A DNA stretch of 64,000 nucleotides from Azospirillum brasilense (GTDB lineage Bacteria; Pseudomonadota; Alphaproteobacteria; Azospirillales; Azospirillaceae). Under the pieces are notes generated by a model. That model searched no databases. It saw only the letters and a list, made by a program, of their open reading frames with translations, and had not been told where the DNA came from. Position 1 is the stretch's first letter; every line of letters starts with the position of its first letter. The stretch is taken from assembly GCF_005222205.1 (NCBI RefSeq), contig NZ_CP032348.1, forward strand, positions 1 to 64,000, written 5' to 3'. The position numbers were made by a program, and so were the translations under genes. Of this stretch, positions 1-64,000 are shown one piece after another.

Positions 1-166
1 TGTTGGCCCTGTGGTGGCGGCCGTCGCCTGCTCAAAGGCCGGGCGGTCTGCCCGCGATGGCGGCATGCGGGTGCATGCAAAATCCTCAAAACGAAAAAGC
101 TTTTCTCCTGGCGGGCCAAACGAGCAAAATCATCCGTCCCAACCGCGAAGGCCCCGAGCAACCCTG
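1..166. other. Upstream region of the Lrp pseudogene, no gene seen
   Basis: No convincing coding region is visible. Two GCATGC hexamers lie at 63-68 and 73-78, and an AAAAGCTTTT palindrome lies near 97-106. These could be regulator sites for the following Lrp-type gene, but nothing confirms this. Confidence 0.4.
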
Positions 167-636
167 ATGACCATCGACGCCACCGACCGGAAGATCCTGG
201 CCGCCCTTCAGGCCGACGCGACCCTGTCGCTCGCCGACCTCGCAAGCAGGTCGGCCTGTCCGCCACCCCCTGCTGGCGCCGCGTGCAACGCCTTGAACAG
301 GAAGGCTATGTCCGCCGCCGCGTGGCCTTGCTGGACCGCGCCAAGCTGAACGTCGACGTGACCGTCTTCGTGGCCGTCCGAACCAGCAAACACTCGGCGG
401 AGTGGCTGGAGGAGTTCCGCCGCGTGGTGGCCGACATACCGGAGGTTGTTGATCTCTACCGCCTGAGCGGCGAAATCGATTATCTGCTGCGGGTGGTCAT
501 TCCGGACATCAAGGCCTACGACGCTTTCTACCGAAAGCTCATCGAGCGCATCGAGCTTCAGGATGTCTCATCGATGTTCGCCATGGAGGAAATGAAGTCG
601 ACAACGGAAGTCCCTCTTTCTTACGTAAAGACCTAG
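167..636 (+). pseudogene. Lrp/AsnC-family transcriptional regulator, frameshifted
   Basis: The first 25 codons (MTIDATDRKILAALQADATL and on) are the N-terminal helix-turn-helix of an Lrp/AsnC regulator. The reading frame then breaks near 243: the expected continuation KQVGLSATPCWRRVQRLEQEG lies in the next frame, which stays open through the C-terminal RAM effector domain to the TAG at 634-636. Restoring one C after position 243 gives a protein of about 156 residues, the usual family length. The family binds amino acids and acts as local activator or repressor; the target is unknown because the left neighbour is outside the window. The break may be a real mutation or a base lost in a C run, since the next gene has the same kind of lesion twice. 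Confidence 0.75.
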
Positions 637-1131
637 AACAACTAGGATTTTACTTGTTGGTTTTCTTTTTAGACTCACGCTTCAGCAATTTTTGCGAAGC
701 CCCTGTAGTGATTCTCAATATCGCATGGTTCGTATGAGAATTTTTTACTTTTTTGGCTGTAGCCATGCATCATCGTAGAAAATTTTTCTACAAATTAGGC
801 GTTTTTCACAAAATTCATCCTGGGATTGGCAGCAAACCAGATGGGTCGGGTGTTTGTAAGCCCCGTCATGGCGTCCCCTTCCGCGCAGCAATCGCCTCGG
901 CATCAAATCCCTCTCCCGCCCCGGGAGAGGGTGCCCGCGTAGCGGGCGGGTGAGGGTAGAACCGAGGATCAGGGCGCTGATTCTCGGCAGGCCCTCACCC
1001 TTCCCACGCTTCGCGCGGGCCCCTCCCTCTCCCGGGACGGGAGAGGGGATATCACATGCGAGTGTCTCGCCTCCCTCTGGGCCGGCGCTCCGCCCCCGTT
1101 GCCTATTGCCTGCGCAAAGCGGGCGGTCTAT
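637..1131. other. AT-rich intergenic island followed by a GC-rich palindromic repeat
   Basis: About 495 bases without a gene. The first 200 are strikingly AT-rich for this replicon and hold three dyads. These are a bulged 9-bp hairpin at 679-700 (GCTTC-a-GCAA, TTT loop, TTGCGAAGC), ATTCTCA at 711-717 with TGAGAAT at 735-741 followed by a T run, and GTAGAAA-ATT-TTTCTAC at 775-791. The first could end transcription of the Lrp gene. A repeat element fills about 907-1050. Confidence 0.6.
907..1050. repeat. GC-rich inverted repeat, MITE- or REP-like
   Basis: The two ends are CCCTCTCCCGCCCCGGGAGAGGG (quoted as self-complementary CCCTCTCCC and GGGAGAGGG blocks near 909-931) and CCCTCTCCCGGGACGGGAGAGGG near 1025-1047. 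The inner parts (GGGTGAGGGT and the CCCTCACCC stretch near 991) are also complementary, so the whole can fold as a long hairpin or cruciform. Related blocks recur near 10,830-10,890 and 17,928-18,023, which suggests a dispersed family. Confidence 0.6.
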
Positions 1132-1993
1132 ATGCGTCACGTCTCACTCAATGAGACGCTGAAACCGCCAGGGCAGGCGAACCTTGAAACGCGCAGCACT
1201 CAGACTCCCGACGCCGCCGCCAACGTCCCAGAAGACGCGGCCAAGCCGAAGGCGGCCGCCACAGACCGGACCTTCGCGATCCTGGAACTGGTCGCGTCGG
1301 CCTCCGGCCCGCTGGCGGTGAAGACCATCGGGGCGACGCTCGGCCTGCCCAAGCCGACCGCCCACCGCCTCGTCAACGGCCTGATCGAGAAGGGCCTTCT
1401 GGCGCGGGACCTGGAAACGCGCGACGTCATCATCGGCGTCGAGGCGGCGCGGCTGGCGGTCGGCATTCTGCGCGCATCGCTGTCCCGCGCGCCGGTCCGC
1501 TCCGTGCTGCGCGCGGTCAGCGCCGAGTTGGGGGAAACCTGCAACGTCGGCGTCCTCGACGGCGGCGACGTCGTCTATCTCGACGCGTGGAGGTCGAGCA
1601 CTGGCCCCTGCGCCTCCAGTTCGGCGTCGGATCGCGCGTGCCGATGCACTGCACGGCCATGGGCAAGCTGTTCCTCGCCACGCTGCCGGACGGTATGCGC
1701 AGCCGCCTGCTCGCCTCCGGTCCCTTCTCCGCGCAGACCGCCCACACCTCACCGATCCGGACGCGCTGGCCGCCGAGCTGGAGCGCATCGCCGCGCGCGG
1801 CTACTCGCTCGACGACGAGGAGTATGTGGTGGGCGTGTTCTGCGTGGCCGTGCCGATCCTCTCCTCCACGGGCCGGATGGTGGCAGCCATCGCCGTGCAG
1901 GCCCCGAAGGTCAGACTGTCGCACGACCGCGTCGAGCAGGTCCTGCCCATCCTCCGCCGCGGCGCCGAGGCCCTGTCCGCGCAGTTCGGATAG
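1132..1993 (+). pseudogene. IclR-family regulator, first tandem copy, two frameshifts
   Basis: The conceptual protein aligns with the intact IclR gene just downstream over its whole length: winged helix (GLPKPTAHRLVNGLIEKG), ELGETCNVGVLDGGDVVYLD, FGVGSRVPMHCTAMGKLF and the C-terminal VFCVAVPI and IAVQAPKVRLS blocks. The frame breaks after 1584 (one C missing in what should read GAC CGC) and again after 1748 (one C missing in ACC CTC). With both restored the gene ends at TAG 1991-1993. The start is uncertain: ATG 1132 is in frame, but an operator-like dyad sits just inside it at 1140-1158. The gene was probably a sulfoacetate-type regulator (SauR-like) paralogous to the next gene. It is broken here unless the sequence is wrong. 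Confidence 0.75.
1140..1158. promoter_or_regulatory. Dyad CGTCTCA-N5-TGAGACG, possible IclR operator
   Basis: A perfect 7-bp inverted repeat with a 5-nt spacer lies at the beginning of the first IclR gene. The second IclR gene has a dyad with the same 5-nt spacer at 2137-2151. IclR proteins usually bind short palindromes over their own promoters, so autoregulation is plausible but inferred. Confidence 0.4.
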
Positions 1994-2136
1994 TCCCTCC
2001 TACCCCCATCGTTCTTCAAAACCGGACGTTTCATCGCCCGAGCCGCGGGATGCCGGCCGGGCATGCCCCCGTATGTTCGGATAATTGGGCACACGAACTT
2101 TTTGGGCTTGCGCGACCCAGGGTCCTGTGAGTTAAT

Positions 2137-2151
2137 GATACAAATCGTATC
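2137..2151. promoter_or_regulatory. Dyad GATAC-AAATC-GTATC upstream of intact IclR gene
   Basis: A 5-bp inverted repeat with a 5-nt spacer lies 54 bases before the start of the intact IclR gene, and a CTGAGTGAGAC string follows it. Position and architecture fit an operator for this regulator. Confidence 0.4.
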
Positions 2152-2204
2152 GCTGAGTGAGACCAAGAGGCCGGGCGATACGCTTCCAGTCACGGGGAGG
2201 AACG

Positions 2205-3092
2205 ATGACGCGGAAGATCGCCTTGGGCTCCGCCCCGTTGCAGGAGCCCCGCGAACCGACCACCGAAGACGTTGCCGACACCAACGCTGCCGACAACAAC
2301 TCCGCCGACCGCCGGCCCCTCGCCGACCGCGTCCTGGCCTTGCTGGACGCGGTGGCCGGGGCGGGGCAGCCGATGGCCGTCAAGGACATCGCCGAGAAGC
2401 TGGCCCTGCCGAAGCCGACCGCGCACCGGCTGATCGCCATGCTGGAGGAACGCGGCTTCCTCGCCCGCCCGATCGACGGCCGGCTGGTGACCGTCGGCCC
2501 GAAACTGCGCACCCTGGCGCTCAACACGCTGCGCAGCTCCCTGGGCCAGGCGCCGTCGCACGCCCGGCTGCGGGCGCTCAGCCTGGAGCTGGGGGAGACC
2601 TGCAACATCGGCGTGCTGGAAGGCGGCGACGTCGTCTATCTCGACCGCGTCGAGGTCGAAGGCTGGCCGCTGCGGCTGGAATTCGGCGTCGGTTCGCGGG
2701 TGCCGCTGCACTGCACGGCGATGGGCAAGCTGTTCCTCGCCTTCCTGCCGGAGCTGCCGCGGCGGCGCCTGCTGGATTGCCTGCCGCTGCCCCGGATGGC
2801 GGCGGCGACGCTGTGCGACCCGGCGCTGTTCCGCGCCGAGCTGGAGCGCATCGCCGCCTGCGGTCACTCCTTCGATGACGAGGAATACATGCCGGGCGTC
2901 TTCTGCGCGGCGGTGCCGATCCGCGACGGCGCGGGACGGATGATCGCCGCCCTGGCGGTGCAGGCGCCGAAAGTCCGGCTGTCGCGGGAATCGGTGGCCG
3001 ACCGCCTGCCGGTCCTGCACCGCGCCGCAAGCGACATGGCCCGCGCGCTGGGCATCGACGCCGCCCCGGCCGAGCCGGCCCTCTCACCCTAA
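2205..3092 (+). CDS. IclR-family transcriptional regulator (SauR-like)
   Basis: The protein has 295 residues. An N-terminal winged helix (LALPKPTAHRLIAMLEERG, about residues 65-85) is followed by the IclR effector domain, with LELGETCNIGVLEGGDVVYLD and the CTAMGKLFLA block. ATG 2205 was chosen over an upstream in-frame start at 2157 because GGGGAGG stands just before it. It lies 14 bases ahead of the phosphate acetyltransferase gene and heads a rightward run that ends with xsc. In Cupriavidus the sulfoacetate genes are controlled by an IclR protein, SauR, so the same role here is a reasonable inference. A broken paralogue stands directly upstream. Confidence 0.85.
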   Translation: MTRKIALGSAPLQEPREPTTEDVADTNAADNNSADRRPLADRVLALLDAVAGAGQPMAVKDIAEKLALPKPTAHRLIAMLEERGFLARPIDGRLVTVGPKLRTLALNTLRSSLGQAPSHARLRALSLELGETCNIGVLEGGDVVYLDRVEVEGWPLRLEFGVGSRVPLHCTAMGKLFLAFLPELPRRRLLDCLPLPRMAAATLCDPALFRAELERIAACGHSFDDEEYMPGVFCAAVPIRDGAGRMIAALAVQAPKVRLSRESVADRLPVLHRAASDMARALGIDAAPAEPALSP

Positions 3093-3106
3093 GGAAGACG
3101 GACGCC

Positions 3107-4102
3107 ATGGCAAGGACGCTTGAGACGACCGCCGCCGGATGCCCGGCCCGGCTGATGGCGCGCAGCGCCGCCCTGGAGCCGGTTCCAACGGCGGTGGTCG
3201 CCGCAGGGTCGCCGGTTGCGCTGGAAAGCGCGCGGCGCGCCACCGATCTCGGCCTCATCGAGCCGGTGCTGGTCGGCGATCCGGCGGCCATCGCCGACAG
3301 CGCCCGCCGGATCGGCTGGACGCTCCACGGCGCGTGCGTGGTTCCGGCACGCGACGACGCGGCGGCGGCGCGGATCGCGGTGGCGCTCGCCCGCTCCGGC
3401 GACGTCGGCGCGCTGATGAAGGGGCACATCCACACCGACACGCTGATGCTCGCGGCCCTCGACCCGAAATGCGGGCTGCGCATCGGGCGCCGCTTCACCC
3501 ACGCCTTCCACATGACGCTGCCGGGGTCGAGCCGCGAGCTGGTCATCACCGACGCGGCGATCAACGTGGCGCCGTCGCTGACGACCCGGCTGGACATCAT
3601 CCGCAACGCGGTGGAGCTGTGGCGGCTGGTCGGCGGCAGCGACCCGCGCGTGGCGCTGCTGTCCTGCACCGAGGAGGTGACCGAGCGCGTGCCCTCCAGC
3701 ATGGACGCCGACCGGCTGACCCGCCTGTGCCGGCAGGAGGTGCCGGGCGCGACGGTGTTCGGGCCGCTGGCGCTCGACCTCGCGGTGTCCGCCGAGGCGG
3801 CGCGGATCAAGAACCTGACCCACCCCTGCGCCGGAGCCGCCGACATCCTGGTGGTGCCGAACATCGAGACCGGCAACGCCCTGTTCAAGGCGCTGGTGCA
3901 TTTCCTGGACGCGGTCGCCGCGGGCATCGTGCTCGGCGCTGCGGTGCCGATCGTCCTCACCTCGCGTGCCGACCCGCCGGCGGCCCGCATCGCCGCCGCC
4001 GCCATCGCCCAGATCGTCGCCGGGCGCCGCTCCGCCACGCCGGGCCCGCCCTATCCCGCCACCGCAGCCAAGGGAGGCGCCGCACCCGGCCTGCACGCCT
4101 GA
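3107..4102 (+). CDS. pta: Phosphate acetyltransferase (PTA/PTB family)
   Basis: The product has 331 residues, the short form of the phosphate acetyl/butyryltransferase family. Recognisable blocks are GALMKGHIHTDTLMLAAL, RRFTHAFHMTLPG, VAPSLTTRLDIIRNAVEL, FGPLALDLAVS and ADILVVPNIETGNALFKAL. Pta enzymes exchange phosphate and CoA between acetyl phosphate and acetyl-CoA in the cytoplasm. Xsc, at the end of this gene run, makes acetyl phosphate, so this gene supplies the step into central metabolism, as is usual for xsc clusters. The start ATG 3107 follows AAGGAAG. A phosphate butyryltransferase role cannot be excluded from sequence alone. Confidence 0.88.
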   Translation: MARTLETTAAGCPARLMARSAALEPVPTAVVAAGSPVALESARRATDLGLIEPVLVGDPAAIADSARRIGWTLHGACVVPARDDAAAARIAVALARSGDVGALMKGHIHTDTLMLAALDPKCGLRIGRRFTHAFHMTLPGSSRELVITDAAINVAPSLTTRLDIIRNAVELWRLVGGSDPRVALLSCTEEVTERVPSSMDADRLTRLCRQEVPGATVFGPLALDLAVSAEAARIKNLTHPCAGAADILVVPNIETGNALFKALVHFLDAVAAGIVLGAAVPIVLTSRADPPAARIAAAAIAQIVAGRRSATPGPPYPATAAKGGAAPGLHA

Positions 4103-4134
4103 CGGTCAAAAATAAATCCTGGGAGGGAATGCAA

Positions 4135-5124
4135 ATGCTCCGCAACGCCTTGACGCTCACCGCGGCGGTGGCCGCGCTGCTGACACCCGTCCTGTCATCC
4201 GCCCCCGCGCGCGCCGACGACTACCCATCGCGCCCCATCGAGGTCATCGCGACCTTCGGGGCCGGCGGCGGCGCCGATTTGATGGCGCGCCAGTTCGCCC
4301 GCCTCGCCGAACCGCATCTCCACGTCGCCATGCCCGTCGTCAACGTATCCGGGGCGTCGGGCAACGCCGGCCTGACGCGGGTCCTGACCAACCCGGCCGA
4401 CGGCTACACGGTCGGCACGCTGATCGCGCTGTCCGTCTCCTCCTGGGCGTCGGGCCTGGGCACGGCGAAGCCGGACAATTTCGTCTATGTGGCGATGATG
4501 CAGAACTCGCCGTCGATGCTCTACGTCTCGAAGAACAGCCCCTTCAAGACCTACGAGGAGTTCGCCGCCCACGCCAAGGCCAACCCCGGCAAGCTGCGCG
4601 TCGCCACCTCCGGCTACGGCACGCAGGACGACATCACGCTGAAGTATCTGGGAAGCCAGGGCGTGCCGGTGACCAACGTCCCCTTCGCCCGCCCCTCGGA
4701 GCGCTACGCCTCGCCCATCGGCGGCCACACCGACGCGATCTACGAGGAGCCGGGCGACGTCGCCCAGTTCCTGAAATCCGGCGACCTGCGCCCGATCGTC
4801 GTGTTCGACAAGCAGCGCCACCCCTCCTTCCCCGACGTGCCCGCCTCGGCGGAGCTGGGGCTGGACATCGGCGACCTGCCCAACTTCCGCACGCTGGCGG
4901 TGCCCGCCAGCACGCCGCCGGAGCGCGTGCAGAAGCTGCACGAGGCCGCCGCCAAGGTGCTGGCGAGCCCGGAATGGAAGGCCTTCTGCGCCGACACCTT
5001 CACCTGCGTCGACACGCTGGTGACGCCGGACCAGGCCAAGGAGGAGGTGAAGGCCTTCTACGAGACGGTGAGGGGCTATCTGGACCGCTTCGCCACCAAG
5101 ACCGTCGGCCAGACACCGGGCTGA
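4135..5124 (+). CDS. Tripartite tricarboxylate-type transporter substrate-binding protein (TctC family)
   Basis: The protein has 329 residues with a clear Sec signal peptide ending near residue 24 (SSAPARA then DDYPSRPIEV). The mature part shows the family opening YPSRPIEVIATFGAGGGADLMARQ and the NPADGYTVG block. ATG 4135 has a GGGAGG site eight bases upstream; the in-frame ATG 4129 is too close to it. It is followed by TctB- and TctA-type genes, so it should be the periplasmic receptor that hands a carboxylated substrate to the membrane pair. The operon makes sulfoacetate the likely ligand, but this family binds many organic acids and specificity cannot be read from sequence. Confidence 0.9.
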   Translation: MLRNALTLTAAVAALLTPVLSSAPARADDYPSRPIEVIATFGAGGGADLMARQFARLAEPHLHVAMPVVNVSGASGNAGLTRVLTNPADGYTVGTLIALSVSSWASGLGTAKPDNFVYVAMMQNSPSMLYVSKNSPFKTYEEFAAHAKANPGKLRVATSGYGTQDDITLKYLGSQGVPVTNVPFARPSERYASPIGGHTDAIYEEPGDVAQFLKSGDLRPIVVFDKQRHPSFPDVPASAELGLDIGDLPNFRTLAVPASTPPERVQKLHEAAAKVLASPEWKAFCADTFTCVDTLVTPDQAKEEVKAFYETVRGYLDRFATKTVGQTPG

Positions 5125-5176
5125 GTCCGGTTCCAAATCCGCCCCACCCGTTTCATCGCTCCTCAGGGAGGGAACC

Positions 5177-5713
5177 GTGACTCCCCTGTCCCACGGTCTT
5201 CGCCGGCTGGCGACACCCGCGGCCCTGCTCACCGGGTCGCTTCTTCTCTCGCAACACATCGTGCGCGACAGCACCATGATCGCCGGCCTGCCGGACCCGG
5301 TGGGACCGACGGGATGGCCCCGGCTGATGCTGGGCGCGGTCGGGCTGTGCGCCCTGATCTGGATCGCCAAGGAACTCCTGGCGCTGCGGCGCGCGGTCCA
5401 CCAGCAGAAACCGGTCGACGAGGAATACGAAGGCTACGCCAATGGCCGGGCCATGATCGGGCTGGGGCTGGTCGTCCTCTACGGCCTCGCCCTGCCGCAG
5501 CTCGGCTTTCCGGTCGCCACCCTCGCCTTCGTCGCTTTGTGGTGCGTCATCGGCGGCATCCGGCGCCCGCTGACGCTGGCTCTGGTCACCGGCATCGGCT
5601 GCGTGGTGCTGCTCTACGTCTTCGTCCTCCTCGCCCAGATGCCGCTGAACCGCGGCCATGGCGTCTTCGACGACTTCACCGTCGCGCTTTACCGCCTGCT
5701 CGGCATCTACTGA
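5177..5713 (+). CDS. TctB-family small membrane subunit
   Basis: The protein has 178 residues with about four hydrophobic segments (near residues 13-30, 48-68, 93-125 and 130-155), the pattern of the small membrane subunit of tripartite tricarboxylate transporters. It starts with GTG 5177 behind GGGAGGGA. It sits between the receptor and the large subunit in the usual C-B-A order and is needed for transporter assembly in the inner membrane. Confidence 0.85.
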   Translation: MTPLSHGLRRLATPAALLTGSLLLSQHIVRDSTMIAGLPDPVGPTGWPRLMLGAVGLCALIWIAKELLALRRAVHQQKPVDEEYEGYANGRAMIGLGLVVLYGLALPQLGFPVATLAFVALWCVIGGIRRPLTLALVTGIGCVVLLYVFVLLAQMPLNRGHGVFDDFTVALYRLLGIY

Positions 5714-5737
5714 GCCGGCCACCGGAAGGATCGTCCC

Positions 5738-7276
5738 ATGGATATCCTCGCCAATCTGGCCGGTGGCTTCGCCGGCGCCCTCGACCCGTACAATTTCGTC
5801 CTCCTCGTCTCGGGCCTGATGCTCGGGGTGGTGGCCGGCGCGCTGCCGGGCATCTCCTTCGTCAACGCCATGGCCATCGCCCTGCCCTTCACCTACCTGC
5901 TGCCGCCGGTCACGGCGATGTCCTTCCTCGGCGGCATCTATGTGGGTGGCGTGTTCGGCGGCTCGATCTCCTCGATCCTCATCAACATCCCCGGCACGCC
6001 GGCCTCGCTGCCAAGCTGTTGGGACGGCTACCCGATGACGCGCAAGGGCCTGTCCTCGCGGGCGTTGAGCATCGCCATCACCGCGTCCGCCTTCGGCGGG
6101 CTGGCCAGCGCGTTGCTGCTGACTTTCGGCGCCCCGCCCTTCGCCAGCTTCGCGTTGAAGTTCGACCAGCCGGAATTCTTCGCCGCCACCATCCTGGGCC
6201 TCGTCAGCGTCATCGCCATCGCCAAGGACGCGCCGCTGATGAGCGCGATCTCGATGTTCCTCGGCCTGCTGATCGGGACGGTCGGCGTCGATCCGATGTA
6301 CGGCATGCCCCGCCTGACGTTGGGCGTCCCCGACCTGGAGAGCGGCATCAACTTCACCGTCGTGATGATCGGCCTGTTCGCCATCGGCGAGGTCGTGGAC
6401 CTCATCTGCAAGCGGGCCGGCGGCGGCCGCTCCATCACCACGAAGCCCGGCAAGCAGGTCGGCCTGTCGGACCTGTGGCGGATCAAGTCCTCGATCCTGC
6501 GCGGCACCGGCCTCGGCTGCACCATCGGCGTCATTCCCGGCGCCGGGGCCACGGTGGGGGCGGTCATCGCCTACAGCGTGGAAAAGCAGGCGTCGGGTAA
6601 GGGTGACCGCTTCGGCACCGGCGTCGAGGAGGGGCTGGCGGCCCCGGAGGCGGCCAAGAACGCCACCACCGGCACCGCCATGATCCCGCTGCTGACGCTG
6701 GGCATCCCCGGCAGCGCCGCCACGGCGATCATGCTGGCCGCCATGTTGATCCACGGGCTGAACCCCGGCCCGCTCCTCTTCACCTCGAACGCCACGCTGG
6801 TCTACACGATCTTCGCCAGCATGCTGATCGCCAACCTGCTGATGATCGTCGCGGCGATGGGCGTGGCACGGGTCTTCTCGACGCTGATGCGCGTGCCGCC
6901 GGCCATTCTCGGCGCCTTCATCATCGTGCTGAGCGTCGTCGGCGCCTACGGCGTGCGCAACAACCTGTTCGACGTCTATGTCTGCCTCGCCTTCGGCATC
7001 GCCGGCTACGTCATGAAGCGCACCGGCTTCCCGCCGGCCCCGCTGGTGGTCGGCGTGATCCTGGGGCCGCTGTGCGAGCGCTACTTCCTCACCTCGCTCG
7101 CCAACTACGACGGCAACATGACGGTCTTCTTCACCCGTCCGATCAGCGGAACGATCCTGGCTCTGGCCATCGCCTTCCTCGTCTGGTCGATGTGGCCGTC
7201 GGGCAGGCCGCTGCTCCGCCGCCCGCCCAAGGACCAGCCTCACAAGGAGCCGCCGCAACGGGTGCTCAAAGCCTGA
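5738..7276 (+). CDS. TctA-family large membrane subunit
   Basis: The protein has 512 residues and many hydrophobic segments. It carries the family signature near the N-terminus (GVVAGALPGISFVNAMAIAL, then PFTYLLPPVTAMSFLGGIYVGG) and the second repeat (GVIPGAGATVGAVIAYSVEK, LTLGIPGSAATAIMLAAMLIHG). It is the translocation subunit that works with the preceding receptor and TctB. The gene starts at ATG 5738, 24 bases after TctB, and the dehydrogenase of the pathway follows. Uptake of sulfoacetate is inferred from gene order. Confidence 0.9.
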   Translation: MDILANLAGGFAGALDPYNFVLLVSGLMLGVVAGALPGISFVNAMAIALPFTYLLPPVTAMSFLGGIYVGGVFGGSISSILINIPGTPASLPSCWDGYPMTRKGLSSRALSIAITASAFGGLASALLLTFGAPPFASFALKFDQPEFFAATILGLVSVIAIAKDAPLMSAISMFLGLLIGTVGVDPMYGMPRLTLGVPDLESGINFTVVMIGLFAIGEVVDLICKRAGGGRSITTKPGKQVGLSDLWRIKSSILRGTGLGCTIGVIPGAGATVGAVIAYSVEKQASGKGDRFGTGVEEGLAAPEAAKNATTGTAMIPLLTLGIPGSAATAIMLAAMLIHGLNPGPLLFTSNATLVYTIFASMLIANLLMIVAAMGVARVFSTLMRVPPAILGAFIIVLSVVGAYGVRNNLFDVYVCLAFGIAGYVMKRTGFPPAPLVVGVILGPLCERYFLTSLANYDGNMTVFFTRPISGTILALAIAFLVWSMWPSGRPLLRRPPKDQPHKEPPQRVLKA

Positions 7277-7322
7277 CCGTCCGAACAAACGAACGAACCT
7301 TCAGGGAGAGAGACAAGCAACC

Positions 7323-8750
7323 ATGGACAACATCATGCTCGACCGAACGCCGGCCAGCGCCGACCAGGAGGCCGTCGCCGCCCTCGTCGCCCACGCCCGC
7401 GCCGCCCAGCGCGCCTTCGCCGACGCGACGCAGGAGCGGGTGGACGACGCCGTCGCCGCGCTCGCCTGGGCCATCTACGAACCGGGCCGCGCCCGCGCCC
7501 TGGCGGAGCTGGCGGTGGCCGACACCGGCCTCGGCAACGTCGCGGACAAGGTCATCAAGAACCAGCGCAAGACCTTCGGGACGCTGCGCGACCTGATGCG
7601 GGTGCGCACCGTCGGCGTGATCGAGGAGGACACCGCCAAGGGCATCGTCAAAATCGCCAAGCCGCTGGGCGTCGTCGGCGCCGTCACCCCCTCCACCAAC
7701 CCGGCGGCCACGCCGGTCAACAAGGCGATGATGGCCGTTAAGGGCCGCAACGCCATCATCATCGCCCCCTCCCCCATGGGCTCCGCCGCCACCGGCCGCA
7801 CGGTCGAGCTGATGCGGGCCGAGCTGGCGCGCATCGGCGCGCCGGAGGATCTCGTGCAGATGATCCCCACCCCGATCACCAAGGGCCTGACCCAGGCGCT
7901 GATGGAGGCGGTCGACCTTGTCGTCGTCACCGGCTCCCAGGACAACGTACGCCGCGCCTATTCCAGCGGCACCCCGGCCATCGGCGTCGGGGCCGGCAAC
8001 GTTCCGGTCATCGTGGACGAGAGCGCCGATCTGGCCGAGGCGGCGCGCAAGATCGCCGCGTCGAAGACCTTCGACAACGCCACCTCCTGCTCGTCGGAGA
8101 ACGCGCTCGTCGTCCTCGATTCCGTCTACGACGCGACCATCGCGGCGCTGGAAGAGGCCGGCGCCTATCTCTGCACGGCGGAGGAGCGGGAGCGCGTGCA
8201 ATCCCGCCTGTGGGAGAACGGCAAGCTGAACCGCAAGCTGATCGCCAAGGACGCCGCCGTCCTGGCCGAGGCGTTCGAGCTGGCGCCCAAGGCGCGCGAG
8301 GCCCGCTTCTTCCTGGTGGAGGAATCCGGCGTCGGCAAGGCGCACCCCTTCTCCGGCGAGAAGCTGTCGCTGGTGCTGGCCGTCTACCGGGTGCCGGACT
8401 TCGACGCGGCGGTCGATCAGGTCCGCAAGATCCTCGACCACCAGGGGCGCGGCCATTCCTGCGGCATCCACACCAAGGACGAGGCCCACGCCAAACGGCT
8501 GGCCGACGAGCTTGACGTGGTGCGCGTGCTGGTCAACTTCGCCCACACCTTCGGCAACGGCGGCGGCTTCGACAGCGGGCTGAACTTCACCCTCTCCATG
8601 GGCTGCGGGAGCTGGCAGAAGAACTCCATCTCCGAGAACCTGAGCTGGAAGCACTTCGTCAACATCACCCATCTCGTCCGCCCGATCCCGGAGGACAAGC
8701 CGAGCGAAGAGGCCCTGTTCGGCCCCTTCTGGTCCCGCCACGGACGCTGA
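7323..8750 (+). CDS. sauS: CoA-acylating aldehyde dehydrogenase, probable sulfoacetaldehyde dehydrogenase
   Basis: The protein has 475 residues of the short acylating aldehyde dehydrogenase type (EutE/SauS-like). The nucleophile is Cys256 in the NATSCSSENALVV block, and GVVGAVTPSTNPAATPVNKAM marks the cofactor-binding half. This family interconverts an acyl-CoA and the free aldehyde with NAD(P)H. In the sulfoacetate pathway SauS reduces sulfoacetyl-CoA to sulfoacetaldehyde, the Xsc substrate. Placement between a transporter, a CoA ligase pair and xsc supports that role. Plain acetaldehyde dehydrogenase activity is the alternative; nothing else in the operon calls for it. Confidence 0.8.
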   Translation: MDNIMLDRTPASADQEAVAALVAHARAAQRAFADATQERVDDAVAALAWAIYEPGRARALAELAVADTGLGNVADKVIKNQRKTFGTLRDLMRVRTVGVIEEDTAKGIVKIAKPLGVVGAVTPSTNPAATPVNKAMMAVKGRNAIIIAPSPMGSAATGRTVELMRAELARIGAPEDLVQMIPTPITKGLTQALMEAVDLVVVTGSQDNVRRAYSSGTPAIGVGAGNVPVIVDESADLAEAARKIAASKTFDNATSCSSENALVVLDSVYDATIAALEEAGAYLCTAEERERVQSRLWENGKLNRKLIAKDAAVLAEAFELAPKAREARFFLVEESGVGKAHPFSGEKLSLVLAVYRVPDFDAAVDQVRKILDHQGRGHSCGIHTKDEAHAKRLADELDVVRVLVNFAHTFGNGGGFDSGLNFTLSMGCGSWQKNSISENLSWKHFVNITHLVRPIPEDKPSEEALFGPFWSRHGR

Positions 8751-8761
8751 CGGAGGCGACG

Positions 8762-9886
8762 ATGAACTTCGAGGAACAGGCCGGAAAATCCGTGCTCGCC
8801 CGCGCCGGGGTGAGCGTCCCGCAGGGGCGCCTCTGCGCCAGCGCGCAGGAGGCCGAAGCCGCCGCCCGCGCCATCGGGCCGGTGGTGGTCAAGGCGCAGG
8901 TGCCGACCGGCAAGCGCGGCAAGTCGGGCGGCGTCAAGCTGGCCGCCACGCCGGAGGAGGCCGCAGCATCCGCGCAGGCCATCCTGGGCATGGAGATCGG
9001 CGGCTTCCCGGTCGCCCGCGTCCTGGTCGAGGAGCAGGCGGCCATCGCCCGCGAATTCTACGCCGCGGTGCTGAACGACCCAGCCAGCCGCAGCCCGCTC
9101 GTGCTGTTCTCCACCGAGGGCGGCATGGACATCGAGGAGGTCGCGGCGACCCGGCCCGAATCCCTGCGCCGCATGGCGGTGGACATCCGCAAGGGCTTCG
9201 GCCCGGCGGACGCGCGCCGCCTGCTGCTTGGGCTGGATCTCGGCGAGGCCGCGGTGCCGGTGGCGGCGATGCTGGTCGATCTCTACCGCGTCTACCGCCA
9301 GCACGACGCCGAGCTGCTGGAAATCAACCCGTTGGCCCTGCTCGCCGACGGCCGCGTCGTGCCGCTGGACTGCAAGCTGACGGTGGACGATGCCGCCCTC
9401 TACCGGCAGGCGGACATCGCCGAACTGGGCGCCAAGGAGCCGCTGTCGGCGCTGGAGGAGCGCGGGCGGGCGCTCGACCTCAAATTTATCGAGCTGGAGG
9501 GCAACGTCGGCGTTCTGGCGAACGGCGCCGGCCTGACCATGACGACCATGGACGTGGTCAGCCACGCCGGCGGGCGCCCCGCCAACTTCCTGGAGATCGG
9601 CGGCGAGGCCTACACCAAGGGGACGGAGGCGCTGGACCTCGTGCTGTCCAACCCCGGCGTCAAAAGCCTCGTCGTCAATTTCTGCGGCGCCTTCGCCCGC
9701 ACCGACGTGATGGCCGGCGGCGTGATCCAGGCCTGGAAGACGCTGAACCCCACCATCCCCGTCTTCTTCTCCATCCACGGCACCGGCGAGGACGAGGCCG
9801 TGCGCATGGTGCGCGAGGAGCTGGGGATCGAACCCTACGACCGGATGGAAGACGCCATTTCGGCAGCCGTGGAGGCCGCGCGATGA
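8762..9886 (+). CDS. sauP: Succinyl-CoA-synthetase-beta-like CoA ligase subunit (sulfoacetate-CoA ligase candidate)
   Basis: The protein has 374 residues with an N-terminal ATP-grasp domain (GPVVVKAQVPTGKRGKSGGVKLA; metal-binding ELLEINPLALL near residue 180) and a C-terminal CoA-ligase half (FLEIGGEAYTKGTEALDLVL). It is the nucleotide-binding beta subunit of an ADP-forming acyl-CoA synthetase. Its stop overlaps the start of the alpha subunit by four bases (ATGA), so the two are translationally coupled. In some sulfoacetate clusters the AMP-forming SauT ligase is replaced by a succinyl-CoA-ligase-like pair, as I recall named SauPQ. This pair fits, since no TCA-cycle genes accompany it. Malate-CoA or succinate-CoA ligase remains possible. 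Confidence 0.72.
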   Translation: MNFEEQAGKSVLARAGVSVPQGRLCASAQEAEAAARAIGPVVVKAQVPTGKRGKSGGVKLAATPEEAAASAQAILGMEIGGFPVARVLVEEQAAIAREFYAAVLNDPASRSPLVLFSTEGGMDIEEVAATRPESLRRMAVDIRKGFGPADARRLLLGLDLGEAAVPVAAMLVDLYRVYRQHDAELLEINPLALLADGRVVPLDCKLTVDDAALYRQADIAELGAKEPLSALEERGRALDLKFIELEGNVGVLANGAGLTMTTMDVVSHAGGRPANFLEIGGEAYTKGTEALDLVLSNPGVKSLVVNFCGAFARTDVMAGGVIQAWKTLNPTIPVFFSIHGTGEDEAVRMVREELGIEPYDRMEDAISAAVEAAR

Positions 9887-10791
9887 TCGTACGCAAGAGC
9901 GACCGGGTCCTGGTGCAGGGCATCACCGGCAAGCAGGGCACCTTCTGGACCGAGCAGATGCAGGCCTACGGCACCACCGTGGTCGGCGGCGTGAACCCGA
10001 AGAAGGCCGGGCAGAACCATTGCGGCGTGCCCATCTTCGCCACCGCGAAGGAGGCCATGGCGAACGGCGGCTTCGACGTGTCGGTGATGTTCATCCCGCC
10101 CGCCGCCGCCAAAGCCGCCGCCATCGACGCCATCGAGGCGGGGGCGAAGACCGTCGTCTGCCTGACCGAGCACATCCCGTCGCACGACGTGATGGAGATG
10201 CACGCCGCAGCGGCGGAGCACGGCACCCGCATCATCGGGCCGAACACCGCCGGCATCGTGACGCCGGGCGAGGGCTTCGTCGGCATCATGCCCGCCTTCA
10301 ACCCGCGCGTCTTCCAGCCGGGCCGGGTCGGCGTCATCTCGCGCAGCGGCAGCCTGGGCACGCTGGTCTGCCTGAACCTCGTGCGCGGCGGCCATGGCCA
10401 GTCGGCCTTCCTCGGCATCGGCGGCGACCCGATGATCGGCACAACGACCAAGGACGCGCTGGCCGCCCTGATCGACGATCCGGGCACCGACGCCATCGCG
10501 CTCGTCGGCGAGATCGGCGGCAGCATGGAGGAGGAGGCGGCGGAGCTGGTGGCGAAGACGGACAAGCCCGTCGTCTCCTTCATCGCCGGCCGTGCCTCCC
10601 CGCCGGGCAAGAAGATGGGCCACGCCGGCGCCATCGTGACCGGCGACCGCGGCAGCTACGCCTCCAAGCGCGGCGCGCTGGAACGCGCCGGGGCCGTGGT
10701 GGTGGACGTGCCCGGCGACCTGCCGGCGGCCCTCGACGCGCTGATGGCTGAGGCCGCGAAACGGTCGGGCGCGCAACGGCTCGCGGACTGA
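9883..10791 (+). CDS. sauQ: Succinyl-CoA-synthetase-alpha-like CoA ligase subunit (sulfoacetate-CoA ligase candidate)
   Basis: The protein has 302 residues. The CoA-binding Rossmann part begins VLVQGITGKQGTFWTEQM, and the phospho-accepting histidine is His247 in GHAGAIVTGDRG, almost the same position as in E. coli SucD. The chemistry is ADP-forming: substrate acid, CoA and ATP give acyl-CoA through a phosphohistidine. It overlaps the beta subunit by four bases. A gap of 117 bases with a small GC-rich palindrome separates it from soeA, the widest gap inside the run. Confidence 0.72.
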   Translation: MIVRKSDRVLVQGITGKQGTFWTEQMQAYGTTVVGGVNPKKAGQNHCGVPIFATAKEAMANGGFDVSVMFIPPAAAKAAAIDAIEAGAKTVVCLTEHIPSHDVMEMHAAAAEHGTRIIGPNTAGIVTPGEGFVGIMPAFNPRVFQPGRVGVISRSGSLGTLVCLNLVRGGHGQSAFLGIGGDPMIGTTTKDALAALIDDPGTDAIALVGEIGGSMEEEAAELVAKTDKPVVSFIAGRASPPGKKMGHAGAIVTGDRGSYASKRGALERAGAVVVDVPGDLPAALDALMAEAAKRSGAQRLAD

Positions 10792-10826
10792 CTGCGCGGC
10801 AGCACTTTCGAAGAACGGCACGGCAG

Positions 10827-10888
10827 CACAGCCCCCCTCTCCTGGCCCCCTCTCCCGGCCCCCGCCGGGAGAGAACGGGGGAGGCATT
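10827..10888. repeat. Short GC-rich palindromic block
   Basis: CCCCCTCTCC and CCCCCTCTCCCGG blocks face CCGGGAGAGA and GGGGGAGG just before soeA. They resemble the ends of the element at 907-1050. They could fold in the transcript and attenuate or separate expression of sauQ and soeA. Confidence 0.45.
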
Positions 10889-10908
10889 CCGGAAGGGAAC
10901 GGAACAGG

Positions 10909-13905
10909 ATGGCGAAGATCGACGACGTCGGCGGCCAGCGCGCGCGCGGGTTCGCCTTTACCCAGGGCTTCCAGCGAAGGAGCGGGCCGGCGGCGCCCGA
11001 GGACGCGCGCGGCTGGCTCGACCGCTACCAGTCGCCGCGCGAGGAACTGAACCCCTCGCCGACCGTCTCCGACACGGTCAAATACACCACCTGCTACATG
11101 TGCGCCTGCCGCTGCGGCATCAAAGTGCACATCAAGGACGGCCAGCTCCGCTTCATCGAGGGGAACAAGGACCATCCGGTGAACCACGGCGTGATCTGCG
11201 CCAAGGGGTCCGCCGGCATCATGACCCAGAACTCCCCGGCCAAGCTGCGCAAGCCCCTGCTGCGCACCGGGGAGCGGGGCACCGGCGAGTTCCGTGAGAT
11301 CGAGTGGGACGAGGCGCTGACCATCCTGACCGAGCGCCTGTCCAAGATCCGCGACAGCGACCCCTGCAAGCTCGCCTTCTTCACCGGACGCGACCAGAGC
11401 CAGTCGCTGACCGGCTTCTGGGCGGCGCAGTTCGGCACGCCCAACTTCGCGGCGCACGGCGGCTTCTGCTCCGTCAACATGGCGGCGGCGGGCATGTACA
11501 CGCTGGGCGGCAGCTTCTGGGAGTTCGGGGAGCCGGACTGGGACCACACTCGCTACCTGCTGCTGTTCGGCGTGGCCGAGGACCATGACAGCAACCCGAT
11601 CAAGATCGGCCTGTCGAAGATGAAGGCGCGCGGCGCCAAGATCGTCTCCGTCAACCCGATCAAGACCGGCTATTCCGCCATCGCCGACGAGTGGGTCGGC
11701 ATCCGTCCGGGCAGCGACGGGCTGTTCGTCTTCGCCCTGATCCACGAGCTTCTGCGCGCCGACCGCATCGACGCCGAGTATCTCGTCCGCTACACCAACG
11801 CCCCCTGGCTGGTCATCCAGGACCCCGGCGCCCCCGACGACGGCCTGTTCGCCCGCGACGCCGACGGCGCCCCGCTGGCCTGGGACGCGGTGGAGCAGCG
11901 CACCGTTCCCGCCACGCAAGCCGGCATCCGCCCGGCGCTCGTCGGCGCCGTCACCCTGCCGGACGGGCGGCGGGCCGTGCCCTCCTTCCATCTGCTGGCC
12001 GAACGCTACCTCGACCCGCAGCACGCGCCGGAGGCGGTGGCCGAGCGCTGCGGCGTCCCCGCCGACACCATCCGCCGCATCGCCGCCGAGATGGCGCACC
12101 TCGCCTTCCAGGAGACGCTGACCATCGAGCAGCCCTGGACCGACTGGGCCGGGCGGCGCCACGAGCGGATGGTCGGGCGGCCCATTGCCATGCACGCCAT
12201 GCGCGGCATCTCCGCCCATTCCAACGGCTTCCACACCTGCCGGGCCATCCACATCCTGCAAATCCTGCTGGGCACCATCGACGTGCCGGGCGGCTGGCGC
12301 TACAAGTCGCCCTACCCCCGCCCCGCCCCGCCGGGTCCCAAACCCGCCGGCAAGCGCGGCGAGACCGGCCCCGGCAAGGCCATCCACGGGATGCCGCTCG
12401 GCTACCCCATGGGACCGGAGGACCTGCTGGTCGGCGAGGACGGGCAGCCGCTGCGTATCGATAAGGCCTTCAGCTGGGACGCGCCGCTGTCGGTGCACGG
12501 CCTGATGCACATGGTGGTCGCCAACGCCTGGGAGGGCGACCCGTACCGCGTCGACACGCTGTTCATGTACATGGCCAACATGGCCTGGAACTCGTCGATG
12601 AACACGTCCGAGACGATGCGGATGCTGTCCGACAAGGACCCGGACAGCGGCGAGTACCGCATCCCCTTCATCGTCTATTGCGACGCCTACGCCTCGGAGA
12701 TGGTGGCCTACGCCGACCTCGTGCTGGCCGACACCACCTACCTGGAGCGGTGGGACTGCATCTCGCTGCTCGACCGCCCGATCGGCAGCGCGCACGGCCC
12801 CGGCGATTCCATCCGCCAGCCGGTGCTGACCCCCGACCGTGACGTGCGGCCCTTCCAGGACGTGCTGATCGAGCTGGGCGCGCGGCTCGGCCTGCCGGCC
12901 TTCGTCCGGGAGGACGGCAGCCCGCGCTACCCCGGCGGCTATCCCGACTACATGACCAACCACGAGCGCAAGCCCGGCATCGGCCCGCTGGCCGGCTGGC
13001 GCGGCGCCGACGGGAAGGACGCCGGCAAGGGCGCGCCCAACCCGGACCAGCTCGACCGCTACGTCCGCAACGGCTGCTTCTGGCATTTCGAGCTGCCGCC
13101 GGAGCAGCACTATTTCAAGCACGCCAACCAAGCCTATCTGGAAACCGCCACCCGCATGGGCTTCCTCGACAAGCCGGAGCCGGTGATCCTCCAGCTCTAT
13201 GTCGAGCCGCTCCAGAAATTCCGCCTTGCCGCGCGCGGGCACGGCGCGGTGGTGCCGCCCGCCGACAAGCGGCCGCGGGTGGAGACCTACTTCGACCCCC
13301 TGCCCTTCTGGTATCCGCCGCTGGAGGAGGAGGGGCTGGACGTGAGCGCCTTCCCGCTGCACGCGGTCACCCAGCGCCCGATGCCCATGTACCATTCCTG
13401 GGGCTCGCAGAACGCCTGGCTGCGGCAGATCCTGGCGCGCAACAGCCTCTACATCGCGCGCTCCACCGCGGAGGCGCTCGGCCTCGCCGACGGCGACTGG
13501 GCCTGGGTGACCAGCCCGACCGGGCGCATCCGGGTGCCGGTCCGTCTGATGGATGGGGTGGAGGCCGGGACGGTGTGGACCTGGAACGCCATCGGCAAGC
13601 GCTCCGGCGCCTGGAACCTGTCCACCGACGCGCCGGAGGGGACCAAGGGCTTCCTGCTCAACCACCTGATCTCGGAACTGCTGCCGGAGCGCAACGGCTA
13701 CCGCCACGCCAACGCCGACCCGGTGACCGGGCAGGCCGCCTGGTACGACCTGCGCGTCCGTGTCGAGAAGGCGTCGCCGAAGGAGCGCGCCGAGACCATG
13801 CCGCGCTTCCCCGCCCAGGCCATGCCGCCGGGCGTCGAGCCGCCGCCCGCCATCCTGCGCACCGGCGCCGCCTTCCGTCCCACATCTCGGGGAGTGCGGT
13901 CATGA
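10909..13905 (+). CDS. soeA: Molybdopterin oxidoreductase, cytoplasmic sulfite dehydrogenase catalytic subunit
   Basis: The protein has 998 residues of the DMSO-reductase superfamily. An N-terminal 4Fe-4S site (Cys62, Cys65, Cys69 in CYMCACRC, and the later Cys in VICAKG) precedes the molybdopterin domains and a C-terminal dinucleotide-binding domain (SLYIARSTAEALGLADGDWAWV). There is no twin-arginine signal, so it should act in the cytoplasm, as SoeA does. With the next two genes it forms a SoeABC-type complex oxidising sulfite to sulfate. Sulfite is the product of Xsc at the end of the same run. Its stop overlaps the soeB start (ATGA). Another reductase of this large family is possible but less consistent with context. 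Confidence 0.82.
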   Translation: MAKIDDVGGQRARGFAFTQGFQRRSGPAAPEDARGWLDRYQSPREELNPSPTVSDTVKYTTCYMCACRCGIKVHIKDGQLRFIEGNKDHPVNHGVICAKGSAGIMTQNSPAKLRKPLLRTGERGTGEFREIEWDEALTILTERLSKIRDSDPCKLAFFTGRDQSQSLTGFWAAQFGTPNFAAHGGFCSVNMAAAGMYTLGGSFWEFGEPDWDHTRYLLLFGVAEDHDSNPIKIGLSKMKARGAKIVSVNPIKTGYSAIADEWVGIRPGSDGLFVFALIHELLRADRIDAEYLVRYTNAPWLVIQDPGAPDDGLFARDADGAPLAWDAVEQRTVPATQAGIRPALVGAVTLPDGRRAVPSFHLLAERYLDPQHAPEAVAERCGVPADTIRRIAAEMAHLAFQETLTIEQPWTDWAGRRHERMVGRPIAMHAMRGISAHSNGFHTCRAIHILQILLGTIDVPGGWRYKSPYPRPAPPGPKPAGKRGETGPGKAIHGMPLGYPMGPEDLLVGEDGQPLRIDKAFSWDAPLSVHGLMHMVVANAWEGDPYRVDTLFMYMANMAWNSSMNTSETMRMLSDKDPDSGEYRIPFIVYCDAYASEMVAYADLVLADTTYLERWDCISLLDRPIGSAHGPGDSIRQPVLTPDRDVRPFQDVLIELGARLGLPAFVREDGSPRYPGGYPDYMTNHERKPGIGPLAGWRGADGKDAGKGAPNPDQLDRYVRNGCFWHFELPPEQHYFKHANQAYLETATRMGFLDKPEPVILQLYVEPLQKFRLAARGHGAVVPPADKRPRVETYFDPLPFWYPPLEEEGLDVSAFPLHAVTQRPMPMYHSWGSQNAWLRQILARNSLYIARSTAEALGLADGDWAWVTSPTGRIRVPVRLMDGVEAGTVWTWNAIGKRSGAWNLSTDAPEGTKGFLLNHLISELLPERNGYRHANADPVTGQAAWYDLRVRVEKASPKERAETMPRFPAQAMPPGVEPPPAILRTGAAFRPTSRGVRS

Positions 13906-14657
13906 CGAGCCTTCCCAACCGCGAGCCCGGCGCCCCCCGGCTGGGGCTGGTCATCGACCTCGACACCTGCGTCGGCTGCCACGCCTGCGCGGTGGCCTGC
14001 AAGCAGTGGAACGACGGCGGCCACATGGCGCCGCTGACCGATACCGACGCCTACGGCGCCGGCCCGGACGGGGTGTGGTTCAACCGTATCCACAGCTTCG
14101 AGGCCGGAACCGGTGACAGCGGCTGCGGGTCGCGCACCACCAACTTCCCGCGCTCCTGCCTGCATTGCGAACAGCCGGCCTGCGTGACCGTCTGCCCGAC
14201 CGGCGCCTCCTACAAGCGGGCCGAGGACGGCATCGTGCTGGTCAACGAGGATTTGTGCATCGGCTGCAAGCTCTGCTCCTGGGCCTGCCCCTACGGCGCG
14301 CGGGAGTTCGACCAGGACGTCGGCGTGATGAAGAAATGCACGCTGTGCATCGACCGCATCCACAACGAGACGCTGGCGGAGACGGAGCGGGTGCCGGCCT
14401 GCGTCATGGTCTGCCCGACCTCCGCCCGGCATTTCGGCGACCTCGCCGACCCGTCCTCCGCCGTCTCGAAGCTGGTGGCGGAGCGCGGCGGCTACGACCT
14501 GATGCCGGAGCTGGGCTACGAGCCGACCAACAAGTACCTGCCGCCCCGCCCCCGCCCCACCCTGGCGCTCGACGAGCGCGTCACCAAGGACAGCGCCAAC
14601 GACGATTTGCCGCTCCACGGCCTGCTGAAATGGGCCGACCGCATCCTGGCGCGCTGA
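13902..14657 (+). CDS. soeB: Four-cluster ferredoxin subunit of SoeABC
   Basis: The protein has 251 residues with four cysteine groups for 4Fe-4S clusters: CVGCHACAVACKQ, CLHCEQPACVTVCP, CIGCKLCSWACPYG, and CTLCIDR with the later PACVMVCP. This is the DmsB/NrfC-type electron-transfer subunit carrying electrons from the molybdenum centre to the membrane anchor. The start ATG 13902 overlaps the soeA stop; the longer open frame upstream lies inside soeA and was discarded. No secretion signal is present, in line with a cytoplasmic complex. Confidence 0.87.
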   Translation: MTSLPNREPGAPRLGLVIDLDTCVGCHACAVACKQWNDGGHMAPLTDTDAYGAGPDGVWFNRIHSFEAGTGDSGCGSRTTNFPRSCLHCEQPACVTVCPTGASYKRAEDGIVLVNEDLCIGCKLCSWACPYGAREFDQDVGVMKKCTLCIDRIHNETLAETERVPACVMVCPTSARHFGDLADPSSAVSKLVAERGGYDLMPELGYEPTNKYLPPRPRPTLALDERVTKDSANDDLPLHGLLKWADRILAR

Positions 14658-14670
14658 GGGAGGGAATCCG

Positions 14671-15630
14671 ATGCATCCGGCCTTCTCCATCATCTTCTTC
14701 ACCAGCGCGGCGGGCGCCGGCTACGGCCTGCTCGCCCTGCTCGGCCTGCTGGCGCCCTTCGGCCTGCTGCCGGCGAGTCCGCTGTTCGGCCTCGCCGCCC
14801 TCGCCCTCGCCTTGGGGCTGGTGGTGGCCGGGCTGCTGTCCTCGCTGGCCCATCTCGGCCGGCCGGAGCGGGCATGGCGGGCGCTGTCGCAGTGGCGCAG
14901 CTCCTGGCTGTCGCGCGAAGGCGTCGCGGCGGTCGCCACCTTCCTGCCGGCGGGCGTCTTCGCCATCGCTTGGCTCTTCTTGGGGAGCGGTGTGGCGGGG
15001 GTCGCCGGCTGGATCACCGCGGCGATGGCGGCGGTCACCGTCTATTGCACGGCGATGATCTACGCTTCGCTGAAGCCCATCCGCCAGTGGGCCAACCCGT
15101 GGGTGCCGCGCACCTATCTGGCGCTGTCGCTGATGACCGGGGCGCTGCTGCTGAACGCGCTGCTGGGCGTGGCGGGGCAGGCGGCGGGCTGGTCCTCCCT
15201 GCTGGCCTTGGCGTCGGTGGGGCTGGCCTGGGCGGCCAAGGAGGGGCACTGGCGGCACTGCGCCACCGCCCACCCCGTCAGCACGGCGGAGACGGCGACC
15301 GGCCTCGGTCACAATGGATTGGGTCACATCGGGCGGGTCCGCCTGCTCGACGCCCCGCACAGCGAGGACAATTACCTGCTCAAGGAAATGGGCTTCCGCG
15401 TCGGGCGCCGCCACGCCGTCCGCCTGCGCCTCATCACCCGCGTCGCCGCCTTCGCCCTGCCGGCGGCGCTGAGCCTCAGCGCGCTGGTCGCCGGTCCCGG
15501 CGCCCTGTCCGGCACCCTGGCGCTGCTGGCCGTTGCCGCCGCCGCGCTGGGGGTGATCGCCGAGCGCTGGCTCTTCTTCGCCGAGGCGAAGCACACCGTG
15601 ACCCTCTTCTACGGCGCCGGGGAAGCCTGA
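14671..15630 (+). CDS. soeC: DmsC-family membrane anchor of SoeABC
   Basis: The protein has 319 residues and about eight hydrophobic helices. It shows the DmsC-type motif SSLAHLGRPERAWRALSQWR and SWLSREG after helix two. It anchors the complex at the cytoplasmic face and passes electrons to quinone. A good GAGGGAGG site precedes ATG 14671, 13 bases after soeB. It completes the sulfite-oxidising complex of the operon. Confidence 0.87.
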   Translation: MHPAFSIIFFTSAAGAGYGLLALLGLLAPFGLLPASPLFGLAALALALGLVVAGLLSSLAHLGRPERAWRALSQWRSSWLSREGVAAVATFLPAGVFAIAWLFLGSGVAGVAGWITAAMAAVTVYCTAMIYASLKPIRQWANPWVPRTYLALSLMTGALLLNALLGVAGQAAGWSSLLALASVGLAWAAKEGHWRHCATAHPVSTAETATGLGHNGLGHIGRVRLLDAPHSEDNYLLKEMGFRVGRRHAVRLRLITRVAAFALPAALSLSALVAGPGALSGTLALLAVAAAALGVIAERWLFFAEAKHTVTLFYGAGEA

Positions 15631-15682
15631 GCCCGCCACTCTGGCCCCGCCTCTTCACCCCTCAATCGGGAAAGGAGCAGAC

Positions 15683-16051
15683 ATGCCGCAGGACCACACC
15701 GATCACGGCTCCGCCCTGGCCCTTCTCATGACCCGCGCCAAGGCGATGGACGCCCGGAGCCTCTACATCTGCGGCTCGCCCTCCTGCCCTCGCGTCGGCT
15801 TCCGCTCCGGTCCGGGCATCGTCTACGAGCCGCTGTCCGCCGGCCTCGCGGGGCACCTTCTCGACCGCTTCGCGGTGGACGGCCACGGCCTGAGCCAAGG
15901 GCTGCTCGTCTGGAGCGGGCGCCATTACCGCTGGTTCGCCATGCCGATGCCAGAGGGGGCCGACGGCTACGCCCCCCTGATCGCCGTGCACCGACCCGCC
16001 ATTTGTCCCGGCCCCGGCGAGCGGGCCATGCCGCGCGTGATCGCCGGCTGA
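15683..16051 (+). CDS. Unknown small protein between soeC and xsc
   Basis: The protein has 122 residues and I do not recognise the family. AAGGAG stands seven bases before ATG 15683. It has no signal peptide and no membrane segment. Visible features are a paired-cysteine stretch (LYICGSPSCPRVGF, about residues 28-41), a LVWSGRHYRWFAMPMP aromatic patch in the second half and a third cysteine near the C-terminus. It sits in the same direction between soeC (52 bases) and xsc (47 bases). A role in sulfite handling or in assembling the operon enzymes is only a guess from position. Codon use matches its neighbours, and it is very unlikely to be a chance frame. Confidence 0.7.
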   Translation: MPQDHTDHGSALALLMTRAKAMDARSLYICGSPSCPRVGFRSGPGIVYEPLSAGLAGHLLDRFAVDGHGLSQGLLVWSGRHYRWFAMPMPEGADGYAPLIAVHRPAICPGPGERAMPRVIAG

Positions 16052-16098
16052 CCGCCCCGCCGCCCTACTCCCCAATCCATGCAACGAGGATGCGCACC

Positions 16099-17874
16099 AT
16101 GAAAATGACCACCGAGGAAGCGTTCGTGAAGGTCCTTCAGATGCACGGCATCCGGCACGCCTTCGGGATCATCGGTTCGGCCATGATGCCGGTCTCCGAC
16201 CTCTTCCCCAAGGCCGGCATCCGGTTCTGGGACTGCGCGCACGAGACCAACGCCGCCCTGATCTGCGACGGCTACAGCCGGGTCACCGGCGAGATGGCCA
16301 TGGCCATCGCCCAGAACGGCCCCGGCGTGACCGGCTTCGTCACCTCCATCAAGACCGCCTACTGGAACCACACGCCGATGCTGCTGGTGACGCCGCAGGC
16401 CGCCAACAAGACCATCGGCCAGGGCGGTTTCCAGGAGGTCGAGCAGATGGCCATGTTCCGGGAGATGGTCTGCTATCAGGAGGAGGTGCGCGACCCCAGC
16501 CGCATGGCCGAGGTGCTGAACCGCGTCATCGAGAAGGCGTGGCGCGGCTGCGCCCCGGCGCAGATCAACGTGCCGCGCGATTTCTGGACCCAGGTCATCG
16601 ACGTCGAGCTGCCGCAGATCGTCCGTCTGGAGCGCCCGGCGGGCGGGCGGCAGGCCATCGCCGAAGCGGCCCGCCTGTTGTCGGAGGCGAAGTTCCCGGT
16701 CATCCTGAACGGCGCCGGAGTGGTGATCGGCGGGGCCATTCCGGACAGCATCGCGCTGGCGGAGCGGCTGGACGCGCCGGTCTGCTGCGGCTACCAGCAC
16801 AATGACGCCTTCCCCGGCAGCCACCCGCTGTCGGTCGGGCCGCTCGGCTACAACGGGTCCAAGGCGGCCATGGAGCTGATCGCCAAGGCCGACGTCGTGC
16901 TGGCGCTCGGCACCCGGCTCAACCCCTTCTCGACCCTGCCCGGCTACGGCATCGACTATTGGCCGAAGGACGCGCGGATCATTCAGGTGGACATCAACCC
17001 CGACCGCATCGGCCTGACCAAGAAGGTGTCGGTCGGCATCTGTGGCGACGCCCGCCAAGTCGCGCAGCAGATCCTGGCGCAACTCGCCCCCGGCGCCGGG
17101 GACGCGGGCCGGCTGGAACGCCGCGCGCTGATCCACCAGACCAAGTCGGCGTGGCTGCAGCTCCTGTCCTCGCTCGACCATGAGGAGGACGATCCCGGAA
17201 CGAGTTGGAACGCCGAGGCGCGCGAGCGCGAGTCCGACCGCATGTCGCCGCGGCAGGCGTGGCGCGCCATCCAGGCCGCCTTGCCGGCGGACGCCATCCT
17301 CTCCACCGACATCGGCAACAACTGCGCCATCGGCAACGCCTACCCCACCTTCGAGGAGGGGCGGAAGTATCTGGCGCCGGGCATGTTCGGCCCCTGCGGC
17401 TACGGTTTCCCGTCGATCGTCGGGGCGAAGATCGGCTGCCCGAACACGCCGGTTGTGGGATTCGCCGGTGACGGCGCCTTCGGCATCTCGATGAACGAGA
17501 TGTCCTCCATCGGGCGCGAGGGATGGCCGGCGGTCACCATGGTGATCTTCCGGAACTTCCAGTGGGGGGCGGAGAAGCGCAACACGACGCTGTGGTTCGA
17601 CAACAACTTCGTCGGCACGGAGCTGAACCCCAAGCTCAGCTACGCCAAGGTGGCCGAGGGTTGCGGCCTGAAGGGCGTCACCGCGCGCACCCAGGACGAG
17701 GTCACGGCAGCCCTGCGCCAAGCCATCGAGGACCAGGGGCGCGGCATCACCACCTTCGTCGAGGTGATCCTGAACCAGGAGCTGGGCGAGCCCTTCCGCC
17801 GCGACGCCATGAAGAAGCCGGTCGCGGTCGCCGGCATCGACCCGTCGGACATGCGCCCGCAGCAGGCCGTGTAA
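16099..17874 (+). CDS. xsc: Sulfoacetaldehyde acetyltransferase
   Basis: The protein has 591 residues, typical of Xsc, a thiamine-diphosphate enzyme cleaving sulfoacetaldehyde with phosphate into acetyl phosphate and sulfite. Family features include the opening MKMTTEEAFVKVLQMHGIRH, AFGIIGSAMMPVSDLFP, WDCAHETNAALICDGYSR with the glutamate that activates the cofactor, and the diphosphate-binding stretch VGFAGDGAFGISMNEM through FRNFQWGAEKRNTTLWFDNNF. ATG 16099 has CGAGG about nine bases upstream; the in-frame ATG 16090 is too close to it. No taurine dehydrogenase or taurine aminotransferase gene is nearby, so sulfoacetate is the likely source of substrate. Confidence 0.93.
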   Translation: MKMTTEEAFVKVLQMHGIRHAFGIIGSAMMPVSDLFPKAGIRFWDCAHETNAALICDGYSRVTGEMAMAIAQNGPGVTGFVTSIKTAYWNHTPMLLVTPQAANKTIGQGGFQEVEQMAMFREMVCYQEEVRDPSRMAEVLNRVIEKAWRGCAPAQINVPRDFWTQVIDVELPQIVRLERPAGGRQAIAEAARLLSEAKFPVILNGAGVVIGGAIPDSIALAERLDAPVCCGYQHNDAFPGSHPLSVGPLGYNGSKAAMELIAKADVVLALGTRLNPFSTLPGYGIDYWPKDARIIQVDINPDRIGLTKKVSVGICGDARQVAQQILAQLAPGAGDAGRLERRALIHQTKSAWLQLLSSLDHEEDDPGTSWNAEARERESDRMSPRQAWRAIQAALPADAILSTDIGNNCAIGNAYPTFEEGRKYLAPGMFGPCGYGFPSIVGAKIGCPNTPVVGFAGDGAFGISMNEMSSIGREGWPAVTMVIFRNFQWGAEKRNTTLWFDNNFVGTELNPKLSYAKVAEGCGLKGVTARTQDEVTAALRQAIEDQGRGITTFVEVILNQELGEPFRRDAMKKPVAVAGIDPSDMRPQQAV

Positions 17875-17927
17875 GGCGAAGCACAGCACCATTCACGCGG
17901 TGCTTCTTTGAAATGAGTTGCAGGGGC

Positions 17928-18023
17928 CTTGCCCCCACCCTGACCCTCCCCCGCTCACGCAGGGGAGGGAATTTTTTTTGCCCCCTCCCCTGCGCAGCGG
18001 GGGAGGGTTGGGGTGGGGGCAAG
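17928..18023. repeat. 96-bp GC-rich nested inverted repeat with T run
   Basis: Outer arms of 28 bases (17928-17955 beginning CTTGCCCCCACCC, and 17996-18023 ending GGGTGGGGGCAAG) pair with two mismatches. Inside, GCAGGGGAGGG (17959-17969) pairs with CCCTCCCCTGC (17983-17993) around a loop that contains eight T. It is probably a member of a dispersed palindromic family. By position it can end transcription from both xsc and parB, which converge here. Confidence 0.7.
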
Positions 18024-18057
18024 ACTGTCCAAAATCGACGCTTTGGGGTGTTCCGCA

Positions 18058-18133
18058 TTTCGACTTCGAAAGCGCTCAAGGGTTGTGGGATTTCTTAACA
18101 TCTGCAACCTAAAGGCGCTTTCGATTTCGAAAG
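18058..18133. other. Candidate parS centromere: paired TTTCGA-NN-TCGAAA palindromes
   Basis: Two near-identical dyads lie just downstream of parB: TTTCGACTTCGAAAG at 18058-18072 and the perfect CTTTCGATTTCGAAAG at 18118-18133. Their inner flanks TCGAAAGCGC (18066-18075) and GCGCTTTCGA (18115-18124) also face each other as a 10-bp inverted repeat. ParB proteins bind 14- to 16-bp palindromes near parAB, so this is the best centromere candidate in the window. Binding is inferred. Confidence 0.5.
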
Positions 18134-18136
18134 TGG

Positions 18137-18994
18137 TTACTCCTCCAGCAGATCGTCGATGCGCATCCGCAGGTCCCGCAGCAGCTCCCGATGCTCCTTC
18201 TGCATCGCATTGCTGACCGCGTCGATGGCCTTCAGCTCCTTCTCGATGCGGTTGATCGAGCGGCCGAGCACACGCATCGGCTCCACCGAGCCCGGCGCCT
18301 TGGACGCCCGCGCCGCGCGCACCGACTGCACCGTCAGCCCGCCGGTGCGCGCCGACTGCCACAGCCGCCGCACCTCCCCTTCGTCGCCGACGAAGGCCAG
18401 CTCGACCAAGGCGGAACGGGACACCGCGTCGGGGTTCTCCCGATACTCGCGGAGGATGTCGGTGGGCAGATCCAGAACCTTCAGCCGCTTCGACACCTCG
18501 GCCTCCGAGCAGCCGAGCACCGCGGCGACCTCCGCCTGGGCGTAGCCGTGGCTGTCGATGAGCTGGGTCAGGCCGCGGGCCAGATCGATGGCGTCCAGGT
18601 CCACGCGCTGGACGTTCTCGATCAGCGCGATCTCCTCCGCCTTGCCCTTGGTGATGATGGCGGCGATGGTCGGGCGGCCGAGCATCTGGTGGGCGCGCAG
18701 GCGGCGCTCCCCGGCCACGAGGCGATAGACGCCCTTCTCCGCCGTCTCCTGCACCAGCACCGGCTGCTGCAGCCCGTGGCGCTCGATGGAGGCGGCCAGC
18801 GAGGCGAGCGCCGTTTCGTCGAAGACGGTGCGCGGCTGATTGGGGTCGGTGCGGATAGCGGCGACGTCGACCTCGATCAGCCGGGGCAGGGCACCGGTCA
18901 GCCCGAACAGCCGGTCGGTCTCCGGAGCCGGGGCGGTGTTCTTCGCTTGCAGGACCGTGGCGGCGGTCTGGCGGGTCAGCTTCTTAGGCGGCAT
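18137..18994 (-). CDS. parB: ParB-family partition protein
   Basis: The protein has 285 residues. The ParB/Srx nuclease-like domain holds DPNQPRTVFDE and VAGERRLRAHQM (about residues 50-105). A helix-turn-helix region follows with YAQAEVAAVLGCSEAEVSKRL (about 150-172), and the charged C-terminal part suits dimerisation. It binds parS and, with ParA, segregates the replicon. Its start overlaps the end of parA by 11 bases. Candidate parS palindromes lie directly beyond its 3' end. Confidence 0.93.
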   Translation of the reverse strand: MPPKKLTRQTAATVLQAKNTAPAPETDRLFGLTGALPRLIEVDVAAIRTDPNQPRTVFDETALASLAASIERHGLQQPVLVQETAEKGVYRLVAGERRLRAHQMLGRPTIAAIITKGKAEEIALIENVQRVDLDAIDLARGLTQLIDSHGYAQAEVAAVLGCSEAEVSKRLKVLDLPTDILREYRENPDAVSRSALVELAFVGDEGEVRRLWQSARTGGLTVQSVRAARASKAPGSVEPMRVLGRSINRIEKELKAIDAVSNAMQKEHRELLRDLRMRIDDLLEE

Positions 18995-20006
18995 CGGACG
19001 ACTCCCGGATGCGTCCGGTGGCCTTCAGCAGGGCACCGGCGATGGCGGCGTAGCTTTCCACGCCCGGCGCGCCGATGTCGGCGTCCAGCGTGATGACGTT
19101 GGCCCCGGCGGCCTGCGCGTAGATCGTCGCGCGCGGCACCGGCGGGAAAACCCGGTAATCCTCGCCCCACAGCCGGCCGATGTCGTCCAGCGAGGAGCGG
19201 TCCTGGGTCTGGCGGGGATTGAGCATGGTCGGCAGCACGCCCAGCACCCGCAGGTTCGGGTTCAGCCGTCGCTGGATCTTCGTCACCGTGTCCAGGAAGG
19301 CGTTCACGCCGAGGATGGCGTGCGGCTCCGCCTGACAGGGGATCAGCACATAGTCCGCCGCGGTCAGCGCGTTGATGGTGACCGCCCCCAGGTTCGGCGC
19401 GCAGTCGATCAGGATGAAATCATAGTCGCCCCGCACCGCGTCCAGCATTTCCGCCATGGCGGTCTGGGCGTTGGTCAGGTTGCCGGGCAGTTCGGTGTCG
19501 GCGCTGGCGAGCGCGATGCTCGAGGGCACGACGTCCAGCCCCTCGACGTTGGTCGGGCGGATGACCTCGGCCAGCTTCGCCTTTCCCATCAGCGCGTGGT
19601 AGAGCACCCTGCCCTGCTCGGTCAGCGCCACCACGTCGGTTTGCGGCACGCCGACATGGACCGTGGCGTTGCCCTGCGGATCGGCGTCCACCAGCAGCAC
19701 GCGGTTGCCGGACCGGGCCAGCATGAAGGCGACGTTGATCGAGGTCGCCGTCTTGGCCGTGCCGCCCTTTTGCAGGCCGACGGCGATGGTCGTTCCGGCG
19801 CGCGGCGCCTCGGTCGCCGGCTGCTCCAGGGAGAGCAGCAACAGCCGGCCCAGCACGTCGCGGGGCAGGGGCTCGCGCCCCGTTTCCCACTTGCTGAGCC
19901 GCTGCTTGTCGTAGCGGCGGCCGGTCAGTTCGTTCACGAACGCGGCCATCTGCGTCTGGGTGAGGCCGCGCCTTTCGCGCAGCAGCTTCAAATCGTCGCC
20001 GGTCAT
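18984..20006 (-). CDS. parA: ParA-family ATPase with N-terminal helix-turn-helix
   Basis: The protein has 340 residues. An Xre-like helix-turn-helix (LKLLRERRGLTQTQMAAFVN, about residues 6-42, ending in LSKWETG) precedes a ParA ATPase with deviant Walker A KGGTAKTATS (80-89), VLLVDADPQGN and IDCAPNLGAVT. The N-terminal DNA-binding part suggests it also represses its own promoter, as larger plasmid ParA proteins do. The start at 20006 has GAGGGGG a few bases upstream; the longer frame to 20231 lacks such a site and reads as low-complexity. It moves ParB-parS complexes during replicon partition. Confidence 0.92.
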   Translation of the reverse strand: MTGDDLKLLRERRGLTQTQMAAFVNELTGRRYDKQRLSKWETGREPLPRDVLGRLLLLSLEQPATEAPRAGTTIAVGLQKGGTAKTATSINVAFMLARSGNRVLLVDADPQGNATVHVGVPQTDVVALTEQGRVLYHALMGKAKLAEVIRPTNVEGLDVVPSSIALASADTELPGNLTNAQTAMAEMLDAVRGDYDFILIDCAPNLGAVTINALTAADYVLIPCQAEPHAILGVNAFLDTVTKIQRRLNPNLRVLGVLPTMLNPRQTQDRSSLDDIGRLWGEDYRVFPPVPRATIYAQAAGANVITLDADIGAPGVESYAAIAGALLKATGRIRESSDAA

Positions 20007-20171
20007 TGCCCCCTCGTCGCGCCATTGTGCCGGAGTCGTCCCGGAAGCTATCAAGTCGTCCCAACCCCCGCAATGGGTGTCTACCCGCGTTCCGGAGCAG
20101 CCGGCACTGGCGGAACATGGCCTCTCCAGTGCATAACTAAGGCATACGGGGCCGGCGGCGGTTCCGGGGCT

Positions 20172-20411
20172 ATGGGGTTTGCGCGAATGGCGGCGAACTG
20201 GTCGGTGCGGCAACTGGTGTGTCAGGCGCATGGCTGCGAACTGGCCGTGTCATGGCGGACCGATGGGCGCTGGACCTGGACCGTGTCGGTGGCCGGGGAG
20301 CGCATCGCCGTCGGGATCGCCCAATCGCAGGACGGAGCCCAGGATGCCGCCGCCAACGCGGCGGAACGCCACGCCCGCGCGGATGGCATCATCCAACTGA
20401 CGATGTTCTGA
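20172..20411 (+). CDS. Small hypothetical protein divergent to parA
   Basis: The frame codes for 79 residues beginning MGFARMAANWSVRQL. It is rich in tryptophan and alternating polar and hydrophobic residues (CELAVSWRTDGRWTWTVSV, then AGERIAVGIAQSQ) and has an alanine-rich C-terminal helix. I do not recognise a family. ATG 20187 is an alternative start; neither has a strong ribosome site. It overlaps a less convincing minus-strand frame at 20250-20558. Confidence 0.45.
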   Translation: MGFARMAANWSVRQLVCQAHGCELAVSWRTDGRWTWTVSVAGERIAVGIAQSQDGAQDAAANAAERHARADGIIQLTMF

Positions 20412-20767
20412 CAGCGGAATCGTCAAAACCCCGCTCGCGGCGTCGAATTGGGCGTATTGCGCCGCAGCATTCGGGTCGATACGGGCGTAGCCCATACAAT
20501 CCTCAGAAAAAGCGCTTAGCCACAGAGAATAATCCAGTGGGATTTTGCGCGAACCCATCAGGGTTTGTGTGATTTTCCCGTGCGTCTCCTATTGTTTGTG
20601 GACGATCGCAAAGACCGTAGGCCGCGCGTGATCTGCCTAGGACCTTCCGCGGAGCTTCGACCTTTGACGATCCGACGGCTCTGGCCTCCGGCCAGGGAAG
20701 CGGGACGGGCGGGGTTCCACGTCCGCACCGGTTGTGCCCATTCGACCAACCACGCGAGAGGTTCGAC
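20412..20767. other. Gene-free stretch before the FemAB-like gene
   Basis: About 356 bases without a convincing gene. The part at 20,490-20,610 is relatively AT-rich and may hold a promoter for the rightward gene. CTGGCC-TCC-GGCCAG at 20681-20695 is a short hairpin. No known regulator site was recognised. Confidence 0.4.
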
Positions 20768-21955
20768 GTGACTTCGCTGGGGAGACGCCAGATTCACACC
20801 GACGCATTTGGGGGCGATTGCCTGGACGCTTCACCGGCTGTCGAGATCGACCGTATGGACCGCGGCGGCTGGTACGCCGTCATGAACGGCTTCGACGACG
20901 CCAACATCTTCCAGACCTGGGATTTCGGGCGCATCGCCCATCCAGGCCGCGACCTCAGCCACATCGTGCTGCGCCGGGACGGCCAGCCGATCGCCGCGGC
21001 GCAGTTGCTGGTCCGCCGGGTGCCGGGCATCGGCGGCATCGCGCTGGTCATGTGGGGACCGCTGTGGCGCCCCAAGGGCCGCCAGGCCGACCCGGAGGCG
21101 TTCCTGGCCATCATGGAGGCGATGAAGGCCGAATACAGCGTCCGGCGCGGGCTGTTCCTGCGCGTCCTGCCGCGCGTCGAGGACGGGGCGGGGGAGGGCG
21201 CCCACGCGCTGTCCGCCATGGAGTCGCTGGGGATGCGGCACAGCGACGCCAAGGCTCCCTACCGCACCTTCATCATGGACCTGACCCGCGACGAGGCGAC
21301 GATCCACAAGGACCTGTCGCGCCACTGGCGCCGCGGCCTCGCCAAGGCCGAGGGGGCAGGGCTGGACGTCGTCGAGGGCTCCTCGCCGGAGATCCTCGAC
21401 GCCATCGACGACCTGTTCATCCAGACGCAGCGCCGCAAGGGCTTCCGCGCCTTCGACAGCCGCACCCTGACGAAGGTCCACCGCGCCCTGCCCGACGGCA
21501 TGAAGATGCACGCCGTGATGGCCTCCCACAACGGCGAGCCGGTGGCCGGCGTGGTGGTGTCGCTGCTCGGCGACACCGCGCTGATGCAGAATTCGGCCAC
21601 CGCGGAGGCCGGGCTGCCGCTGAACGCCGCCTTCCTCGTGCACTGGAAGGCGATGCAGTGGGTGAAGGCCAACGGCGGAAAGCGCTACGACCTGCACGGC
21701 GTCAACGCCCAGGCCAATCCCGGCGTCCACCTGTTCAAGCGCGGCTTCGCCGGCAAGGGGGAGGAGGAGCGGGTCTTCATCGGCACCTTCGAAGCGCCCG
21801 GCCCGATGCTCAGCCGGCTTCTCGTCGAAGGCGGCCAGACGGTGCGCACGCTGGCCGCGACCTGCACCGCGCAGGCGAGCCAGATGATGGCGATGGCCAT
21901 GAACAAGGGGCCGGCCGAGCGCGCCGACGCCACCACCCCATCCAACCCGGCTTAA
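20768..21955 (+). CDS. FemAB/GNAT-like acyl- or aminoacyltransferase
   Basis: The protein has 395 residues and resembles the FemAB-type lipid II peptidyltransferases and related GNAT enzymes. Family-like stretches are HIVLRRDGQPIAAAQLLVRR, KDLSRHWRRGLAKAEGAGL, QTQRRKGF, and GGKRYDLHGVNAQANPGVHLFKRGFAG near the C-terminus. Such proteins transfer amino acids to peptidoglycan precursors or acylate surface sugars; the substrate here is unknown. GTG 20768 was preferred because GAGAGG stands seven bases before it; an ATG at 20732 in the same frame lacks this. The protein has no signal peptide and should act in the cytoplasm. Confidence 0.7.
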   Translation: MTSLGRRQIHTDAFGGDCLDASPAVEIDRMDRGGWYAVMNGFDDANIFQTWDFGRIAHPGRDLSHIVLRRDGQPIAAAQLLVRRVPGIGGIALVMWGPLWRPKGRQADPEAFLAIMEAMKAEYSVRRGLFLRVLPRVEDGAGEGAHALSAMESLGMRHSDAKAPYRTFIMDLTRDEATIHKDLSRHWRRGLAKAEGAGLDVVEGSSPEILDAIDDLFIQTQRRKGFRAFDSRTLTKVHRALPDGMKMHAVMASHNGEPVAGVVVSLLGDTALMQNSATAEAGLPLNAAFLVHWKAMQWVKANGGKRYDLHGVNAQANPGVHLFKRGFAGKGEEERVFIGTFEAPGPMLSRLLVEGGQTVRTLAATCTAQASQMMAMAMNKGPAERADATTPSNPA

Positions 21956-22116
21956 AGCGGATTGCAATCCGCTTTGGACCGCGACGGCGCTCCCGGCCGC
22001 ACATGCGGCCGAAGCCCGCCGGCAAGTGAGGCGATGTGAGTCTAAAGCGAACGGAAGTTCGCTTTAAGCGCCGGACATGCGAAACGCCCGGTCCATGGTC
22101 TGGACCGGGCGTTTCG
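21954..22116. repeat. Cluster of three hairpins downstream of the FemAB-like gene
   Basis: Three strong dyads follow each other. A perfect 22-base palindrome lies at 21954-21975 (half-site AAAGCGGATTG). TAAAGCGAAC-GGAA-GTTCGCTTTA lies at 22043-22066. The third pairs CGAAACGCCCGGTCCA (22080-22095) with its complement at 22101-22116 around TGGTC. The last can terminate both converging genes. The first two share an AAAGCG core and look like a palindromic repeat pair. Confidence 0.65.
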
Positions 22117-22138
22117 TTCGCGTGTCACCGGGAAAGCG

Positions 22139-22336
22139 TCATTGGGTGCGTGCGATCACCGGCACGCCGTCCAGATCCTTGGGAAGATCGTCGGGAATGC
22201 CCGACGCGAAATTGACCGCGATGGCGTAGTCGTCGGACAGCTTCGTGACTTCGGCGCGGGTCATGCCGGGGTACCCGCTGAGGATCGCCAGATAACGGTC
22301 ACGGGCGGCTTCGGCAGCCTCTTTCGGCACGGGCAT
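22139..22336 (-). CDS. Small hypothetical protein
   Basis: The protein has 65 residues beginning MPVPKEAAEAARDRYLAILS. The start at 22336 has an AGGGAGG site at good distance, better than the upstream in-frame start at 22372. It is soluble and mostly helical at the N-terminus, with SDDYAIAVNFASGIPDDLP in the middle. No family recognised. It follows the HAD gene on the same strand by about 100 bases. Confidence 0.6.
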   Translation of the reverse strand: MPVPKEAAEAARDRYLAILSGYPGMTRAEVTKLSDDYAIAVNFASGIPDDLPKDLDGVPVIARTQ

Positions 22337-22433
22337 ACTGACCTCCCTTTCGTCATAGGATGCCCTAATCATTTATGGTTTGTTGGCCACATAAACAATA
22401 CCCCGTTGCGACCATTTTCCGCGACGCCCCCGC

Positions 22434-23102
22434 TCAGAGGCGCTGGGCGAGCCCGTGCAGGTCGCCGACCACCGTCACGTCGGGCGGGAAGGGGTTCGGC
22501 AGCCCTTCCGACACCACACCGACGAAGCCCATGCCGGCCTTGCGGGCGGCCTCCAGCTCGGTCAGGGAATCGCCGATGGCGAGCGACCGCGCCGGGTCGT
22601 GCCCGCCCTCGGCCACGATGCGCGCGAAGACCTCCGCCTTCACGTTGGGGGAGCCGGTGATGCTGCGGAAATGCCGCTCCAGCCCCTTGGCGCGCACCGT
22701 GCCCATCAACACCTCGTGCGGCGTGCCCGAGACGAGGTGGCAGGGCGTGCCGTCCAGCCGGTCCAGCACCGTCTCCGCACCGGCGATCAGCGCGCAGTCG
22801 GGAACGCGCGGATCGACGATCTCGGCGTAGCGGCGGGCCAGATCGTCGATCTCCGCCGGGCCGGGGTCGCGCCCGAACATCTCCCGCTCCAGGATCGCCA
22901 GCATCTTGAAGCGGCTGAGGCCACCGTTGCGCCAGATCGTCCGGCGCATCCGCTCCTCCGTCTCCGCATCGTCGATGCCGTAGAGGATGGCGAAGCCGCC
23001 GTTCTTGGTGGGCACGGAGTCGATGATGACGCCGTCGAAATCGAAGATCACGACCTCCGGGTCCAGCCGGTCGGGTGTCTGAAGCATTGCGCCGTCTCGC
23101 AT
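22434..23102 (-). CDS. HAD-superfamily phosphatase
   Basis: The protein has 222 residues. Motif I is VVIFDFDGVIIDS (about residues 17-29) with the nucleophile aspartate, motif II is LVSGTPHE, the motif III lysine lies in NVKAEVFARI, and motif IV is LAIGDSLTELEAARKAG, where SLTE replaces the commoner second acidic residue. A helical cap lies between motifs I and II, as in phosphoglycolate-phosphatase-like enzymes. The substrate is unknown. A second possible start is the methionine at 23087. Confidence 0.8.
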   Translation of the reverse strand: MRDGAMLQTPDRLDPEVVIFDFDGVIIDSVPTKNGGFAILYGIDDAETEERMRRTIWRNGGLSRFKMLAILEREMFGRDPGPAEIDDLARRYAEIVDPRVPDCALIAGAETVLDRLDGTPCHLVSGTPHEVLMGTVRAKGLERHFRSITGSPNVKAEVFARIVAEGGHDPARSLAIGDSLTELEAARKAGMGFVGVVSEGLPNPFPPDVTVVGDLHGLAQRL

Positions 23103-23367
23103 CGTTGTGGTGGCCCCGCGCGGAACAGGGGCGGGTGCCGGAAAAGGCGTCGGGGGATCGTACAGGAAATCCCCCGGGCCTCAACGGTTCGGGCGGAAGA
23201 AAAGGCCTTTTGGAAAAGCTGTCCCACAGTGTGGCGCAGGCCACAGCGGGGGAGGGCGGCCGGGCGTAGTGTCTGGTCATCGGACAGGCCGGGCCCCGAC
23301 GCAGACGGAACCGGCAGACAAATCCCCCCAGAAGCCAACTCCCCAGACACCGGAAGGAAACCACACC

Positions 23368-23895
23368 ATGCGCCGCACCACCCTGATCGCCGCCGCCGTC
23401 GCCGTCCTGTGCTCCGCCCCGGCCTTCGCCGGCGACCTGATGACCGGCGGCATCCCGCTCAGCAACGCCAGCAACCTGGGCGTCATCTCCAACACCGCCG
23501 CGGGCATCCAGAACAAGGCGCAGCAGCAGGTGATGGGCGTCCAGGCGGGCGGCGGGCTGGCCGGGCCGTTCGGCACCGCCTCCAACCTGGGCAACGTCTC
23601 CAACCTCGCCGCCGGCGTCGGCAACACCGCCAAGCAGCAGGTCTTCGGCATGCAGGCGGGCGGCGGGATGGGCGGCGGGGTGAAGGCGCCCTTCGCCCTG
23701 GGCGGCTTCAACAGCAACGCCGGCACCGTCAGCAACAGCGCGGTCGGCATCGGCAACACCGCCCAGCAGCAGGTCAAGGCCATGCAGTTCGGCGCGCCGG
23801 GCGCCCTGTTCAACCAGAACCTCGGCACCGTCTCCAACCTCGCCGCCGGCATCGGCAACAAGGCGCAGCAGCAGGTCACCGGCATCCAGAAGTAA
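23368..23895 (+). CDS. Secreted repeat protein with four NxGxxSN...QQV repeats
   Basis: The protein has 175 residues with a Sec signal peptide cut near residue 21 (CSAPAFA then GDLM). The mature chain is four imperfect repeats starting at about residues 33, 70, 114 and 148. The pattern is N-L-G-x-V-S-N-x-A-A-G-I-x-N-x-A-Q-Q-Q-V, separated by glycine-rich linkers. There is no cysteine in the mature part. The regular Asn/Gln/Gly spacing recalls curli- or amyloid-forming repeats, but the repeat is not the CsgA one and I do not recognise the family. GGAAGG precedes ATG 23368, and a strong terminator follows at 23934. Confidence 0.75.
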   Translation: MRRTTLIAAAVAVLCSAPAFAGDLMTGGIPLSNASNLGVISNTAAGIQNKAQQQVMGVQAGGGLAGPFGTASNLGNVSNLAAGVGNTAKQQVFGMQAGGGMGGGVKAPFALGGFNSNAGTVSNSAVGIGNTAQQQVKAMQFGAPGALFNQNLGTVSNLAAGIGNKAQQQVTGIQK

Positions 23896-23933
23896 GGCTC
23901 CCCCGCTTCGCGTCCGTCCCTCCCCGAACCTCG

Positions 23934-23965
23934 CGGCCGGCAGACCTCTGCCGGCCGTCTTTTTT
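23934..23965 (+). terminator. Rho-independent terminator
   Basis: An 11-bp perfect stem, CGGCCGGCAGA at 23934-23944 and TCTGCCGGCCG at 23947-23957, is followed by TCTTTTTT. It ends the repeat-protein gene. Confidence 0.9.
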
Positions 23966-24054
23966 GCCAGCCGTCTTTTTGCGGGACGCAGGAAACGGGT
24001 GGCCCTCCTTCGCGGCATCCGCGACGATCCCGGAAGCAGGACCTGGAGGACACC

Positions 24055-24285
24055 ATGGACGAGGACGCGATGTGGAGCGCGGTGACGCGCCGGGACCGGG
24101 ACGGTGACGGGCGCTTCGTCTACGCGGTGCGCACCACCGGCGTCTATTGCCGGCCATCCTGTCCATCGCGACGGGCCAAGCGAGAAAACGTCGCGTTCCA
24201 CCCCGATGCTGCGGCGGCGGAGGCGGCGGGCTTCCGCCCCTGCAAGCGCTGCCGCCCCAACGCGCCGCCCTCCACGCTCACATGA
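24055..24285 (+). CDS. Stand-alone Ada metal-binding domain protein
   Basis: The protein has 76 residues and matches the N-terminal zinc domain of Ada: WSAVTRRDRDGDGRFVYAVRTTGVYCRPSCPSR, then GFRPCKRCRPN with all four zinc cysteines. Full Ada proteins run to about 350 residues with an AraC-type and a methyltransferase domain. Here the frame ends right after the zinc domain, eight bases into the end of the convergent YeiH gene. GGAGG precedes the ATG by five bases, so it appears to be expressed. It may be a truncated remnant or a small methyl-phosphotriester or zinc-binding protein in its own right. Confidence 0.75.
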   Translation: MDEDAMWSAVTRRDRDGDGRFVYAVRTTGVYCRPSCPSRRAKRENVAFHPDAAAAEAAGFRPCKRCRPNAPPSTLT

Positions 24286-25327
24286 TTCCCAGCAGCCGGA
24301 TCAGCCCCAGGCCAATGGCACCGAGCGCCGCCAGCGACAGCACCACCGCCGCGGTGACGCGCAGCCCCGCCCGCGACAGCATCCGCACATCCACCCCGAG
24401 CCCCAGCGCGGCCATCGACAGCACCGTCAGGACGCCCGCCGCGGTCTGGCTGGCCGCCAGGGCCGCGTCCGGGATCACTCCCGCCGCCCGCAGCCCGGCC
24501 AGCGCCAGAAAGCCCAGGATGAACCAGGGCACCAGCCGGCGCAGGGGCGGGCGAGTCTTGGCGCCCCCTTCCTGAGCCGCCCCCTCCGGCTTCGCCATCA
24601 GGGCCAGCGCCACCACCACCGGCCCCAGCATCAGCACGCGCAGCAGCTTCACCAGGGTTCCGACCTGGACGCTCAGCGCGCCGACCGGCGCCGTCGCCGC
24701 CAGGATCTGCGGCACCGCGTAGACGGTCAGCCCGGCAAAGACGCCGTACTGCATGGGGCTGAGCCCGAGCAGCGGCACCAGAAGCGGCAGGCCGAGCACC
24801 ACCAGAACCCCCAGGACTGCCGTGAAGGCGATGGCCGCGGCCACGTCGTCGCCGTGCGCCCCGATCACCGGGGCCGTCGCCGCGATGGCCGAGTTGCCGC
24901 AGATGGAGTTGCCGCAGGCGACCAGCACCGCCATGCGCGGCGGCAATCCCAGCAGGCGTCCGATGCCGTAGCTGACCGCCAGGGCGAGGGCGACCACCCC
25001 GGCAATCCCCACCACCAGCCCCGGGCCGGCGGCCAGGATCGTTTCCGGGTCGATGGAGGCGCCGAGCAGCAGCACCGCGACCTCCAGCAGCGTCTTGGCG
25101 CTGAAGTCCGTTCCCGCCTTCCAGCGCCGTCCCGGCGCCCAGACGCTGCGCAGGGCCACACCGATCAGGATCGCCAGGACCAGCGCCTCCAGCCAAGCTT
25201 GTCCGAAGACCCGCAGTTCCAGGCTTTGCAGGGCCAGCGCCGCGCCGCTCACGCCGGAGCAGAGCAGAAGTCCCGGCGACAGGGTGCGCAGGGTGTCGCG
25301 GAGCGATGAAAGAGCGTGGTTCGGCAT
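24278..25327 (-). CDS. YeiH/UPF0324-family membrane protein, putative sulfate or sulfite exporter
   Basis: The protein has 349 residues with about ten membrane helices. Family marks are the LLEVAVLLLGASIDPETIL and CGNSICGNSAIAATAPVIGA stretches and FTAVLGVLVVLGLPLL. Members are annotated as putative sulfate exporters, and yeiH genes commonly sit beside a LysR gene, as here. The nearby sulfoacetate run lacks an obvious sulfite or sulfate exporter, so this protein could fill that role. That link is inference from distance only. The gene starts at 25327, divergent from the LysR gene. Confidence 0.8.
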   Translation of the reverse strand: MPNHALSSLRDTLRTLSPGLLLCSGVSGAALALQSLELRVFGQAWLEALVLAILIGVALRSVWAPGRRWKAGTDFSAKTLLEVAVLLLGASIDPETILAAGPGLVVGIAGVVALALAVSYGIGRLLGLPPRMAVLVACGNSICGNSAIAATAPVIGAHGDDVAAAIAFTAVLGVLVVLGLPLLVPLLGLSPMQYGVFAGLTVYAVPQILAATAPVGALSVQVGTLVKLLRVLMLGPVVVALALMAKPEGAAQEGGAKTRPPLRRLVPWFILGFLALAGLRAAGVIPDAALAASQTAAGVLTVLSMAALGLGVDVRMLSRAGLRVTAAVVLSLAALGAIGLGLIRLLGIM

Positions 25328-25368
25328 GGCGTCCTCGAATTCCGATGCCGGGACGCTGCGCCCTCTGG

Positions 25369-25422
25369 ACCGTTCGTTCCAACGGATTATAGTGGACGAA
25401 ACGTTCGATAAAACCGAACGGT
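25369..25422. promoter_or_regulatory. LysR-type operator region between yeiH-like and lysR genes
   Basis: ACCGTTCG at 25369-25376 faces CGAACGGT at 25415-25422. A closer dyad, CGTTCG-ATAAAAC-CGAACG, occupies 25402-25420 and fits the T-N11-A form of LysR sites. Its position between divergent genes fits control of both by the LysR protein. Confidence 0.5.
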
Positions 25423-25440
25423 TGAAAGGGCTGGGACCGG

Positions 25441-26322
25441 ATGACTCTCGAACAGCTCCGCATCTTCGTGGCGGTCGCCACGCAGCAGCATGTGACGCGG
25501 GCCGCCGCCTCCCTGAATCTGACGCAGTCCGCGGTCAGCGCCGCCGTCTCCAGCCTGGAGGCGCGGCACGCCGTCCGCCTGTTCGACCGGGTGGGCCGAC
25601 GCATCGAGCTGACGGAGGCCGGGCGCCTGTTCCTGAACGAGGCCGTCGCGGTGCTCGCCCGCGCCGAGGCGGCGGAGCGCATGCTGGCCGATCTGTCGGC
25701 GCTGAAGCGCGGGCGCATCGCCATCCACGCCAGCCAGACCATCACCGGCTATTGGCTGCCCGAACGGCTCGTGGGGTTCCACCGGCGCCATCCGGACGTC
25801 GACGTCGCGGTGAAGGCCGCCAACACCGCCCAGGTCGCCAAGGCCGTGCTGGACGGCGCCGCCGATCTGGGGTTGGTGGAAGGGGAGGTGACGGACCCGC
25901 TGCTCGACCAGGACCGGCTGCCCGGCGACCGTCTGCTGCTGGTGGTGGGCAACGGTCACCCCTGGCGCGGGCGGACCGATCTGCCGGCGGCGGACCTGCA
26001 CCGTTCCCCCTGGGTCCTGCGCGAGGCCGGGTCGGGCACCCGCTCCGAGTTCGAGGAGGCGCTGCGCGGGCAGGGGAGGGCGCCGGAGGATTTGCCGGTG
26101 ACGCTGGAACTGCCGTCGAACGAGGCGGTGCTGTCGGCGGTCATGGCCGGGGCGGGGGCCACCGCCCTGTCGGATCTGGTGGCGCGCGGCGCTCTGGCGG
26201 CGGGGCATCTGCACCGCGTTCCCTTCCCCTTGCCCGAACGTCCCTTCCGCCTGCTGCGCCACCGCGAGCGCGGGTTGAGCCACGCCGCCCGGACCTTTCG
26301 GGATCTTCTGCTGGATGAATAG
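25441..26322 (+). CDS. LysR-family transcriptional regulator (YeiE-like)
   Basis: The protein has 293 residues. The winged helix reads MTLEQLRIFVAVATQQHVTR and LNLTQSAVSAAVSSLEARHAVRLFDR, followed by a type-2 periplasmic-binding-like effector domain (GRIAIHASQTITGYWLPERL, LREAGSGTRSEFEEAL). It is divergent to the YeiH-type exporter, the arrangement of yeiE and yeiH in enterobacteria, where YeiE is reported to sense sulfite. Control of the exporter by an oxyanion or sulfur signal is therefore plausible. It ends 12 bases before the convergent repA. Confidence 0.85.
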   Translation: MTLEQLRIFVAVATQQHVTRAAASLNLTQSAVSAAVSSLEARHAVRLFDRVGRRIELTEAGRLFLNEAVAVLARAEAAERMLADLSALKRGRIAIHASQTITGYWLPERLVGFHRRHPDVDVAVKAANTAQVAKAVLDGAADLGLVEGEVTDPLLDQDRLPGDRLLLVVGNGHPWRGRTDLPAADLHRSPWVLREAGSGTRSEFEEALRGQGRAPEDLPVTLELPSNEAVLSAVMAGAGATALSDLVARGALAAGHLHRVPFPLPERPFRLLRHRERGLSHAARTFRDLLLDE

Positions 26323-26334
26323 GGGAGGGGAGAG

Positions 26335-27297
26335 TCAGACCACCTCGTCGAACTCGACCCTGGGAATGTCGATCCAGCTCTCCGGCTCGCCGGCGTCCTT
26401 GCGCCAGAAGATCACCGGCAGGTCGGCGTTCAGCACGCGGGCGATCGAGGCGCCGCGCGCCGTCATCAGCTCCTTGTACTCCGCGGCCTCGACGATGCGC
26501 ACGCCGTAGCCGGGAATGCGGTCGGCCTGGAGCACGGGGCCGAGCGCGTTCTTGAACTTGCGCAGGTCGTTGTCGGAGCCGACCCGCTTGCGCAGCGGCT
26601 CCAGCGCCATCCAGAAGGCGTTGCCATGGCCCAGATGGGCGCGGGCGATCTCGTAGAGCCGCTTCTCGATGGGCTTCAGCGCGAAGTAGTCTTCCGAATA
26701 GGTCAGCAGGTTGTTGCCCAGCGCCGCCCGCACCACCCAGTTCGACAGCACCAGGGTCAGGCCGCGCACCTGCCGCTCGCCGTCCTTCTTGCCGCGGCGG
26801 TAGAGCAGCTTGTAGTCGGAGATCCAGGAGAAGGCGCCGCTCTCGCCCTCGCCCCCGGTCTCCAGGTTGGTCTTGATCTGCGTGCCCTGGAGCCGCTCCA
26901 GCGCCCCTTCGATCTTGTCGTAGGCGCTGCCCCCGGCGGTCTTACCGACGATGCGCTGGAGATCGCTGGTGGTGAAGTGGAGCTTCCCCACCTCCGGCCC
27001 CATCTTGCCCTCGGCCATCTTCTCGCGCAGCAGCGAGACGGCGTAGATCAGCACCGACTTGTCCCAGATCGTCGCAACGCCGACGTCGCGCGGGGCGCGC
27101 ACCTCGATCTTCACCTTGCCGTCGTCGTAGGTGGGAAGGCTTTCCACCTTGTCCTTGGACAGGCCGAACAGCGAATAGGCCATCAGGGCCCGGTCGTTGT
27201 TCACGTCGCCGCGCAGCGGCGAATCCAGCCGCAGCGCCAGCTGGACCGGACGGTCCAGCAGTTCGGCGTTTTCCTTGTCGGTCTTGTGGTCGTCCAT
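26335..27297 (-). CDS. repA: Plasmid replication initiator protein A (RPA family)
   Basis: The protein has 320 residues and matches the alphaproteobacterial replication initiator A family: LPTYDDGKVKIEVRAPRDVG, ATIWDKSVLIYAVSLL, the winged-helix region FTTSDLQRIVGKTAGGSAYD, and DYFALKPIEKRLYEIARAHLG. It binds origin iterons and opens the replicon's origin. The start at 27297 has GGGGAG upstream. The longer frame to 27624 runs through iteron DNA and was discarded. Iterons with core GGCAGAACGGCGAC lie directly upstream, and parAB is about 6 kb away, so this is the replicon core. Confidence 0.9.
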   Translation of the reverse strand: MDDHKTDKENAELLDRPVQLALRLDSPLRGDVNNDRALMAYSLFGLSKDKVESLPTYDDGKVKIEVRAPRDVGVATIWDKSVLIYAVSLLREKMAEGKMGPEVGKLHFTTSDLQRIVGKTAGGSAYDKIEGALERLQGTQIKTNLETGGEGESGAFSWISDYKLLYRRGKKDGERQVRGLTLVLSNWVVRAALGNNLLTYSEDYFALKPIEKRLYEIARAHLGHGNAFWMALEPLRKRVGSDNDLRKFKNALGPVLQADRIPGYGVRIVEAAEYKELMTARGASIARVLNADLPVIFWRKDAGEPESWIDIPRVEFDEVV

Positions 27298-27382
27298 GCA
27301 CCCAGTCTCCCCGGCCGCGCCGCTGGCGGTTACGGTCATGATTCCCGATACGCCCCCCATGTTCCACGACGCAGGCGCAAAC

Positions 27383-27828
27383 GTCGCCATTCTGCCGAAA
27401 GATTCCTCACCGGGCGGAAAGGACGCTGTGACCGTACGGGTGAATGTCGCCGTTCTGCCAGTTCCCCCCGACGCCGTGCCCCGCTGGAGGACTTCCCTGC
27501 CGAAAGCGTCCGCGTTCTGACGGTCCGGACTCCCGGCACGCCGGAAGATGGCGCTGAAAGGCTTGGATTCCCTGACTCTTTCCCGACTCCCGAGGGTCCA
27601 AAGGCCGTCGCGGGAGGAGCACATTGGCAGAACGGCGACACTCGGTTGCGCGAGTCGGAGTCCGATTCTCGGCCGATTCCCGGAGTCACCGAGGGGCCAC
27701 AGCCCAGATTATTCGGCAGAACGGCGACATCTGGCGGACTCCGACGCTCCGCCGCGTCCCTCCGTGCGCCGGAATCTTTCGGCAGAACGGCGACGTTTTC
27801 CGCCCGGTTTCTCGGCAGAACGGCGACA
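27383..27828. repeat. oriV: Iteron array, probable origin of replication
   Basis: Six copies of core GGCAGAACGGCGAC are visible, one with a single change. Four face right with cores starting at 27626, 27715, 27781 and 27814. Two face left at 27383-27396 (one change) and 27446-27459. Most carry TTC or TC before the core and A after it. The last three right-facing copies are spaced 66 and 33 bases apart, so they fall on one helical phase. The array stands upstream of repA, as expected for iteron-controlled origins. No clear DnaA box was found by eye. Confidence 0.8.
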
Positions 27829-28319
27829 CCCAACCATGGCCCGCCACCGCTCCGCAGGGCTCAACACCTTGATTCCACTGACTCCGTGCCCCCGCATCGG
27901 CGCAACCGGAGCGATTCCGACGCACGCATTTGAATCGTGGACAGCCCGTTGGGGCCACGACAACATCTTGCGTAACGGGCTCATCAAAGCCCGAACCGAT
28001 AGCTTTTGGATCACGGTTTTCGGGCCAGGGTCTTGGCCTGCGGTCCTGAACAGCCGCGACACGCCGAAGGAGGCAACGATGACGTAACGGAGGACACGAC
28101 CTCCGGAAACACAAAGGGCACAGGTTTGGCGACCTGTGCCCTCGTGCACACCGAAGTGTCGAAAACCGATGGAAGACCGGGAGAACCGGACCCCGCATCA
28201 GCGGTTTGGCGACTTCATGATGCCAGGGTAGGTCCGGAAAACCAAGTGGAATCGCGGATTCCACTGACGCTCCCGCTTTGTCTTCCGCCGGGATCGAAGC
28301 GCTGGATCATGGGAAGACA
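27829..28319. other. Origin-adjacent gene-free DNA with three hairpins
   Basis: No gene seen. Three perfect dyads follow one another: CGGAGG-ACACGA-CCTCCG at 28088-28105, GGGCACAGGT-TTGGCG-ACCTGTGCCC at 28116-28141, and AGTGGAATC-GCG-GATTCCACT at 28245-28265. The string GATTCCACTGAC occurs twice, at 27871-27882 and 28257-28268. A ribosome site and a two-codon frame (ATG ACG TAA, 28079-28087) precede the first hairpin. The hairpins could be terminators, a control RNA or origin structure. Confidence 0.6.
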
Positions 28320-29150
28320 ATGACCCCGTACACCACCTTGTACCGGCGATGGATCGCTGCGCCCGGCGTGGGAGCCGCGGAAGTCGCGGTGCTCTCCGGC
28401 CTCTACGCGCGTGCGGACGCCGCCGGTGTCTGCGCCGGTCTGGTCCAGGACGAGCTGGCCGCCGAACTCGGCAAGAGCCGTCCCTGGCTGTCCGCCGTGC
28501 TGACGAAGCTGCAGGCGCCGGACCTGTCCCTGGTGGAAGCCCGCCGCGAACGCGGCTTCCGCGGGATGGTCTATGCGTTGGTGGGCGCGCAGGACACCGA
28601 CTCTTCCGGTCGGCCCGCCGACACCACCGGTCAGCCGGCTGACGGACTCCTAAGGACTGGGAATCCCCTGAATCCTGATTCTCAAAACTCCTCCTCCTTC
28701 CGGGCGGGGGGATCGGTTGGGTCTTCGGGCATCAAGAACCGGGATGCCCTGGCCGAGGACTGGCAGCCGGACGCCGCCGATCTGGCCTGGGCCGCGGAGA
28801 ACCGCCCGGAGGTCGATCCCGCCACGGTGACCCGCAAGTTCGTGTCCTGGTGCCGCAAGGCCAACGCCCGCAACGGCTACAGCCCCGCCGACCCGTCCGG
28901 AGCCTGGCGCAAATGGGTGGCCCGCGAGCTGGTCGCGCCCGCCGCGGCGCCAGCCGGCGAAACGCCCGAAAGCACCGTCGTCCCCTTCGCAACCGCCTCC
29001 CGCCGCCCCTCCAACCGGAGCGACCAGAATGACCGCCAACCTTCCGAGCCTTCCCGTCAGCGCCACCCCGCCGACGCCGGACATGGCGTGGCTGCCCGCA
29101 ACGCCGGCGTCCTCTCTGCCCTGCGCGATCGCCTCGCTCGCCCGGCTTGA
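28320..29150 (+). CDS. Winged-helix replication accessory protein, DnaT-like C-terminus
   Basis: The protein has 276 residues. The N-terminal part is a winged-helix (AEVAVLSGLYARADAAGVCA, LVQDELAAELGKSRPWLSAVL). A serine-rich linker leads to a C-terminal module (LAEDWQPDAADLAWAAENRP, TVTRKFVSWCRKAN, SGAWRKWVARELV) that resembles the DnaT-type primosomal domain. It is divergent from repA across the iteron region. A role in loading the replicative helicase or primase at this origin is a fair inference. ATG 28320 follows GGGAAG. The last 122 bases overlap the next gene. Confidence 0.65.
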   Translation: MTPYTTLYRRWIAAPGVGAAEVAVLSGLYARADAAGVCAGLVQDELAAELGKSRPWLSAVLTKLQAPDLSLVEARRERGFRGMVYALVGAQDTDSSGRPADTTGQPADGLLRTGNPLNPDSQNSSSFRAGGSVGSSGIKNRDALAEDWQPDAADLAWAAENRPEVDPATVTRKFVSWCRKANARNGYSPADPSGAWRKWVARELVAPAAAPAGETPESTVVPFATASRRPSNRSDQNDRQPSEPSRQRHPADAGHGVAARNAGVLSALRDRLARPA

Positions 29151-29940
29151 GCGCGCCGACCTGCGCTTCGAGATCGCGGACCGCGCGCCGGAGGAGATCG
29201 CGGCGCTGGCCGAACGCGTGGAGGCCGCCCTTGAGACCGCCTGCCCGGCCATCGGCGTGGAGAATGTGCTGACCGGCATCGAGAAGCTGGCGGCCCGCTT
29301 CGGCCTGGAGCTTCCGGACGCCGATGTGCTGGAGGCCGACATTCTCGAGATGGCCGGTTGGCCCGCCGAAGACTGGATCGCCGGTTTCCGCGGCGTCTGG
29401 TCCTCCTTCCGCTCCGGCTTCCGGCGTTTTCCTACGGTGGGCGACTTCCGCGCCGCCGCCGGTCAGGCTTCCCGGAGCGATGGAACGGCGTCCCTGCGCC
29501 GGCTGGCCATGGCCCTGCGCCAGGAACAGCAGATCCGCGCCCGCGAGATCGCCCATCGCCGCCGCCAGAAGGACAGGGAGGCTGAGATGGCCGACCGCCA
29601 GCGGGCCGCCGCCCTGGTCCTCCCGGTGACGCAGGCGGTTGCGGTCTCCGACACGCCGGATGACCCCCAAGAGGACTTGGCTCCCGCGCACCCCTTGTCC
29701 CCACAAAACGTGTCCCAAAAGAATCCGGCGATGCCCAAAAGCTTCCCAAGGGATCGCTTGGTCAATTTCATTCATACCAGGGTATGTGAAGGGCAGGGAT
29801 CCGCATTTTCCAATAAGAGACCGCGTATGAAAAGTTCAGCACGAGAACCCGTGCGGCTTCATGACTGTGGGGCCGGCTGGGGGAATGGAACTGAGGCTTG
29901 GCAGACCCTTCATTACTCCAAGAGGGTAATGCCTATATAA
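29029..29940 (+). CDS. Hypothetical protein overlapping the DnaT-like gene
   Basis: The frame codes for 303 residues and starts 122 bases inside the preceding gene. Residues 25-150 form a helical region (LARLERADLRFEIADRAPEE, ENVLTGIEKLAARFGLELPD, VWSSFRSGFRRFPTVGDFRA). A charged coil follows (ALRQEQQIRAREIAHRRRQK). The WSxF and FPTVGDF pattern recalls phage or plasmid helicase-loader or inhibitor proteins, but I cannot name the family. The last 70 residues read from lower-GC DNA containing a CATACC-AG-GGTATG palindrome (29773-29786) and may not be conserved. Tail-overlap suggests coupled translation with the first gene. Confidence 0.55.
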   Translation: MTANLPSLPVSATPPTPDMAWLPATPASSLPCAIASLARLERADLRFEIADRAPEEIAALAERVEAALETACPAIGVENVLTGIEKLAARFGLELPDADVLEADILEMAGWPAEDWIAGFRGVWSSFRSGFRRFPTVGDFRAAAGQASRSDGTASLRRLAMALRQEQQIRAREIAHRRRQKDREAEMADRQRAAALVLPVTQAVAVSDTPDDPQEDLAPAHPLSPQNVSQKNPAMPKSFPRDRLVNFIHTRVCEGQGSAFSNKRPRMKSSAREPVRLHDCGAGWGNGTEAWQTLHYSKRVMPI

Positions 29941-30042
29941 ACAGGCCCATTCGATCGTTTCAGATTCCGGTGGCGAACCACGAAAGGGCGGAGCAAGATA
30001 TGATAATCCGTTCGTGCCCCCAACCTTTCGGATTGTCCATCC

Positions 30043-32685
30043 ATGCCGCTGAAGACGGTGTCCCGTCAGCAACCGATGACTCTGCGCGGGTACCTGCTGA
30101 GGCTTGTCCTTGTGACGCTGGTGCCGATGCTCCTGCTCGGCGGTATGCTCATCGGCTGGCTGGTGCACCAGCAGCGTGAGGCCGTGGACAACAATATGAC
30201 CGACACGGCGGAGGCGCTGGCCCTGGTCGTGGACCGGGAGTTGGGGGCGACCATCGAGGCGCTGCGGGGGCTGTCCCGCACGGACGCTCTGGCCGACGAC
30301 GATCCCGCCGGCTTCTATGAACGGGCGACGCTGGCTCTGACCCAGCATCCGTCCTGGACCAACCTCGCGCTGATCGAGCCGTCTGGGCGGCAGATCGTCA
30401 ACACAGCGGTCCGGCTCGGCCAGACCCTGCCGGACGTGCCCCAGCGCGACGCCTTGCAGCGGCTGACCGTGACCCGCGAGCCGGTGGTGTCCGATCTGGT
30501 CGTCGCAACGGCGGCGGAACGGCCGACGATCGCCGTGATGGTGCCGGTGCTGCGCGACGGCCGCCTGCGCTACGTCTTGTCCGCGGTGGTCGACCCGCGG
30601 ACCTGGAGCACTCTGCTGGAGGGGTTCGAGACGCGGTCCGGACTGATCGCCGCGATCATCGACGGGGAGAACCGCATCGCCGCCCGCTCGCGCGAGCATG
30701 CGGCGTATCTTGGTCGGGCGGTGCCGGGCTGGTTCCTGGCGGTGCGCGGGACGGCCGAGACCGGCAACTACCGCGGCGCCACGCTGGACGGGGTGGAGAT
30801 CATCGGCGCCTTCCGCCGCACGCAGCTTGCCGATTGGACCCTGGTCGCCGCGACGCCGACAGAGGCCGTGCTCACCCCATTGAACCGCACGGTGATGCTG
30901 GCGTTGGGCCTGGGCCTGGGGCTGCTGGGCGTGTCGCTGGCCTCGGCGGCGGTCTTCGCACGGCGGCTCGCCCATCCCGTCCGCGAACTGGCCGCCCATG
31001 GCAGCGGCCTGATGGAGGGGCAGGCCATCCGCTACGACAGCGGCGTGCCGGTGCGCGAGATCGACGAACTGCACCGCGTCCTGGCCGAGGCCAGCGCCGC
31101 GCTGGTCGGCGCCAGCGAATCCGCCGCCCATGCGGAAGCGCGCTACCGCTCCATCGTCGACACGGCGGTCGACGCCATCGTGGTCATCGACCGCGCCGGC
31201 ACCCTGCACAGCTTCAACCGCGCCGCCGAACGCATCTTCGGCTACGCCGCGGAGGAGGTGATCGGCCGCAACGTCAGCATGCTGATGCCCGATCCCGACC
31301 GCAGCGCCCATGACGGCTATCTGGAGCGCTATCACCGCACGGGAGAGCGGCGCATCATCGGCATCGGGCGCGAGGTGACCGGCCAGCGCAAGGACGGGTC
31401 GGTGTTCCCGCTGGAACTGTCGGTCGCCGAGTGGAAGGCCGACGGCGAGGTGCGCTTCACCGGCATCGTGCGCGACATCACCGCCCGCCGGACGGCGGCC
31501 GAAGCGTTGCTCGCCGCCAAGGAGGCGGCCGAGCAGGCGATGGAGCGCGCCCTGACCGCGGCGGACGAGGCCCGGCGGGAGAAGACCCGCGCCGAGAAGG
31601 CGGAGCGGGCGAAGACCCAGTTCCTGGCGGCGGCCAGCCACGACCTGCGCCAGCCCGTGCAGTCACTCTATTTCTTCGCGCAGGTGCTGGGCGACAAGCT
31701 GCACGGCCATCCCGGCCACGAGCTGGTGGCCAGCATGGGTCATTCGCTGGACGCGCTGAAGCTCCTGCTCGACGGCCTGCTCGACGTGTCGCGGCTCGAC
31801 GCCGGGGCGGTGGAGCCCAGCGTCACCGAATGCGCGGTGGGGCCTCTGCTCGACCGGCTGGCCGCGGAGTACGGGCCGCAGGCGGAAGGGCAGGGGCTGC
31901 GGCTGCGGGTCGTGCCGACCTCGCTGTGGGCGCGCACCGACCCGATGCTGTTGGAGCGCATCCTGCGCAACCTGATCGAGAACGCGCTGCGCTACACCGA
32001 GCGGGGCGGCGTCGTTGTCGGCTGCCGGCGCCGCGCCGGCGCGCTGCGGATCGAGGTGGCCGACAGCGGCGTCGGCGTGCCGGAGGATCTGCAGCAGGCC
32101 GTCTTCGAGGAGTTCTTCCAGATCGGCAACCAGGAGCGCGACCGCGCCAAGGGCCTGGGTCTCGGCCTCGCCATCGTGAAGAGGCTGGCCGGGCTGCTCG
32201 GCCACACGGTCGTCCTGCGCTCGCGGCCCGGACGGGGCAGCGTCTTCTCGGTGGAGCTTCCCTCCGTGCGCGCCCGCGCCGTCCTGCGCCGCAACGCGCC
32301 CGACCGCGCCAACGACGACGCGCAGGGGCTGGTGGTGGTCATCGACGACGAGGCCATCGTGCTGCTCAGCCTGCGCACGCTGCTGGAGCAGTGGGGCTAC
32401 GAGGTGGTGGCCGCCGTGTCGGCGGAAGAGGCGGTGGACGTCCTGCACGGGCTGGGCCGACTGCCGGACCTCATCATCGCCGATTACCGCCTGCGCGAGG
32501 GGCGGACGGGGGTGGAGGCGATCCGCGACATCCACGGCGTCTGCGGCGTGCGCATCCCCGCCGTGGTGCTGACCGGCGACACCGCGCCCGAGCGCATCAC
32601 CGAAATCCGCGGCGCCGGTTTCCGCCTCGTCCACAAGCCGATCACCCCGCACATCCTGCGCGAACTGCTGAAGCCCGCGGCCTGA
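30043..32685 (+). CDS. Hybrid sensor histidine kinase with PAS domain and receiver
   Basis: The protein has 880 residues. A membrane helix near residues 18-42, a periplasmic dCache-like sensor and a second helix near 285-308 are followed by HAMP, a PAS domain ([20 protein letters not shown]), a coiled linker, a kinase core with His533 in [19 protein letters not shown], the ATPase boxes [17 protein letters not shown] and [14 protein letters not shown], and a C-terminal receiver with Asp814 in IIADYRL. The DLRQP H-box marks the subclass often lacking a separate output gene. The signal is unknown. It stands alone and the next gene is a small membrane protein 116 bases away. Confidence 0.88.
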
Positions 32686-32801
32686 CCGGAGGCCATTGGT
32701 TTGTGAATGGCCGGTTTGTGAAAGGCCCGGTTTTTGACCCTGGCTGCCCACCGGCCGGATCTTTAGTTTTTCCGCCTCCTTGGGGAAGAGAGAGACGGGA
32801 C

Positions 32802-33380
32802 ATGAACTGGAGCAAGGGCCTGTGGCGGGGCTGGCTGGCCGCCGCCCTGCTGTGGGGGGCGGCGGTCGCGGCCTTCGCCGCCGCCGATCTGCACGGACGC
32901 CACCCGTTCGCCGGTCTTTACGCCTATTCGGACGCGAGGGACGCCTTCCTGCCTCAGCATTACGCCGCCGACGAGGCGGTGGTGGAGGATGGGGTGAGGC
33001 GGGGCGTCGTGACGCGGACGGATTTCCCCGACGGCACCACCCTGGCCGCGCCGCCGGACCTCGGCGAGGAGCGTGTGCGGGCGGTCGCCGAGCGTTTCTG
33101 GGCGGAGCGCTGGGCGCGCCGGGCGGAGGCTCTGTGGCCCTGGGCCCTGCGCGCCGCCGTGCCGCCGCTGCTGCTTCTGCTGTCCGGCGCCTTCGCGCTG
33201 TGGGTTGCCCGGGGGTTCCGCCCCAAAGTGGTTCCGGAAGAGATGGGCGTGGAGACGGCCACCGCGGAGGACGCGCCGAAGGCGGCCTTCAACACGCGCT
33301 CCGCCGGCGGGCTGCCGCCGTTCATCCGCTCGCTCGGTCCGGACCCCAAGCGCCGCCGTGTGCTGGGGGCGGGGCGGTGA
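32802..33380 (+). CDS. Hypothetical two-helix membrane protein
   Basis: The protein has 192 residues with hydrophobic segments at about 9-27 and 113-137. A roughly 85-residue acidic and aromatic stretch lies between them (HPFAGLYAYSDARDAFLPQH, TRTDFPDGTTLAAPPDLGEE) and is probably periplasmic. The basic C-terminal tail holds PPFIRSLGPDPKRRR. No family recognised. A weak GGGGAAGAGAG site precedes ATG 32802. It lies between two kinase loci and could belong to either. Confidence 0.6.
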   Translation: MNWSKGLWRGWLAAALLWGAAVAAFAAADLHGRHPFAGLYAYSDARDAFLPQHYAADEAVVEDGVRRGVVTRTDFPDGTTLAAPPDLGEERVRAVAERFWAERWARRAEALWPWALRAAVPPLLLLLSGAFALWVARGFRPKVVPEEMGVETATAEDAPKAAFNTRSAGGLPPFIRSLGPDPKRRRVLGAGR

Positions 33381-33660
33381 AGGCGGCGCAAGACAAGCTC
33401 CTGCGTCGTTCGGGCGTCCACCGCTCAACATCGCGGTAACCCGCGGCGATGCCCAAGCATCCCCGACGGTCGGCATCCCGAAGGCACAAAGGAACAGGAG
33501 CCCCGGCATTGGGTTGATGGTGGCGGAGCGGCGTCCACGGGGCGTGGATGTTCTCCAAGGCTGTGCGTTTGTCCGTCCGTCCAGGCGTTCGGGCCGTTCA
33601 CCATCACGGCGGCGTGTGGCGCAAGGCGCTGCCAGCGGGCCAAACCAAGAGGAGACCTGG

Positions 33661-35154
33661 GTGTCGGAGCCGACCAAGACGGACAAGATCCTGACCGGAA
33701 TTCCAGAATTCGACCTGATCCTGAGGGGCGGATTGCCCCGCGCGCGGCTTCATCTTCTGGAAGGCGCGCCGGGAACCGGCAAGACGACCATCGCGCTCCA
33801 GTTTCTTTTGAAGGGCCTGTGCGACGGCAAGCGCGGCCTGTACGTGACCCTGTCGGAAACCGAGACGGAGCTGCGCGCTTCGGCCAAGAGCCACGGCTGG
33901 TCGCTCGACGGCATCGGCATCTTCGAACTCGTCCCGCTGGAGGCGCAGCTCGACCGTCAGCAGAGCGTGCTCTACCCGTCCGAGGTCGAACTGGGCGAAA
34001 CCATGCGCCTGATCACCGAGCGGATCGAGGCCGAGAAGCCCGACCTCGTGGTGATCGATTCCCTGTCCGAACTGCGCCTGCTCGCCCAGGACCAGCTCCG
34101 CTACCGGCGGCAGATCCTGGCGCTGAAGCAGTTCCTGCAAGGGCGCCAGTGCACCACGCTGGCGCTGGACGACCTGACCAGCCAGACCGGCTCCATGGAG
34201 TTGCACAGCCTGATGCACGGCGTGCTCAGCCTGGAGCAGATCGAGCGCACCTACGGTGCGGCGCGGCGGCGCCTGCGGATCGCCAAGATGCGCGGCTCCG
34301 AATACCAGAGCGGCTGGCACGATTTCGCCATCACGCCCGGCAACGTGCTGATCTTCCCGAGCCTGATCGCCGACGAGCACAAGACGGAGTTCGAGCCGAG
34401 CGTCGTGTCGAGCAGCCTGAGCGGGCTGGACGAGCTTCTGGGCGGCGGGCTGACGCGCGGCACGACGACGATGCTCGTTGGCCCCTCGGGCGTCGGCAAA
34501 TCGTCCATCGCCCTGCAATATGTCGCGGCGGCGGTGCGCCGTGGCGAGCACGCCGCTTATTTCTCCTTCGACGAATCCTTCGAAACCCTGGCGCTGCGCA
34601 GCACCGCGCTCGGCATCGACATCGAGGAGGCGGTGCGCAAGGGCGAGCTGGGCTGGGAGCGCGCGAATCCCTCGCGCCTGTCGCCGGGAGAGTTCGTCTG
34701 GCAGGTCCGCCGCCAAGTGGAGGACCAGAAGGCGCGCATCGTGGTGATCGACAGCCTGAACTCCTACCTCAGCACCATGCCGGAGGAAAAGGCGCTCATC
34801 CTCCAGATGCACGAGCTGCTGTCCTATCTGAACAACCAGGGGGTCGTGACCATCCTGATCCTCGCCCAGCAGGGGATCGTCGGCGACATCCAGAACCCCG
34901 TGGACCTGTCCTTCATGAGCGACACGGTGGTCCTGCTGCGCTTCTTCGAGGCGGCAGGGGAGGTGCGCAAGGCGATCTCGGTGGTCAAGAAGCGCACCGG
35001 CGTTCACGAACTGGCGATCCGCGAATTCCGCCTGTTCCCCGACGGCATGCAGGTCGGCCCGCAGCTTCTCGACTTCCAAGGCGTGCTGACCGGCGTGCCC
35101 AGCTACGGCGGGTCGGCGGACCCGTTGTTGCGCGGGCAGAGCGAGACGGGTTGA
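33661..35154 (+). CDS. kaiC: KaiC-like double RecA-domain ATPase
   Basis: The protein has 497 residues with two RecA-like domains: CI with Walker [10 protein letters not shown] (about 35-43) and SETETEL, and CII with GPSGVGKSS (about 274-282). This is the length and layout of KaiC proteins. In CII the usual adjacent Ser-Thr phosphorylation pair appears as Ser417-Phe418 ([12 protein letters not shown]), so at most one of the two classic sites is present. No kaiB or kaiA gene is visible. The gene starts with GTG 33661 behind AAGAGGAG. It lies nine bases before a hybrid histidine kinase gene, a pairing seen in other proteobacteria, so the two likely act together in signalling rather than as a cyanobacterial-type clock. 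Confidence 0.88.
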
Positions 35155-35163
35155 CGGCAGCGC

Positions 35164-36831
<1,668 letters not shown>

Positions 36832-36987
36832 CGTTGCGGTTTTGAGTGGACGGCGGCAACTCGACAAGCTCCACGCAGATCGCCTACAACCGGTCATCCG
36901 TCCTGTGGGTGGAATGGGAACCGGTTTGAACGGGGCAACGTCAGCACGGCCATCGGCCTCCCCCGCCGTTGTGTGGCAGGGGGAAGG

Positions 36988-37422
36988 GTGAGCGGGCATC
37001 GCGAGGAAGGCGCCGCTGCACTTGCGGTGGTTGCGACCCGCTGGCGGTCCAGGCTGGCCGCGGCGCTGGCCGCCGTCCTTCTGCTGATCTTCGTCCAGGT
37101 GCCGGGGCAGGCGGTCGCCATGCTGTCCGCCGGTCTGGCGCAGTCCTTCTGGGCGGCGTCCATGTGCGGCCCGGATGGGGCGGCGGACCGGATGCCCGGC
37201 ACGCCCGACCAGCCGAAGCACGATCTGGAGCATTGCCTGGGCTGCCAGCTCGGCTGCGCGCCGCCGGCGATGCTGACCCCGGCGGATGTCGCCGTTCCGC
37301 CGCCGCGCCTGTCCGGGGCGCTGCGCCACCGTCCCCATCCGAACCGCAAATGCCGCCGCCCGCGCGGCCTGCGCCCGAACGCCCGTGCCCCGCCGATGAC
37401 GCGTCCTGCCACCACCAACTGA
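36988..37422 (+). CDS. DUF2946-family protein
   Basis: The protein has about 144 residues with one membrane helix (about 20-45) and a conserved-looking cysteine stretch HCLGCQLGCAPP. It is followed by a proline- and arginine-rich tail. DUF2946 proteins are commonly encoded beside copper genes, and a PCu(A)C chaperone follows 38 bases downstream. GTG 36988 has AGGGGG four bases away; GTG 36973 in the same frame is an alternative. A role in copper handling is inferred. Confidence 0.65.
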   Translation: MSGHREEGAAALAVVATRWRSRLAAALAAVLLLIFVQVPGQAVAMLSAGLAQSFWAASMCGPDGAADRMPGTPDQPKHDLEHCLGCQLGCAPPAMLTPADVAVPPPRLSGALRHRPHPNRKCRRPRGLRPNARAPPMTRPATTN

Positions 37423-37460
37423 TCGTTCGATTCATCTTCTCTTTGCAGGACACCGTCATC

Positions 37461-37967
37461 ATGAAGAAGCACGCCCTGGCGTTCGCCGCGCTGATCGCCC
37501 TGACCGCCGGCACCGCTCTGGCCCATGATTTCAAGGCCGGGCCGGTCGACATCGAACATCCCTGGGCCCGCGCCACGGCGCCCTCGGCCCCGAACGGCTC
37601 GGCCTACATGGTGCTGAGCACCCACGGCCCGGACAGCGACCGCCTGCTGTCGGCCAGCACGCCCGTCGCCGACAAGGCGGAGCTGCACACCCACCTGATG
37701 GACAACGGCGTCATGAAGATGCGCCAGGTCGACGCCATCGAGGTGGCGCCCGGATCGCCGACCGCGCTGCAGCCCGGCGGCCTGCACGTCATGCTGTTCG
37801 GCCTGAAGCAGCCGCTCGCTCCGGGAAAGGCGTTCCCGCTGACCCTGACCTTCGAGAAGGCCGGGCCGGTCACCGTCCAGGTGGACGTGCAGAGCGCCGG
37901 GTCCGCCGCCCCCTCCCATGGCGGCGCCGGCGGGCCGCAGGCCGGCGGCACGCAGCACAAGCATTGA
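37461..37967 (+). CDS. Periplasmic copper chaperone PCu(A)C
   Basis: The protein has 168 residues with a Sec signal peptide ending near residue 21 (GTALA then HDFKAGP). It has the PCu(A)C copper motif: HTHLMDNGVMKMRQ and the later GGLHVMLFG, giving the His/Met ligand set, with WARATAPSAPNGSAYM near the N-terminus. It carries copper in the periplasm, typically to cytochrome oxidase CuA. The C-terminus adds a His-Gly-Ala tail (HGGAGG ending QHKH) that may bind extra metal. It pairs with the DUF2946 gene. Confidence 0.9.
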   Translation: MKKHALAFAALIALTAGTALAHDFKAGPVDIEHPWARATAPSAPNGSAYMVLSTHGPDSDRLLSASTPVADKAELHTHLMDNGVMKMRQVDAIEVAPGSPTALQPGGLHVMLFGLKQPLAPGKAFPLTLTFEKAGPVTVQVDVQSAGSAAPSHGGAGGPQAGGTQHKH

Positions 37968-38148
37968 TGGCGCCGCGCCGCGCCGGCCTGTCGCGAAGGG
38001 TCGGCGCGGCCGCAACCGGCGGTCGGTGCTGGGGGCGGTCGGTACTGATATACCAGCATCGCATTTGACCGTCCGGCGCCATGGGCGCAGGGTGTGGCGC
38101 GCCGGTCCGGCAGAAGGCCGGCACGCCACAGGAAGGAACGCCCCGCCC

Positions 38149-38178
38149 ATGACTCCCCCCATGAGCGCCGCCCGATGA
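38149..38178 (+). CDS. Nine-codon leader ORF coupled to the DMT transporter
   Basis: ATG 38149 follows AGGAAGGA at a suitable distance. It opens a frame MTPPMSAAR whose TGA overlaps the ATG of the transporter gene (cgATGAcc). The transporter itself has no ribosome site of its own. Translation through this leader followed by re-initiation would explain how it is expressed. This is inference from spacing. Confidence 0.4.
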   Translation: MTPPMSAAR

Positions 38179-39104
38179 CCGCCACCGAGAAGGCCCTGGC
38201 GGCCAGCTCCTCCGGGCGGGCGGGCATCGCCTGGATGCTGCTCACCACGCTTCTGTTCGTGACGCAGGACGCGACCCTGCGCGTCCTCGTGCAGACCTAT
38301 CCCTTCGCGGAGGTCGCCTGGGCACGCTTCGCGGTGCATCTGGCCATCGCCTTCGTCGTGGTGGCGCTGCGCTCGCCCAGCCATCTGATCGCCCAACGCC
38401 CGGCGATGCAGATCCTCCGCTCCACGCTGCTGGCCGTGCTGACCCTGCTGGCGGCGGTGTCCTACAAGATCCTGCCCTTTGTCGACGTGGCGGCGATCGC
38501 CAACGTGGCCCCGGTCCTCGTCGCCGTCCTGTCGGTTCCGCTCCTCAAGGAGAAGGTCGGCTGGCGGCGTTCCCTGGGGGTGCTGGGCGGCTTCATCGGG
38601 GCGATGATCATCATCGGCCCGGCCAGCCTCGTCTTCCAATGGGCGATCCTGCTGCCGTTGGCCGCCGCGCTGTGCAACGCGCTCTACCAGATCGTCACGC
38701 GGCTGCTGCGCGGCGGCGATTCCACGCTGACGACCTTCTTCTACACCAGCATGGCCGGGACGGTGCTCTGCGGGCTGCTGCTGCCTTTCGGCTGGACGAC
38801 GCCGGACCTGACGGGGGCGGCGCTGATGATCATGCTCGGCGCGCTGGGGGCGTGCAGCCATTACTGCCTGATCCGCGCCTACTCGGTGGCGGACGCGGCG
38901 ACGGTGGCGCCCTTCGGCTACACGACGCTGATCTGGGCGGTGCTCTACGGCCTGCTGGTCTTCGGGGAGCCGCCCAGCGCCTCGACCCTCGCCGGTGGTC
39001 TGGTGATTGTCGCCGCCGGCATCTACATCTTCCACCGCGAGCAGGTGAGGGCGCGCGAGGCGGCCGTGAAGGAGCGGGCGAAAGAGGCGGCGAAGGAGGG
39101 CTGA
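38175..39104 (+). CDS. DMT-superfamily transporter, EamA type
   Basis: The protein has 309 residues with ten predicted membrane helices in two EamA repeats (WMLLTTLLFVTQDATLRVLV starts the first; WAILLPLAAALCNALYQIVT the second). The ending VLYGLLVFGEPPSASTLAGG and LVIVAAGIYIFHREQ is typical. A charged cytoplasmic tail follows. Family members export metabolites or amino acids; the substrate is unknown. The start ATG 38175 overlaps the stop of a short leader frame. Confidence 0.85.
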   Translation: MTATEKALAASSSGRAGIAWMLLTTLLFVTQDATLRVLVQTYPFAEVAWARFAVHLAIAFVVVALRSPSHLIAQRPAMQILRSTLLAVLTLLAAVSYKILPFVDVAAIANVAPVLVAVLSVPLLKEKVGWRRSLGVLGGFIGAMIIIGPASLVFQWAILLPLAAALCNALYQIVTRLLRGGDSTLTTFFYTSMAGTVLCGLLLPFGWTTPDLTGAALMIMLGALGACSHYCLIRAYSVADAATVAPFGYTTLIWAVLYGLLVFGEPPSASTLAGGLVIVAAGIYIFHREQVRAREAAVKERAKEAAKEG

Positions 39105-39216
39105 GCGGCCCCTTTTCCCGAGAGTTCCTTATGCCGGAGGCACGTACACAGGACGTCCAGGTACCCGAAATATCACGGGCCGCACGCGTCGAACTGTAAC
39201 ATGCTCCGCGTACCGT

Positions 39217-39246
39217 ACGCCGGTCGGTGAGGGCCGGCGTTTTTTC
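39217..39246 (+). terminator. Rho-independent terminator
   Basis: ACGCCGG at 39217-39223 and CCGGCGT at 39234-39240 form a 7-bp stem followed by a T run into 39246. It fits the end of the transporter transcript. Confidence 0.7.
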
Positions 39247-39271
39247 CCTTCCACCAGCAACGAGAACAGCA

Positions 39272-39469
39272 ATGAACGGACTGCCCAAGCAGACGTGGCG
39301 CTGCCGCGTTGCCGAACTGTTGAACGACCCCGTGGTCCAGGCCGTGTTGCGCCGGGACCGCCTGACCCACGAGCAGGTTCTGGCACAGCTCACCCCCATT
39401 GCCGAGCACCTGCGCCGCAACACTTCCCCCGAACGACCCGCAAGGCGGCTTCCGCGCGAAGCCTTCTGA
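39272..39469 (+). CDS. Small hypothetical protein
   Basis: The protein has 65 residues beginning MNGLPKQTWRCRVAELLNDP. It has two helical stretches and a basic C-terminus (RPARRLPREAF). No family recognised. It lies between two terminators, so it appears to be its own unit. The promoter is not evident. Confidence 0.5.
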   Translation: MNGLPKQTWRCRVAELLNDPVVQAVLRRDRLTHEQVLAQLTPIAEHLRRNTSPERPARRLPREAF

Positions 39470-39483
39470 CCTTCCAAAGAGAA

Positions 39484-39515
39484 AAGGCCGCCCGGTGGAA
39501 CGGGCGGCCTTCTTC
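39484..39515. terminator. Bidirectional terminator
   Basis: An 11-bp perfect stem (AAGGCCGCCCG at 39484-39494, CGGGCGGCCTT at 39501-39511) with a GTGGAA loop and flanking A and T runs separates the small plus-strand gene from the convergent ALDH7 gene. Confidence 0.85.
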
Positions 39516-39531
39516 TTTCAAGCCGGTTGGA

Positions 39532-41034
39532 TCAGCCGGCGATCTCGAACTTGATCCCCTGGGCCAGCGGCAGGGCGCGGGAGTAGTTCACCGTGGCCGT
39601 CTGGCGGCGCATGTAGCCCTTCCAGGCGTCGGACCCGGACTCGCGCCCGCCGCCCGTCTCCTTCTCGCCGCCGAAGGCGCCGCCGATTTCGGCACCCGAC
39701 GGGCCGATGTTGACGTTGGCGATGCCGCAGTCGCTGCCGGCCGCCGACAGGAAGCTCTCCGCCTCGCGGATGTCGGTGGTGAAGATGCAGGAGGACAGGC
39801 CCTGCGGCACCGCGTTCTGAAGCGCGATGGCCTCCTCCAGCGTCTCGTAGGTCAGGACGTAGAGGATCGGAGCGAAGGTCTCGTGGCGGACGATGTCGGT
39901 CTGGCCCGGCATCTCGACGATGGCCGGCTGCACGTACCAAGCGTCGGGATACTGGTCGGCGAGGGCGCGGCCGCCGCCGGTCACCACGCCGCCGTCGGCC
40001 TTGGCCTGCTCCAGCGCGCGCTGCATGCCCTCATAGGCGCCCTTGTCGTTGAGCGGGCCGACCAGAACGCCGGACTCCAGCGGGTTGCCGATGGGAACGG
40101 AGGCATAGGCGGCCTTCAGGCGCGGCAGCAGCGTGTCGCGCACGTCCTTGTGGACGATCAGGCGGCGCAGCGTGGTGCAGCGCTGGCCGCAGGTGCCCAC
40201 CGCCGAGAAGACGATGGCGCGCACCGCCATGTCGAGGTCGGCCGACGGCGCGACGATCATCGCGTTGTTGCCGCCCAGCTCCAGGATCGGGCGGGCGAAG
40301 CGCTCCGCCACCTTCAGCGCGACCTCGCGGCCCATGCGGGTCGAGCCGGTGGCCGACACGATGGGGACCAGCGGGCTGGCGACCAGCGCCTCGCCGACGT
40401 CGCGGCCGCCGTTGACGACCTGCAGCAGGTCCGCCGGGGCGTCGCCGAAGCGGGCCACCGCGCGCTCGAAGATGCGCTGGCAGGCCAGCGCGGTCAGCGG
40501 GGTCTTCTCCGACGGCTTCCAGATCACCGGATCGCCGCAGACCAGCGCCAGGGCGGCGTTCCAGGCCCAGACCGCGACCGGGAAGTTGAAGGCGGAGATC
40601 ACCGCGCAGGGGCCCATCGGGTGCCAGGTCTCGCGCATCGCGTGGCCCGGACGCTCCGACGCGATGGTCAGGCCGTAGAGCTGGCGGGACAGGCCGACCG
40701 CGAAGTCGCAGATGTCGATCATCTCCTGGACCTCGCCCAGGCCCTCCTGGAAGATCTTGCCCATCTCCAGCGTGACGAGACGGCCCAAATCCTCCTTGGC
40801 GTCGCGCAGCTCCTCGCCCAGCAGGCGGACCAGCTCGCCGCGGCGCGGCGCCGGGACGGAGCGCCAAGCCTCGAAGGCGCGCTGGGCGCGGGCGGCCACC
40901 TCCGGGATCTCCGACGCCGGGGTGACCGGCGCCACGCCCAGCGCAGCGCCGTCGATGGGCGAGCGGACGGACAGGCCGGCCCCGTCGGCGGGAAGCTCAA
41001 GGCCGAGGCGGGAGAGAAGGTCGCGGTGCTGCAT
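39532..41034 (-). CDS. ALDH7-type dehydrogenase, probable piperidine-6-carboxylate/aminoadipate-semialdehyde dehydrogenase
   Basis: The protein has 500 residues of the ALDH7 (antiquitin-like) family. Diagnostic stretches are ELGGNNAMIVAPSADLDMAV, the catalytic GTCGQRCTTLRRL, GSTRMGREVALKVAERF, and SGSDAWKGYMRRQTATVNYS near the C-terminus. It oxidises the semialdehyde/piperideine carboxylate of lysine breakdown to 2-aminoadipate with NAD(P). The start is the methionine at 41034. It follows the acetolactate-synthase-like gene by 35 bases on the same strand, and both lie under a divergent LysR gene. A probable lysine 6-dehydrogenase gene lies 11 kb away. Confidence 0.82.
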   Translation of the reverse strand: MQHRDLLSRLGLELPADGAGLSVRSPIDGAALGVAPVTPASEIPEVAARAQRAFEAWRSVPAPRRGELVRLLGEELRDAKEDLGRLVTLEMGKIFQEGLGEVQEMIDICDFAVGLSRQLYGLTIASERPGHAMRETWHPMGPCAVISAFNFPVAVWAWNAALALVCGDPVIWKPSEKTPLTALACQRIFERAVARFGDAPADLLQVVNGGRDVGEALVASPLVPIVSATGSTRMGREVALKVAERFARPILELGGNNAMIVAPSADLDMAVRAIVFSAVGTCGQRCTTLRRLIVHKDVRDTLLPRLKAAYASVPIGNPLESGVLVGPLNDKGAYEGMQRALEQAKADGGVVTGGGRALADQYPDAWYVQPAIVEMPGQTDIVRHETFAPILYVLTYETLEEAIALQNAVPQGLSSCIFTTDIREAESFLSAAGSDCGIANVNIGPSGAEIGGAFGGEKETGGGRESGSDAWKGYMRRQTATVNYSRALPLAQGIKFEIAG

Positions 41035-41069
41035 GGAAAAGGTCCTCGGTGTAAGGCAACCGGTGGAGG

Positions 41070-42728
41070 TTAGCGCTGGCGCCCGGCGGCGCGGATGTCG
41101 GACAGGCTGCGGTTCGGCGTCAGGGCCTCGGGGTCGAGCCTGACGTGCAGGAGGGCCGGCCGGCCGGCGGCGCGGGCGCGCTCGAAGGCCGGGGCGAACT
41201 CCTCCGTCCGCTCCACCGTTTCGCCATGGCCGCCATAAGCGCGGGCGAGGGCGGCGAAGTCCGGGTTGGTCAGGGCGGTGCCGGACACGCGGCCCGGATA
41301 CTCGCGCTCCTGGTGCATGCGGATGGTGCCGTACATGCCGTTGTCGATGACCAGAACGATGAGGTTGGCGCCCTCCTGCACGGCGGTTCCGAACTCCAGA
41401 CCAGTCATCTGGAAGCAGCCGTCGCCGGCGAAGCAGACCACGTCCCGCTCCGGGTGGAGCAGCTTGGCCGCGACGGCGGCGGGCAGGCCGTAGCCCATCG
41501 AGCCGCAGACCGGCGCGGCCTGCGTGGCGAAGCGGCGGAAGCGCCAGAAGCGGTGGATCCAGGTGGCGTAGTTGCCGGCGCCGTTGGTCAGGATGGCGTC
41601 GTCGGGCAGGGTGTCGCGCAGCCAGGACATGACGGCGCCCATCTGGACGTCGCCGGGGATGGTGGCCGGCGGCTCGCTCCAGGCGGTGTAGGCGGCGTGC
41701 GCGGTCTCGGCCTGACCGGCCCAGGCGGGGGAGGCCGGCGCCTCCAGCCCGGCCACGGCGTCGAGGAAGCCGCCCGGCGTGGCGTTGATGGCGAGGTCGG
41801 GGTTGTAGACGCGGCCCAGCTCCTCCGCCCCCGGATGGACGTGGATCAGCGTCTTGCCGGTCTCCGGGATGCCGAGCAGCCCGTAGCTCTGCGACGGCAC
41901 CTCCGAGAAGCGGCCGCCGAGCAGCAGGATCACGTCGGCGTCCTTCACCAGGGCGACCAGCTTCGGGTTGATGCCCAGCCCGATGTCGCCCGCGTAGTTC
42001 GGGTGCGTGTGGTCGAACAGCATCTGGCGGCGGAAGGTGACGGCCACCGGCAGCGCGAAGGTCTCGGCGAAGACGTGCAGCGAGGCCACCGCGTTCTCGG
42101 TCCAACGGGAGCCGCCGGCGATGACCAGCGGACGCTTCGCCCCGGCGAGCAGCCGTCCGACCTCGGCGACCTGGGCGGGGGTCGGGGCGCTGTCCACCGG
42201 GCGGGCGGGGCGGGCGGCGGTCACGTCCGCCGTCTCCACCAGCATGTCCTCCGGCAGCACCAGCACGACCGGGCCGGGGCGGCCGGCGAGTGCCGTATGG
42301 AAGGCGCGGCTGACCATCTCCGGCACGCGGTCGGCGCTGTCGATCTCGGCCACCCACTTGGCCATGCCGCCGAACATGAGCGTGTAGTCGACCTCCTGGA
42401 AGGCGTCGCGCCCGCGCATGCCGCGCTCGATCTGGCCGATGAACAGGATCATTGGGGTGGAGTCCTGCTGCGCCACATGGACGCCCGGCGCGGCGTTGGT
42501 GGCGCCGGGGCCGCGGGTGACGAAGCAGATGCCCGGCCGGCCGGTCAGCTTGCCCTCGGCCTCCGCCATCATGGCCGCACCGCTCTCGTGGCGGGCGTTG
42601 ATCGTGCGGATCGAGGAATCGTGCAGCGCGTCCAGCACGGCGAGATAGCTTTCGCCCGGCACGCAGAACACGCGCTCGACGCCCTGCGCCTCCAGCGCAT
42701 CGACGATCAACTGGCCTCCGGTCTTCAT
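41070..42728 (-). CDS. Thiamine-diphosphate enzyme, acetolactate-synthase-like
   Basis: The protein has 552 residues of the POX/ALS superfamily with the activating glutamate in NARHESGAAMMAEAEG, a central NAD/FAD-like domain, and the cofactor motif CFAGDGCFQMTGLEFGTAVQ through VIDNGMYGTIRMHQ. Several large catabolic families share this layout, so acetolactate synthase itself is not proven. No small regulatory subunit is next to it, which speaks against a biosynthetic role. ATG 42728 was preferred; a TTG at 42758 sits too close to a GAGGAGG site. Its partner is the ALDH7 gene downstream. A decarboxylase or ligase of 2-oxo acids is possible. Confidence 0.75.
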   Translation of the reverse strand: MKTGGQLIVDALEAQGVERVFCVPGESYLAVLDALHDSSIRTINARHESGAAMMAEAEGKLTGRPGICFVTRGPGATNAAPGVHVAQQDSTPMILFIGQIERGMRGRDAFQEVDYTLMFGGMAKWVAEIDSADRVPEMVSRAFHTALAGRPGPVVLVLPEDMLVETADVTAARPARPVDSAPTPAQVAEVGRLLAGAKRPLVIAGGSRWTENAVASLHVFAETFALPVAVTFRRQMLFDHTHPNYAGDIGLGINPKLVALVKDADVILLLGGRFSEVPSQSYGLLGIPETGKTLIHVHPGAEELGRVYNPDLAINATPGGFLDAVAGLEAPASPAWAGQAETAHAAYTAWSEPPATIPGDVQMGAVMSWLRDTLPDDAILTNGAGNYATWIHRFWRFRRFATQAAPVCGSMGYGLPAAVAAKLLHPERDVVCFAGDGCFQMTGLEFGTAVQEGANLIVLVIDNGMYGTIRMHQEREYPGRVSGTALTNPDFAALARAYGGHGETVERTEEFAPAFERARAAGRPALLHVRLDPEALTPNRSLSDIRAAGRQR

Positions 42729-42813
42729 AGCGCGCTCGTTCCTCGGCTGGGCGTTCAAATCCTCCTCAATCTGGCGGCAGGCCCCGCCCCGCGCAACCGA
42801 CTTTCTTTCCCCC

Positions 42814-42836
42814 GGTCATGAGCTATAGTCATGACC
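42814..42836. promoter_or_regulatory. Operator GGTCATGA-N7-TCATGACC
   Basis: A perfect 8-bp inverted repeat with a 7-nt spacer (GCTATAG) ends two bases before the ATG of the LysR gene and faces the divergent enzyme pair. The shape suits LysR-type binding (T-N11-A) and autorepression. Confidence 0.6.
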
Positions 42837-42837
42837 C

Positions 42838-43746
42838 ATGGGTCTGCAACGCCGCCTTCTCCCCTCCATGAGCGCGCTCTCCGCCTTCGAGGCGGCGGCG
42901 CGCACCGGCAGCTTCACCGCCGCGGCGCAGGAACTGGCGCTGACCCAGGGCGCCGTCAGCCGCCAGATCAAGGCGCTGGAGGACCAGCTCCGCGTCCCGC
43001 TGTTCGTGCGCCGCGACCAGCGCGTGACCCTGACCCCGGCCGGAGAATCCTACGCGGCGGAGGTGCGGGAGGCGCTGCACCGGGTGGGCGCGGCGACGCT
43101 GCGGGTCATGACCGCGCCGCAGGGGGGCGTGCTGAAGCTGGCCGTCCTGCCGACCTTCGGCACGCGCTGGCTGGTGCCGCGCCTGCCCGCCTTCCAGGCG
43201 GCGCACCCGCAGGTCATCATCCATTTCATGACGAAGATGGAGCCCTTCGACTTCCGGTCGGAGGATCTGGACGCCGCCATCCATTTCGGCGCCGCCGACT
43301 GGCCCGGCGCCGTCTGCGAGCGGCTGATGGAGGAGGAGGTCCTGCCGCTCTGCGCCCCGTCCTTCCTGGCCGCCCACCCGATCCAGGAGCCGGGAGACCT
43401 CGTGGCGCTGCCCCTGCTGCACACCACCAGCCGCCCGGAGGCGTGGCGGGACTGGTTCGCCGCCCAGGGCATCGAGCGGCACGAAGGCGCCGGCATGTTC
43501 TTCGAGCAGTTCTCCACCACCGCCCAGGCGGCGATCACCGGGCTGGGGGTGGCGCTGCTGCCGACCCTGCTGGTGCAGGCGGAGATGCGGGACGGGGCGC
43601 TGGTCCCGGCACTGGACCGGCCCTACCGGAACCCGGACCGCGCCTATCACCTCGTCCACCCGCCGTCACGGGCGCACCACCCGCCGCTGGCGGCATTCCG
43701 GGAATGGCTGCTGGGGCAGTCCGTCGGCCACGCCGGAAGCGCTTGA
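42838..43746 (+). CDS. LysR-family regulator, GcvA-like
   Basis: The protein has 302 residues. The helix-turn-helix is SMSALSAFEAAARTGSFTAA and LALTQGAVSRQIKALEDQL. The effector part (LKLAVLPTFGTRWLVPRLPA, then IHFMTKMEPFDFRSEDLDAA and AIHFGAADWPG) matches the GcvA-like subgroup. It is divergent from the ALS-like/ALDH7 pair with a strong palindrome between them, so it most likely controls that pair. The inducer is unknown. Confidence 0.85.
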   Translation: MGLQRRLLPSMSALSAFEAAARTGSFTAAAQELALTQGAVSRQIKALEDQLRVPLFVRRDQRVTLTPAGESYAAEVREALHRVGAATLRVMTAPQGGVLKLAVLPTFGTRWLVPRLPAFQAAHPQVIIHFMTKMEPFDFRSEDLDAAIHFGAADWPGAVCERLMEEEVLPLCAPSFLAAHPIQEPGDLVALPLLHTTSRPEAWRDWFAAQGIERHEGAGMFFEQFSTTAQAAITGLGVALLPTLLVQAEMRDGALVPALDRPYRNPDRAYHLVHPPSRAHHPPLAAFREWLLGQSVGHAGSA

Positions 43747-43911
43747 GAACACAGCAAAAACCCCCTTTTGCAAGCCGAGGGGCGGGAAAAGGGCCGGGAC
43801 GGGGCGTCCTCGTCAGGGCAGACAGGCCCTGCCCGTATGACGTTTTTGCTGCAAATTCATGGCGCCCGGCGTTAAGAGGAAACGGCAGAACCGACCGAGA
43901 GAACCGTTTCC

Positions 43912-44559
43912 ATGCTGCTGCTGCGCGCCATCCGCTCCATGATGCCCAAGGAAGAGCGGGTCATTGAGCAATTCATCGAGCAGGCCCGCCACATCGTCGA
44001 CGCCGCGGCCGCCCTGGAAGCCGTCATGCAGGCCGGTCCGGAGGAGCGCGCCGACCGCACCGCGACGCTGAAGCGGATCGAGAAGGACGCCGACCGCGTC
44101 GCCAAGGACGCCGGGCGCGGGCTGCACCGTGCCTTCATCACCCCCTTCGACCGGTCGGAGATCCAGGCGCTGATCAACGCGCTCGACGACTGCATCGACC
44201 TGATGGACGAGGTGCCGCGCCTCGCCGCGCTCTACGGTATCGAGACCTTCGACGACCGGATGATGCGCATGGCGGCGATCGGCCGCCGTCAGGCCGCCCT
44301 GCTGTCGGAGGTCATGCCGCTGCTGACCAAGATCTCGGTCCACGCCGACCGCATCCTGCACATTTGCGGCCAGATCTCCGACCTGGAGGACGAGGCCGAC
44401 GAGATCCTGCGCGACGCCATGAAGTCGCTGATCGCCGAGCGCCCGGAGATGATCGACTTCCTGGGCCGCCGCGAGGTCTATGAGCTGCTGGAGGCCGTCA
44501 CCGACCGTTGCGACGACGTGGGCGACCTGATCGAAGGGATCACCCTGGATCAGGCGTAA
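43912..44559 (+). CDS. DUF47/PhoU-like protein
   Basis: The protein has 215 residues, all helical, matching the DUF47 family (PKEERVIEQFIEQARHIVDA, KRIEKDADRVAKDAGRGLHR, FITPFDRSEIQALINALDD, ISDLEDEADEILRDAM). These proteins normally accompany and regulate a Pit-type phosphate permease. Here the next gene on this strand is not a permease: the neighbour is a convergent SDR gene. It may serve a permease elsewhere or be an orphan copy. Confidence 0.85.
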   Translation: MLLLRAIRSMMPKEERVIEQFIEQARHIVDAAAALEAVMQAGPEERADRTATLKRIEKDADRVAKDAGRGLHRAFITPFDRSEIQALINALDDCIDLMDEVPRLAALYGIETFDDRMMRMAAIGRRQAALLSEVMPLLTKISVHADRILHICGQISDLEDEADEILRDAMKSLIAERPEMIDFLGRREVYELLEAVTDRCDDVGDLIEGITLDQA

Positions 44560-44581
44560 GGGCGGTTCTCGCCCAAGGGCA

Positions 44582-44602
44582 GGGGAGCGAAAGCCGCTCC
44601 CC
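44582..44602. terminator. Hairpin between convergent genes
   Basis: GGGGAGCG (44582-44589) pairs with CGCTCCCC (44595-44602) around AAAGC, between the DUF47 gene and the convergent SDR gene. It lacks a T run, so termination is probable rather than certain. Confidence 0.5.
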
Positions 44603-44627
44603 GCTCACATCCGGCTCAGATATCAAC

Positions 44628-45392
44628 TCAAACCTGGGCCATGCCGCCGTCGGCGAACAGTTCCACGCCGTTGACGAAGCTGCTGTCGTCGGACGCCAGG
44701 AAAACGGCGGCCTTGGCGATTTCGTCGGGATCGCCGACGCGGCCCAGCGGCACCTGCGCCGCCAGATAATCCACCAAGCCCTGCTGCTGCGCCGCGTCCG
44801 GACCGGCCAGCTCGACCAGACCCGGCGTGCGGATCGGACCGGGGCTGAGCGTGTTGACGCGGATGCCGCGGTCCTTCAGGTCGAGGATCCAGCTGCGGGC
44901 GAAGTTGCGCACCGCCGCCTTGCTGGCGCTGTAGACGCTGAAGGCCGCCGTGCCCATGCTGCCGGCGGTGGACCCGGCGAGGATCACCGACGCGCCCCGG
45001 CCGAGCAGCGGCAGCGCCTTCTGCACGGTGAACAGCACGCCCTTCACATTGCGGTTGAAGGTGTCCTCGTACTGCTCCTCGGTGATGGCGCCCAGCGGCA
45101 GCATGCCGCCGCCGCCGGCGTTGGCGTACAGCACGTCGAGGCGGCCCGCCTCGCTCTCGATCCGGGCATAGAGCCGGTCGAGATCGGCCAGATTGGACGA
45201 GTCGGCCTGCACCCCCGTCGCTGTGCCGCCGGCGGCGCGGATCGCCGCGACCGCGGCCTCCAGTTCGGACGGGCGGCGGCCGGTGAGATAGACGGCCGCA
45301 CCTTCGGCGGCAAAGCGCTTGGCCGCGGCGAGGCCGATGCCGCTGGTGGCGCCGGTGACGAGGGTGATCTTACCGTCGAGCTTGCGTGACAT
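44628..45392 (-). CDS. Short-chain dehydrogenase/reductase
   Basis: The protein has 254 residues with the classical SDR cofactor motif [21 protein letters not shown], the catalytic Ser in [16 protein letters not shown] with the catalytic Tyr and Lys, and a C-terminal [13 protein letters not shown]. The TGRRPSE region after the second strand suggests NADP use. The substrate is unknown. AAGGAGA precedes the start at 45392. A LysR gene is divergent and probably controls it. Confidence 0.88.
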
Positions 45393-45495
45393 TGGAAGTC
45401 TCCTTGGGATTGGGGTGTTCGTTGGAGACAAAGCTATCGACGGCGGATGCGCATCGAAATAGAAACGACTGAAAACCATCGTTGCAGGATTGGCG

Positions 45496-46458
45496 ATGTC
45501 GAAGCTGCCGGATTTCGAGGGCTTGGCGATGTTCGCCAAGGTGGTGGAAGAGCGCTCCTTCGCCGGTGCGGCCCGCGCCATGGGCGTGTCGGTCGCCACG
45601 GTGTCGAGGGCGGTCGGCCGGCTGGAGGAGCGGTTGGGCGGACGGCTGTTCAACCGCACCTCGCGCCGGCTGGCCTTGACCGATTTCGGCCATTCCCTGG
45701 CCGAGCGCGCGATGCGCCTTTACGACGAGGCGGAGGCGGCCGAGAACGCGGCGCGCGAACTGTCCAGCCGCCCGCGCGGGCTGATCCGGCTGGCGGTGCC
45801 GATGTCGTTCGGGCTGCGCTGGGTGGCGCCCCTGCTGCCGGATTTCTTCCGCCTCTATCCGGAGATTTCCATCGACCTGCATCTGAGCGACGCCACCGTC
45901 GATCTGGTGGGGGAGGGCTTCGACGCCGCGCTGCGGATCGCCGTGCTGCCGGACAGCTCGCTGGTGGCGCGGCGGCTGTGCCCCATCGCCCCCGTCGTCC
46001 TTGCCGCCCCCGGCTACATCGCCCGCCACGGCTTGCCCCGGCATCCCCGCGACCTGAAGAACCACCATTGCCTGGGCTACGCCTACCGGCGGCGGCAGGA
46101 CATCTGGCACTTCAGCAACGGCGCCGGCGAGGAGGAGAGCGTGACGCCGTCCGGCCCGCTGCGCGTCACCAACGCCGACGCCCTGATCCCGATGCTGCTG
46201 GAGGGGCTGGCGATCGCCGAACTGCCGGAGTTCATGGCCGCGGAGCATCTGGCGGACGGGCGGCTGACCGCCATCCTGACCGCCTGGTCACTGCCCAAGG
46301 GCGGACTCTACTTCGTCACGCCGTCGGCCCGCACGCGCCCGGCGAAGGTCGGGGTGCTGGCCGACTTCCTGGTCGAACGCCTGTCGGAGCCGGCATGGCG
46401 GCGATCCGACAGCCCGGGCAAGGACCAACACGCCCCGGTTATGGTTAACGGTACATAA
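45496..46458 (+). CDS. LysR-family transcriptional regulator
   Basis: The protein has 320 residues. The helix-turn-helix is [20 protein letters not shown] and [20 protein letters not shown]. The effector domain opens [20 protein letters not shown], the CrgA/DmlR-like subgroup. ATG 45496 follows AGGA six bases away; a TTG at 45490 is weaker. It is divergent from the SDR gene with 103 bases between them, including GATGCGCATC at 45446-45455. Control of the SDR gene is the likely role. Confidence 0.85.
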
Positions 46459-46514
46459 ACCAATTCACGGCTAATTTCGAAGCATCGCCGCTCCGATCCC
46501 GAGAGATTGCCGCC

Positions 46515-47720
46515 GTGAAGCTGCGCCTCGTCACCGCCGCCGCCCTTTGCGCCTTCCTCGCGATCCCGGGGGGCATGACCACCGGACGGAGCGCGCAGGC
46601 CGCAGGCGACACCACACCCTACGGCCACAGCACCGAGGCGGAGGAGGTCGACCGCTTCGTCCGGGCGCTGCGCACCATCCGCAGCCAGTATGTCGAGCCG
46701 CTGACCGACCACGAACTGGTGGACATCGCCATCAAGGCGATGGCCGGGCGGGACCGCTATTCCGCCTATCTCGACGACGGCGAATACCGGCAGTTGCAGG
46801 CGTCGAACGACGGCGCCTTCGCCGGGCTGGGCATCCGCTACGAGGCCCACGGCACCCGCGTCCGCATCGCTGAGACCGTTCCCGAGTCCCCCGCCGAGGC
46901 CGCCGGTCTGCGCTCCGGCGACGTCATCCTGGCGGTGGACCAGCAGCCGGTGGGCGGGGCGGAGCTGGCGACCGTCAAGCAGATGCTGAGCGGGCCGGAA
47001 GGGGCGGCGGTGTCGCTGACCGTCCTGCGCGCCGGCACGCCCGACCCCTTCGAGGTCAGCGTGGTCCGCGGCAAGCTGCGCATCCCCTCGGTCCGGCTGG
47101 CCGCCGTCGGGACGGTGGGCTACATCCGCATCGCCCGTTTCGACCGCCAGACCGCCACTGGGGTCAGCACGGCCATCCGGTCGCTGCGCGAGCGGATCGG
47201 GCCGGACATCGGCGGCTTCGTCATCGACCTGCGCGACAACCCCGGCGGGCTGGTGCAGGCGAGCGTCCGCGTCGCCGACGCCTTCCTCGACAAGGGAACC
47301 ATCCTGACCGCCCGCGGCCCCGGGCGCGGGGCGGACAAGACCTACACCGCCACCCCCGGCGACGAGACGGACGGTTTGCCGCTGGTGGTGCTGGTCAACG
47401 CGAAGTCGGCCTCCGCCGCGGAGATCCTGACCGGGGCGCTGAAGGACCACCGGCGCGCCACGGTGATCGGCACGACGACCTTCGGCAAGGGGATCATCCA
47501 GAGCGTCATTCCCTTCGACAGCGGGGCGCTGAAGCTGACCACGGCGCGCTACTACACCCCGTCGGGCCAGTCAATCCACCAGATCGGCATCCAGCCCGAC
47601 GAGACCATCGCGGAGCCGGCCGCGGAGGACGGGCAATCCGCCCTGCCGCCCAACGGCATTCCCAACGCGGCCAACGATCAGGCCTTCGCCCGCGCACTGT
47701 CCATTCTCCGGTCCCGCTGA
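46515..47720 (+). CDS. ctpA: S41-family carboxy-terminal processing protease
   Basis: The protein has 401 residues with a signal peptide (cleavage near residue 29, GRSAQA). The PDZ domain includes GLGIRYEAHGTRVRIAETVP and GLRSGDVILAVDQQPV. The S41 catalytic part has IDLRDNPGG, the nucleophile serine in NAKSASAAEIL and the general-base lysine in TFGKGIIQ. It acts in the periplasm, trimming C-termini of envelope proteins. It starts with GTG 46515. It is shorter than Prc and matches the CtpA class. Confidence 0.9.
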   Translation: MKLRLVTAAALCAFLAIPGGMTTGRSAQAAGDTTPYGHSTEAEEVDRFVRALRTIRSQYVEPLTDHELVDIAIKAMAGRDRYSAYLDDGEYRQLQASNDGAFAGLGIRYEAHGTRVRIAETVPESPAEAAGLRSGDVILAVDQQPVGGAELATVKQMLSGPEGAAVSLTVLRAGTPDPFEVSVVRGKLRIPSVRLAAVGTVGYIRIARFDRQTATGVSTAIRSLRERIGPDIGGFVIDLRDNPGGLVQASVRVADAFLDKGTILTARGPGRGADKTYTATPGDETDGLPLVVLVNAKSASAAEILTGALKDHRRATVIGTTTFGKGIIQSVIPFDSGALKLTTARYYTPSGQSIHQIGIQPDETIAEPAAEDGQSALPPNGIPNAANDQAFARALSILRSR

Positions 47721-47754
47721 CTGGGGTCCCGCCGCTTGGGATTCTGCTGGCGGA

Positions 47755-47928
47755 TCAGAAGATCACCTCGCCGGCCAGCAGGGCGAGCACGAGGAACACC
47801 AGGAAGATGATCAGCGCGATCCCGAAGAGGATCTTCGCGACACCCGCGGTGGCCGACGACACGTTGGTGAAGCCGAGCGCGCCGGCGACCAGAGACACCA
47901 CGAAAAAGATCAACGCCCATTTCAGCAT
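47755..47928 (-). CDS. DUF1328 small membrane protein (YtjA-like)
   Basis: The protein has 57 residues with two membrane helices ([20 protein letters not shown] and [20 protein letters not shown]) matching the DUF1328/YtjA family of unknown function. The start at 47928 follows an AGGAGC-type site; the longer frame to 47964 has no such site. It is often induced by stress in relatives. Confidence 0.85.
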
Positions 47929-48075
47929 GGACCGCTCCTGCGCGTTCTGAAACCCAGCCGGCAAGCCCGGCAGGGTAGGAACCTCGCGGACCGCCGCGGG
48001 TTCCAGAGCCCGCCGGTCCGCCCCTCCCTATTCGTCAGGGTCCGGAATTCCGCAGGATGGCCGTTCCGTAGCGGG

Positions 48076-48390
48076 TTACCACCCGGTGCCGGAGCGGTTC
48101 GGCAAGGATTGACGGGTCATGCCCTGGTCCATCCCGGACTCGTTGGGCGACCGCGTGCGGCTTTGCGGCTCGCTCACGCCGGAGCCGCTGTAGGGGCCGG
48201 GGCTGGAACTGGTCCCGTTCGGGTTGACGTTCGGCTCGTCCACGCCCTGGCTGCCGGACATGCCGCCGCCGGTGAGGCCGCTTCCGGAGCCGCCGCTGTT
48301 CATCCCGCTGCTGCCCGTTCCGCTGCCGTCCATGCCCGAACAGGCGGCCAGAAGCATCGCGGCCGACGCCGCGATCATCAGATTGCGCAT
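48076..48390 (-). CDS. Small Gly/Ser-rich lipoprotein
   Basis: The protein has 104 residues with a lipoprotein signal MRNLMIAASAAMLLAACSG, where LAAC is the lipobox and Cys17 the lipidated residue. The rest is low-complexity Gly, Ser, Met, Asn and Pro (GMDGSGTGSSGMNSGG). No domain recognised. It belongs to the envelope by prediction. Confidence 0.65.
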   Translation of the reverse strand: MRNLMIAASAAMLLAACSGMDGSGTGSSGMNSGGSGSGLTGGGMSGSQGVDEPNVNPNGTSSSPGPYSGSGVSEPQSRTRSPNESGMDQGMTRQSLPNRSGTGW

Positions 48391-48491
48391 GTCGCACTCC
48401 CTACGCTGATGTCTTGAAGGTACAGCCCTTCTCAACTGGCACCCGCCCGGGAGGGTTCCGATTCTTGGGGGTCCCTGCGGCAACGGGCGTT

Positions 48492-48917
48492 TCAGCGTCC
48501 GGCCGCCTGACGGCGCAGCGCCTTCAGTTCGTCGAACCGGGCGCTGACGTCGCGCATGACCGCCGCCATGCCCAGCATCGTCCCGTCCGCGTCCTTCAGC
48601 GGCACGATGGTGAACTCCACCGAGATGCGGGTTCCGTCCTTGCGCGTCGCCGGCACCGACAGCAGGTCGCCGCTGCCGTAACGGCTCTCCCCCGTCTTCA
48701 TCACCTGGTCGTAGCCGTCCCAATGGCGTTGGCGCTGACGGTCCGGAATGATGATGTCCAAGGACTGGCCGAGCGCCTCGTCGGCGGTGAAGCCGAACAC
48801 GCGCTCCGCCCCCGCGTTCCAGAAGCGGATGATGCCCTCGCGGTCGGCATAGGCGATGGCCTCGGCCGGGCTGTTCAGCAGCGCCAGCCCCAGCCGTTGC
48901 AGGTCGTTCTCGGTCAT
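48492..48917 (-). CDS. Single PAS-domain protein
   Basis: The protein has 141 residues and consists of one PAS domain with its PAC extension: IAYADREGIIRFWNAGAERV, FGFTADEALGQSLDIIIPDR, TRKDGTRISVEFTIVPLKDA. There is no output domain, so it may sense a ligand or flavin/heme and act on a partner. A GGGGGAAC site precedes the start. It follows the SoxR-box reductase gene by 28 bases on the same strand and probably shares its transcript. Confidence 0.82.
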   Translation of the reverse strand: MTENDLQRLGLALLNSPAEAIAYADREGIIRFWNAGAERVFGFTADEALGQSLDIIIPDRQRQRHWDGYDQVMKTGESRYGSGDLLSVPATRKDGTRISVEFTIVPLKDADGTMLGMAAVMRDVSARFDELKALRRQAAGR

Positions 48918-48945
48918 AGGTTCCCCCCTCGTCCCTGTGTTGCGG

Positions 48946-49929
48946 TCAAATGTCCAGAACCAGGCGTGCGCTGCGGGCGCGCGACACGCAGATCATCATC
49001 GTCTTCCCGGCGGCGCGCTCGGCGTCGGACAGGACGCTGTCGCGATGGTCCGGCTCCCCCTCCAGCACCGCCGTCTCGCAGGTGCCGCAGATGCCCTGCT
49101 CGCACGACGAGGCGACGGAAACGCCCGCGGCGTCGAGCGCCTCCAGCACGCTGGTCCCTTCGTTGACCGTGACGGTCACGCCGGAGCGGGCGCAGACGAC
49201 CTCGAAGCGGTCGTCCGGCGCCGCGTCACGCCCCGCGTCCGAGCGCGGCGCGAACCATTCGAAGCGCACGTCCTGCGACGGCCGCGCGGCGCTTGCAACC
49301 GCGTCCATCAAGCGCTGCGGGCCGCAGCAATAAATCAGCGCATCGTCGGGCGTCGCCGTGAGCAGGTCGTCCACCGCCAGCCGCCGGCCTTCATCCGCGG
49401 CGTGGAGCACCACCTCGCCGTTGCCCAATTCGCGAAGCTCGGCGAGGAACGGTGCCTCGGCCGCGCTGCGCACGCAGTAATGCAGGACCCAGTCGGTCCC
49501 GCGCCGCGCCGCCTCGCGGATCATCGGCAGCAGGGGCGTGATGCCGATGCCCCCGGCGATGAACACATAGCGCGGGGCGGCGTCGAAGCGGAAACTGTTG
49601 CGGGGCGGCGCGATGGCGACGGCGGTGCCGAGCCGCAAGTCCCCGTGGATGAAGCGCGATCCCCGCCCGCCCGGCAAATTCAGCACGGCGATCCGGTAGG
49701 CGGAGCGGTCCGCCGGGTCGCCGCACAGCGAGTAGGAGCGCACCGCCCCGTCCGGCAGATGCACGTCGATGTGCGCGCCCGGCTCGTAGGGCGGCAAGTC
49801 CTCGCCGTCCGGATCGCGCAGTTCCACCAGCAGCACCTGCGGTGCGACCCGCTCCATATGATGGACGCGCATCGACCGCGTTGCTGCCGGCGGCCGTTGC
49901 GCATTCTCCCTGAGACCGGTTGTCGTCAT
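48946..49929 (-). CDS. Phthalate-dioxygenase-reductase-like flavoprotein (FMN, NAD, 2Fe-2S)
   Basis: The protein has 327 residues with class IA layout: FMN domain (YEPGAHIDVHLPDGAVRSYS), NAD domain (IAGGIGITPLLPMIREA, CCGPQRLMDAV) and a C-terminal plant-type 2Fe-2S domain (SSCEQGICGTCETAVLEG with the later Cys in MMICVSRA). Such reductases pass electrons from NAD(P)H to an oxygenase or demethylase, but no oxygenase gene is next to it. Its promoter carries a perfect SoxR box, so it probably responds to redox-active compounds and may act on them directly. The PAS gene follows. Confidence 0.87.
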   Translation of the reverse strand: MTTTGLRENAQRPPAATRSMRVHHMERVAPQVLLVELRDPDGEDLPPYEPGAHIDVHLPDGAVRSYSLCGDPADRSAYRIAVLNLPGGRGSRFIHGDLRLGTAVAIAPPRNSFRFDAAPRYVFIAGGIGITPLLPMIREAARRGTDWVLHYCVRSAAEAPFLAELRELGNGEVVLHAADEGRRLAVDDLLTATPDDALIYCCGPQRLMDAVASAARPSQDVRFEWFAPRSDAGRDAAPDDRFEVVCARSGVTVTVNEGTSVLEALDAAGVSVASSCEQGICGTCETAVLEGEPDHRDSVLSDAERAAGKTMMICVSRARSARLVLDI

Positions 49930-50001
49930 TCCTTCGCCCGCCCCGGTGGTTGTTCCATCTGCACCCGGCCTGCGTCCGGACGTCCGTCGGTGCGGCGCGT
50001 C

Positions 50002-50015
50002 TCTGGCATGCCAGA
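50002..50015. promoter_or_regulatory. Palindrome TCTGGCATGCCAGA
   Basis: A perfect 14-bp palindrome lies between the divergent reductase and pyruvate-oxidase-like genes, downstream of the predicted reductase promoter. It may be a second regulator site. No family was recognised. Confidence 0.45.
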
Positions 50016-50027
50016 TACAATAAAGCC

Positions 50028-50058
50028 ACTCTAAAACCTCAAGTTAACTTGAGGTCAA
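50028..50058 (-). promoter_or_regulatory. SoxR-controlled promoter of the flavoreductase gene
   Basis: CCTCAAGTTAACTTGAGG (50037-50054) is the canonical SoxR box, identical to the one known at E. coli soxS. Read leftward it lies between a -35 TTGACC (50053-50058) and a -10 TAGAGT (50028-50033) separated by 19 bases, the stretched spacing that SoxR promoters need. The promoter points to the reductase gene starting at 49929. No soxR gene is in the window. Confidence 0.85.
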
Positions 50059-50160
50059 GGGCTAAGAACGTCTTGCCGTTCGGGGAACCGTCCCGGCTCC
50101 GCTCGGTTGCCGAGGGGGTAAAGCGACTTCATCACGACCGTTTGCGACGGAGACTCCCGC

Positions 50161-51915
50161 ATGGCGAGCACGGCTTCCGACATTCTGGTGGATGTCCTGG
50201 TGGATTGGGGTGTGGACACGATCTTCGGCATGCCCGGCGACGGCATCAACGGTATCGTCGAGGCGCTGCGCCGCCGCCAGGACGAGATCCGCTTCATCCA
50301 GGTCCGTCACGAGGAGGCGGCGGCCTTCGCCGCCTGCGGCTACGCCAAGTTCACCGGGCGGCTGGGCGTGTGCATCGCCACCTCCGGCCCCGGCGGGCTG
50401 CATCTGCTGAACGGTCTCTACGACGCCAAGCTCGACCACCAGCCGGTGCTGGCGATCACCGGGCTGCAGTACCACGACCTCGTCGGCACCTACACCCAGC
50501 AGGACGTGGAGCTGGACAAGGTGTTCCAGGACGTCGCGCTCTACAACCAGCGCATCATGGGGGCGGCGCATGTCCGCAACATCGCCAATCTGGCCTGCCG
50601 CACCGCGCTCGCCCACCGCGGCGTGTCGCACATCACCATCCCCGTCGATCTGCAGGAGCAGGGCATCGGTGCCGACATGCGGGCGCCGCGCAACGTGAAG
50701 GGCCACAACACCGCCCTGTTCGCCCCCCAGCTTCCCGTCCCGTCGGAGGCGCAGACCCGCCGCGCCGTGGAGATCCTCGACGCCGGCAAGCGCGTCGTCA
50801 TCCTGGCCGGCCAGGGCGCGCTGAAGGCGACTGACCAGCTCGAACGGCTGGCCGACAAGCTGGGGGCGGTGATCGTCAAGGCGCTGCTGGGCAAGGCCGC
50901 GGTGCCGGACGACAGCCCCTTCACCACCGGACAGGTCGGGCTGCTCGGCACCGCCCCCTCGCAGGAGGCGCTGGAGACCTGCGACACGCTGCTGATCGCC
51001 GGCTCGACCTTCCCCTACATCGAGTATTACCCGAAGCCGGGGCAGGCCCGCGCCATCCAGATCGACATCGACGCGGCGCGCATCGGCCTGCGCTATCCGG
51101 TGGAAGCCGGGCTGGTCGGCGATTGCGGGCTGGCGCTGGACATCCTGACCGAGCGGGTGCGGCGGCACGAGGACCGTTCCTTCCTGAAGACGGCGCAGGC
51201 GGGCAAGGCGGAGTGGATGAGGCTGATGGAGGAGCGCGGCACCCGCCCCGACCTGCCGATGAAGCCGCAGGTCGTCGCCTGGGAGCTGGGCAAGCGCCTG
51301 TCCGACACGGCCATCGTCGCCTGCGACAGCGGCACCATCGCCACTTGGTGGGCGCGGCAGATTCCGGCGCGGTGCGGCCAGATGCACTCCCTGTCCGGCA
51401 ACCTCGCCACCATGGCGCCGGGCGTCCCCTACGCCATCGCGGCGCAGCTCGCCCATCCCGGACGGCAGGTGGTCGCCTATGTCGGGGACGGCGGTTTTTC
51501 CATGCTGATGGCCGACTTCGCCACGGCGGTGAAGTACAAGCTGCCGATCAAGGTCATCATCAACAACAACAATTCGCTCGGCCAGATCAAGTGGGAGCAG
51601 ATCGCCATGCTGGGCAACCCCGAGTATGTCTGCGACCTCCAGCCCATCGACTTCGCCAAGGTGGCGGAGGCCTGCGGCGGCAAAGGCTTCACCGTCACCG
51701 ACCCGAAGGAGTGCGGCGCCGTACTGGACGCCGCACTCGCCCACCCCGGACCGGTGGTGGTGGATTGCCTCGTCGATACCAACGAGCCGCCGATGCCGCC
51801 GAAGGTCCAGGCCAAGCAGGCCCTGCACTTCACCGAGGCGCTGGCCCGCGGCACCCCCGACGCCCTGAAGATCGCCGCCACCGTCTTCAAGGGCCGCGCC
51901 CGCGAGGTGATCTGA
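50161..51915 (+). CDS. Pyruvate-oxidase/dehydrogenase-like thiamine-diphosphate enzyme
   Basis: The protein has 584 residues in the PoxB-like group: GVDTIFGMPGDGINGIVEAL, activating Glu in FIQVRHEEAAAFAACGYAKF, and cofactor motif VAYVGDGGFSMLMADFATAV through INNNNSLGQIKWEQ. Relatives decarboxylate pyruvate to acetate, passing electrons to quinone through FAD. The C-terminus lacks an obvious PoxB-type membrane-binding tail, so the electron acceptor is uncertain. A GGAG site precedes ATG 50161. It is divergent from the SoxR-box reductase. Other 2-oxo acids are possible substrates. Confidence 0.78.
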   Translation: MASTASDILVDVLVDWGVDTIFGMPGDGINGIVEALRRRQDEIRFIQVRHEEAAAFAACGYAKFTGRLGVCIATSGPGGLHLLNGLYDAKLDHQPVLAITGLQYHDLVGTYTQQDVELDKVFQDVALYNQRIMGAAHVRNIANLACRTALAHRGVSHITIPVDLQEQGIGADMRAPRNVKGHNTALFAPQLPVPSEAQTRRAVEILDAGKRVVILAGQGALKATDQLERLADKLGAVIVKALLGKAAVPDDSPFTTGQVGLLGTAPSQEALETCDTLLIAGSTFPYIEYYPKPGQARAIQIDIDAARIGLRYPVEAGLVGDCGLALDILTERVRRHEDRSFLKTAQAGKAEWMRLMEERGTRPDLPMKPQVVAWELGKRLSDTAIVACDSGTIATWWARQIPARCGQMHSLSGNLATMAPGVPYAIAAQLAHPGRQVVAYVGDGGFSMLMADFATAVKYKLPIKVIINNNNSLGQIKWEQIAMLGNPEYVCDLQPIDFAKVAEACGGKGFTVTDPKECGAVLDAALAHPGPVVVDCLVDTNEPPMPPKVQAKQALHFTEALARGTPDALKIAATVFKGRAREVI

Positions 51916-51945
51916 GACGCGGCCCGTTGGGCGTGGGGCGCCCGC

Positions 51946-53073
51946 TCAGGCGGCGCGCCCCACGCCCTGCTGCGATCCCTGCTGGGGGGCCGCGTCGGTC
52001 ATCGCGTAGTTGCGCCCAAAGCGGTTGGCGATGAAGTCGGCGTAGCGCACCTCCTCCTGCTTCACGAAGCCCCGCTGCGGCAGCGTGCCGTCGGCCAGCA
52101 GGTCGAGCACGGCGCACATCCCCGACGCGGTGGTAATCTGGATGCCGTTGTAGAAGGTGCCGCCGATCTCCCGCCCGTAGATCTTGTTGGCGTAGGTCTC
52201 CTGGAGTAGCCGACCCCGCTTCGTCCCGGTCACCGTCACGAAGATCAGCACGACGTCCTGCAGGGTCGCCGGGATCGAGTGCTCCAGGATGTCCTTTAGC
52301 AACTCCCGCCGGCTGCCCAGCCGCAGGTCGTGCAGCAGCGCCTTCATCAGGTCGCGGTGCCCCGGATAGCGGACGGAGCGGTAGTTGAGCGTCCGCACCT
52401 TGCCCGCCAGCGTCTCGCACAGCGTGCCCAGCCCGCCCGAGGTGTTGAACGCCTCGTACAGCACGCCGTCGAGGGAGAACTCCTCGCGCTCCTCCAGCGG
52501 CGGGACGGAGACGAGGCGGCCTTCGACGATGGCCTCGCAGGGCTCCAGATACTCGTTGATGACGCCCTCGGTGCTCCAGGTCAGATTGTAGTTCAGGGCG
52601 TTGGACGGGTATTTCGGCAGGGCGCCGACGCGCATCCGCACCGTGTCCAGCGTGTCGAAGCGCGAGGCCACGTCGTTGGCGACGATGGAGATGAAGCCCG
52701 GCGCCAGCCCGCACTGCGGGATGAAGGCGCACGGCGCGCCGTCGGCCAGTTCCTTGACGCGCCGCGTGCTCGCCACGTCCTCCGTCAGGTCGAGGTAATG
52801 GGTGCCGGCGGCCCGCGCCGCCTCCGCCACGCCGACCGTCAGGTGATAGGGCAGCGCGCTCAGCACCGCGAACTTGCCGCGCATCGCCTCGGCGAGGTCG
52901 GCGGGGTCGGCGGCGTCCACCACGCGCGTCTTCATGCGCGGGTGGGCGGGCAGCCGCTCCAGCGCGTCCGCCGAACGGTCGGCGACGGTCACCCGGTAAT
53001 CGCCTGTGGCCTTCAGGAAGTCGCCGATGGTCTCGCCGATCTTGCCGCCGCCCATCAGAAGAATGTCGCGCAT
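51946..53073 (-). CDS. Saccharopine-dehydrogenase-family protein, probable lysine 6-dehydrogenase
   Basis: The protein has 375 residues. The Rossmann start ILLMGGGKIGETIGDFLKAT is followed by YHLTVGVAEAARAAGTHYLD, IPQCGLAPGFISIVANDVAS and the family-typical YPGHRDLMKALL. Length and sequence fit lysine 6-dehydrogenases of alphaproteobacteria, which oxidise L-lysine to the 2-aminoadipate semialdehyde. A divergent Lrp-type regulator with a 7-bp dyad between them supports an amino-acid role. The matching ALDH7 enzyme lies at 39,532-41,034. Saccharopine dehydrogenase proper is the alternative. Confidence 0.72.
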   Translation of the reverse strand: MRDILLMGGGKIGETIGDFLKATGDYRVTVADRSADALERLPAHPRMKTRVVDAADPADLAEAMRGKFAVLSALPYHLTVGVAEAARAAGTHYLDLTEDVASTRRVKELADGAPCAFIPQCGLAPGFISIVANDVASRFDTLDTVRMRVGALPKYPSNALNYNLTWSTEGVINEYLEPCEAIVEGRLVSVPPLEEREEFSLDGVLYEAFNTSGGLGTLCETLAGKVRTLNYRSVRYPGHRDLMKALLHDLRLGSRRELLKDILEHSIPATLQDVVLIFVTVTGTKRGRLLQETYANKIYGREIGGTFYNGIQITTASGMCAVLDLLADGTLPQRGFVKQEEVRYADFIANRFGRNYAMTDAAPQQGSQQGVGRAA

Positions 53074-53099
53074 CGTCCCGTACCCCCAGCTTCGTTGGT

Positions 53100-53118
53100 T
53101 TGCGTCGTTATGACGCAA
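53100..53118. promoter_or_regulatory. Dyad TTGCGTC-GTTAT-GACGCAA, probable Lrp-type operator
   Basis: A perfect 7-bp inverted repeat with a 5-nt spacer lies between the divergent dehydrogenase and Lrp genes, 27 bases from the dehydrogenase start. Position and symmetry suit control of both genes. Confidence 0.6.
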
Positions 53119-53205
53119 TCTTGACCGGACGGCCTGTCGATGTGCAGGGTGCAGGGTGACGAAACGCCCGAAATTGGTCGGCGGATTGACGGAAAGGCCG
53201 GCGAT

Positions 53206-53634
53206 ATGATGGACGAGCTGGATCAGCACCTTCTCGACGCGCTTCAGGACAACGCGCGGGAGCCCACCGCCGCGCTGGCCCGCCGCCTGCGCGTGTCGCG
53301 CAGCACGGTGCAGAGCCGCATCCAGCGGCTGGAGGAGCGCGGGGTGATCGCCGGCTACACGGTGCGGCTGTCGGACGAGACGGCGCGCCGGATGATCCGC
53401 GCCCACGTCTCCATCAACCTGTCGCCCAAGCTGACCGCCGCCGTGGTCCAGGCGCTGAAGCGGATTCCGGAGGTGCGGGCGCTTCACGCCATCAGCGGCG
53501 CGCACGACCTGATCGCCGTGGTGCGGACCGGAACGATGGAGGAGATGGACGCGCTGATCGACCGCATCGGCGCCATCGACGGCATCGAGCGGACGACCTC
53601 GTCGATCATCATGGCGACGAAGTTCGAGCGGTGA
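53206..53634 (+). CDS. Lrp/AsnC-family regulator
   Basis: The protein has 142 residues. The N-terminal helix-turn-helix is MMDELDQHLLDALQDNAREP and LRVSRSTVQSRIQRLEERGV, followed by a RAM domain (ISGAHDLIAVVRTGTMEEMD). GGAAAGG stands about eight bases before ATG 53206; an upstream in-frame start at 53140 has no site. It is divergent from the probable lysine 6-dehydrogenase and most likely controls it in response to lysine. Confidence 0.88.
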   Translation: MMDELDQHLLDALQDNAREPTAALARRLRVSRSTVQSRIQRLEERGVIAGYTVRLSDETARRMIRAHVSINLSPKLTAAVVQALKRIPEVRALHAISGAHDLIAVVRTGTMEEMDALIDRIGAIDGIERTTSSIIMATKFER

Positions 53635-53642
53635 AAAAGAAA

Positions 53643-53672
53643 AGCCCCTCTCCCCGGATGGGAAGAGGGGCT
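53643..53672. terminator. Terminator between convergent genes
   Basis: AGCCCCTCTCCC (from 53643) pairs with GGGAAGAGGGGCT (to 53672) with one bulge. It lies between the Lrp gene and the convergent iorB. Confidence 0.7.
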
Positions 53673-53691
53673 GTGTTCAACGTGACGACGC

Positions 53692-55893
<2,202 letters not shown>

Positions 55894-55896
55894 GGC

Positions 55897-56355
55897 TCAG
55901 GCCCCCATCGCCTTGGCGGCGTCCTTGATGGCCGCGCGGATGCGCGGGTAGGTGGCACAGCGGCAGACGTTGCCGTCCATGGCCGCGTCGATGTCGTCGT
56001 CCGTGGGGTTGCGGTTGTCGGTCAGCAGGGCCACGGCGCTCATGATCTGGCCGGACTGGCAGTAGCCGCACTGCACCACGTCCAGCTTCTGCCACGCGGC
56101 CTGGACGGCCTGGGCGACCGTGCCGGACACGCCCTCGATCGTGGTGATCTTGGTGCCGGCGGCGGATTCCGCCGGGGTCTGGCAGGCGCGGATCGGCGTG
56201 CCGTCCATATGGACGGTGCAGGCGCCGCACTGGGCGATGCCGCAGCCGAACTTGGTGCCGGTCAGGTTCAATTCGTCCCGCAGGACCCACAGAAGCGGCA
56301 TGTCGCCGGGCACGTCGACGTCCCGGTCCTGCCCGTTGATGTTCAAACGAATCAT
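55897..56355 (-). CDS. iorA: 2Fe-2S subunit of the IorAB-type hydroxylase
   Basis: The protein has 152 residues with two 2Fe-2S centres: [15 protein letters not shown] with the later RACQTP, and CGYCQSGQI with [11 protein letters not shown]. This is the usual small subunit of xanthine-dehydrogenase-family enzymes. It lacks its own export signal and would travel with IorB. The start ATG at 56355 opens the typical [20 protein letters not shown] stretch. A LysR gene is divergent, 277 bases away. Confidence 0.88.
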
Positions 56356-56632
56356 CGGATGATCCCTGTCTCTCGACTCTGCCTGTCGGGTATTATGATG
56401 CGGGCCTTCGGCGGGCAATTCCTGCGTGAATCCCAGCTTCGAAAAGACCGTGTGCAGTGTGGTCCCATTCGGCGGGCGTGGCAAACATCCCAGTATGGGA
56501 GTTGGTCTTCCGCGGAAGCGCCGGCCCTATCCGTTCGTTCGGCCCGCAAACGTGACCACGATCATCCTAACCGCTTCGCTGCGAGCCGAATAGCCGGTAC
56601 AATCCGCTTGAGCTTATGAATTTGGTGCATGA

Positions 56633-57526
56633 ATGAACCGGAACGACCTCAGCGATCTGGCGGCCTTCGCCGTCGTGGCGGAGGAGGGGAGCTTCACGCG
56701 GGCGGCGGCCCGGCTGGGCATGTCCCAATCCGCGCTCAGCCACGCCATGAAGGCGCTGGAGGATCGGCTGGGCCTGCGCCTGCTGGCCCGCACCACCCGC
56801 AGCGTGTCCACGACGGAGGCCGGGCAGCGGCTGCTGCGCACGCTGCGGCCGGCGCTGGACGACATCGCCGCCGGGCTGGCCGCGGTGGGGGAACTGCGCG
56901 AGAAACCCGCCGGCACGCTGCGCATCACCACCGGCAAGCACGCTGCCGTCCGGGTGCTGTGGCCCGTGCTGTCGCGCTTCCTCGCCGACTATCCGGAGGT
57001 GCAGGTGGAGCTGTCCATCGACAGCAGCCTGACCGACATCGTGGCCAGCCGCTTCGACGCCGGGGTCCGGCTGGGCGAGCAACTCGAAAAGGACATGATC
57101 GCGGTGCGCATCGGCCCGGACATCCGGGCGGCCATCGTTGGGGCGCCTTCCTACTTCGCGCAGCATCCGGTGCCCTGCGCCCCGCAGGATCTGGCCGGGC
57201 ACGACTGCATCAATTACCGCTTCACCACGTCCGGCGCCGTCTATGTCTGGGAGTTCGAGGAGGACGGCCACCCGGTGAACGTCCGGGTGTCGGGATCGCT
57301 GGTCTCCAACGACATGGACGTCATCATGGCCGCCGTCCTCGACGGGCGGGGGCTGGCCTACATCTTCGAGGACGAGGTGGCGGAGCACATCGCCGCCGGG
57401 CGGCTGGTCCGCGTGCTGGACGACTGGTGCACCCCGTTTCCCGGCTATTACCTCTACTACCCCAGCCGCCGGCAGATCCCACCGGCCCTGGCCGCCCTGG
57501 TCGACGCGCTGCGCTACCGACTGTAG
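56633..57526 (+). CDS. LysR-family regulator divergent to iorAB
   Basis: The protein has 297 residues. The helix-turn-helix is LSDLAAFAVVAEEGSFTRAA and LGMSQSALSHAMKALEDRLG. The effector part includes LRITTGKHAAVRVLWPVLSR and VASRFDAGVRLGEQLEKDMI, the CrgA/DmlR-like type. Its place suggests control of iorAB by an aromatic or aldehyde inducer. No strong ribosome site is visible before ATG 56633. Confidence 0.85.
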   Translation: MNRNDLSDLAAFAVVAEEGSFTRAAARLGMSQSALSHAMKALEDRLGLRLLARTTRSVSTTEAGQRLLRTLRPALDDIAAGLAAVGELREKPAGTLRITTGKHAAVRVLWPVLSRFLADYPEVQVELSIDSSLTDIVASRFDAGVRLGEQLEKDMIAVRIGPDIRAAIVGAPSYFAQHPVPCAPQDLAGHDCINYRFTTSGAVYVWEFEEDGHPVNVRVSGSLVSNDMDVIMAAVLDGRGLAYIFEDEVAEHIAAGRLVRVLDDWCTPFPGYYLYYPSRRQIPPALAALVDALRYRL

Positions 57527-57653
57527 CAACCGTGCAACTTACACATGCCGATTCCGCGCTCCGGCCAGATCCGAAAAAGGATTATTAACGTACCAAAAGA
57601 ATAAGGTAATCGGATCAAGCGGCACCGAGCCGCCGGAACGGGATGAACGCCGG

Positions 57654-60038
57654 ATGATGCGTGTGTATGCCTGCATAACCCAGCAGCACGATCTGTGGCT
57701 CGTGCTGCTGGCGGGGGCGGTGTGTGGATTCGGTGCCTGGGTATCCTTGAACCTCGCCCGCCGCGCGGCGGCGGCGGTGGGGCGGGCGCGCCGGGGCTGG
57801 CTGGCCGGTGCCGCGACGGCGACCGGCGGCGGCGTGTGGGCGACCCATTTCATTGCCATGCTGGCCTTCCAGACGAGTCTGCCCACGGGCTACGACGTCG
57901 GTTTGACGGTCCTGTCGAGCCTGATCGCCATCGGCGGCGCCGCGGTGGGCATCCGCCACGCCATCGGCGGCGGGCGGCTGGCCGCTCCGCTGGGCGGCGC
58001 CATCGCCGGGGCGGCGGCGACCGCCATGCATTTCACCGGAATGGCGGCGCTTCAGGTGCCGGCCAACCTGCATTACGACCCGGTTTACGTCACGGTGGCG
58101 CTGGGCCTGGGCGTCCTGCTGGGCGGGGCGGGCTTCACCGCCGCCCTGCGCATCGGCTCGCTGAAGGGGCTGGCGACCGGCGCCGCCCTGCTGGCGCTGG
58201 GCATCTGCGGGCTGCATTTCACCGGCATGGCCGGCGTTACGCTGATCCCCGACCCGCTGCACGACATGTCCGACCAGATCATGGAGCCGGGCTTTCTGGC
58301 GGTCGCCATCGCGGTGACGGCCACGGTGGTGATGGCGCTGGGCCTCGTCGGGGCCATCGTCGACCAGCGGCTGGCCGCGCGGACGGCGCACGAGGCGGCC
58401 CGGCTGCGCGCCAGCGAGGAGCGGTTCCGCCAGCTCGCCGACGCCACCACCGAAGGCATCGTGATCCACCGCGACGGCGTGGTCCTCGACGTCAACCGCG
58501 CCATGGCGGAGCTGCTGGGCAGGCCGCAGGCGCAGTTCATCGGCCAGTCCATGCTGCGCTTCGTGGTGCAGAACCGCCGCTCCGACATCGAGCGCAAGCT
58601 GGCCCAGCCGACCTCCGAACGGGTCGAACTGGATCTGCTGCACGACGACGGCACGCTGGTGATGGTCGAGGCGCACGGGCAGGACATCACGCACGAGGGC
58701 CGGCCCGCCCGCGTCGTCGCCGTGCGCGACATCCGCGAGCGCAAGCGGGCGGAGGAGCGCATCCGCCACATGGCCCACCACGACCTGCTGACCGGCCTGC
58801 CGAACCGTTCCCTGTTCCTCGACCGGCTGAACGGCGCGCTGACCAGCGCGGGGCGGGCGCGCACCGGGGTGGCGGTGCTCTATCTGGATCTCGACCGCTT
58901 CAAGGCGGTGAACGACCTACTGGGCCACCCGGCGGGCGACCGGCTGCTGCAGGAGATGGCGCGCCGCATGCTGGAGGCGGTGCCCAGCCACGACACGGTG
59001 GCGCGGCTGAGCGGCGACGAGTTTGCAGTCCTGCACCGCATCGCCCAGCCGGGCGAGGCTCTGGCCCTGGCCGACCGGCTGGTCAAGACGCTGGGCCTGC
59101 CCGCCGAGCTGGACGGCCAGCGCATGGTGGTCGGGGCGAGCGTCGGCATCGCCCTGTTCCCCCAGGACGGCGGCGGGGCGGAAGCGCTGCTCCAGCACGC
59201 CGACACCGCCCTTTACCGTGCCAAATCGGAGGGGCGGAACACCTTCCGCTTCTTCGAGGCGGAAATGGACGAGCGTCTGCAGGCCCGCCGCGGCCTGGAA
59301 CGTGACCTGCGCCAAGCGCTGAGCGACGGCGCGCTCAGCGTCCATTACCAGCCGCTGGAGGATTGCCGGACCCACCGCGTCCTGGGGTTCGAGGCGCTGG
59401 TGCGCTGGAAGCACCCGGAACGCGGCATGATCCCGCCGTCGGAGTTCGTGCCGCTGGCCGAGGAGAGCGGGCTGGTCATGCAACTCGGCGAGTTCGTTCT
59501 GCGCACCGCCTGCCGGGACGCCCGGAACTGGCCCGATCCGGTCAAGGTGGCGGTGAACCTGTCGCCGGTCCAGTTCCGCCATTCCGACCTCCCGGCCACC
59601 ATCCTCGGCATCCTGGAGGAGGAGGGGATGGCGCCGCACCGGCTGGAGATCGAGGTGACCGAGGGGGTGATGATCGACGACACCGAGCGCGCCCTGGCGG
59701 CGCTGACCGCGCTGAAGGCCGCCGGTGTCCGCATCGCGCTCGACGATTTCGGCACCGGCTATTCCAGCCTCAGCTACCTGCAGAAATTCACCTTCGACAA
59801 GCTGAAGATCGACCGCTCCTTCGTCCAGCTGATGGCGGAGAACCGCGAATCCCTGTCGATCATCCGCACCATCCTGGCGCTCGCCAAGAGCCTGGACATC
59901 GCCGTCACCGCGGAGGGCGTGGAGACGGAGGAGCAGCGGACCCTGCTGAAGAACGAATCCTGCAACCAGCTCCAGGGCTATCTGATCGGGCGCCCGGTCC
60001 CGGCGTCGGAGCTGGCGCGCTTCTACGAGCCGGCGTGA
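57654..60038 (+). CDS. MHYT-PAS-GGDEF-EAL cyclic-di-GMP protein
   Basis: The protein has 794 residues. The N-terminal MHYT domain has about seven membrane helices with three His-Met motifs (THFIAM, MHFTGM, LHFTGM), which are thought to bind copper and sense O2, CO or NO. A PAS domain follows (RFRQLADATTEGIVIHRDGV), then GGDEF with RLSGDEFAVL (SGDEF form) and EAL with FEALVRWKHPERG and LDDFGTGYSSLSYLQ. The catalytic EAL residues look complete, so it may both make and break c-di-GMP. It is monocistronic by spacing. Confidence 0.9.
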   Translation: MMRVYACITQQHDLWLVLLAGAVCGFGAWVSLNLARRAAAAVGRARRGWLAGAATATGGGVWATHFIAMLAFQTSLPTGYDVGLTVLSSLIAIGGAAVGIRHAIGGGRLAAPLGGAIAGAAATAMHFTGMAALQVPANLHYDPVYVTVALGLGVLLGGAGFTAALRIGSLKGLATGAALLALGICGLHFTGMAGVTLIPDPLHDMSDQIMEPGFLAVAIAVTATVVMALGLVGAIVDQRLAARTAHEAARLRASEERFRQLADATTEGIVIHRDGVVLDVNRAMAELLGRPQAQFIGQSMLRFVVQNRRSDIERKLAQPTSERVELDLLHDDGTLVMVEAHGQDITHEGRPARVVAVRDIRERKRAEERIRHMAHHDLLTGLPNRSLFLDRLNGALTSAGRARTGVAVLYLDLDRFKAVNDLLGHPAGDRLLQEMARRMLEAVPSHDTVARLSGDEFAVLHRIAQPGEALALADRLVKTLGLPAELDGQRMVVGASVGIALFPQDGGGAEALLQHADTALYRAKSEGRNTFRFFEAEMDERLQARRGLERDLRQALSDGALSVHYQPLEDCRTHRVLGFEALVRWKHPERGMIPPSEFVPLAEESGLVMQLGEFVLRTACRDARNWPDPVKVAVNLSPVQFRHSDLPATILGILEEEGMAPHRLEIEVTEGVMIDDTERALAALTALKAAGVRIALDDFGTGYSSLSYLQKFTFDKLKIDRSFVQLMAENRESLSIIRTILALAKSLDIAVTAEGVETEEQRTLLKNESCNQLQGYLIGRPVPASELARFYEPA

Positions 60039-60113
60039 GGCCGGGCCGGCCGCCCCCACGGCACGGGGCGATGTGACGGAACCGTTGGACAAACGGACGA
60101 AGGCCGCCGCACA

Positions 60114-61517
60114 GTGTCCCCCGTCATGACCGGATTGCGTGCCTTCGCCGGGCGTCTCATCGCCGCTCTTCTCCTGCTCCCGTTCCTGCCCCCGGACATC
60201 GCGGCCGGGCGGGAGGCCCGCACCGCCGTCACGGTGCTGACCTCCTTTCCCGCGGGCTTCTACGAGCCGGTGCGCGAGGCCTTCGAGGCGGCGCACCCCG
60301 ACTGGCGCCTGCGCATCGTCAACACCAAGACCACCGCCGCGATCAGCCAGCTTCAGGAGCGGGCGGACGACGGGGTCGACGTCTTCTGGGCATCCGCCCC
60401 CGACGCCTTCGAGGTGCTGAAGGCGGCCAAGCGCCTGCAGCCGCTCGCCGCCCGCCCGACGGGGGCGCCGCCGACCGTCGGGAACCAGCCGATCAACGAT
60501 CCGGACGGCGCCTATCTCGGCTTCGCGCTGTCGGGTTACGGACTGCTGTGGAACCAGCGCTATCTGGATCGCCACGGCCTGCCGGCGCCCAAGCGGTGGG
60601 AGGATCTCCGCCGCCCCGCCTACGCCCGGCATCTCGGCATCACCGCGCCGTCGCGCTCCGGCACCATGCATCTGATGGTAGAGACCGTGTTGCAGATGCA
60701 GGGGTGGGAGCGCGGCTGGGCGACGTGGCTGGAGATCGCCGGCAACCTCGCCACCGTGACGGCGCGCAGCTACGGCGTGGTGGACGGCGTCGCCAAGGGG
60801 CGCTTCGGCGTCGGGCTGAGCATCGACTTCCTCGGGCAGTCCGCCGGGTCGGAGGAGGAGGACCTGCGCTTCGCCTATCCCGCCGACAGCCTGTTCTTTC
60901 CCGCCAGCGTGGCGCTGCTGCGCGGCGCGCCGAACCCGGAGGGGGCCGGGGCCTTCATCGACTTCCTGCTGTCCCCGGCCGGTCAGGCGCTGCTCGTCCG
61001 CCCGGACATCCAGCGGCTGCCGGTGCGGCCCGACGCCTACGCGGCGGCCCCGGCCGGCTACCCCGACCCCTACCGGACGGAGACCGGGGACGACCTGTTC
61101 CTGTTCGACCGCGCCCTGTCCGGCGCCCGCTACGAGTTGGTGAACCTGCTGTTCGATGAGCTGGTGACCTTCCGGGTCAAGACGCTGAACCGGGTCTGGC
61201 AGCTGATCCACGAGGGGGAGGCGCGCCTCTCCGCCCTCTACGGCGCCGCCGCCCACGAGCCGGTCGCGGCGGACCTGCTGCGTGCCGCGCGGGCGGCGGC
61301 CACCGCGGTCCCGGTCTCCGCGGCGGAGGCCGCCGACCCCGCCTTCTCCATGGCGCTGCGCCGGCCGGCGCGCGGGCTTCCCGTGTCCAGCCGGCAGGCC
61401 GAACTGGAAGCCGCGTGGCGGGCCTTCTCCCAAGAGAGTCTGGACGAGGCGCTGGCCCTGGCGGAGCGCGCGCTGATCATCCTGCGCGTGGCCAGCGGCG
61501 AAGGGGTGTGGCCGTGA
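60114..61517 (+). CDS. Periplasmic solute-binding protein, sensor partner of the next kinase
   Basis: The protein has 467 residues with a signal peptide (cleavage near residue 31, PPDIAAG). Residues 37-330 are an iron/ABC-type binding fold (AVTVLTSFPAGFYEPVREAF, GYGLLWNQRYLDRHGLPAPK, YGVVDGVAKGRFGVGLSIDF). The C-terminal 120 residues are extra and helical. It starts with GTG 60114; ATG 60126 is the alternative. Its stop overlaps the kinase start by four bases. No permease genes are present, so it resembles PgtC-like receptors that feed a two-component system rather than transport. Confidence 0.8.
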   Translation: MSPVMTGLRAFAGRLIAALLLLPFLPPDIAAGREARTAVTVLTSFPAGFYEPVREAFEAAHPDWRLRIVNTKTTAAISQLQERADDGVDVFWASAPDAFEVLKAAKRLQPLAARPTGAPPTVGNQPINDPDGAYLGFALSGYGLLWNQRYLDRHGLPAPKRWEDLRRPAYARHLGITAPSRSGTMHLMVETVLQMQGWERGWATWLEIAGNLATVTARSYGVVDGVAKGRFGVGLSIDFLGQSAGSEEEDLRFAYPADSLFFPASVALLRGAPNPEGAGAFIDFLLSPAGQALLVRPDIQRLPVRPDAYAAAPAGYPDPYRTETGDDLFLFDRALSGARYELVNLLFDELVTFRVKTLNRVWQLIHEGEARLSALYGAAAHEPVAADLLRAARAAATAVPVSAAEAADPAFSMALRRPARGLPVSSRQAELEAAWRAFSQESLDEALALAERALIILRVASGEGVWP

Positions 61518-63928
61518 GCGCGGAGACGATGTCCGGGCAGTCCGCCGGCCCCGTGCGCTTCGGCATCCGGGCGCGGTTGCTGCTGGCCTTCGTCGCGGTG
61601 GCGGCTCTGTCGGTGGTCGCCTGCGGGCTGGGCTGGCTGTCCTACGACCGGCTGGGCGGCACGCTGGATGAGTTCGCGGAGAGCCATCTGCCCGCACTGG
61701 GCCTCGCCGCGCGTCTGGCGGAGGAGGGCGGAAGCATCATCGCCACCGCACCGATCCTCGCCAACGCCCAGACGGAGCCGGAGCTGGGGGCGATCCGCGA
61801 CGCGCTGGGCCGCCGGCTCGCCGCGCTGCGCGCGCTGGCGGCGGAGGGGGAGCGCGGCGTCCCCGGGCTGCGGCCTCTGGTGGACGCGCTCGGCCGCAAC
61901 CTGACCGACCTCGACGCCACCGTGCGGCACCGGCTGGCGCTGGCCCGCCGCAACCAGGAGGGCATCGAGCGGCTGCGCTGGCTGCACGCCGATTTCCTCG
62001 ATGAGATCGAGCCGCTGGTCACCGACGCCCGCTTCAACATCCAGAGCGCGCTGGGCCTCGTCGAGGCCGGCACCCGCTCCGCCGAGGCCGTCCGCACCCT
62101 GCGCGCGGAGAGCCGGCGCAGCGAGGCGGTGCTGCAGATCGGGGCGAACGGCAACCTCGCGGTCGGGCTGATCGCGCGGGCCGCGACGCTGGCCACCACC
62201 GAGGCGCTGGACGACAACGCGGGGTTCCTGGAGGAGACCGCCGACCGGCTGCAACGCGACCTTGCGACCCTGGAGGACTGGGCGGACGGCGTGTCGCTGG
62301 CGCAGCTGGTCGCCCGCCTGCTGGATCTGGCCCGCGGCGAGGGCAGCGTCCCGGAGCTGCGCCGCGCGGAGCTGGCCGCGGCCGACCAGGGGCAGGGCCT
62401 GCTGGCCGAGAACCGGACGCTGGTGGCCCGGCTGAACGGCCTGATCGCCCAGCAGGTGCAGTCGGTGGAAACCACCTCGCGCGCCGCCGCGGCGCGGTCG
62501 GCCCAGGCCATCGCCGAGGGACGGTCGGCCCTGCTGGCGAGCGCGCTGGTCAGCCTGCTGGTGGCGGTGCTGGTGGCTTGGCTGTACGTCAACCGCAGCA
62601 TCATCTCGCGCCTGACGCGGTTGGGCAGCGCGGCGCACGAGATCGCCGCCGGCAACCTCAAGGCCGACATCCCGCTGGGCGGCAACGACGAGCTGTCGCA
62701 AATGGCCGCGGCGCTTCTGGTCTTCCGCGACACCGCCATCGCGGTGGAGGAGGCCAACGCCCAGGCCATCATCGACAACGCCCAGGCCGGGCTGGCGACC
62801 ACCGACGCCGACGGGGTGATCGAGTTCGTCAACCCGCTGGCTTCCGCGCTGATCGCCGCGCCGGACGGCACCGCGGACGGACGTCTGGCCGACCGGCTGG
62901 AGCCCGCCGGCGCGCGGCGCGTGGAGGACTTCTTCCGCGCGGCCGGCGAGGCCCCGGAGGAGGCGGCGCCGTCCCTGTCCATCCTGACCGCCGGGCGGCG
63001 GCCGGACGGCCGCCCGGTGCCGGTCCAGGTGGGCATCCGCCCCTTCCGGCGGCGCCAGCAGCAGCGCTTCATCGTCACCCTGACCGACATGACGGAGCGG
63101 GTGGAGGCGCAGCACATCCTGGAGCGCACGGTGGCGGAGCGCACCGCCGACCTGCGCACCACCAACGCGCGGCTGGAGCGGGCCATCGCCGAGCACCAGC
63201 GCGCCGAGCGCGACCTGCGCGATGCCCAGGCGGAGCTGGTGCAGGCCGGCAAGCTGGCGGCGCTGGGCCAGCTCGCCGCCGGGGTGGGGCACGAGCTGAA
63301 CCAGCCGCTGTCGGCCATCCGCTCCTACGCCCACAACGGGCGCAAGCTGATCGCGCTCGGCCGGGTCGCGGAGGCGGAGGGCAACCTCGGCAAGATCGCC
63401 GACCTGACCGCCCGCATGGCCAACATCACCAACCATCTGAAGCGTTTCGCCCGCCGTCCCGACACCCGGCTGGGCGCGGTGGAGCTGGCGCCGGTGGTGC
63501 AGGGCGCGCTTTCGCTGTTCGGCGACCGGCTGCGCGAGGAGTCCGTGGAGCTTGCGGTGGAGCTGGCGGAAGACGGCGCGCCGCTGCGCGTCCGCGCCGA
63601 GGAGGTGCGGCTGGAGCAGGTGCTGGTCAACCTGCTGAGCAACGCGCTGGACGCCGTGGCCGGCGCGCCGCAGCGCCGCATCGCCATCACCGCGGAGGCG
63701 GCGGACGACACCGTCCGCATCACGGTGCGCGACAGCGGCCCCGGCATTCCCGACGCGGTGGCCGGGCAGGTGTTCGATCCTTTCTTCACGACCAAGCCGG
63801 TGGGCGCCGGGCTGGGCCTCGGCCTCTCGATCTCCTACAACATCGTGCGGGACTTCGGCGGTGCCCTGTCGGTGGCCGAGAGCGGCCCCGACGGAACCGC
63901 CTTCCTGCTGACCCTGACCCGTGCCTGA
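61514..63928 (+). CDS. Sensor histidine kinase, PgtB/TorS-like
   Basis: The protein has 804 residues. A membrane helix near 18-40 and a long periplasmic helical sensor (about 40-335) are followed by a second helix near 345-360, HAMP, a PAS-like domain, a coiled linker and the DctB-type kinase: His593 in GVGHELNQPLSAIRSYAHNG, then NLLSNALDA, SGPGIP and GAGLGLGLSISYNIVRDFGG. GTG 61514 overlaps the binding-protein stop, and AAGGGG stands seven bases before it. With its neighbours it makes a three-component system that senses a small ligand through the periplasmic protein. Confidence 0.85.
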   Translation: MSAETMSGQSAGPVRFGIRARLLLAFVAVAALSVVACGLGWLSYDRLGGTLDEFAESHLPALGLAARLAEEGGSIIATAPILANAQTEPELGAIRDALGRRLAALRALAAEGERGVPGLRPLVDALGRNLTDLDATVRHRLALARRNQEGIERLRWLHADFLDEIEPLVTDARFNIQSALGLVEAGTRSAEAVRTLRAESRRSEAVLQIGANGNLAVGLIARAATLATTEALDDNAGFLEETADRLQRDLATLEDWADGVSLAQLVARLLDLARGEGSVPELRRAELAAADQGQGLLAENRTLVARLNGLIAQQVQSVETTSRAAAARSAQAIAEGRSALLASALVSLLVAVLVAWLYVNRSIISRLTRLGSAAHEIAAGNLKADIPLGGNDELSQMAAALLVFRDTAIAVEEANAQAIIDNAQAGLATTDADGVIEFVNPLASALIAAPDGTADGRLADRLEPAGARRVEDFFRAAGEAPEEAAPSLSILTAGRRPDGRPVPVQVGIRPFRRRQQQRFIVTLTDMTERVEAQHILERTVAERTADLRTTNARLERAIAEHQRAERDLRDAQAELVQAGKLAALGQLAAGVGHELNQPLSAIRSYAHNGRKLIALGRVAEAEGNLGKIADLTARMANITNHLKRFARRPDTRLGAVELAPVVQGALSLFGDRLREESVELAVELAEDGAPLRVRAEEVRLEQVLVNLLSNALDAVAGAPQRRIAITAEAADDTVRITVRDSGPGIPDAVAGQVFDPFFTTKPVGAGLGLGLSISYNIVRDFGGALSVAESGPDGTAFLLTLTRA

Positions 63929-63938
63929 GCGACATCGC

Positions 63939-64000
63939 ATGACCGTTCTCCTGATCGACGACGACCACGAGGTGCTGGACGCCAGCCGCCAGACGCTGGA
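63939..64000 (+). CDS. Response regulator, cut by the window end
   Basis: The first 20 codons (MTVLLIDDDHEVLDASRQTL) show the acidic pocket IDDD of a receiver domain. It begins 10 bases after the kinase gene. Partner kinases of the DctB type usually work with sigma-54 activators like DctD, but the output domain lies outside the window. Confidence 0.85.
   Translation, partial: MTVLLIDDDHEVLDASRQTL

What the first reader, a model, noticed from the sequence alone, without database searches (positions are those of the whole stretch)
2205..17874. Self-contained sulfoacetate pathway with its own cytoplasmic sulfite dehydrogenase
One rightward run holds IclR regulator, Pta, TctCBA transporter, acylating aldehyde dehydrogenase, two-subunit CoA ligase, SoeABC, a small unknown protein and Xsc. 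Seen: gene order, tight spacing and family motifs, with no taurine or isethionate entry enzymes. Known: Xsc gives acetyl phosphate and sulfite, Pta makes acetyl-CoA, SoeABC oxidises sulfite. Inferred: the substrate is sulfoacetate and the TctCBA system imports it. Having import, activation, desulfonation and sulfite oxidation in one module on a probable megaplasmid is unusual and would be portable.
Basis: partly seen in the sequence, partly recalled or inferred. Interest (0 to 1): 0.78.

Follow-up and report, generated by a model that had tools for sequence, protein, structure and literature searches.

The report
Complete sulfoacetate-degradation operon in Azospirillum
A soil bacterium carries, in one run of genes on a large plasmid, a predicted complete kit to import the small sulfur compound sulfoacetate, cut its sulfur off and oxidise that sulfur to sulfate; every step is of a known kind, and the way the parts are combined is the new point.

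Summary
In detail: 13 codirectional genes at 2205-17874 encode IclR, a Pta-family protein, TctCBA, acylating sulfoacetaldehyde dehydrogenase (SauS, 808 bits, cut-off 600), a succinyl-CoA-synthetase-like pair (SauCD), a SoeABC-like molybdoenzyme, a 122-aa orphan and Xsc (990 bits, cut-off 676). The sulfoacetate reading is supported by these matches, by conserved changes at presumed substrate-site positions of SauCD, by the lack of another good Xsc match in the genome, and by gene order: the whole run recurs in 9 of 10 fetched same-genus loci, and variants occur in Indioceanicola, Magnetospirillum and two MAGs. Two claims need toning down. Parts and several pairings are known (SauSCD with a tripartite transporter; soeCBA beside pta in Ruegeria), and Paraburkholderia phymatum has a differently built plasmid cluster. 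"Portable" is unsupported: six related plasmids are typed non-mobilizable. New: the Azospirillum Xsc belongs to another clade than that of the Magnetospirillum-type operon (AU p 5.7e-6), so Xsc was exchanged or the modules were assembled separately; the orphan is lineage-specific and under purifying selection. Window 1-16008 recurs at the contig's other end, probably an untrimmed overlap. No experiment exists.

The parts
1186..1990 (+). first IclR-family regulator gene (frame broken in the window, continuous in the copy at the other contig end); membership of the module uncertain
   Evidence: tandem IclR genes also in L031 and L032
2205..3092 (+). IclR-family regulator, 14 bases ahead of pta; presumed sau regulator
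   Evidence: Pfam IclR_C and HTH_IclR over cut-off; gap
3107..4102 (+). Pta/Ptb-family phosphotransacylase; presumed acetyl phosphate to acetyl-CoA
   Evidence: PRK08190 322.9 over 282; PF01515
4135..5124 (+). TctC periplasmic binding protein (sulfoacetate binding inferred)
   Evidence: PF03401; one N-terminal hydrophobic segment; kin to solved binding proteins of this family
5177..5713 (+). TctB small membrane subunit
   Evidence: PF07331
5738..7276 (+). TctA large membrane subunit
   Evidence: PF01970 471.2 bits; 12 hydrophobic segments
7323..8750 (+). SauS, CoA-acylating sulfoacetaldehyde dehydrogenase
   Evidence: NF047625 808.2 over 600; Cys256 invariant in 13 of 13 aligned rows
8762..9886 (+). 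SauC, beta subunit of presumed ADP-forming sulfoacetate-CoA ligase
   Evidence: PRK00696 371.2 over 370; NFCGAFAR in place of own SucC NIFGGIMR
9883..10791 (+). SauD, alpha subunit of the same ligase; GHAGA motif kept
   Evidence: TIGR01019 326.5, below cut-off 353.2, and PRK05678 328.3, below 336; SRSGSLGTL in place of own SucD SRSGTLTYE
10909..13905 (+). SoeA-like molybdopterin subunit; no twin-arginine pattern found, no hydrophobic segment
   Evidence: Pfam; Cys187 aligns with a Cys of PsrA 2vpw
13902..14657 (+). SoeB-like 4Fe-4S subunit
   Evidence: PF13247; 17 Cys, no hydrophobic segment
14671..15630 (+). SoeC-like membrane anchor (DmsC family)
   Evidence: PF04976 61.9 over 22.3; 7 hydrophobic segments
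15683..16051 (+). 122-aa orphan protein, function unknown, under purifying selection
   Evidence: no Pfam or NCBIfam hit; dN below dS in 11 of 11 comparisons; distribution
16099..17874 (+). Xsc, sulfoacetaldehyde acetyltransferase (clade of taurine-cluster Xsc)
   Evidence: TIGR03457 990.3 over 676.4; tree
24281..25327 (-). sulfate-exporter-like protein of the family that sits beside xsc in taurine clusters; link to the module only suggestive
   Evidence: PF03601; its Az39 ortholog is 33.8% identical to the YeiH/TauZ-type protein beside S. meliloti xsc

Best explanation
A plasmid-borne operon for complete aerobic use of sulfoacetate. Proposed steps: TctCBA imports sulfoacetate (inferred). SauCD makes sulfoacetyl-CoA at the cost of one ATP (inferred from family, neighbours and changed residues). 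SauS reduces it to sulfoacetaldehyde with NAD(P)H (curated family match). Xsc with phosphate splits this to acetyl phosphate and sulfite (curated family match; no other good Xsc match in the genome). The Pta-family enzyme makes acetyl-CoA (inferred). SoeABC on the cytoplasmic side oxidises sulfite to sulfate and passes two electrons to the quinone pool (inferred), removing a toxic product where it forms and recovering some of the reducing power spent at SauS. The IclR protein probably switches the operon (inferred). The 122-aa protein may help SoeABC or Xsc; its role is unknown.
For: SauS and Xsc over curated cut-offs. SauC motif NFCGAFAR in 68 of 71 rows and Thr at the SucD Tyr column in 58 of 61 SauD rows, against the host's own SucCD. 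The sulfonate ligase HpfYZ is described as altered at a Tyr and a GIV site of succinyl-CoA synthetase (passages of PMC11489063); that these are the same positions is my reading of the alignments. Gene order in 9 of 10 fetched same-genus loci, in Indioceanicola and, with xsc upstream, in Magnetospirillum UT-4 and two MAGs. SoeA and SoeB show no export pattern or hydrophobic segment. A sulfate-permease-family gene follows soeC in one relative and an SLC13-type permease in another.
Against: No experiment. SoeA was not compared with a characterised SoeA; its best NCBIfam hit is PhsA, far below cut-off (227 of 694). SoeC matches DmsC, and NrfD only below cut-off, whereas PMC6335251 calls SoeC NrfD/PsrC-like (passage). 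Pta is not of the classical type. An omega-aminotransferase-type gene and an unspecified aminotransferase (L216, L215) leave open that taurine can also feed this Xsc. In 70 of 80 named SauS loci no SoeA was found in the stretch read (only 35 of 80 stretches reach 20 kb). In same-genus G028 the run is incomplete and Xsc lies on another contig.
Confidence: 0.85

Rival explanations
1. Xsc, Pta and SoeABC form a general desulfonation core that also serves taurine or isethionate converted elsewhere in the cell; sulfoacetate is only one of several inputs.
For: There is no other good Xsc match in the genome, and this Xsc falls in the clade of taurine-cluster Xsc. An omega-aminotransferase-type gene (L216) and an unspecified aminotransferase (L215) exist, and an omega-amino acid aminotransferase is said to replace Tpa in one symbiont (passage of PMC12625764).
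Against: The best TauY-like protein in the genome is only 33% identical, against 64% between S. meliloti and P. phymatum TauY. The operon holds no tauABC, tpa or tauXY. Tpa had no reference sequence here and isethionate dehydrogenase was not sought.
Confidence: 0.25
2. SauS and SauCD run in the oxidising direction, making ATP and excreting sulfoacetate, as SqwD/SqwKL do in fermenting bacteria.
For: The same enzyme types run that way in a sulfoglycolytic variant (passages of PMC12890257 and PMC11489063).
Against: Xsc and SoeABC in the same operon would compete for sulfoacetaldehyde; the transporter has a periplasmic binding protein, typical of import; the 13 genes include none for sulfoquinovose use.
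Confidence: 0.05
3. The SoeABC-like complex is not a sulfite dehydrogenase but another molybdoenzyme (for example a sulfur or thiosulfate reductase relative), next to the sau genes for other reasons.
For: No curated SoeA model was reached; the best hits are PhsA and PsrA relatives; SoeC is DmsC-like.
Against: It recurs beside sau or xsc genes in several lineages; no export pattern found; SoeA is listed as cytoplasmic with a Cys ligand (passage of PMC10100899), and Cys187 fits.
Confidence: 0.1

Closest known systems
Bilophila wadsworthia sauSCD with the putative SauXYZ tripartite transporter, and the sponge symbiont OTU3 cluster
   Same: SauS, two-subunit ADP-forming ligase, tripartite tricarboxylate transporter (passages of PMC12625764 and PMC12890257)
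   Different: Bilophila reduces sulfoacetaldehyde to isethionate and cleaves it with a glycyl radical enzyme (passage); here Xsc, Pta and SoeABC lie in the same operon
Cupriavidus necator sauRSTU (paper not held; described from PMC12625764 passages and recall)
   Same: SauS route through sulfoacetyl-CoA to sulfoacetaldehyde
   Different: SauT is a single ligase gene and SauU an MFS transporter there; here SauCD and TctCBA
Ruegeria pomeroyi soeCBA (SPO3557-3559) beside pta (SPO3560) and near tauR (SPO3562)
   Same: SoeABC genes have locus numbers next to a Pta gene of a sulfonate pathway (passages of PMC4334477; xsc as SPO3561 is recalled)
   Different: near a taurine regulator; no SauSCD mentioned in the passages seen
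Paraburkholderia phymatum pBPHY01 cluster (L200)
   Same: SauS over cut-off, xsc, pta and soeABC within about 20 kb of a plasmid
   Different: AMP-binding ligase and MFS transporter beside sauS instead of SauCD and TctCBA; the other Xsc clade; genes on both strands
Magnetospirillum sp. UT-4 and MAGs nN3bin14, nJC1bin3
   Same: xsc-pta-tctCBA-sauSCD-soeABC in one run
   Different: xsc first rather than last and of the other clade; no 122-aa orphan found by tblastn

Membership tests
SauS (NF047625) | score over curated cut-off of the equivalog model | tested here: met
   808.2 over 600
SauS (NF047625) | CoA-acylating activity on sulfoacetaldehyde | not testable with these tools
   no assay; catalytic-type Cys256 conserved
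Xsc (TIGR03457) | score over curated cut-off | tested here: met
   990.3 over 676.4
SauCD ADP-forming sulfoacetate-CoA ligase | two-subunit succinyl-CoA-synthetase family with phosphohistidine motif | tested here: met
   GHAGA kept in 61 of 61 rows; that this His is the phosphorylated one is recalled
SauCD ADP-forming sulfoacetate-CoA ligase | substrate site altered relative to succinyl-CoA synthetase | tested here: met
   SucD Tyr column holds Thr in 58 of 61 SauD rows; SauC NFCGAFAR in 68 of 71; that these are substrate positions follows PMC11489063 passages
SauCD ADP-forming sulfoacetate-CoA ligase | direct sequence similarity to characterised Bilophila SauCD | not tested
   reference sequences not obtained; paper not held
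SoeABC | three genes: molybdopterin subunit, Fe-S subunit, membrane anchor | tested here: met
SoeABC | cytoplasmic catalytic subunit without export signal | tested here: met
   no twin-arginine motif in the first 60 residues by pattern, no hydrophobic segment
SoeABC | NrfD/PsrC-like membrane subunit | tested here: inconclusive
   DmsC 61.9 over 22.3; NrfD 16.3 under 25.8
SoeABC | clusters with characterised SoeA in a tree | not tested
   no characterised SoeA sequence at hand
SoeABC | sulfite:quinone oxidoreductase activity | not testable with these tools
   -
Tripartite tricarboxylate transporter | TctC, TctB and TctA domains in adjacent genes | tested here: met
Phosphotransacetylase | score over the classical Pta model TIGR00651 | tested here: not met
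   58.4 of 311.2; passes PRK08190 instead
Mobile element (portable module) | transfer genes, or mobilizable typing of the plasmids that carry it | tested here: not met
   the 6 plasmid records that hold the orphan gene, the same six that cover at least 80% of 2000-22000, are all typed non-mobilizable; the window's own plasmid was not typed and flanking transposases were not searched

The most novel reading that the evidence does not exclude
Complete sulfoacetate-to-sulfate modules have been assembled more than once from interchangeable parts, and in Azospirillum the desulfonating enzyme itself was replaced by a taurine-type Xsc that came together with a new 122-aa accessory protein, which acts as a cytoplasmic partner of the sulfite-forming or sulfite-oxidising step.
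Probability: 0.2. Interest if true: 0.6.

Novelty: new variant of a known kind. Interest (0 to 1): 0.42.

Why it matters
Sulfoacetate is formed by bacteria from taurine and from sulfoquinovose, the plant sulfolipid sugar (passages of PMC12625764 and PMC12890257). A root-associated genus with a one-operon route from sulfoacetate to acetyl-CoA and sulfate would link plant sulfonates to sulfate in the rhizosphere. The operon puts the ADP-forming ligase, described for an anaerobe, into a pathway with Xsc and ties sulfite oxidation to its source. It gives a clean prediction (sulfoacetate growth in A. brasilense-group strains). In the listings of my searches I saw no paper that reports it; those listings were partly capped (40 of 99 shown; 11: 4 of 4; 37: 4 of 4; 38: 20 of 130; 60: 15 of 40; 88: 10 of 15; 103: 10 of 66; 104: 2 of 2), and the two key sulfoacetate papers are not held.

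Tried and rejected
Tandem second copy of the operon: rejected; the match at C4:695501 lies in a terminal repeat with 0 substitutions and 35 gap openings.

Genome G370 as a counter-example (SauSCD-SoeABC but no Xsc match at 1e-80): not upheld; 62-residue Xsc N-terminal pieces (94 bits) sit at the ends of two contigs, so the gene is probably cut by the assembly. No whole Xsc was seen there.

The divergent Xsc of the Magnetospirillum-type operon as a different enzyme: rejected for the two rows tested; both pass TIGR03457 (872 and 878 over 676).

A simple story in which only Xsc was exchanged in a module that is otherwise one lineage: not secured. The quick SauS tree puts Azospirillum and Indioceanicola nearer to Xanthobacteraceae rows (SH-aLRT 85) than to Magnetospirillum.

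The 122-aa protein: no family found. Among 72,556 plasmid records it matches 6, all Azospirillum. Among 385 class genomes it matches its own and one weak stretch with four internal stops. Its structure was not predicted because the machine was busy.

Taurine entry in the host: best TauY match 33%. None of the 7 class III aminotransferases found at E up to 1e-30 is named taurine-pyruvate aminotransferase, but I do not know whether the library holds such a model. Isethionate dehydrogenase was not sought.

Xsc identities printed came from a query started one base off and are not used; replace them. Alignment A1 had three rows on the wrong strand and was replaced by A2.
Full report
What is there. 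The window is the first 64,000 bases of contig C4 (704,115 bases) of a 7.2-Mb genome in 6 contigs. DNA of 2000-22000 is about 95% identical to six plasmids of 640-700 kb from Azospirillum argentinense, A. brasilense and A. sp. TSH58. Thirteen codirectional genes run from 2205 to 17874 with gaps of -4 to 117 bases: iclR, pta-like, tctC, tctB, tctA, sauS, sauC, sauD, soeA, soeB, soeC, a 122-aa orphan, xsc. G+C of the run (70.4%) does not differ from the window after it (69.9%).

Assembly caveat. Window 1-16008 recurs at C4:688132-704115 with 0 substitutions and 35 gap openings, best read as an untrimmed overlap of a circular replicon. The repeat copy of soeA is frame-broken while the window copy is whole; conversely the first iclR (1186-1990) is broken in the window and continuous in the repeat. 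Both are most simply read as sequencing indels.

Families. SauS and Xsc pass curated equivalog cut-offs (808.2 over 600; 990.3 over 676.4). SauC just passes the SucC model PRK00696 (371.2 over 370), and SauD falls below both SucD models, as expected for relatives with another substrate. I compared them with the host's own SucCD. Among 60 SauD relatives plus the window, the column of the SucD tyrosine in SRSGTLTYE holds Thr in 58 of 61. Among 70 SauC relatives plus the window, NIFGGIMR of SucC reads NFCGAFAR in 68 of 71. Rows came from 83 loci and were kept only if they covered more than 85% of the query without a stop. PMC11489063 (passages) names a Tyr and a GIV site of succinyl-CoA synthetase as changed in the sulfonate ligase HpfYZ (to His and GIN). 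That these are the columns I scored is my reading; the residues here differ from both. The Pta protein is of the PRK08190 type, not the classical one.

Sulfite oxidation. SoeA has Fe-S and molybdopterin domains, no twin-arginine pattern in its first 60 residues and no hydrophobic segment; SoeB has none either; SoeC has seven and a DmsC domain. SoeA Cys187 aligns with a cysteine of the chain 2vpw, a polysulfide/thiosulfate reductase; that this Cys is the molybdenum ligand there is recalled. PMC10100899 (passages) lists SoeA as cytoplasmic with a Cys ligand. I had no characterised SoeA to compare with, so the assignment rests on anatomy and neighbours.

Who else has it. By the SauS model, 12 of 61 genomes are over the cut-off; within the genus 11 of 37, own included. 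Of 385 class genomes, own included, 24 are over it. Of ten further same-genus loci fetched, nine show the whole order, orphan included. The tenth, G028, has tctA-sauSCD-soeABC at 64-77% identity, tctB at 44%, about 6 kb between tctC and tctB, and its Xsc (90%) on another contig. Of the 80 best named SauS loci (364 candidates were confirmed), 66 hold sauC and sauD, 17 an Xsc at least 70% identical to this one, 11 an Xsc of 40-70%, and 10 hold sauCD, soeABC, xsc, pta and tctA together: seven Azospirillum-type, Magnetospirillum sp. UT-4 and two alphaproteobacterial MAGs. Only 35 of 80 stretches reach 20 kb, so these are lower bounds. Indioceanicola profundi has the operon on a plasmid with xsc divergent, 1.6 kb upstream. 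Two class genomes join sauS to soeABC in other layouts (L068, L072).

Two kinds of Xsc. A tree of 43 Xsc rows splits into two clades with full support. Azospirillum, G028 and Indioceanicola group with the S. meliloti taurine-cluster Xsc; Magnetospirillum and the MAGs are in the other clade. Holding these operon owners together costs 380 log-likelihood units (AU p 5.7e-6; the group was named after the tree was seen). Against the window, SauS, SoeA, SauD and TctA of Magnetospirillum and the MAGs are 69-77% identical, SauC 69-70%, TctC 65-67%, SoeC 57-61%, Pta 55-65%, TctB 43-44%, and Xsc 47-48%, whereas Xsc from many unrelated loci is near 80%. The nine genes pta-tctCBA-sauSCD-soeAB(C) keep one order in both types, only xsc differs in place. 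This favours an exchange of Xsc in a shared module. Against it, the quick SauS tree puts Azospirillum plus Indioceanicola with Xanthobacteraceae rows (85) and Magnetospirillum with G028 (97); the quick SoeA tree joins Azospirillum, Indioceanicola and Magnetospirillum with support 85. So exchange of Xsc, or of more genes, or separate assembly from related parts all remain possible. Direction cannot be told from unrooted trees.

A parallel module. Paraburkholderia phymatum pBPHY01 holds two xsc, pta, soeCBA and SauS (818 over 600) with an AMP-binding protein and an MFS transporter beside sauS, within about 20 kb. That looks like the SauT/SauU type of C. necator joined to Xsc and SoeABC. So a complete sulfoacetate-to-sulfate gene set on a plasmid exists in at least two designs.

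Other inputs to Xsc. The genome's next Xsc-like matches are 23-32% identical. The best TauY match is 33%. The seven class III aminotransferases carry other names, yet L216 (omega-aminotransferase model AptA) and L215 (an unspecified aminotransferase) could in principle act on taurine. The operon itself holds no taurine or isethionate entry gene.

The orphan. The 122-aa gene lies between soeC and xsc in the nine loci and the seven (partly the same strains), has dN below dS in 11 of 11 comparisons, and is not found by tblastn in the Indioceanicola, G028, Magnetospirillum and MAG loci. Its start differs in two relatives (L022, L020), where an ATG lies slightly upstream. Function unknown; my guess is a helper of SoeABC or Xsc.

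Mobility. The module ends about 265 bases from parB and parA of the replicon (18140-20006), and repA lies at 26338-27297. The six related plasmids are typed non-mobilizable. Nothing here supports present portability, although the trees suggest exchange over longer times.

Verdict. It is a new arrangement of known enzymes, best called a new variant of a known kind.

Noticed in passing
window 1-16008 and C4:688132-704115: Terminal repeat of the contig, identical apart from 35 gap openings; probably an untrimmed circular overlap; frames are broken in one copy or the other.
   Followed up: yes
window 24281-27297: Sulfate-exporter-family gene (PF03601), LysR gene and replication initiator repA side by side, also in two related plasmids; the exporter family is the one beside xsc in taurine clusters.
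   Followed up: partly
L031 1-4722 (Az39) and L032 1-7167 (TSH58), upstream of the operon in related plasmids: Branched-chain-type ABC transporter, L-2-amino-thiazoline-4-carboxylate hydrolase, cysteine-synthase-like, Rid and Lrp genes: looks like a cysteine-analogue pathway next to the sulfonate operon.
   Followed up: no
L200 11823-13556 and 18496-20229: Two Xsc genes about 5 kb apart in Paraburkholderia phymatum pBPHY01, each 47% identical to the window's.
   Followed up: no
L029 with L094 (G028, contig C105): About 6 kb separate tctC from tctB in this Azospirillum, as if something was inserted into the operon.
   Followed up: partly
C1:2897878-2898720 and C1:2003714-2004556 (L103, L104): Two very similar succinyl-CoA synthetase alpha genes, each with a sucC-like frame ahead, in one genome.
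   Followed up: no
window 41109-42722 (-) and 50161-51750 (+): Two further thiamine-diphosphate-type enzymes, 26-28% identical to Xsc.
   Followed up: no
L033 17932-19173: A gephyrin-like molybdotransferase gene close to the Indioceanicola operon, fitting a molybdoenzyme in the pathway.
   Followed up: no
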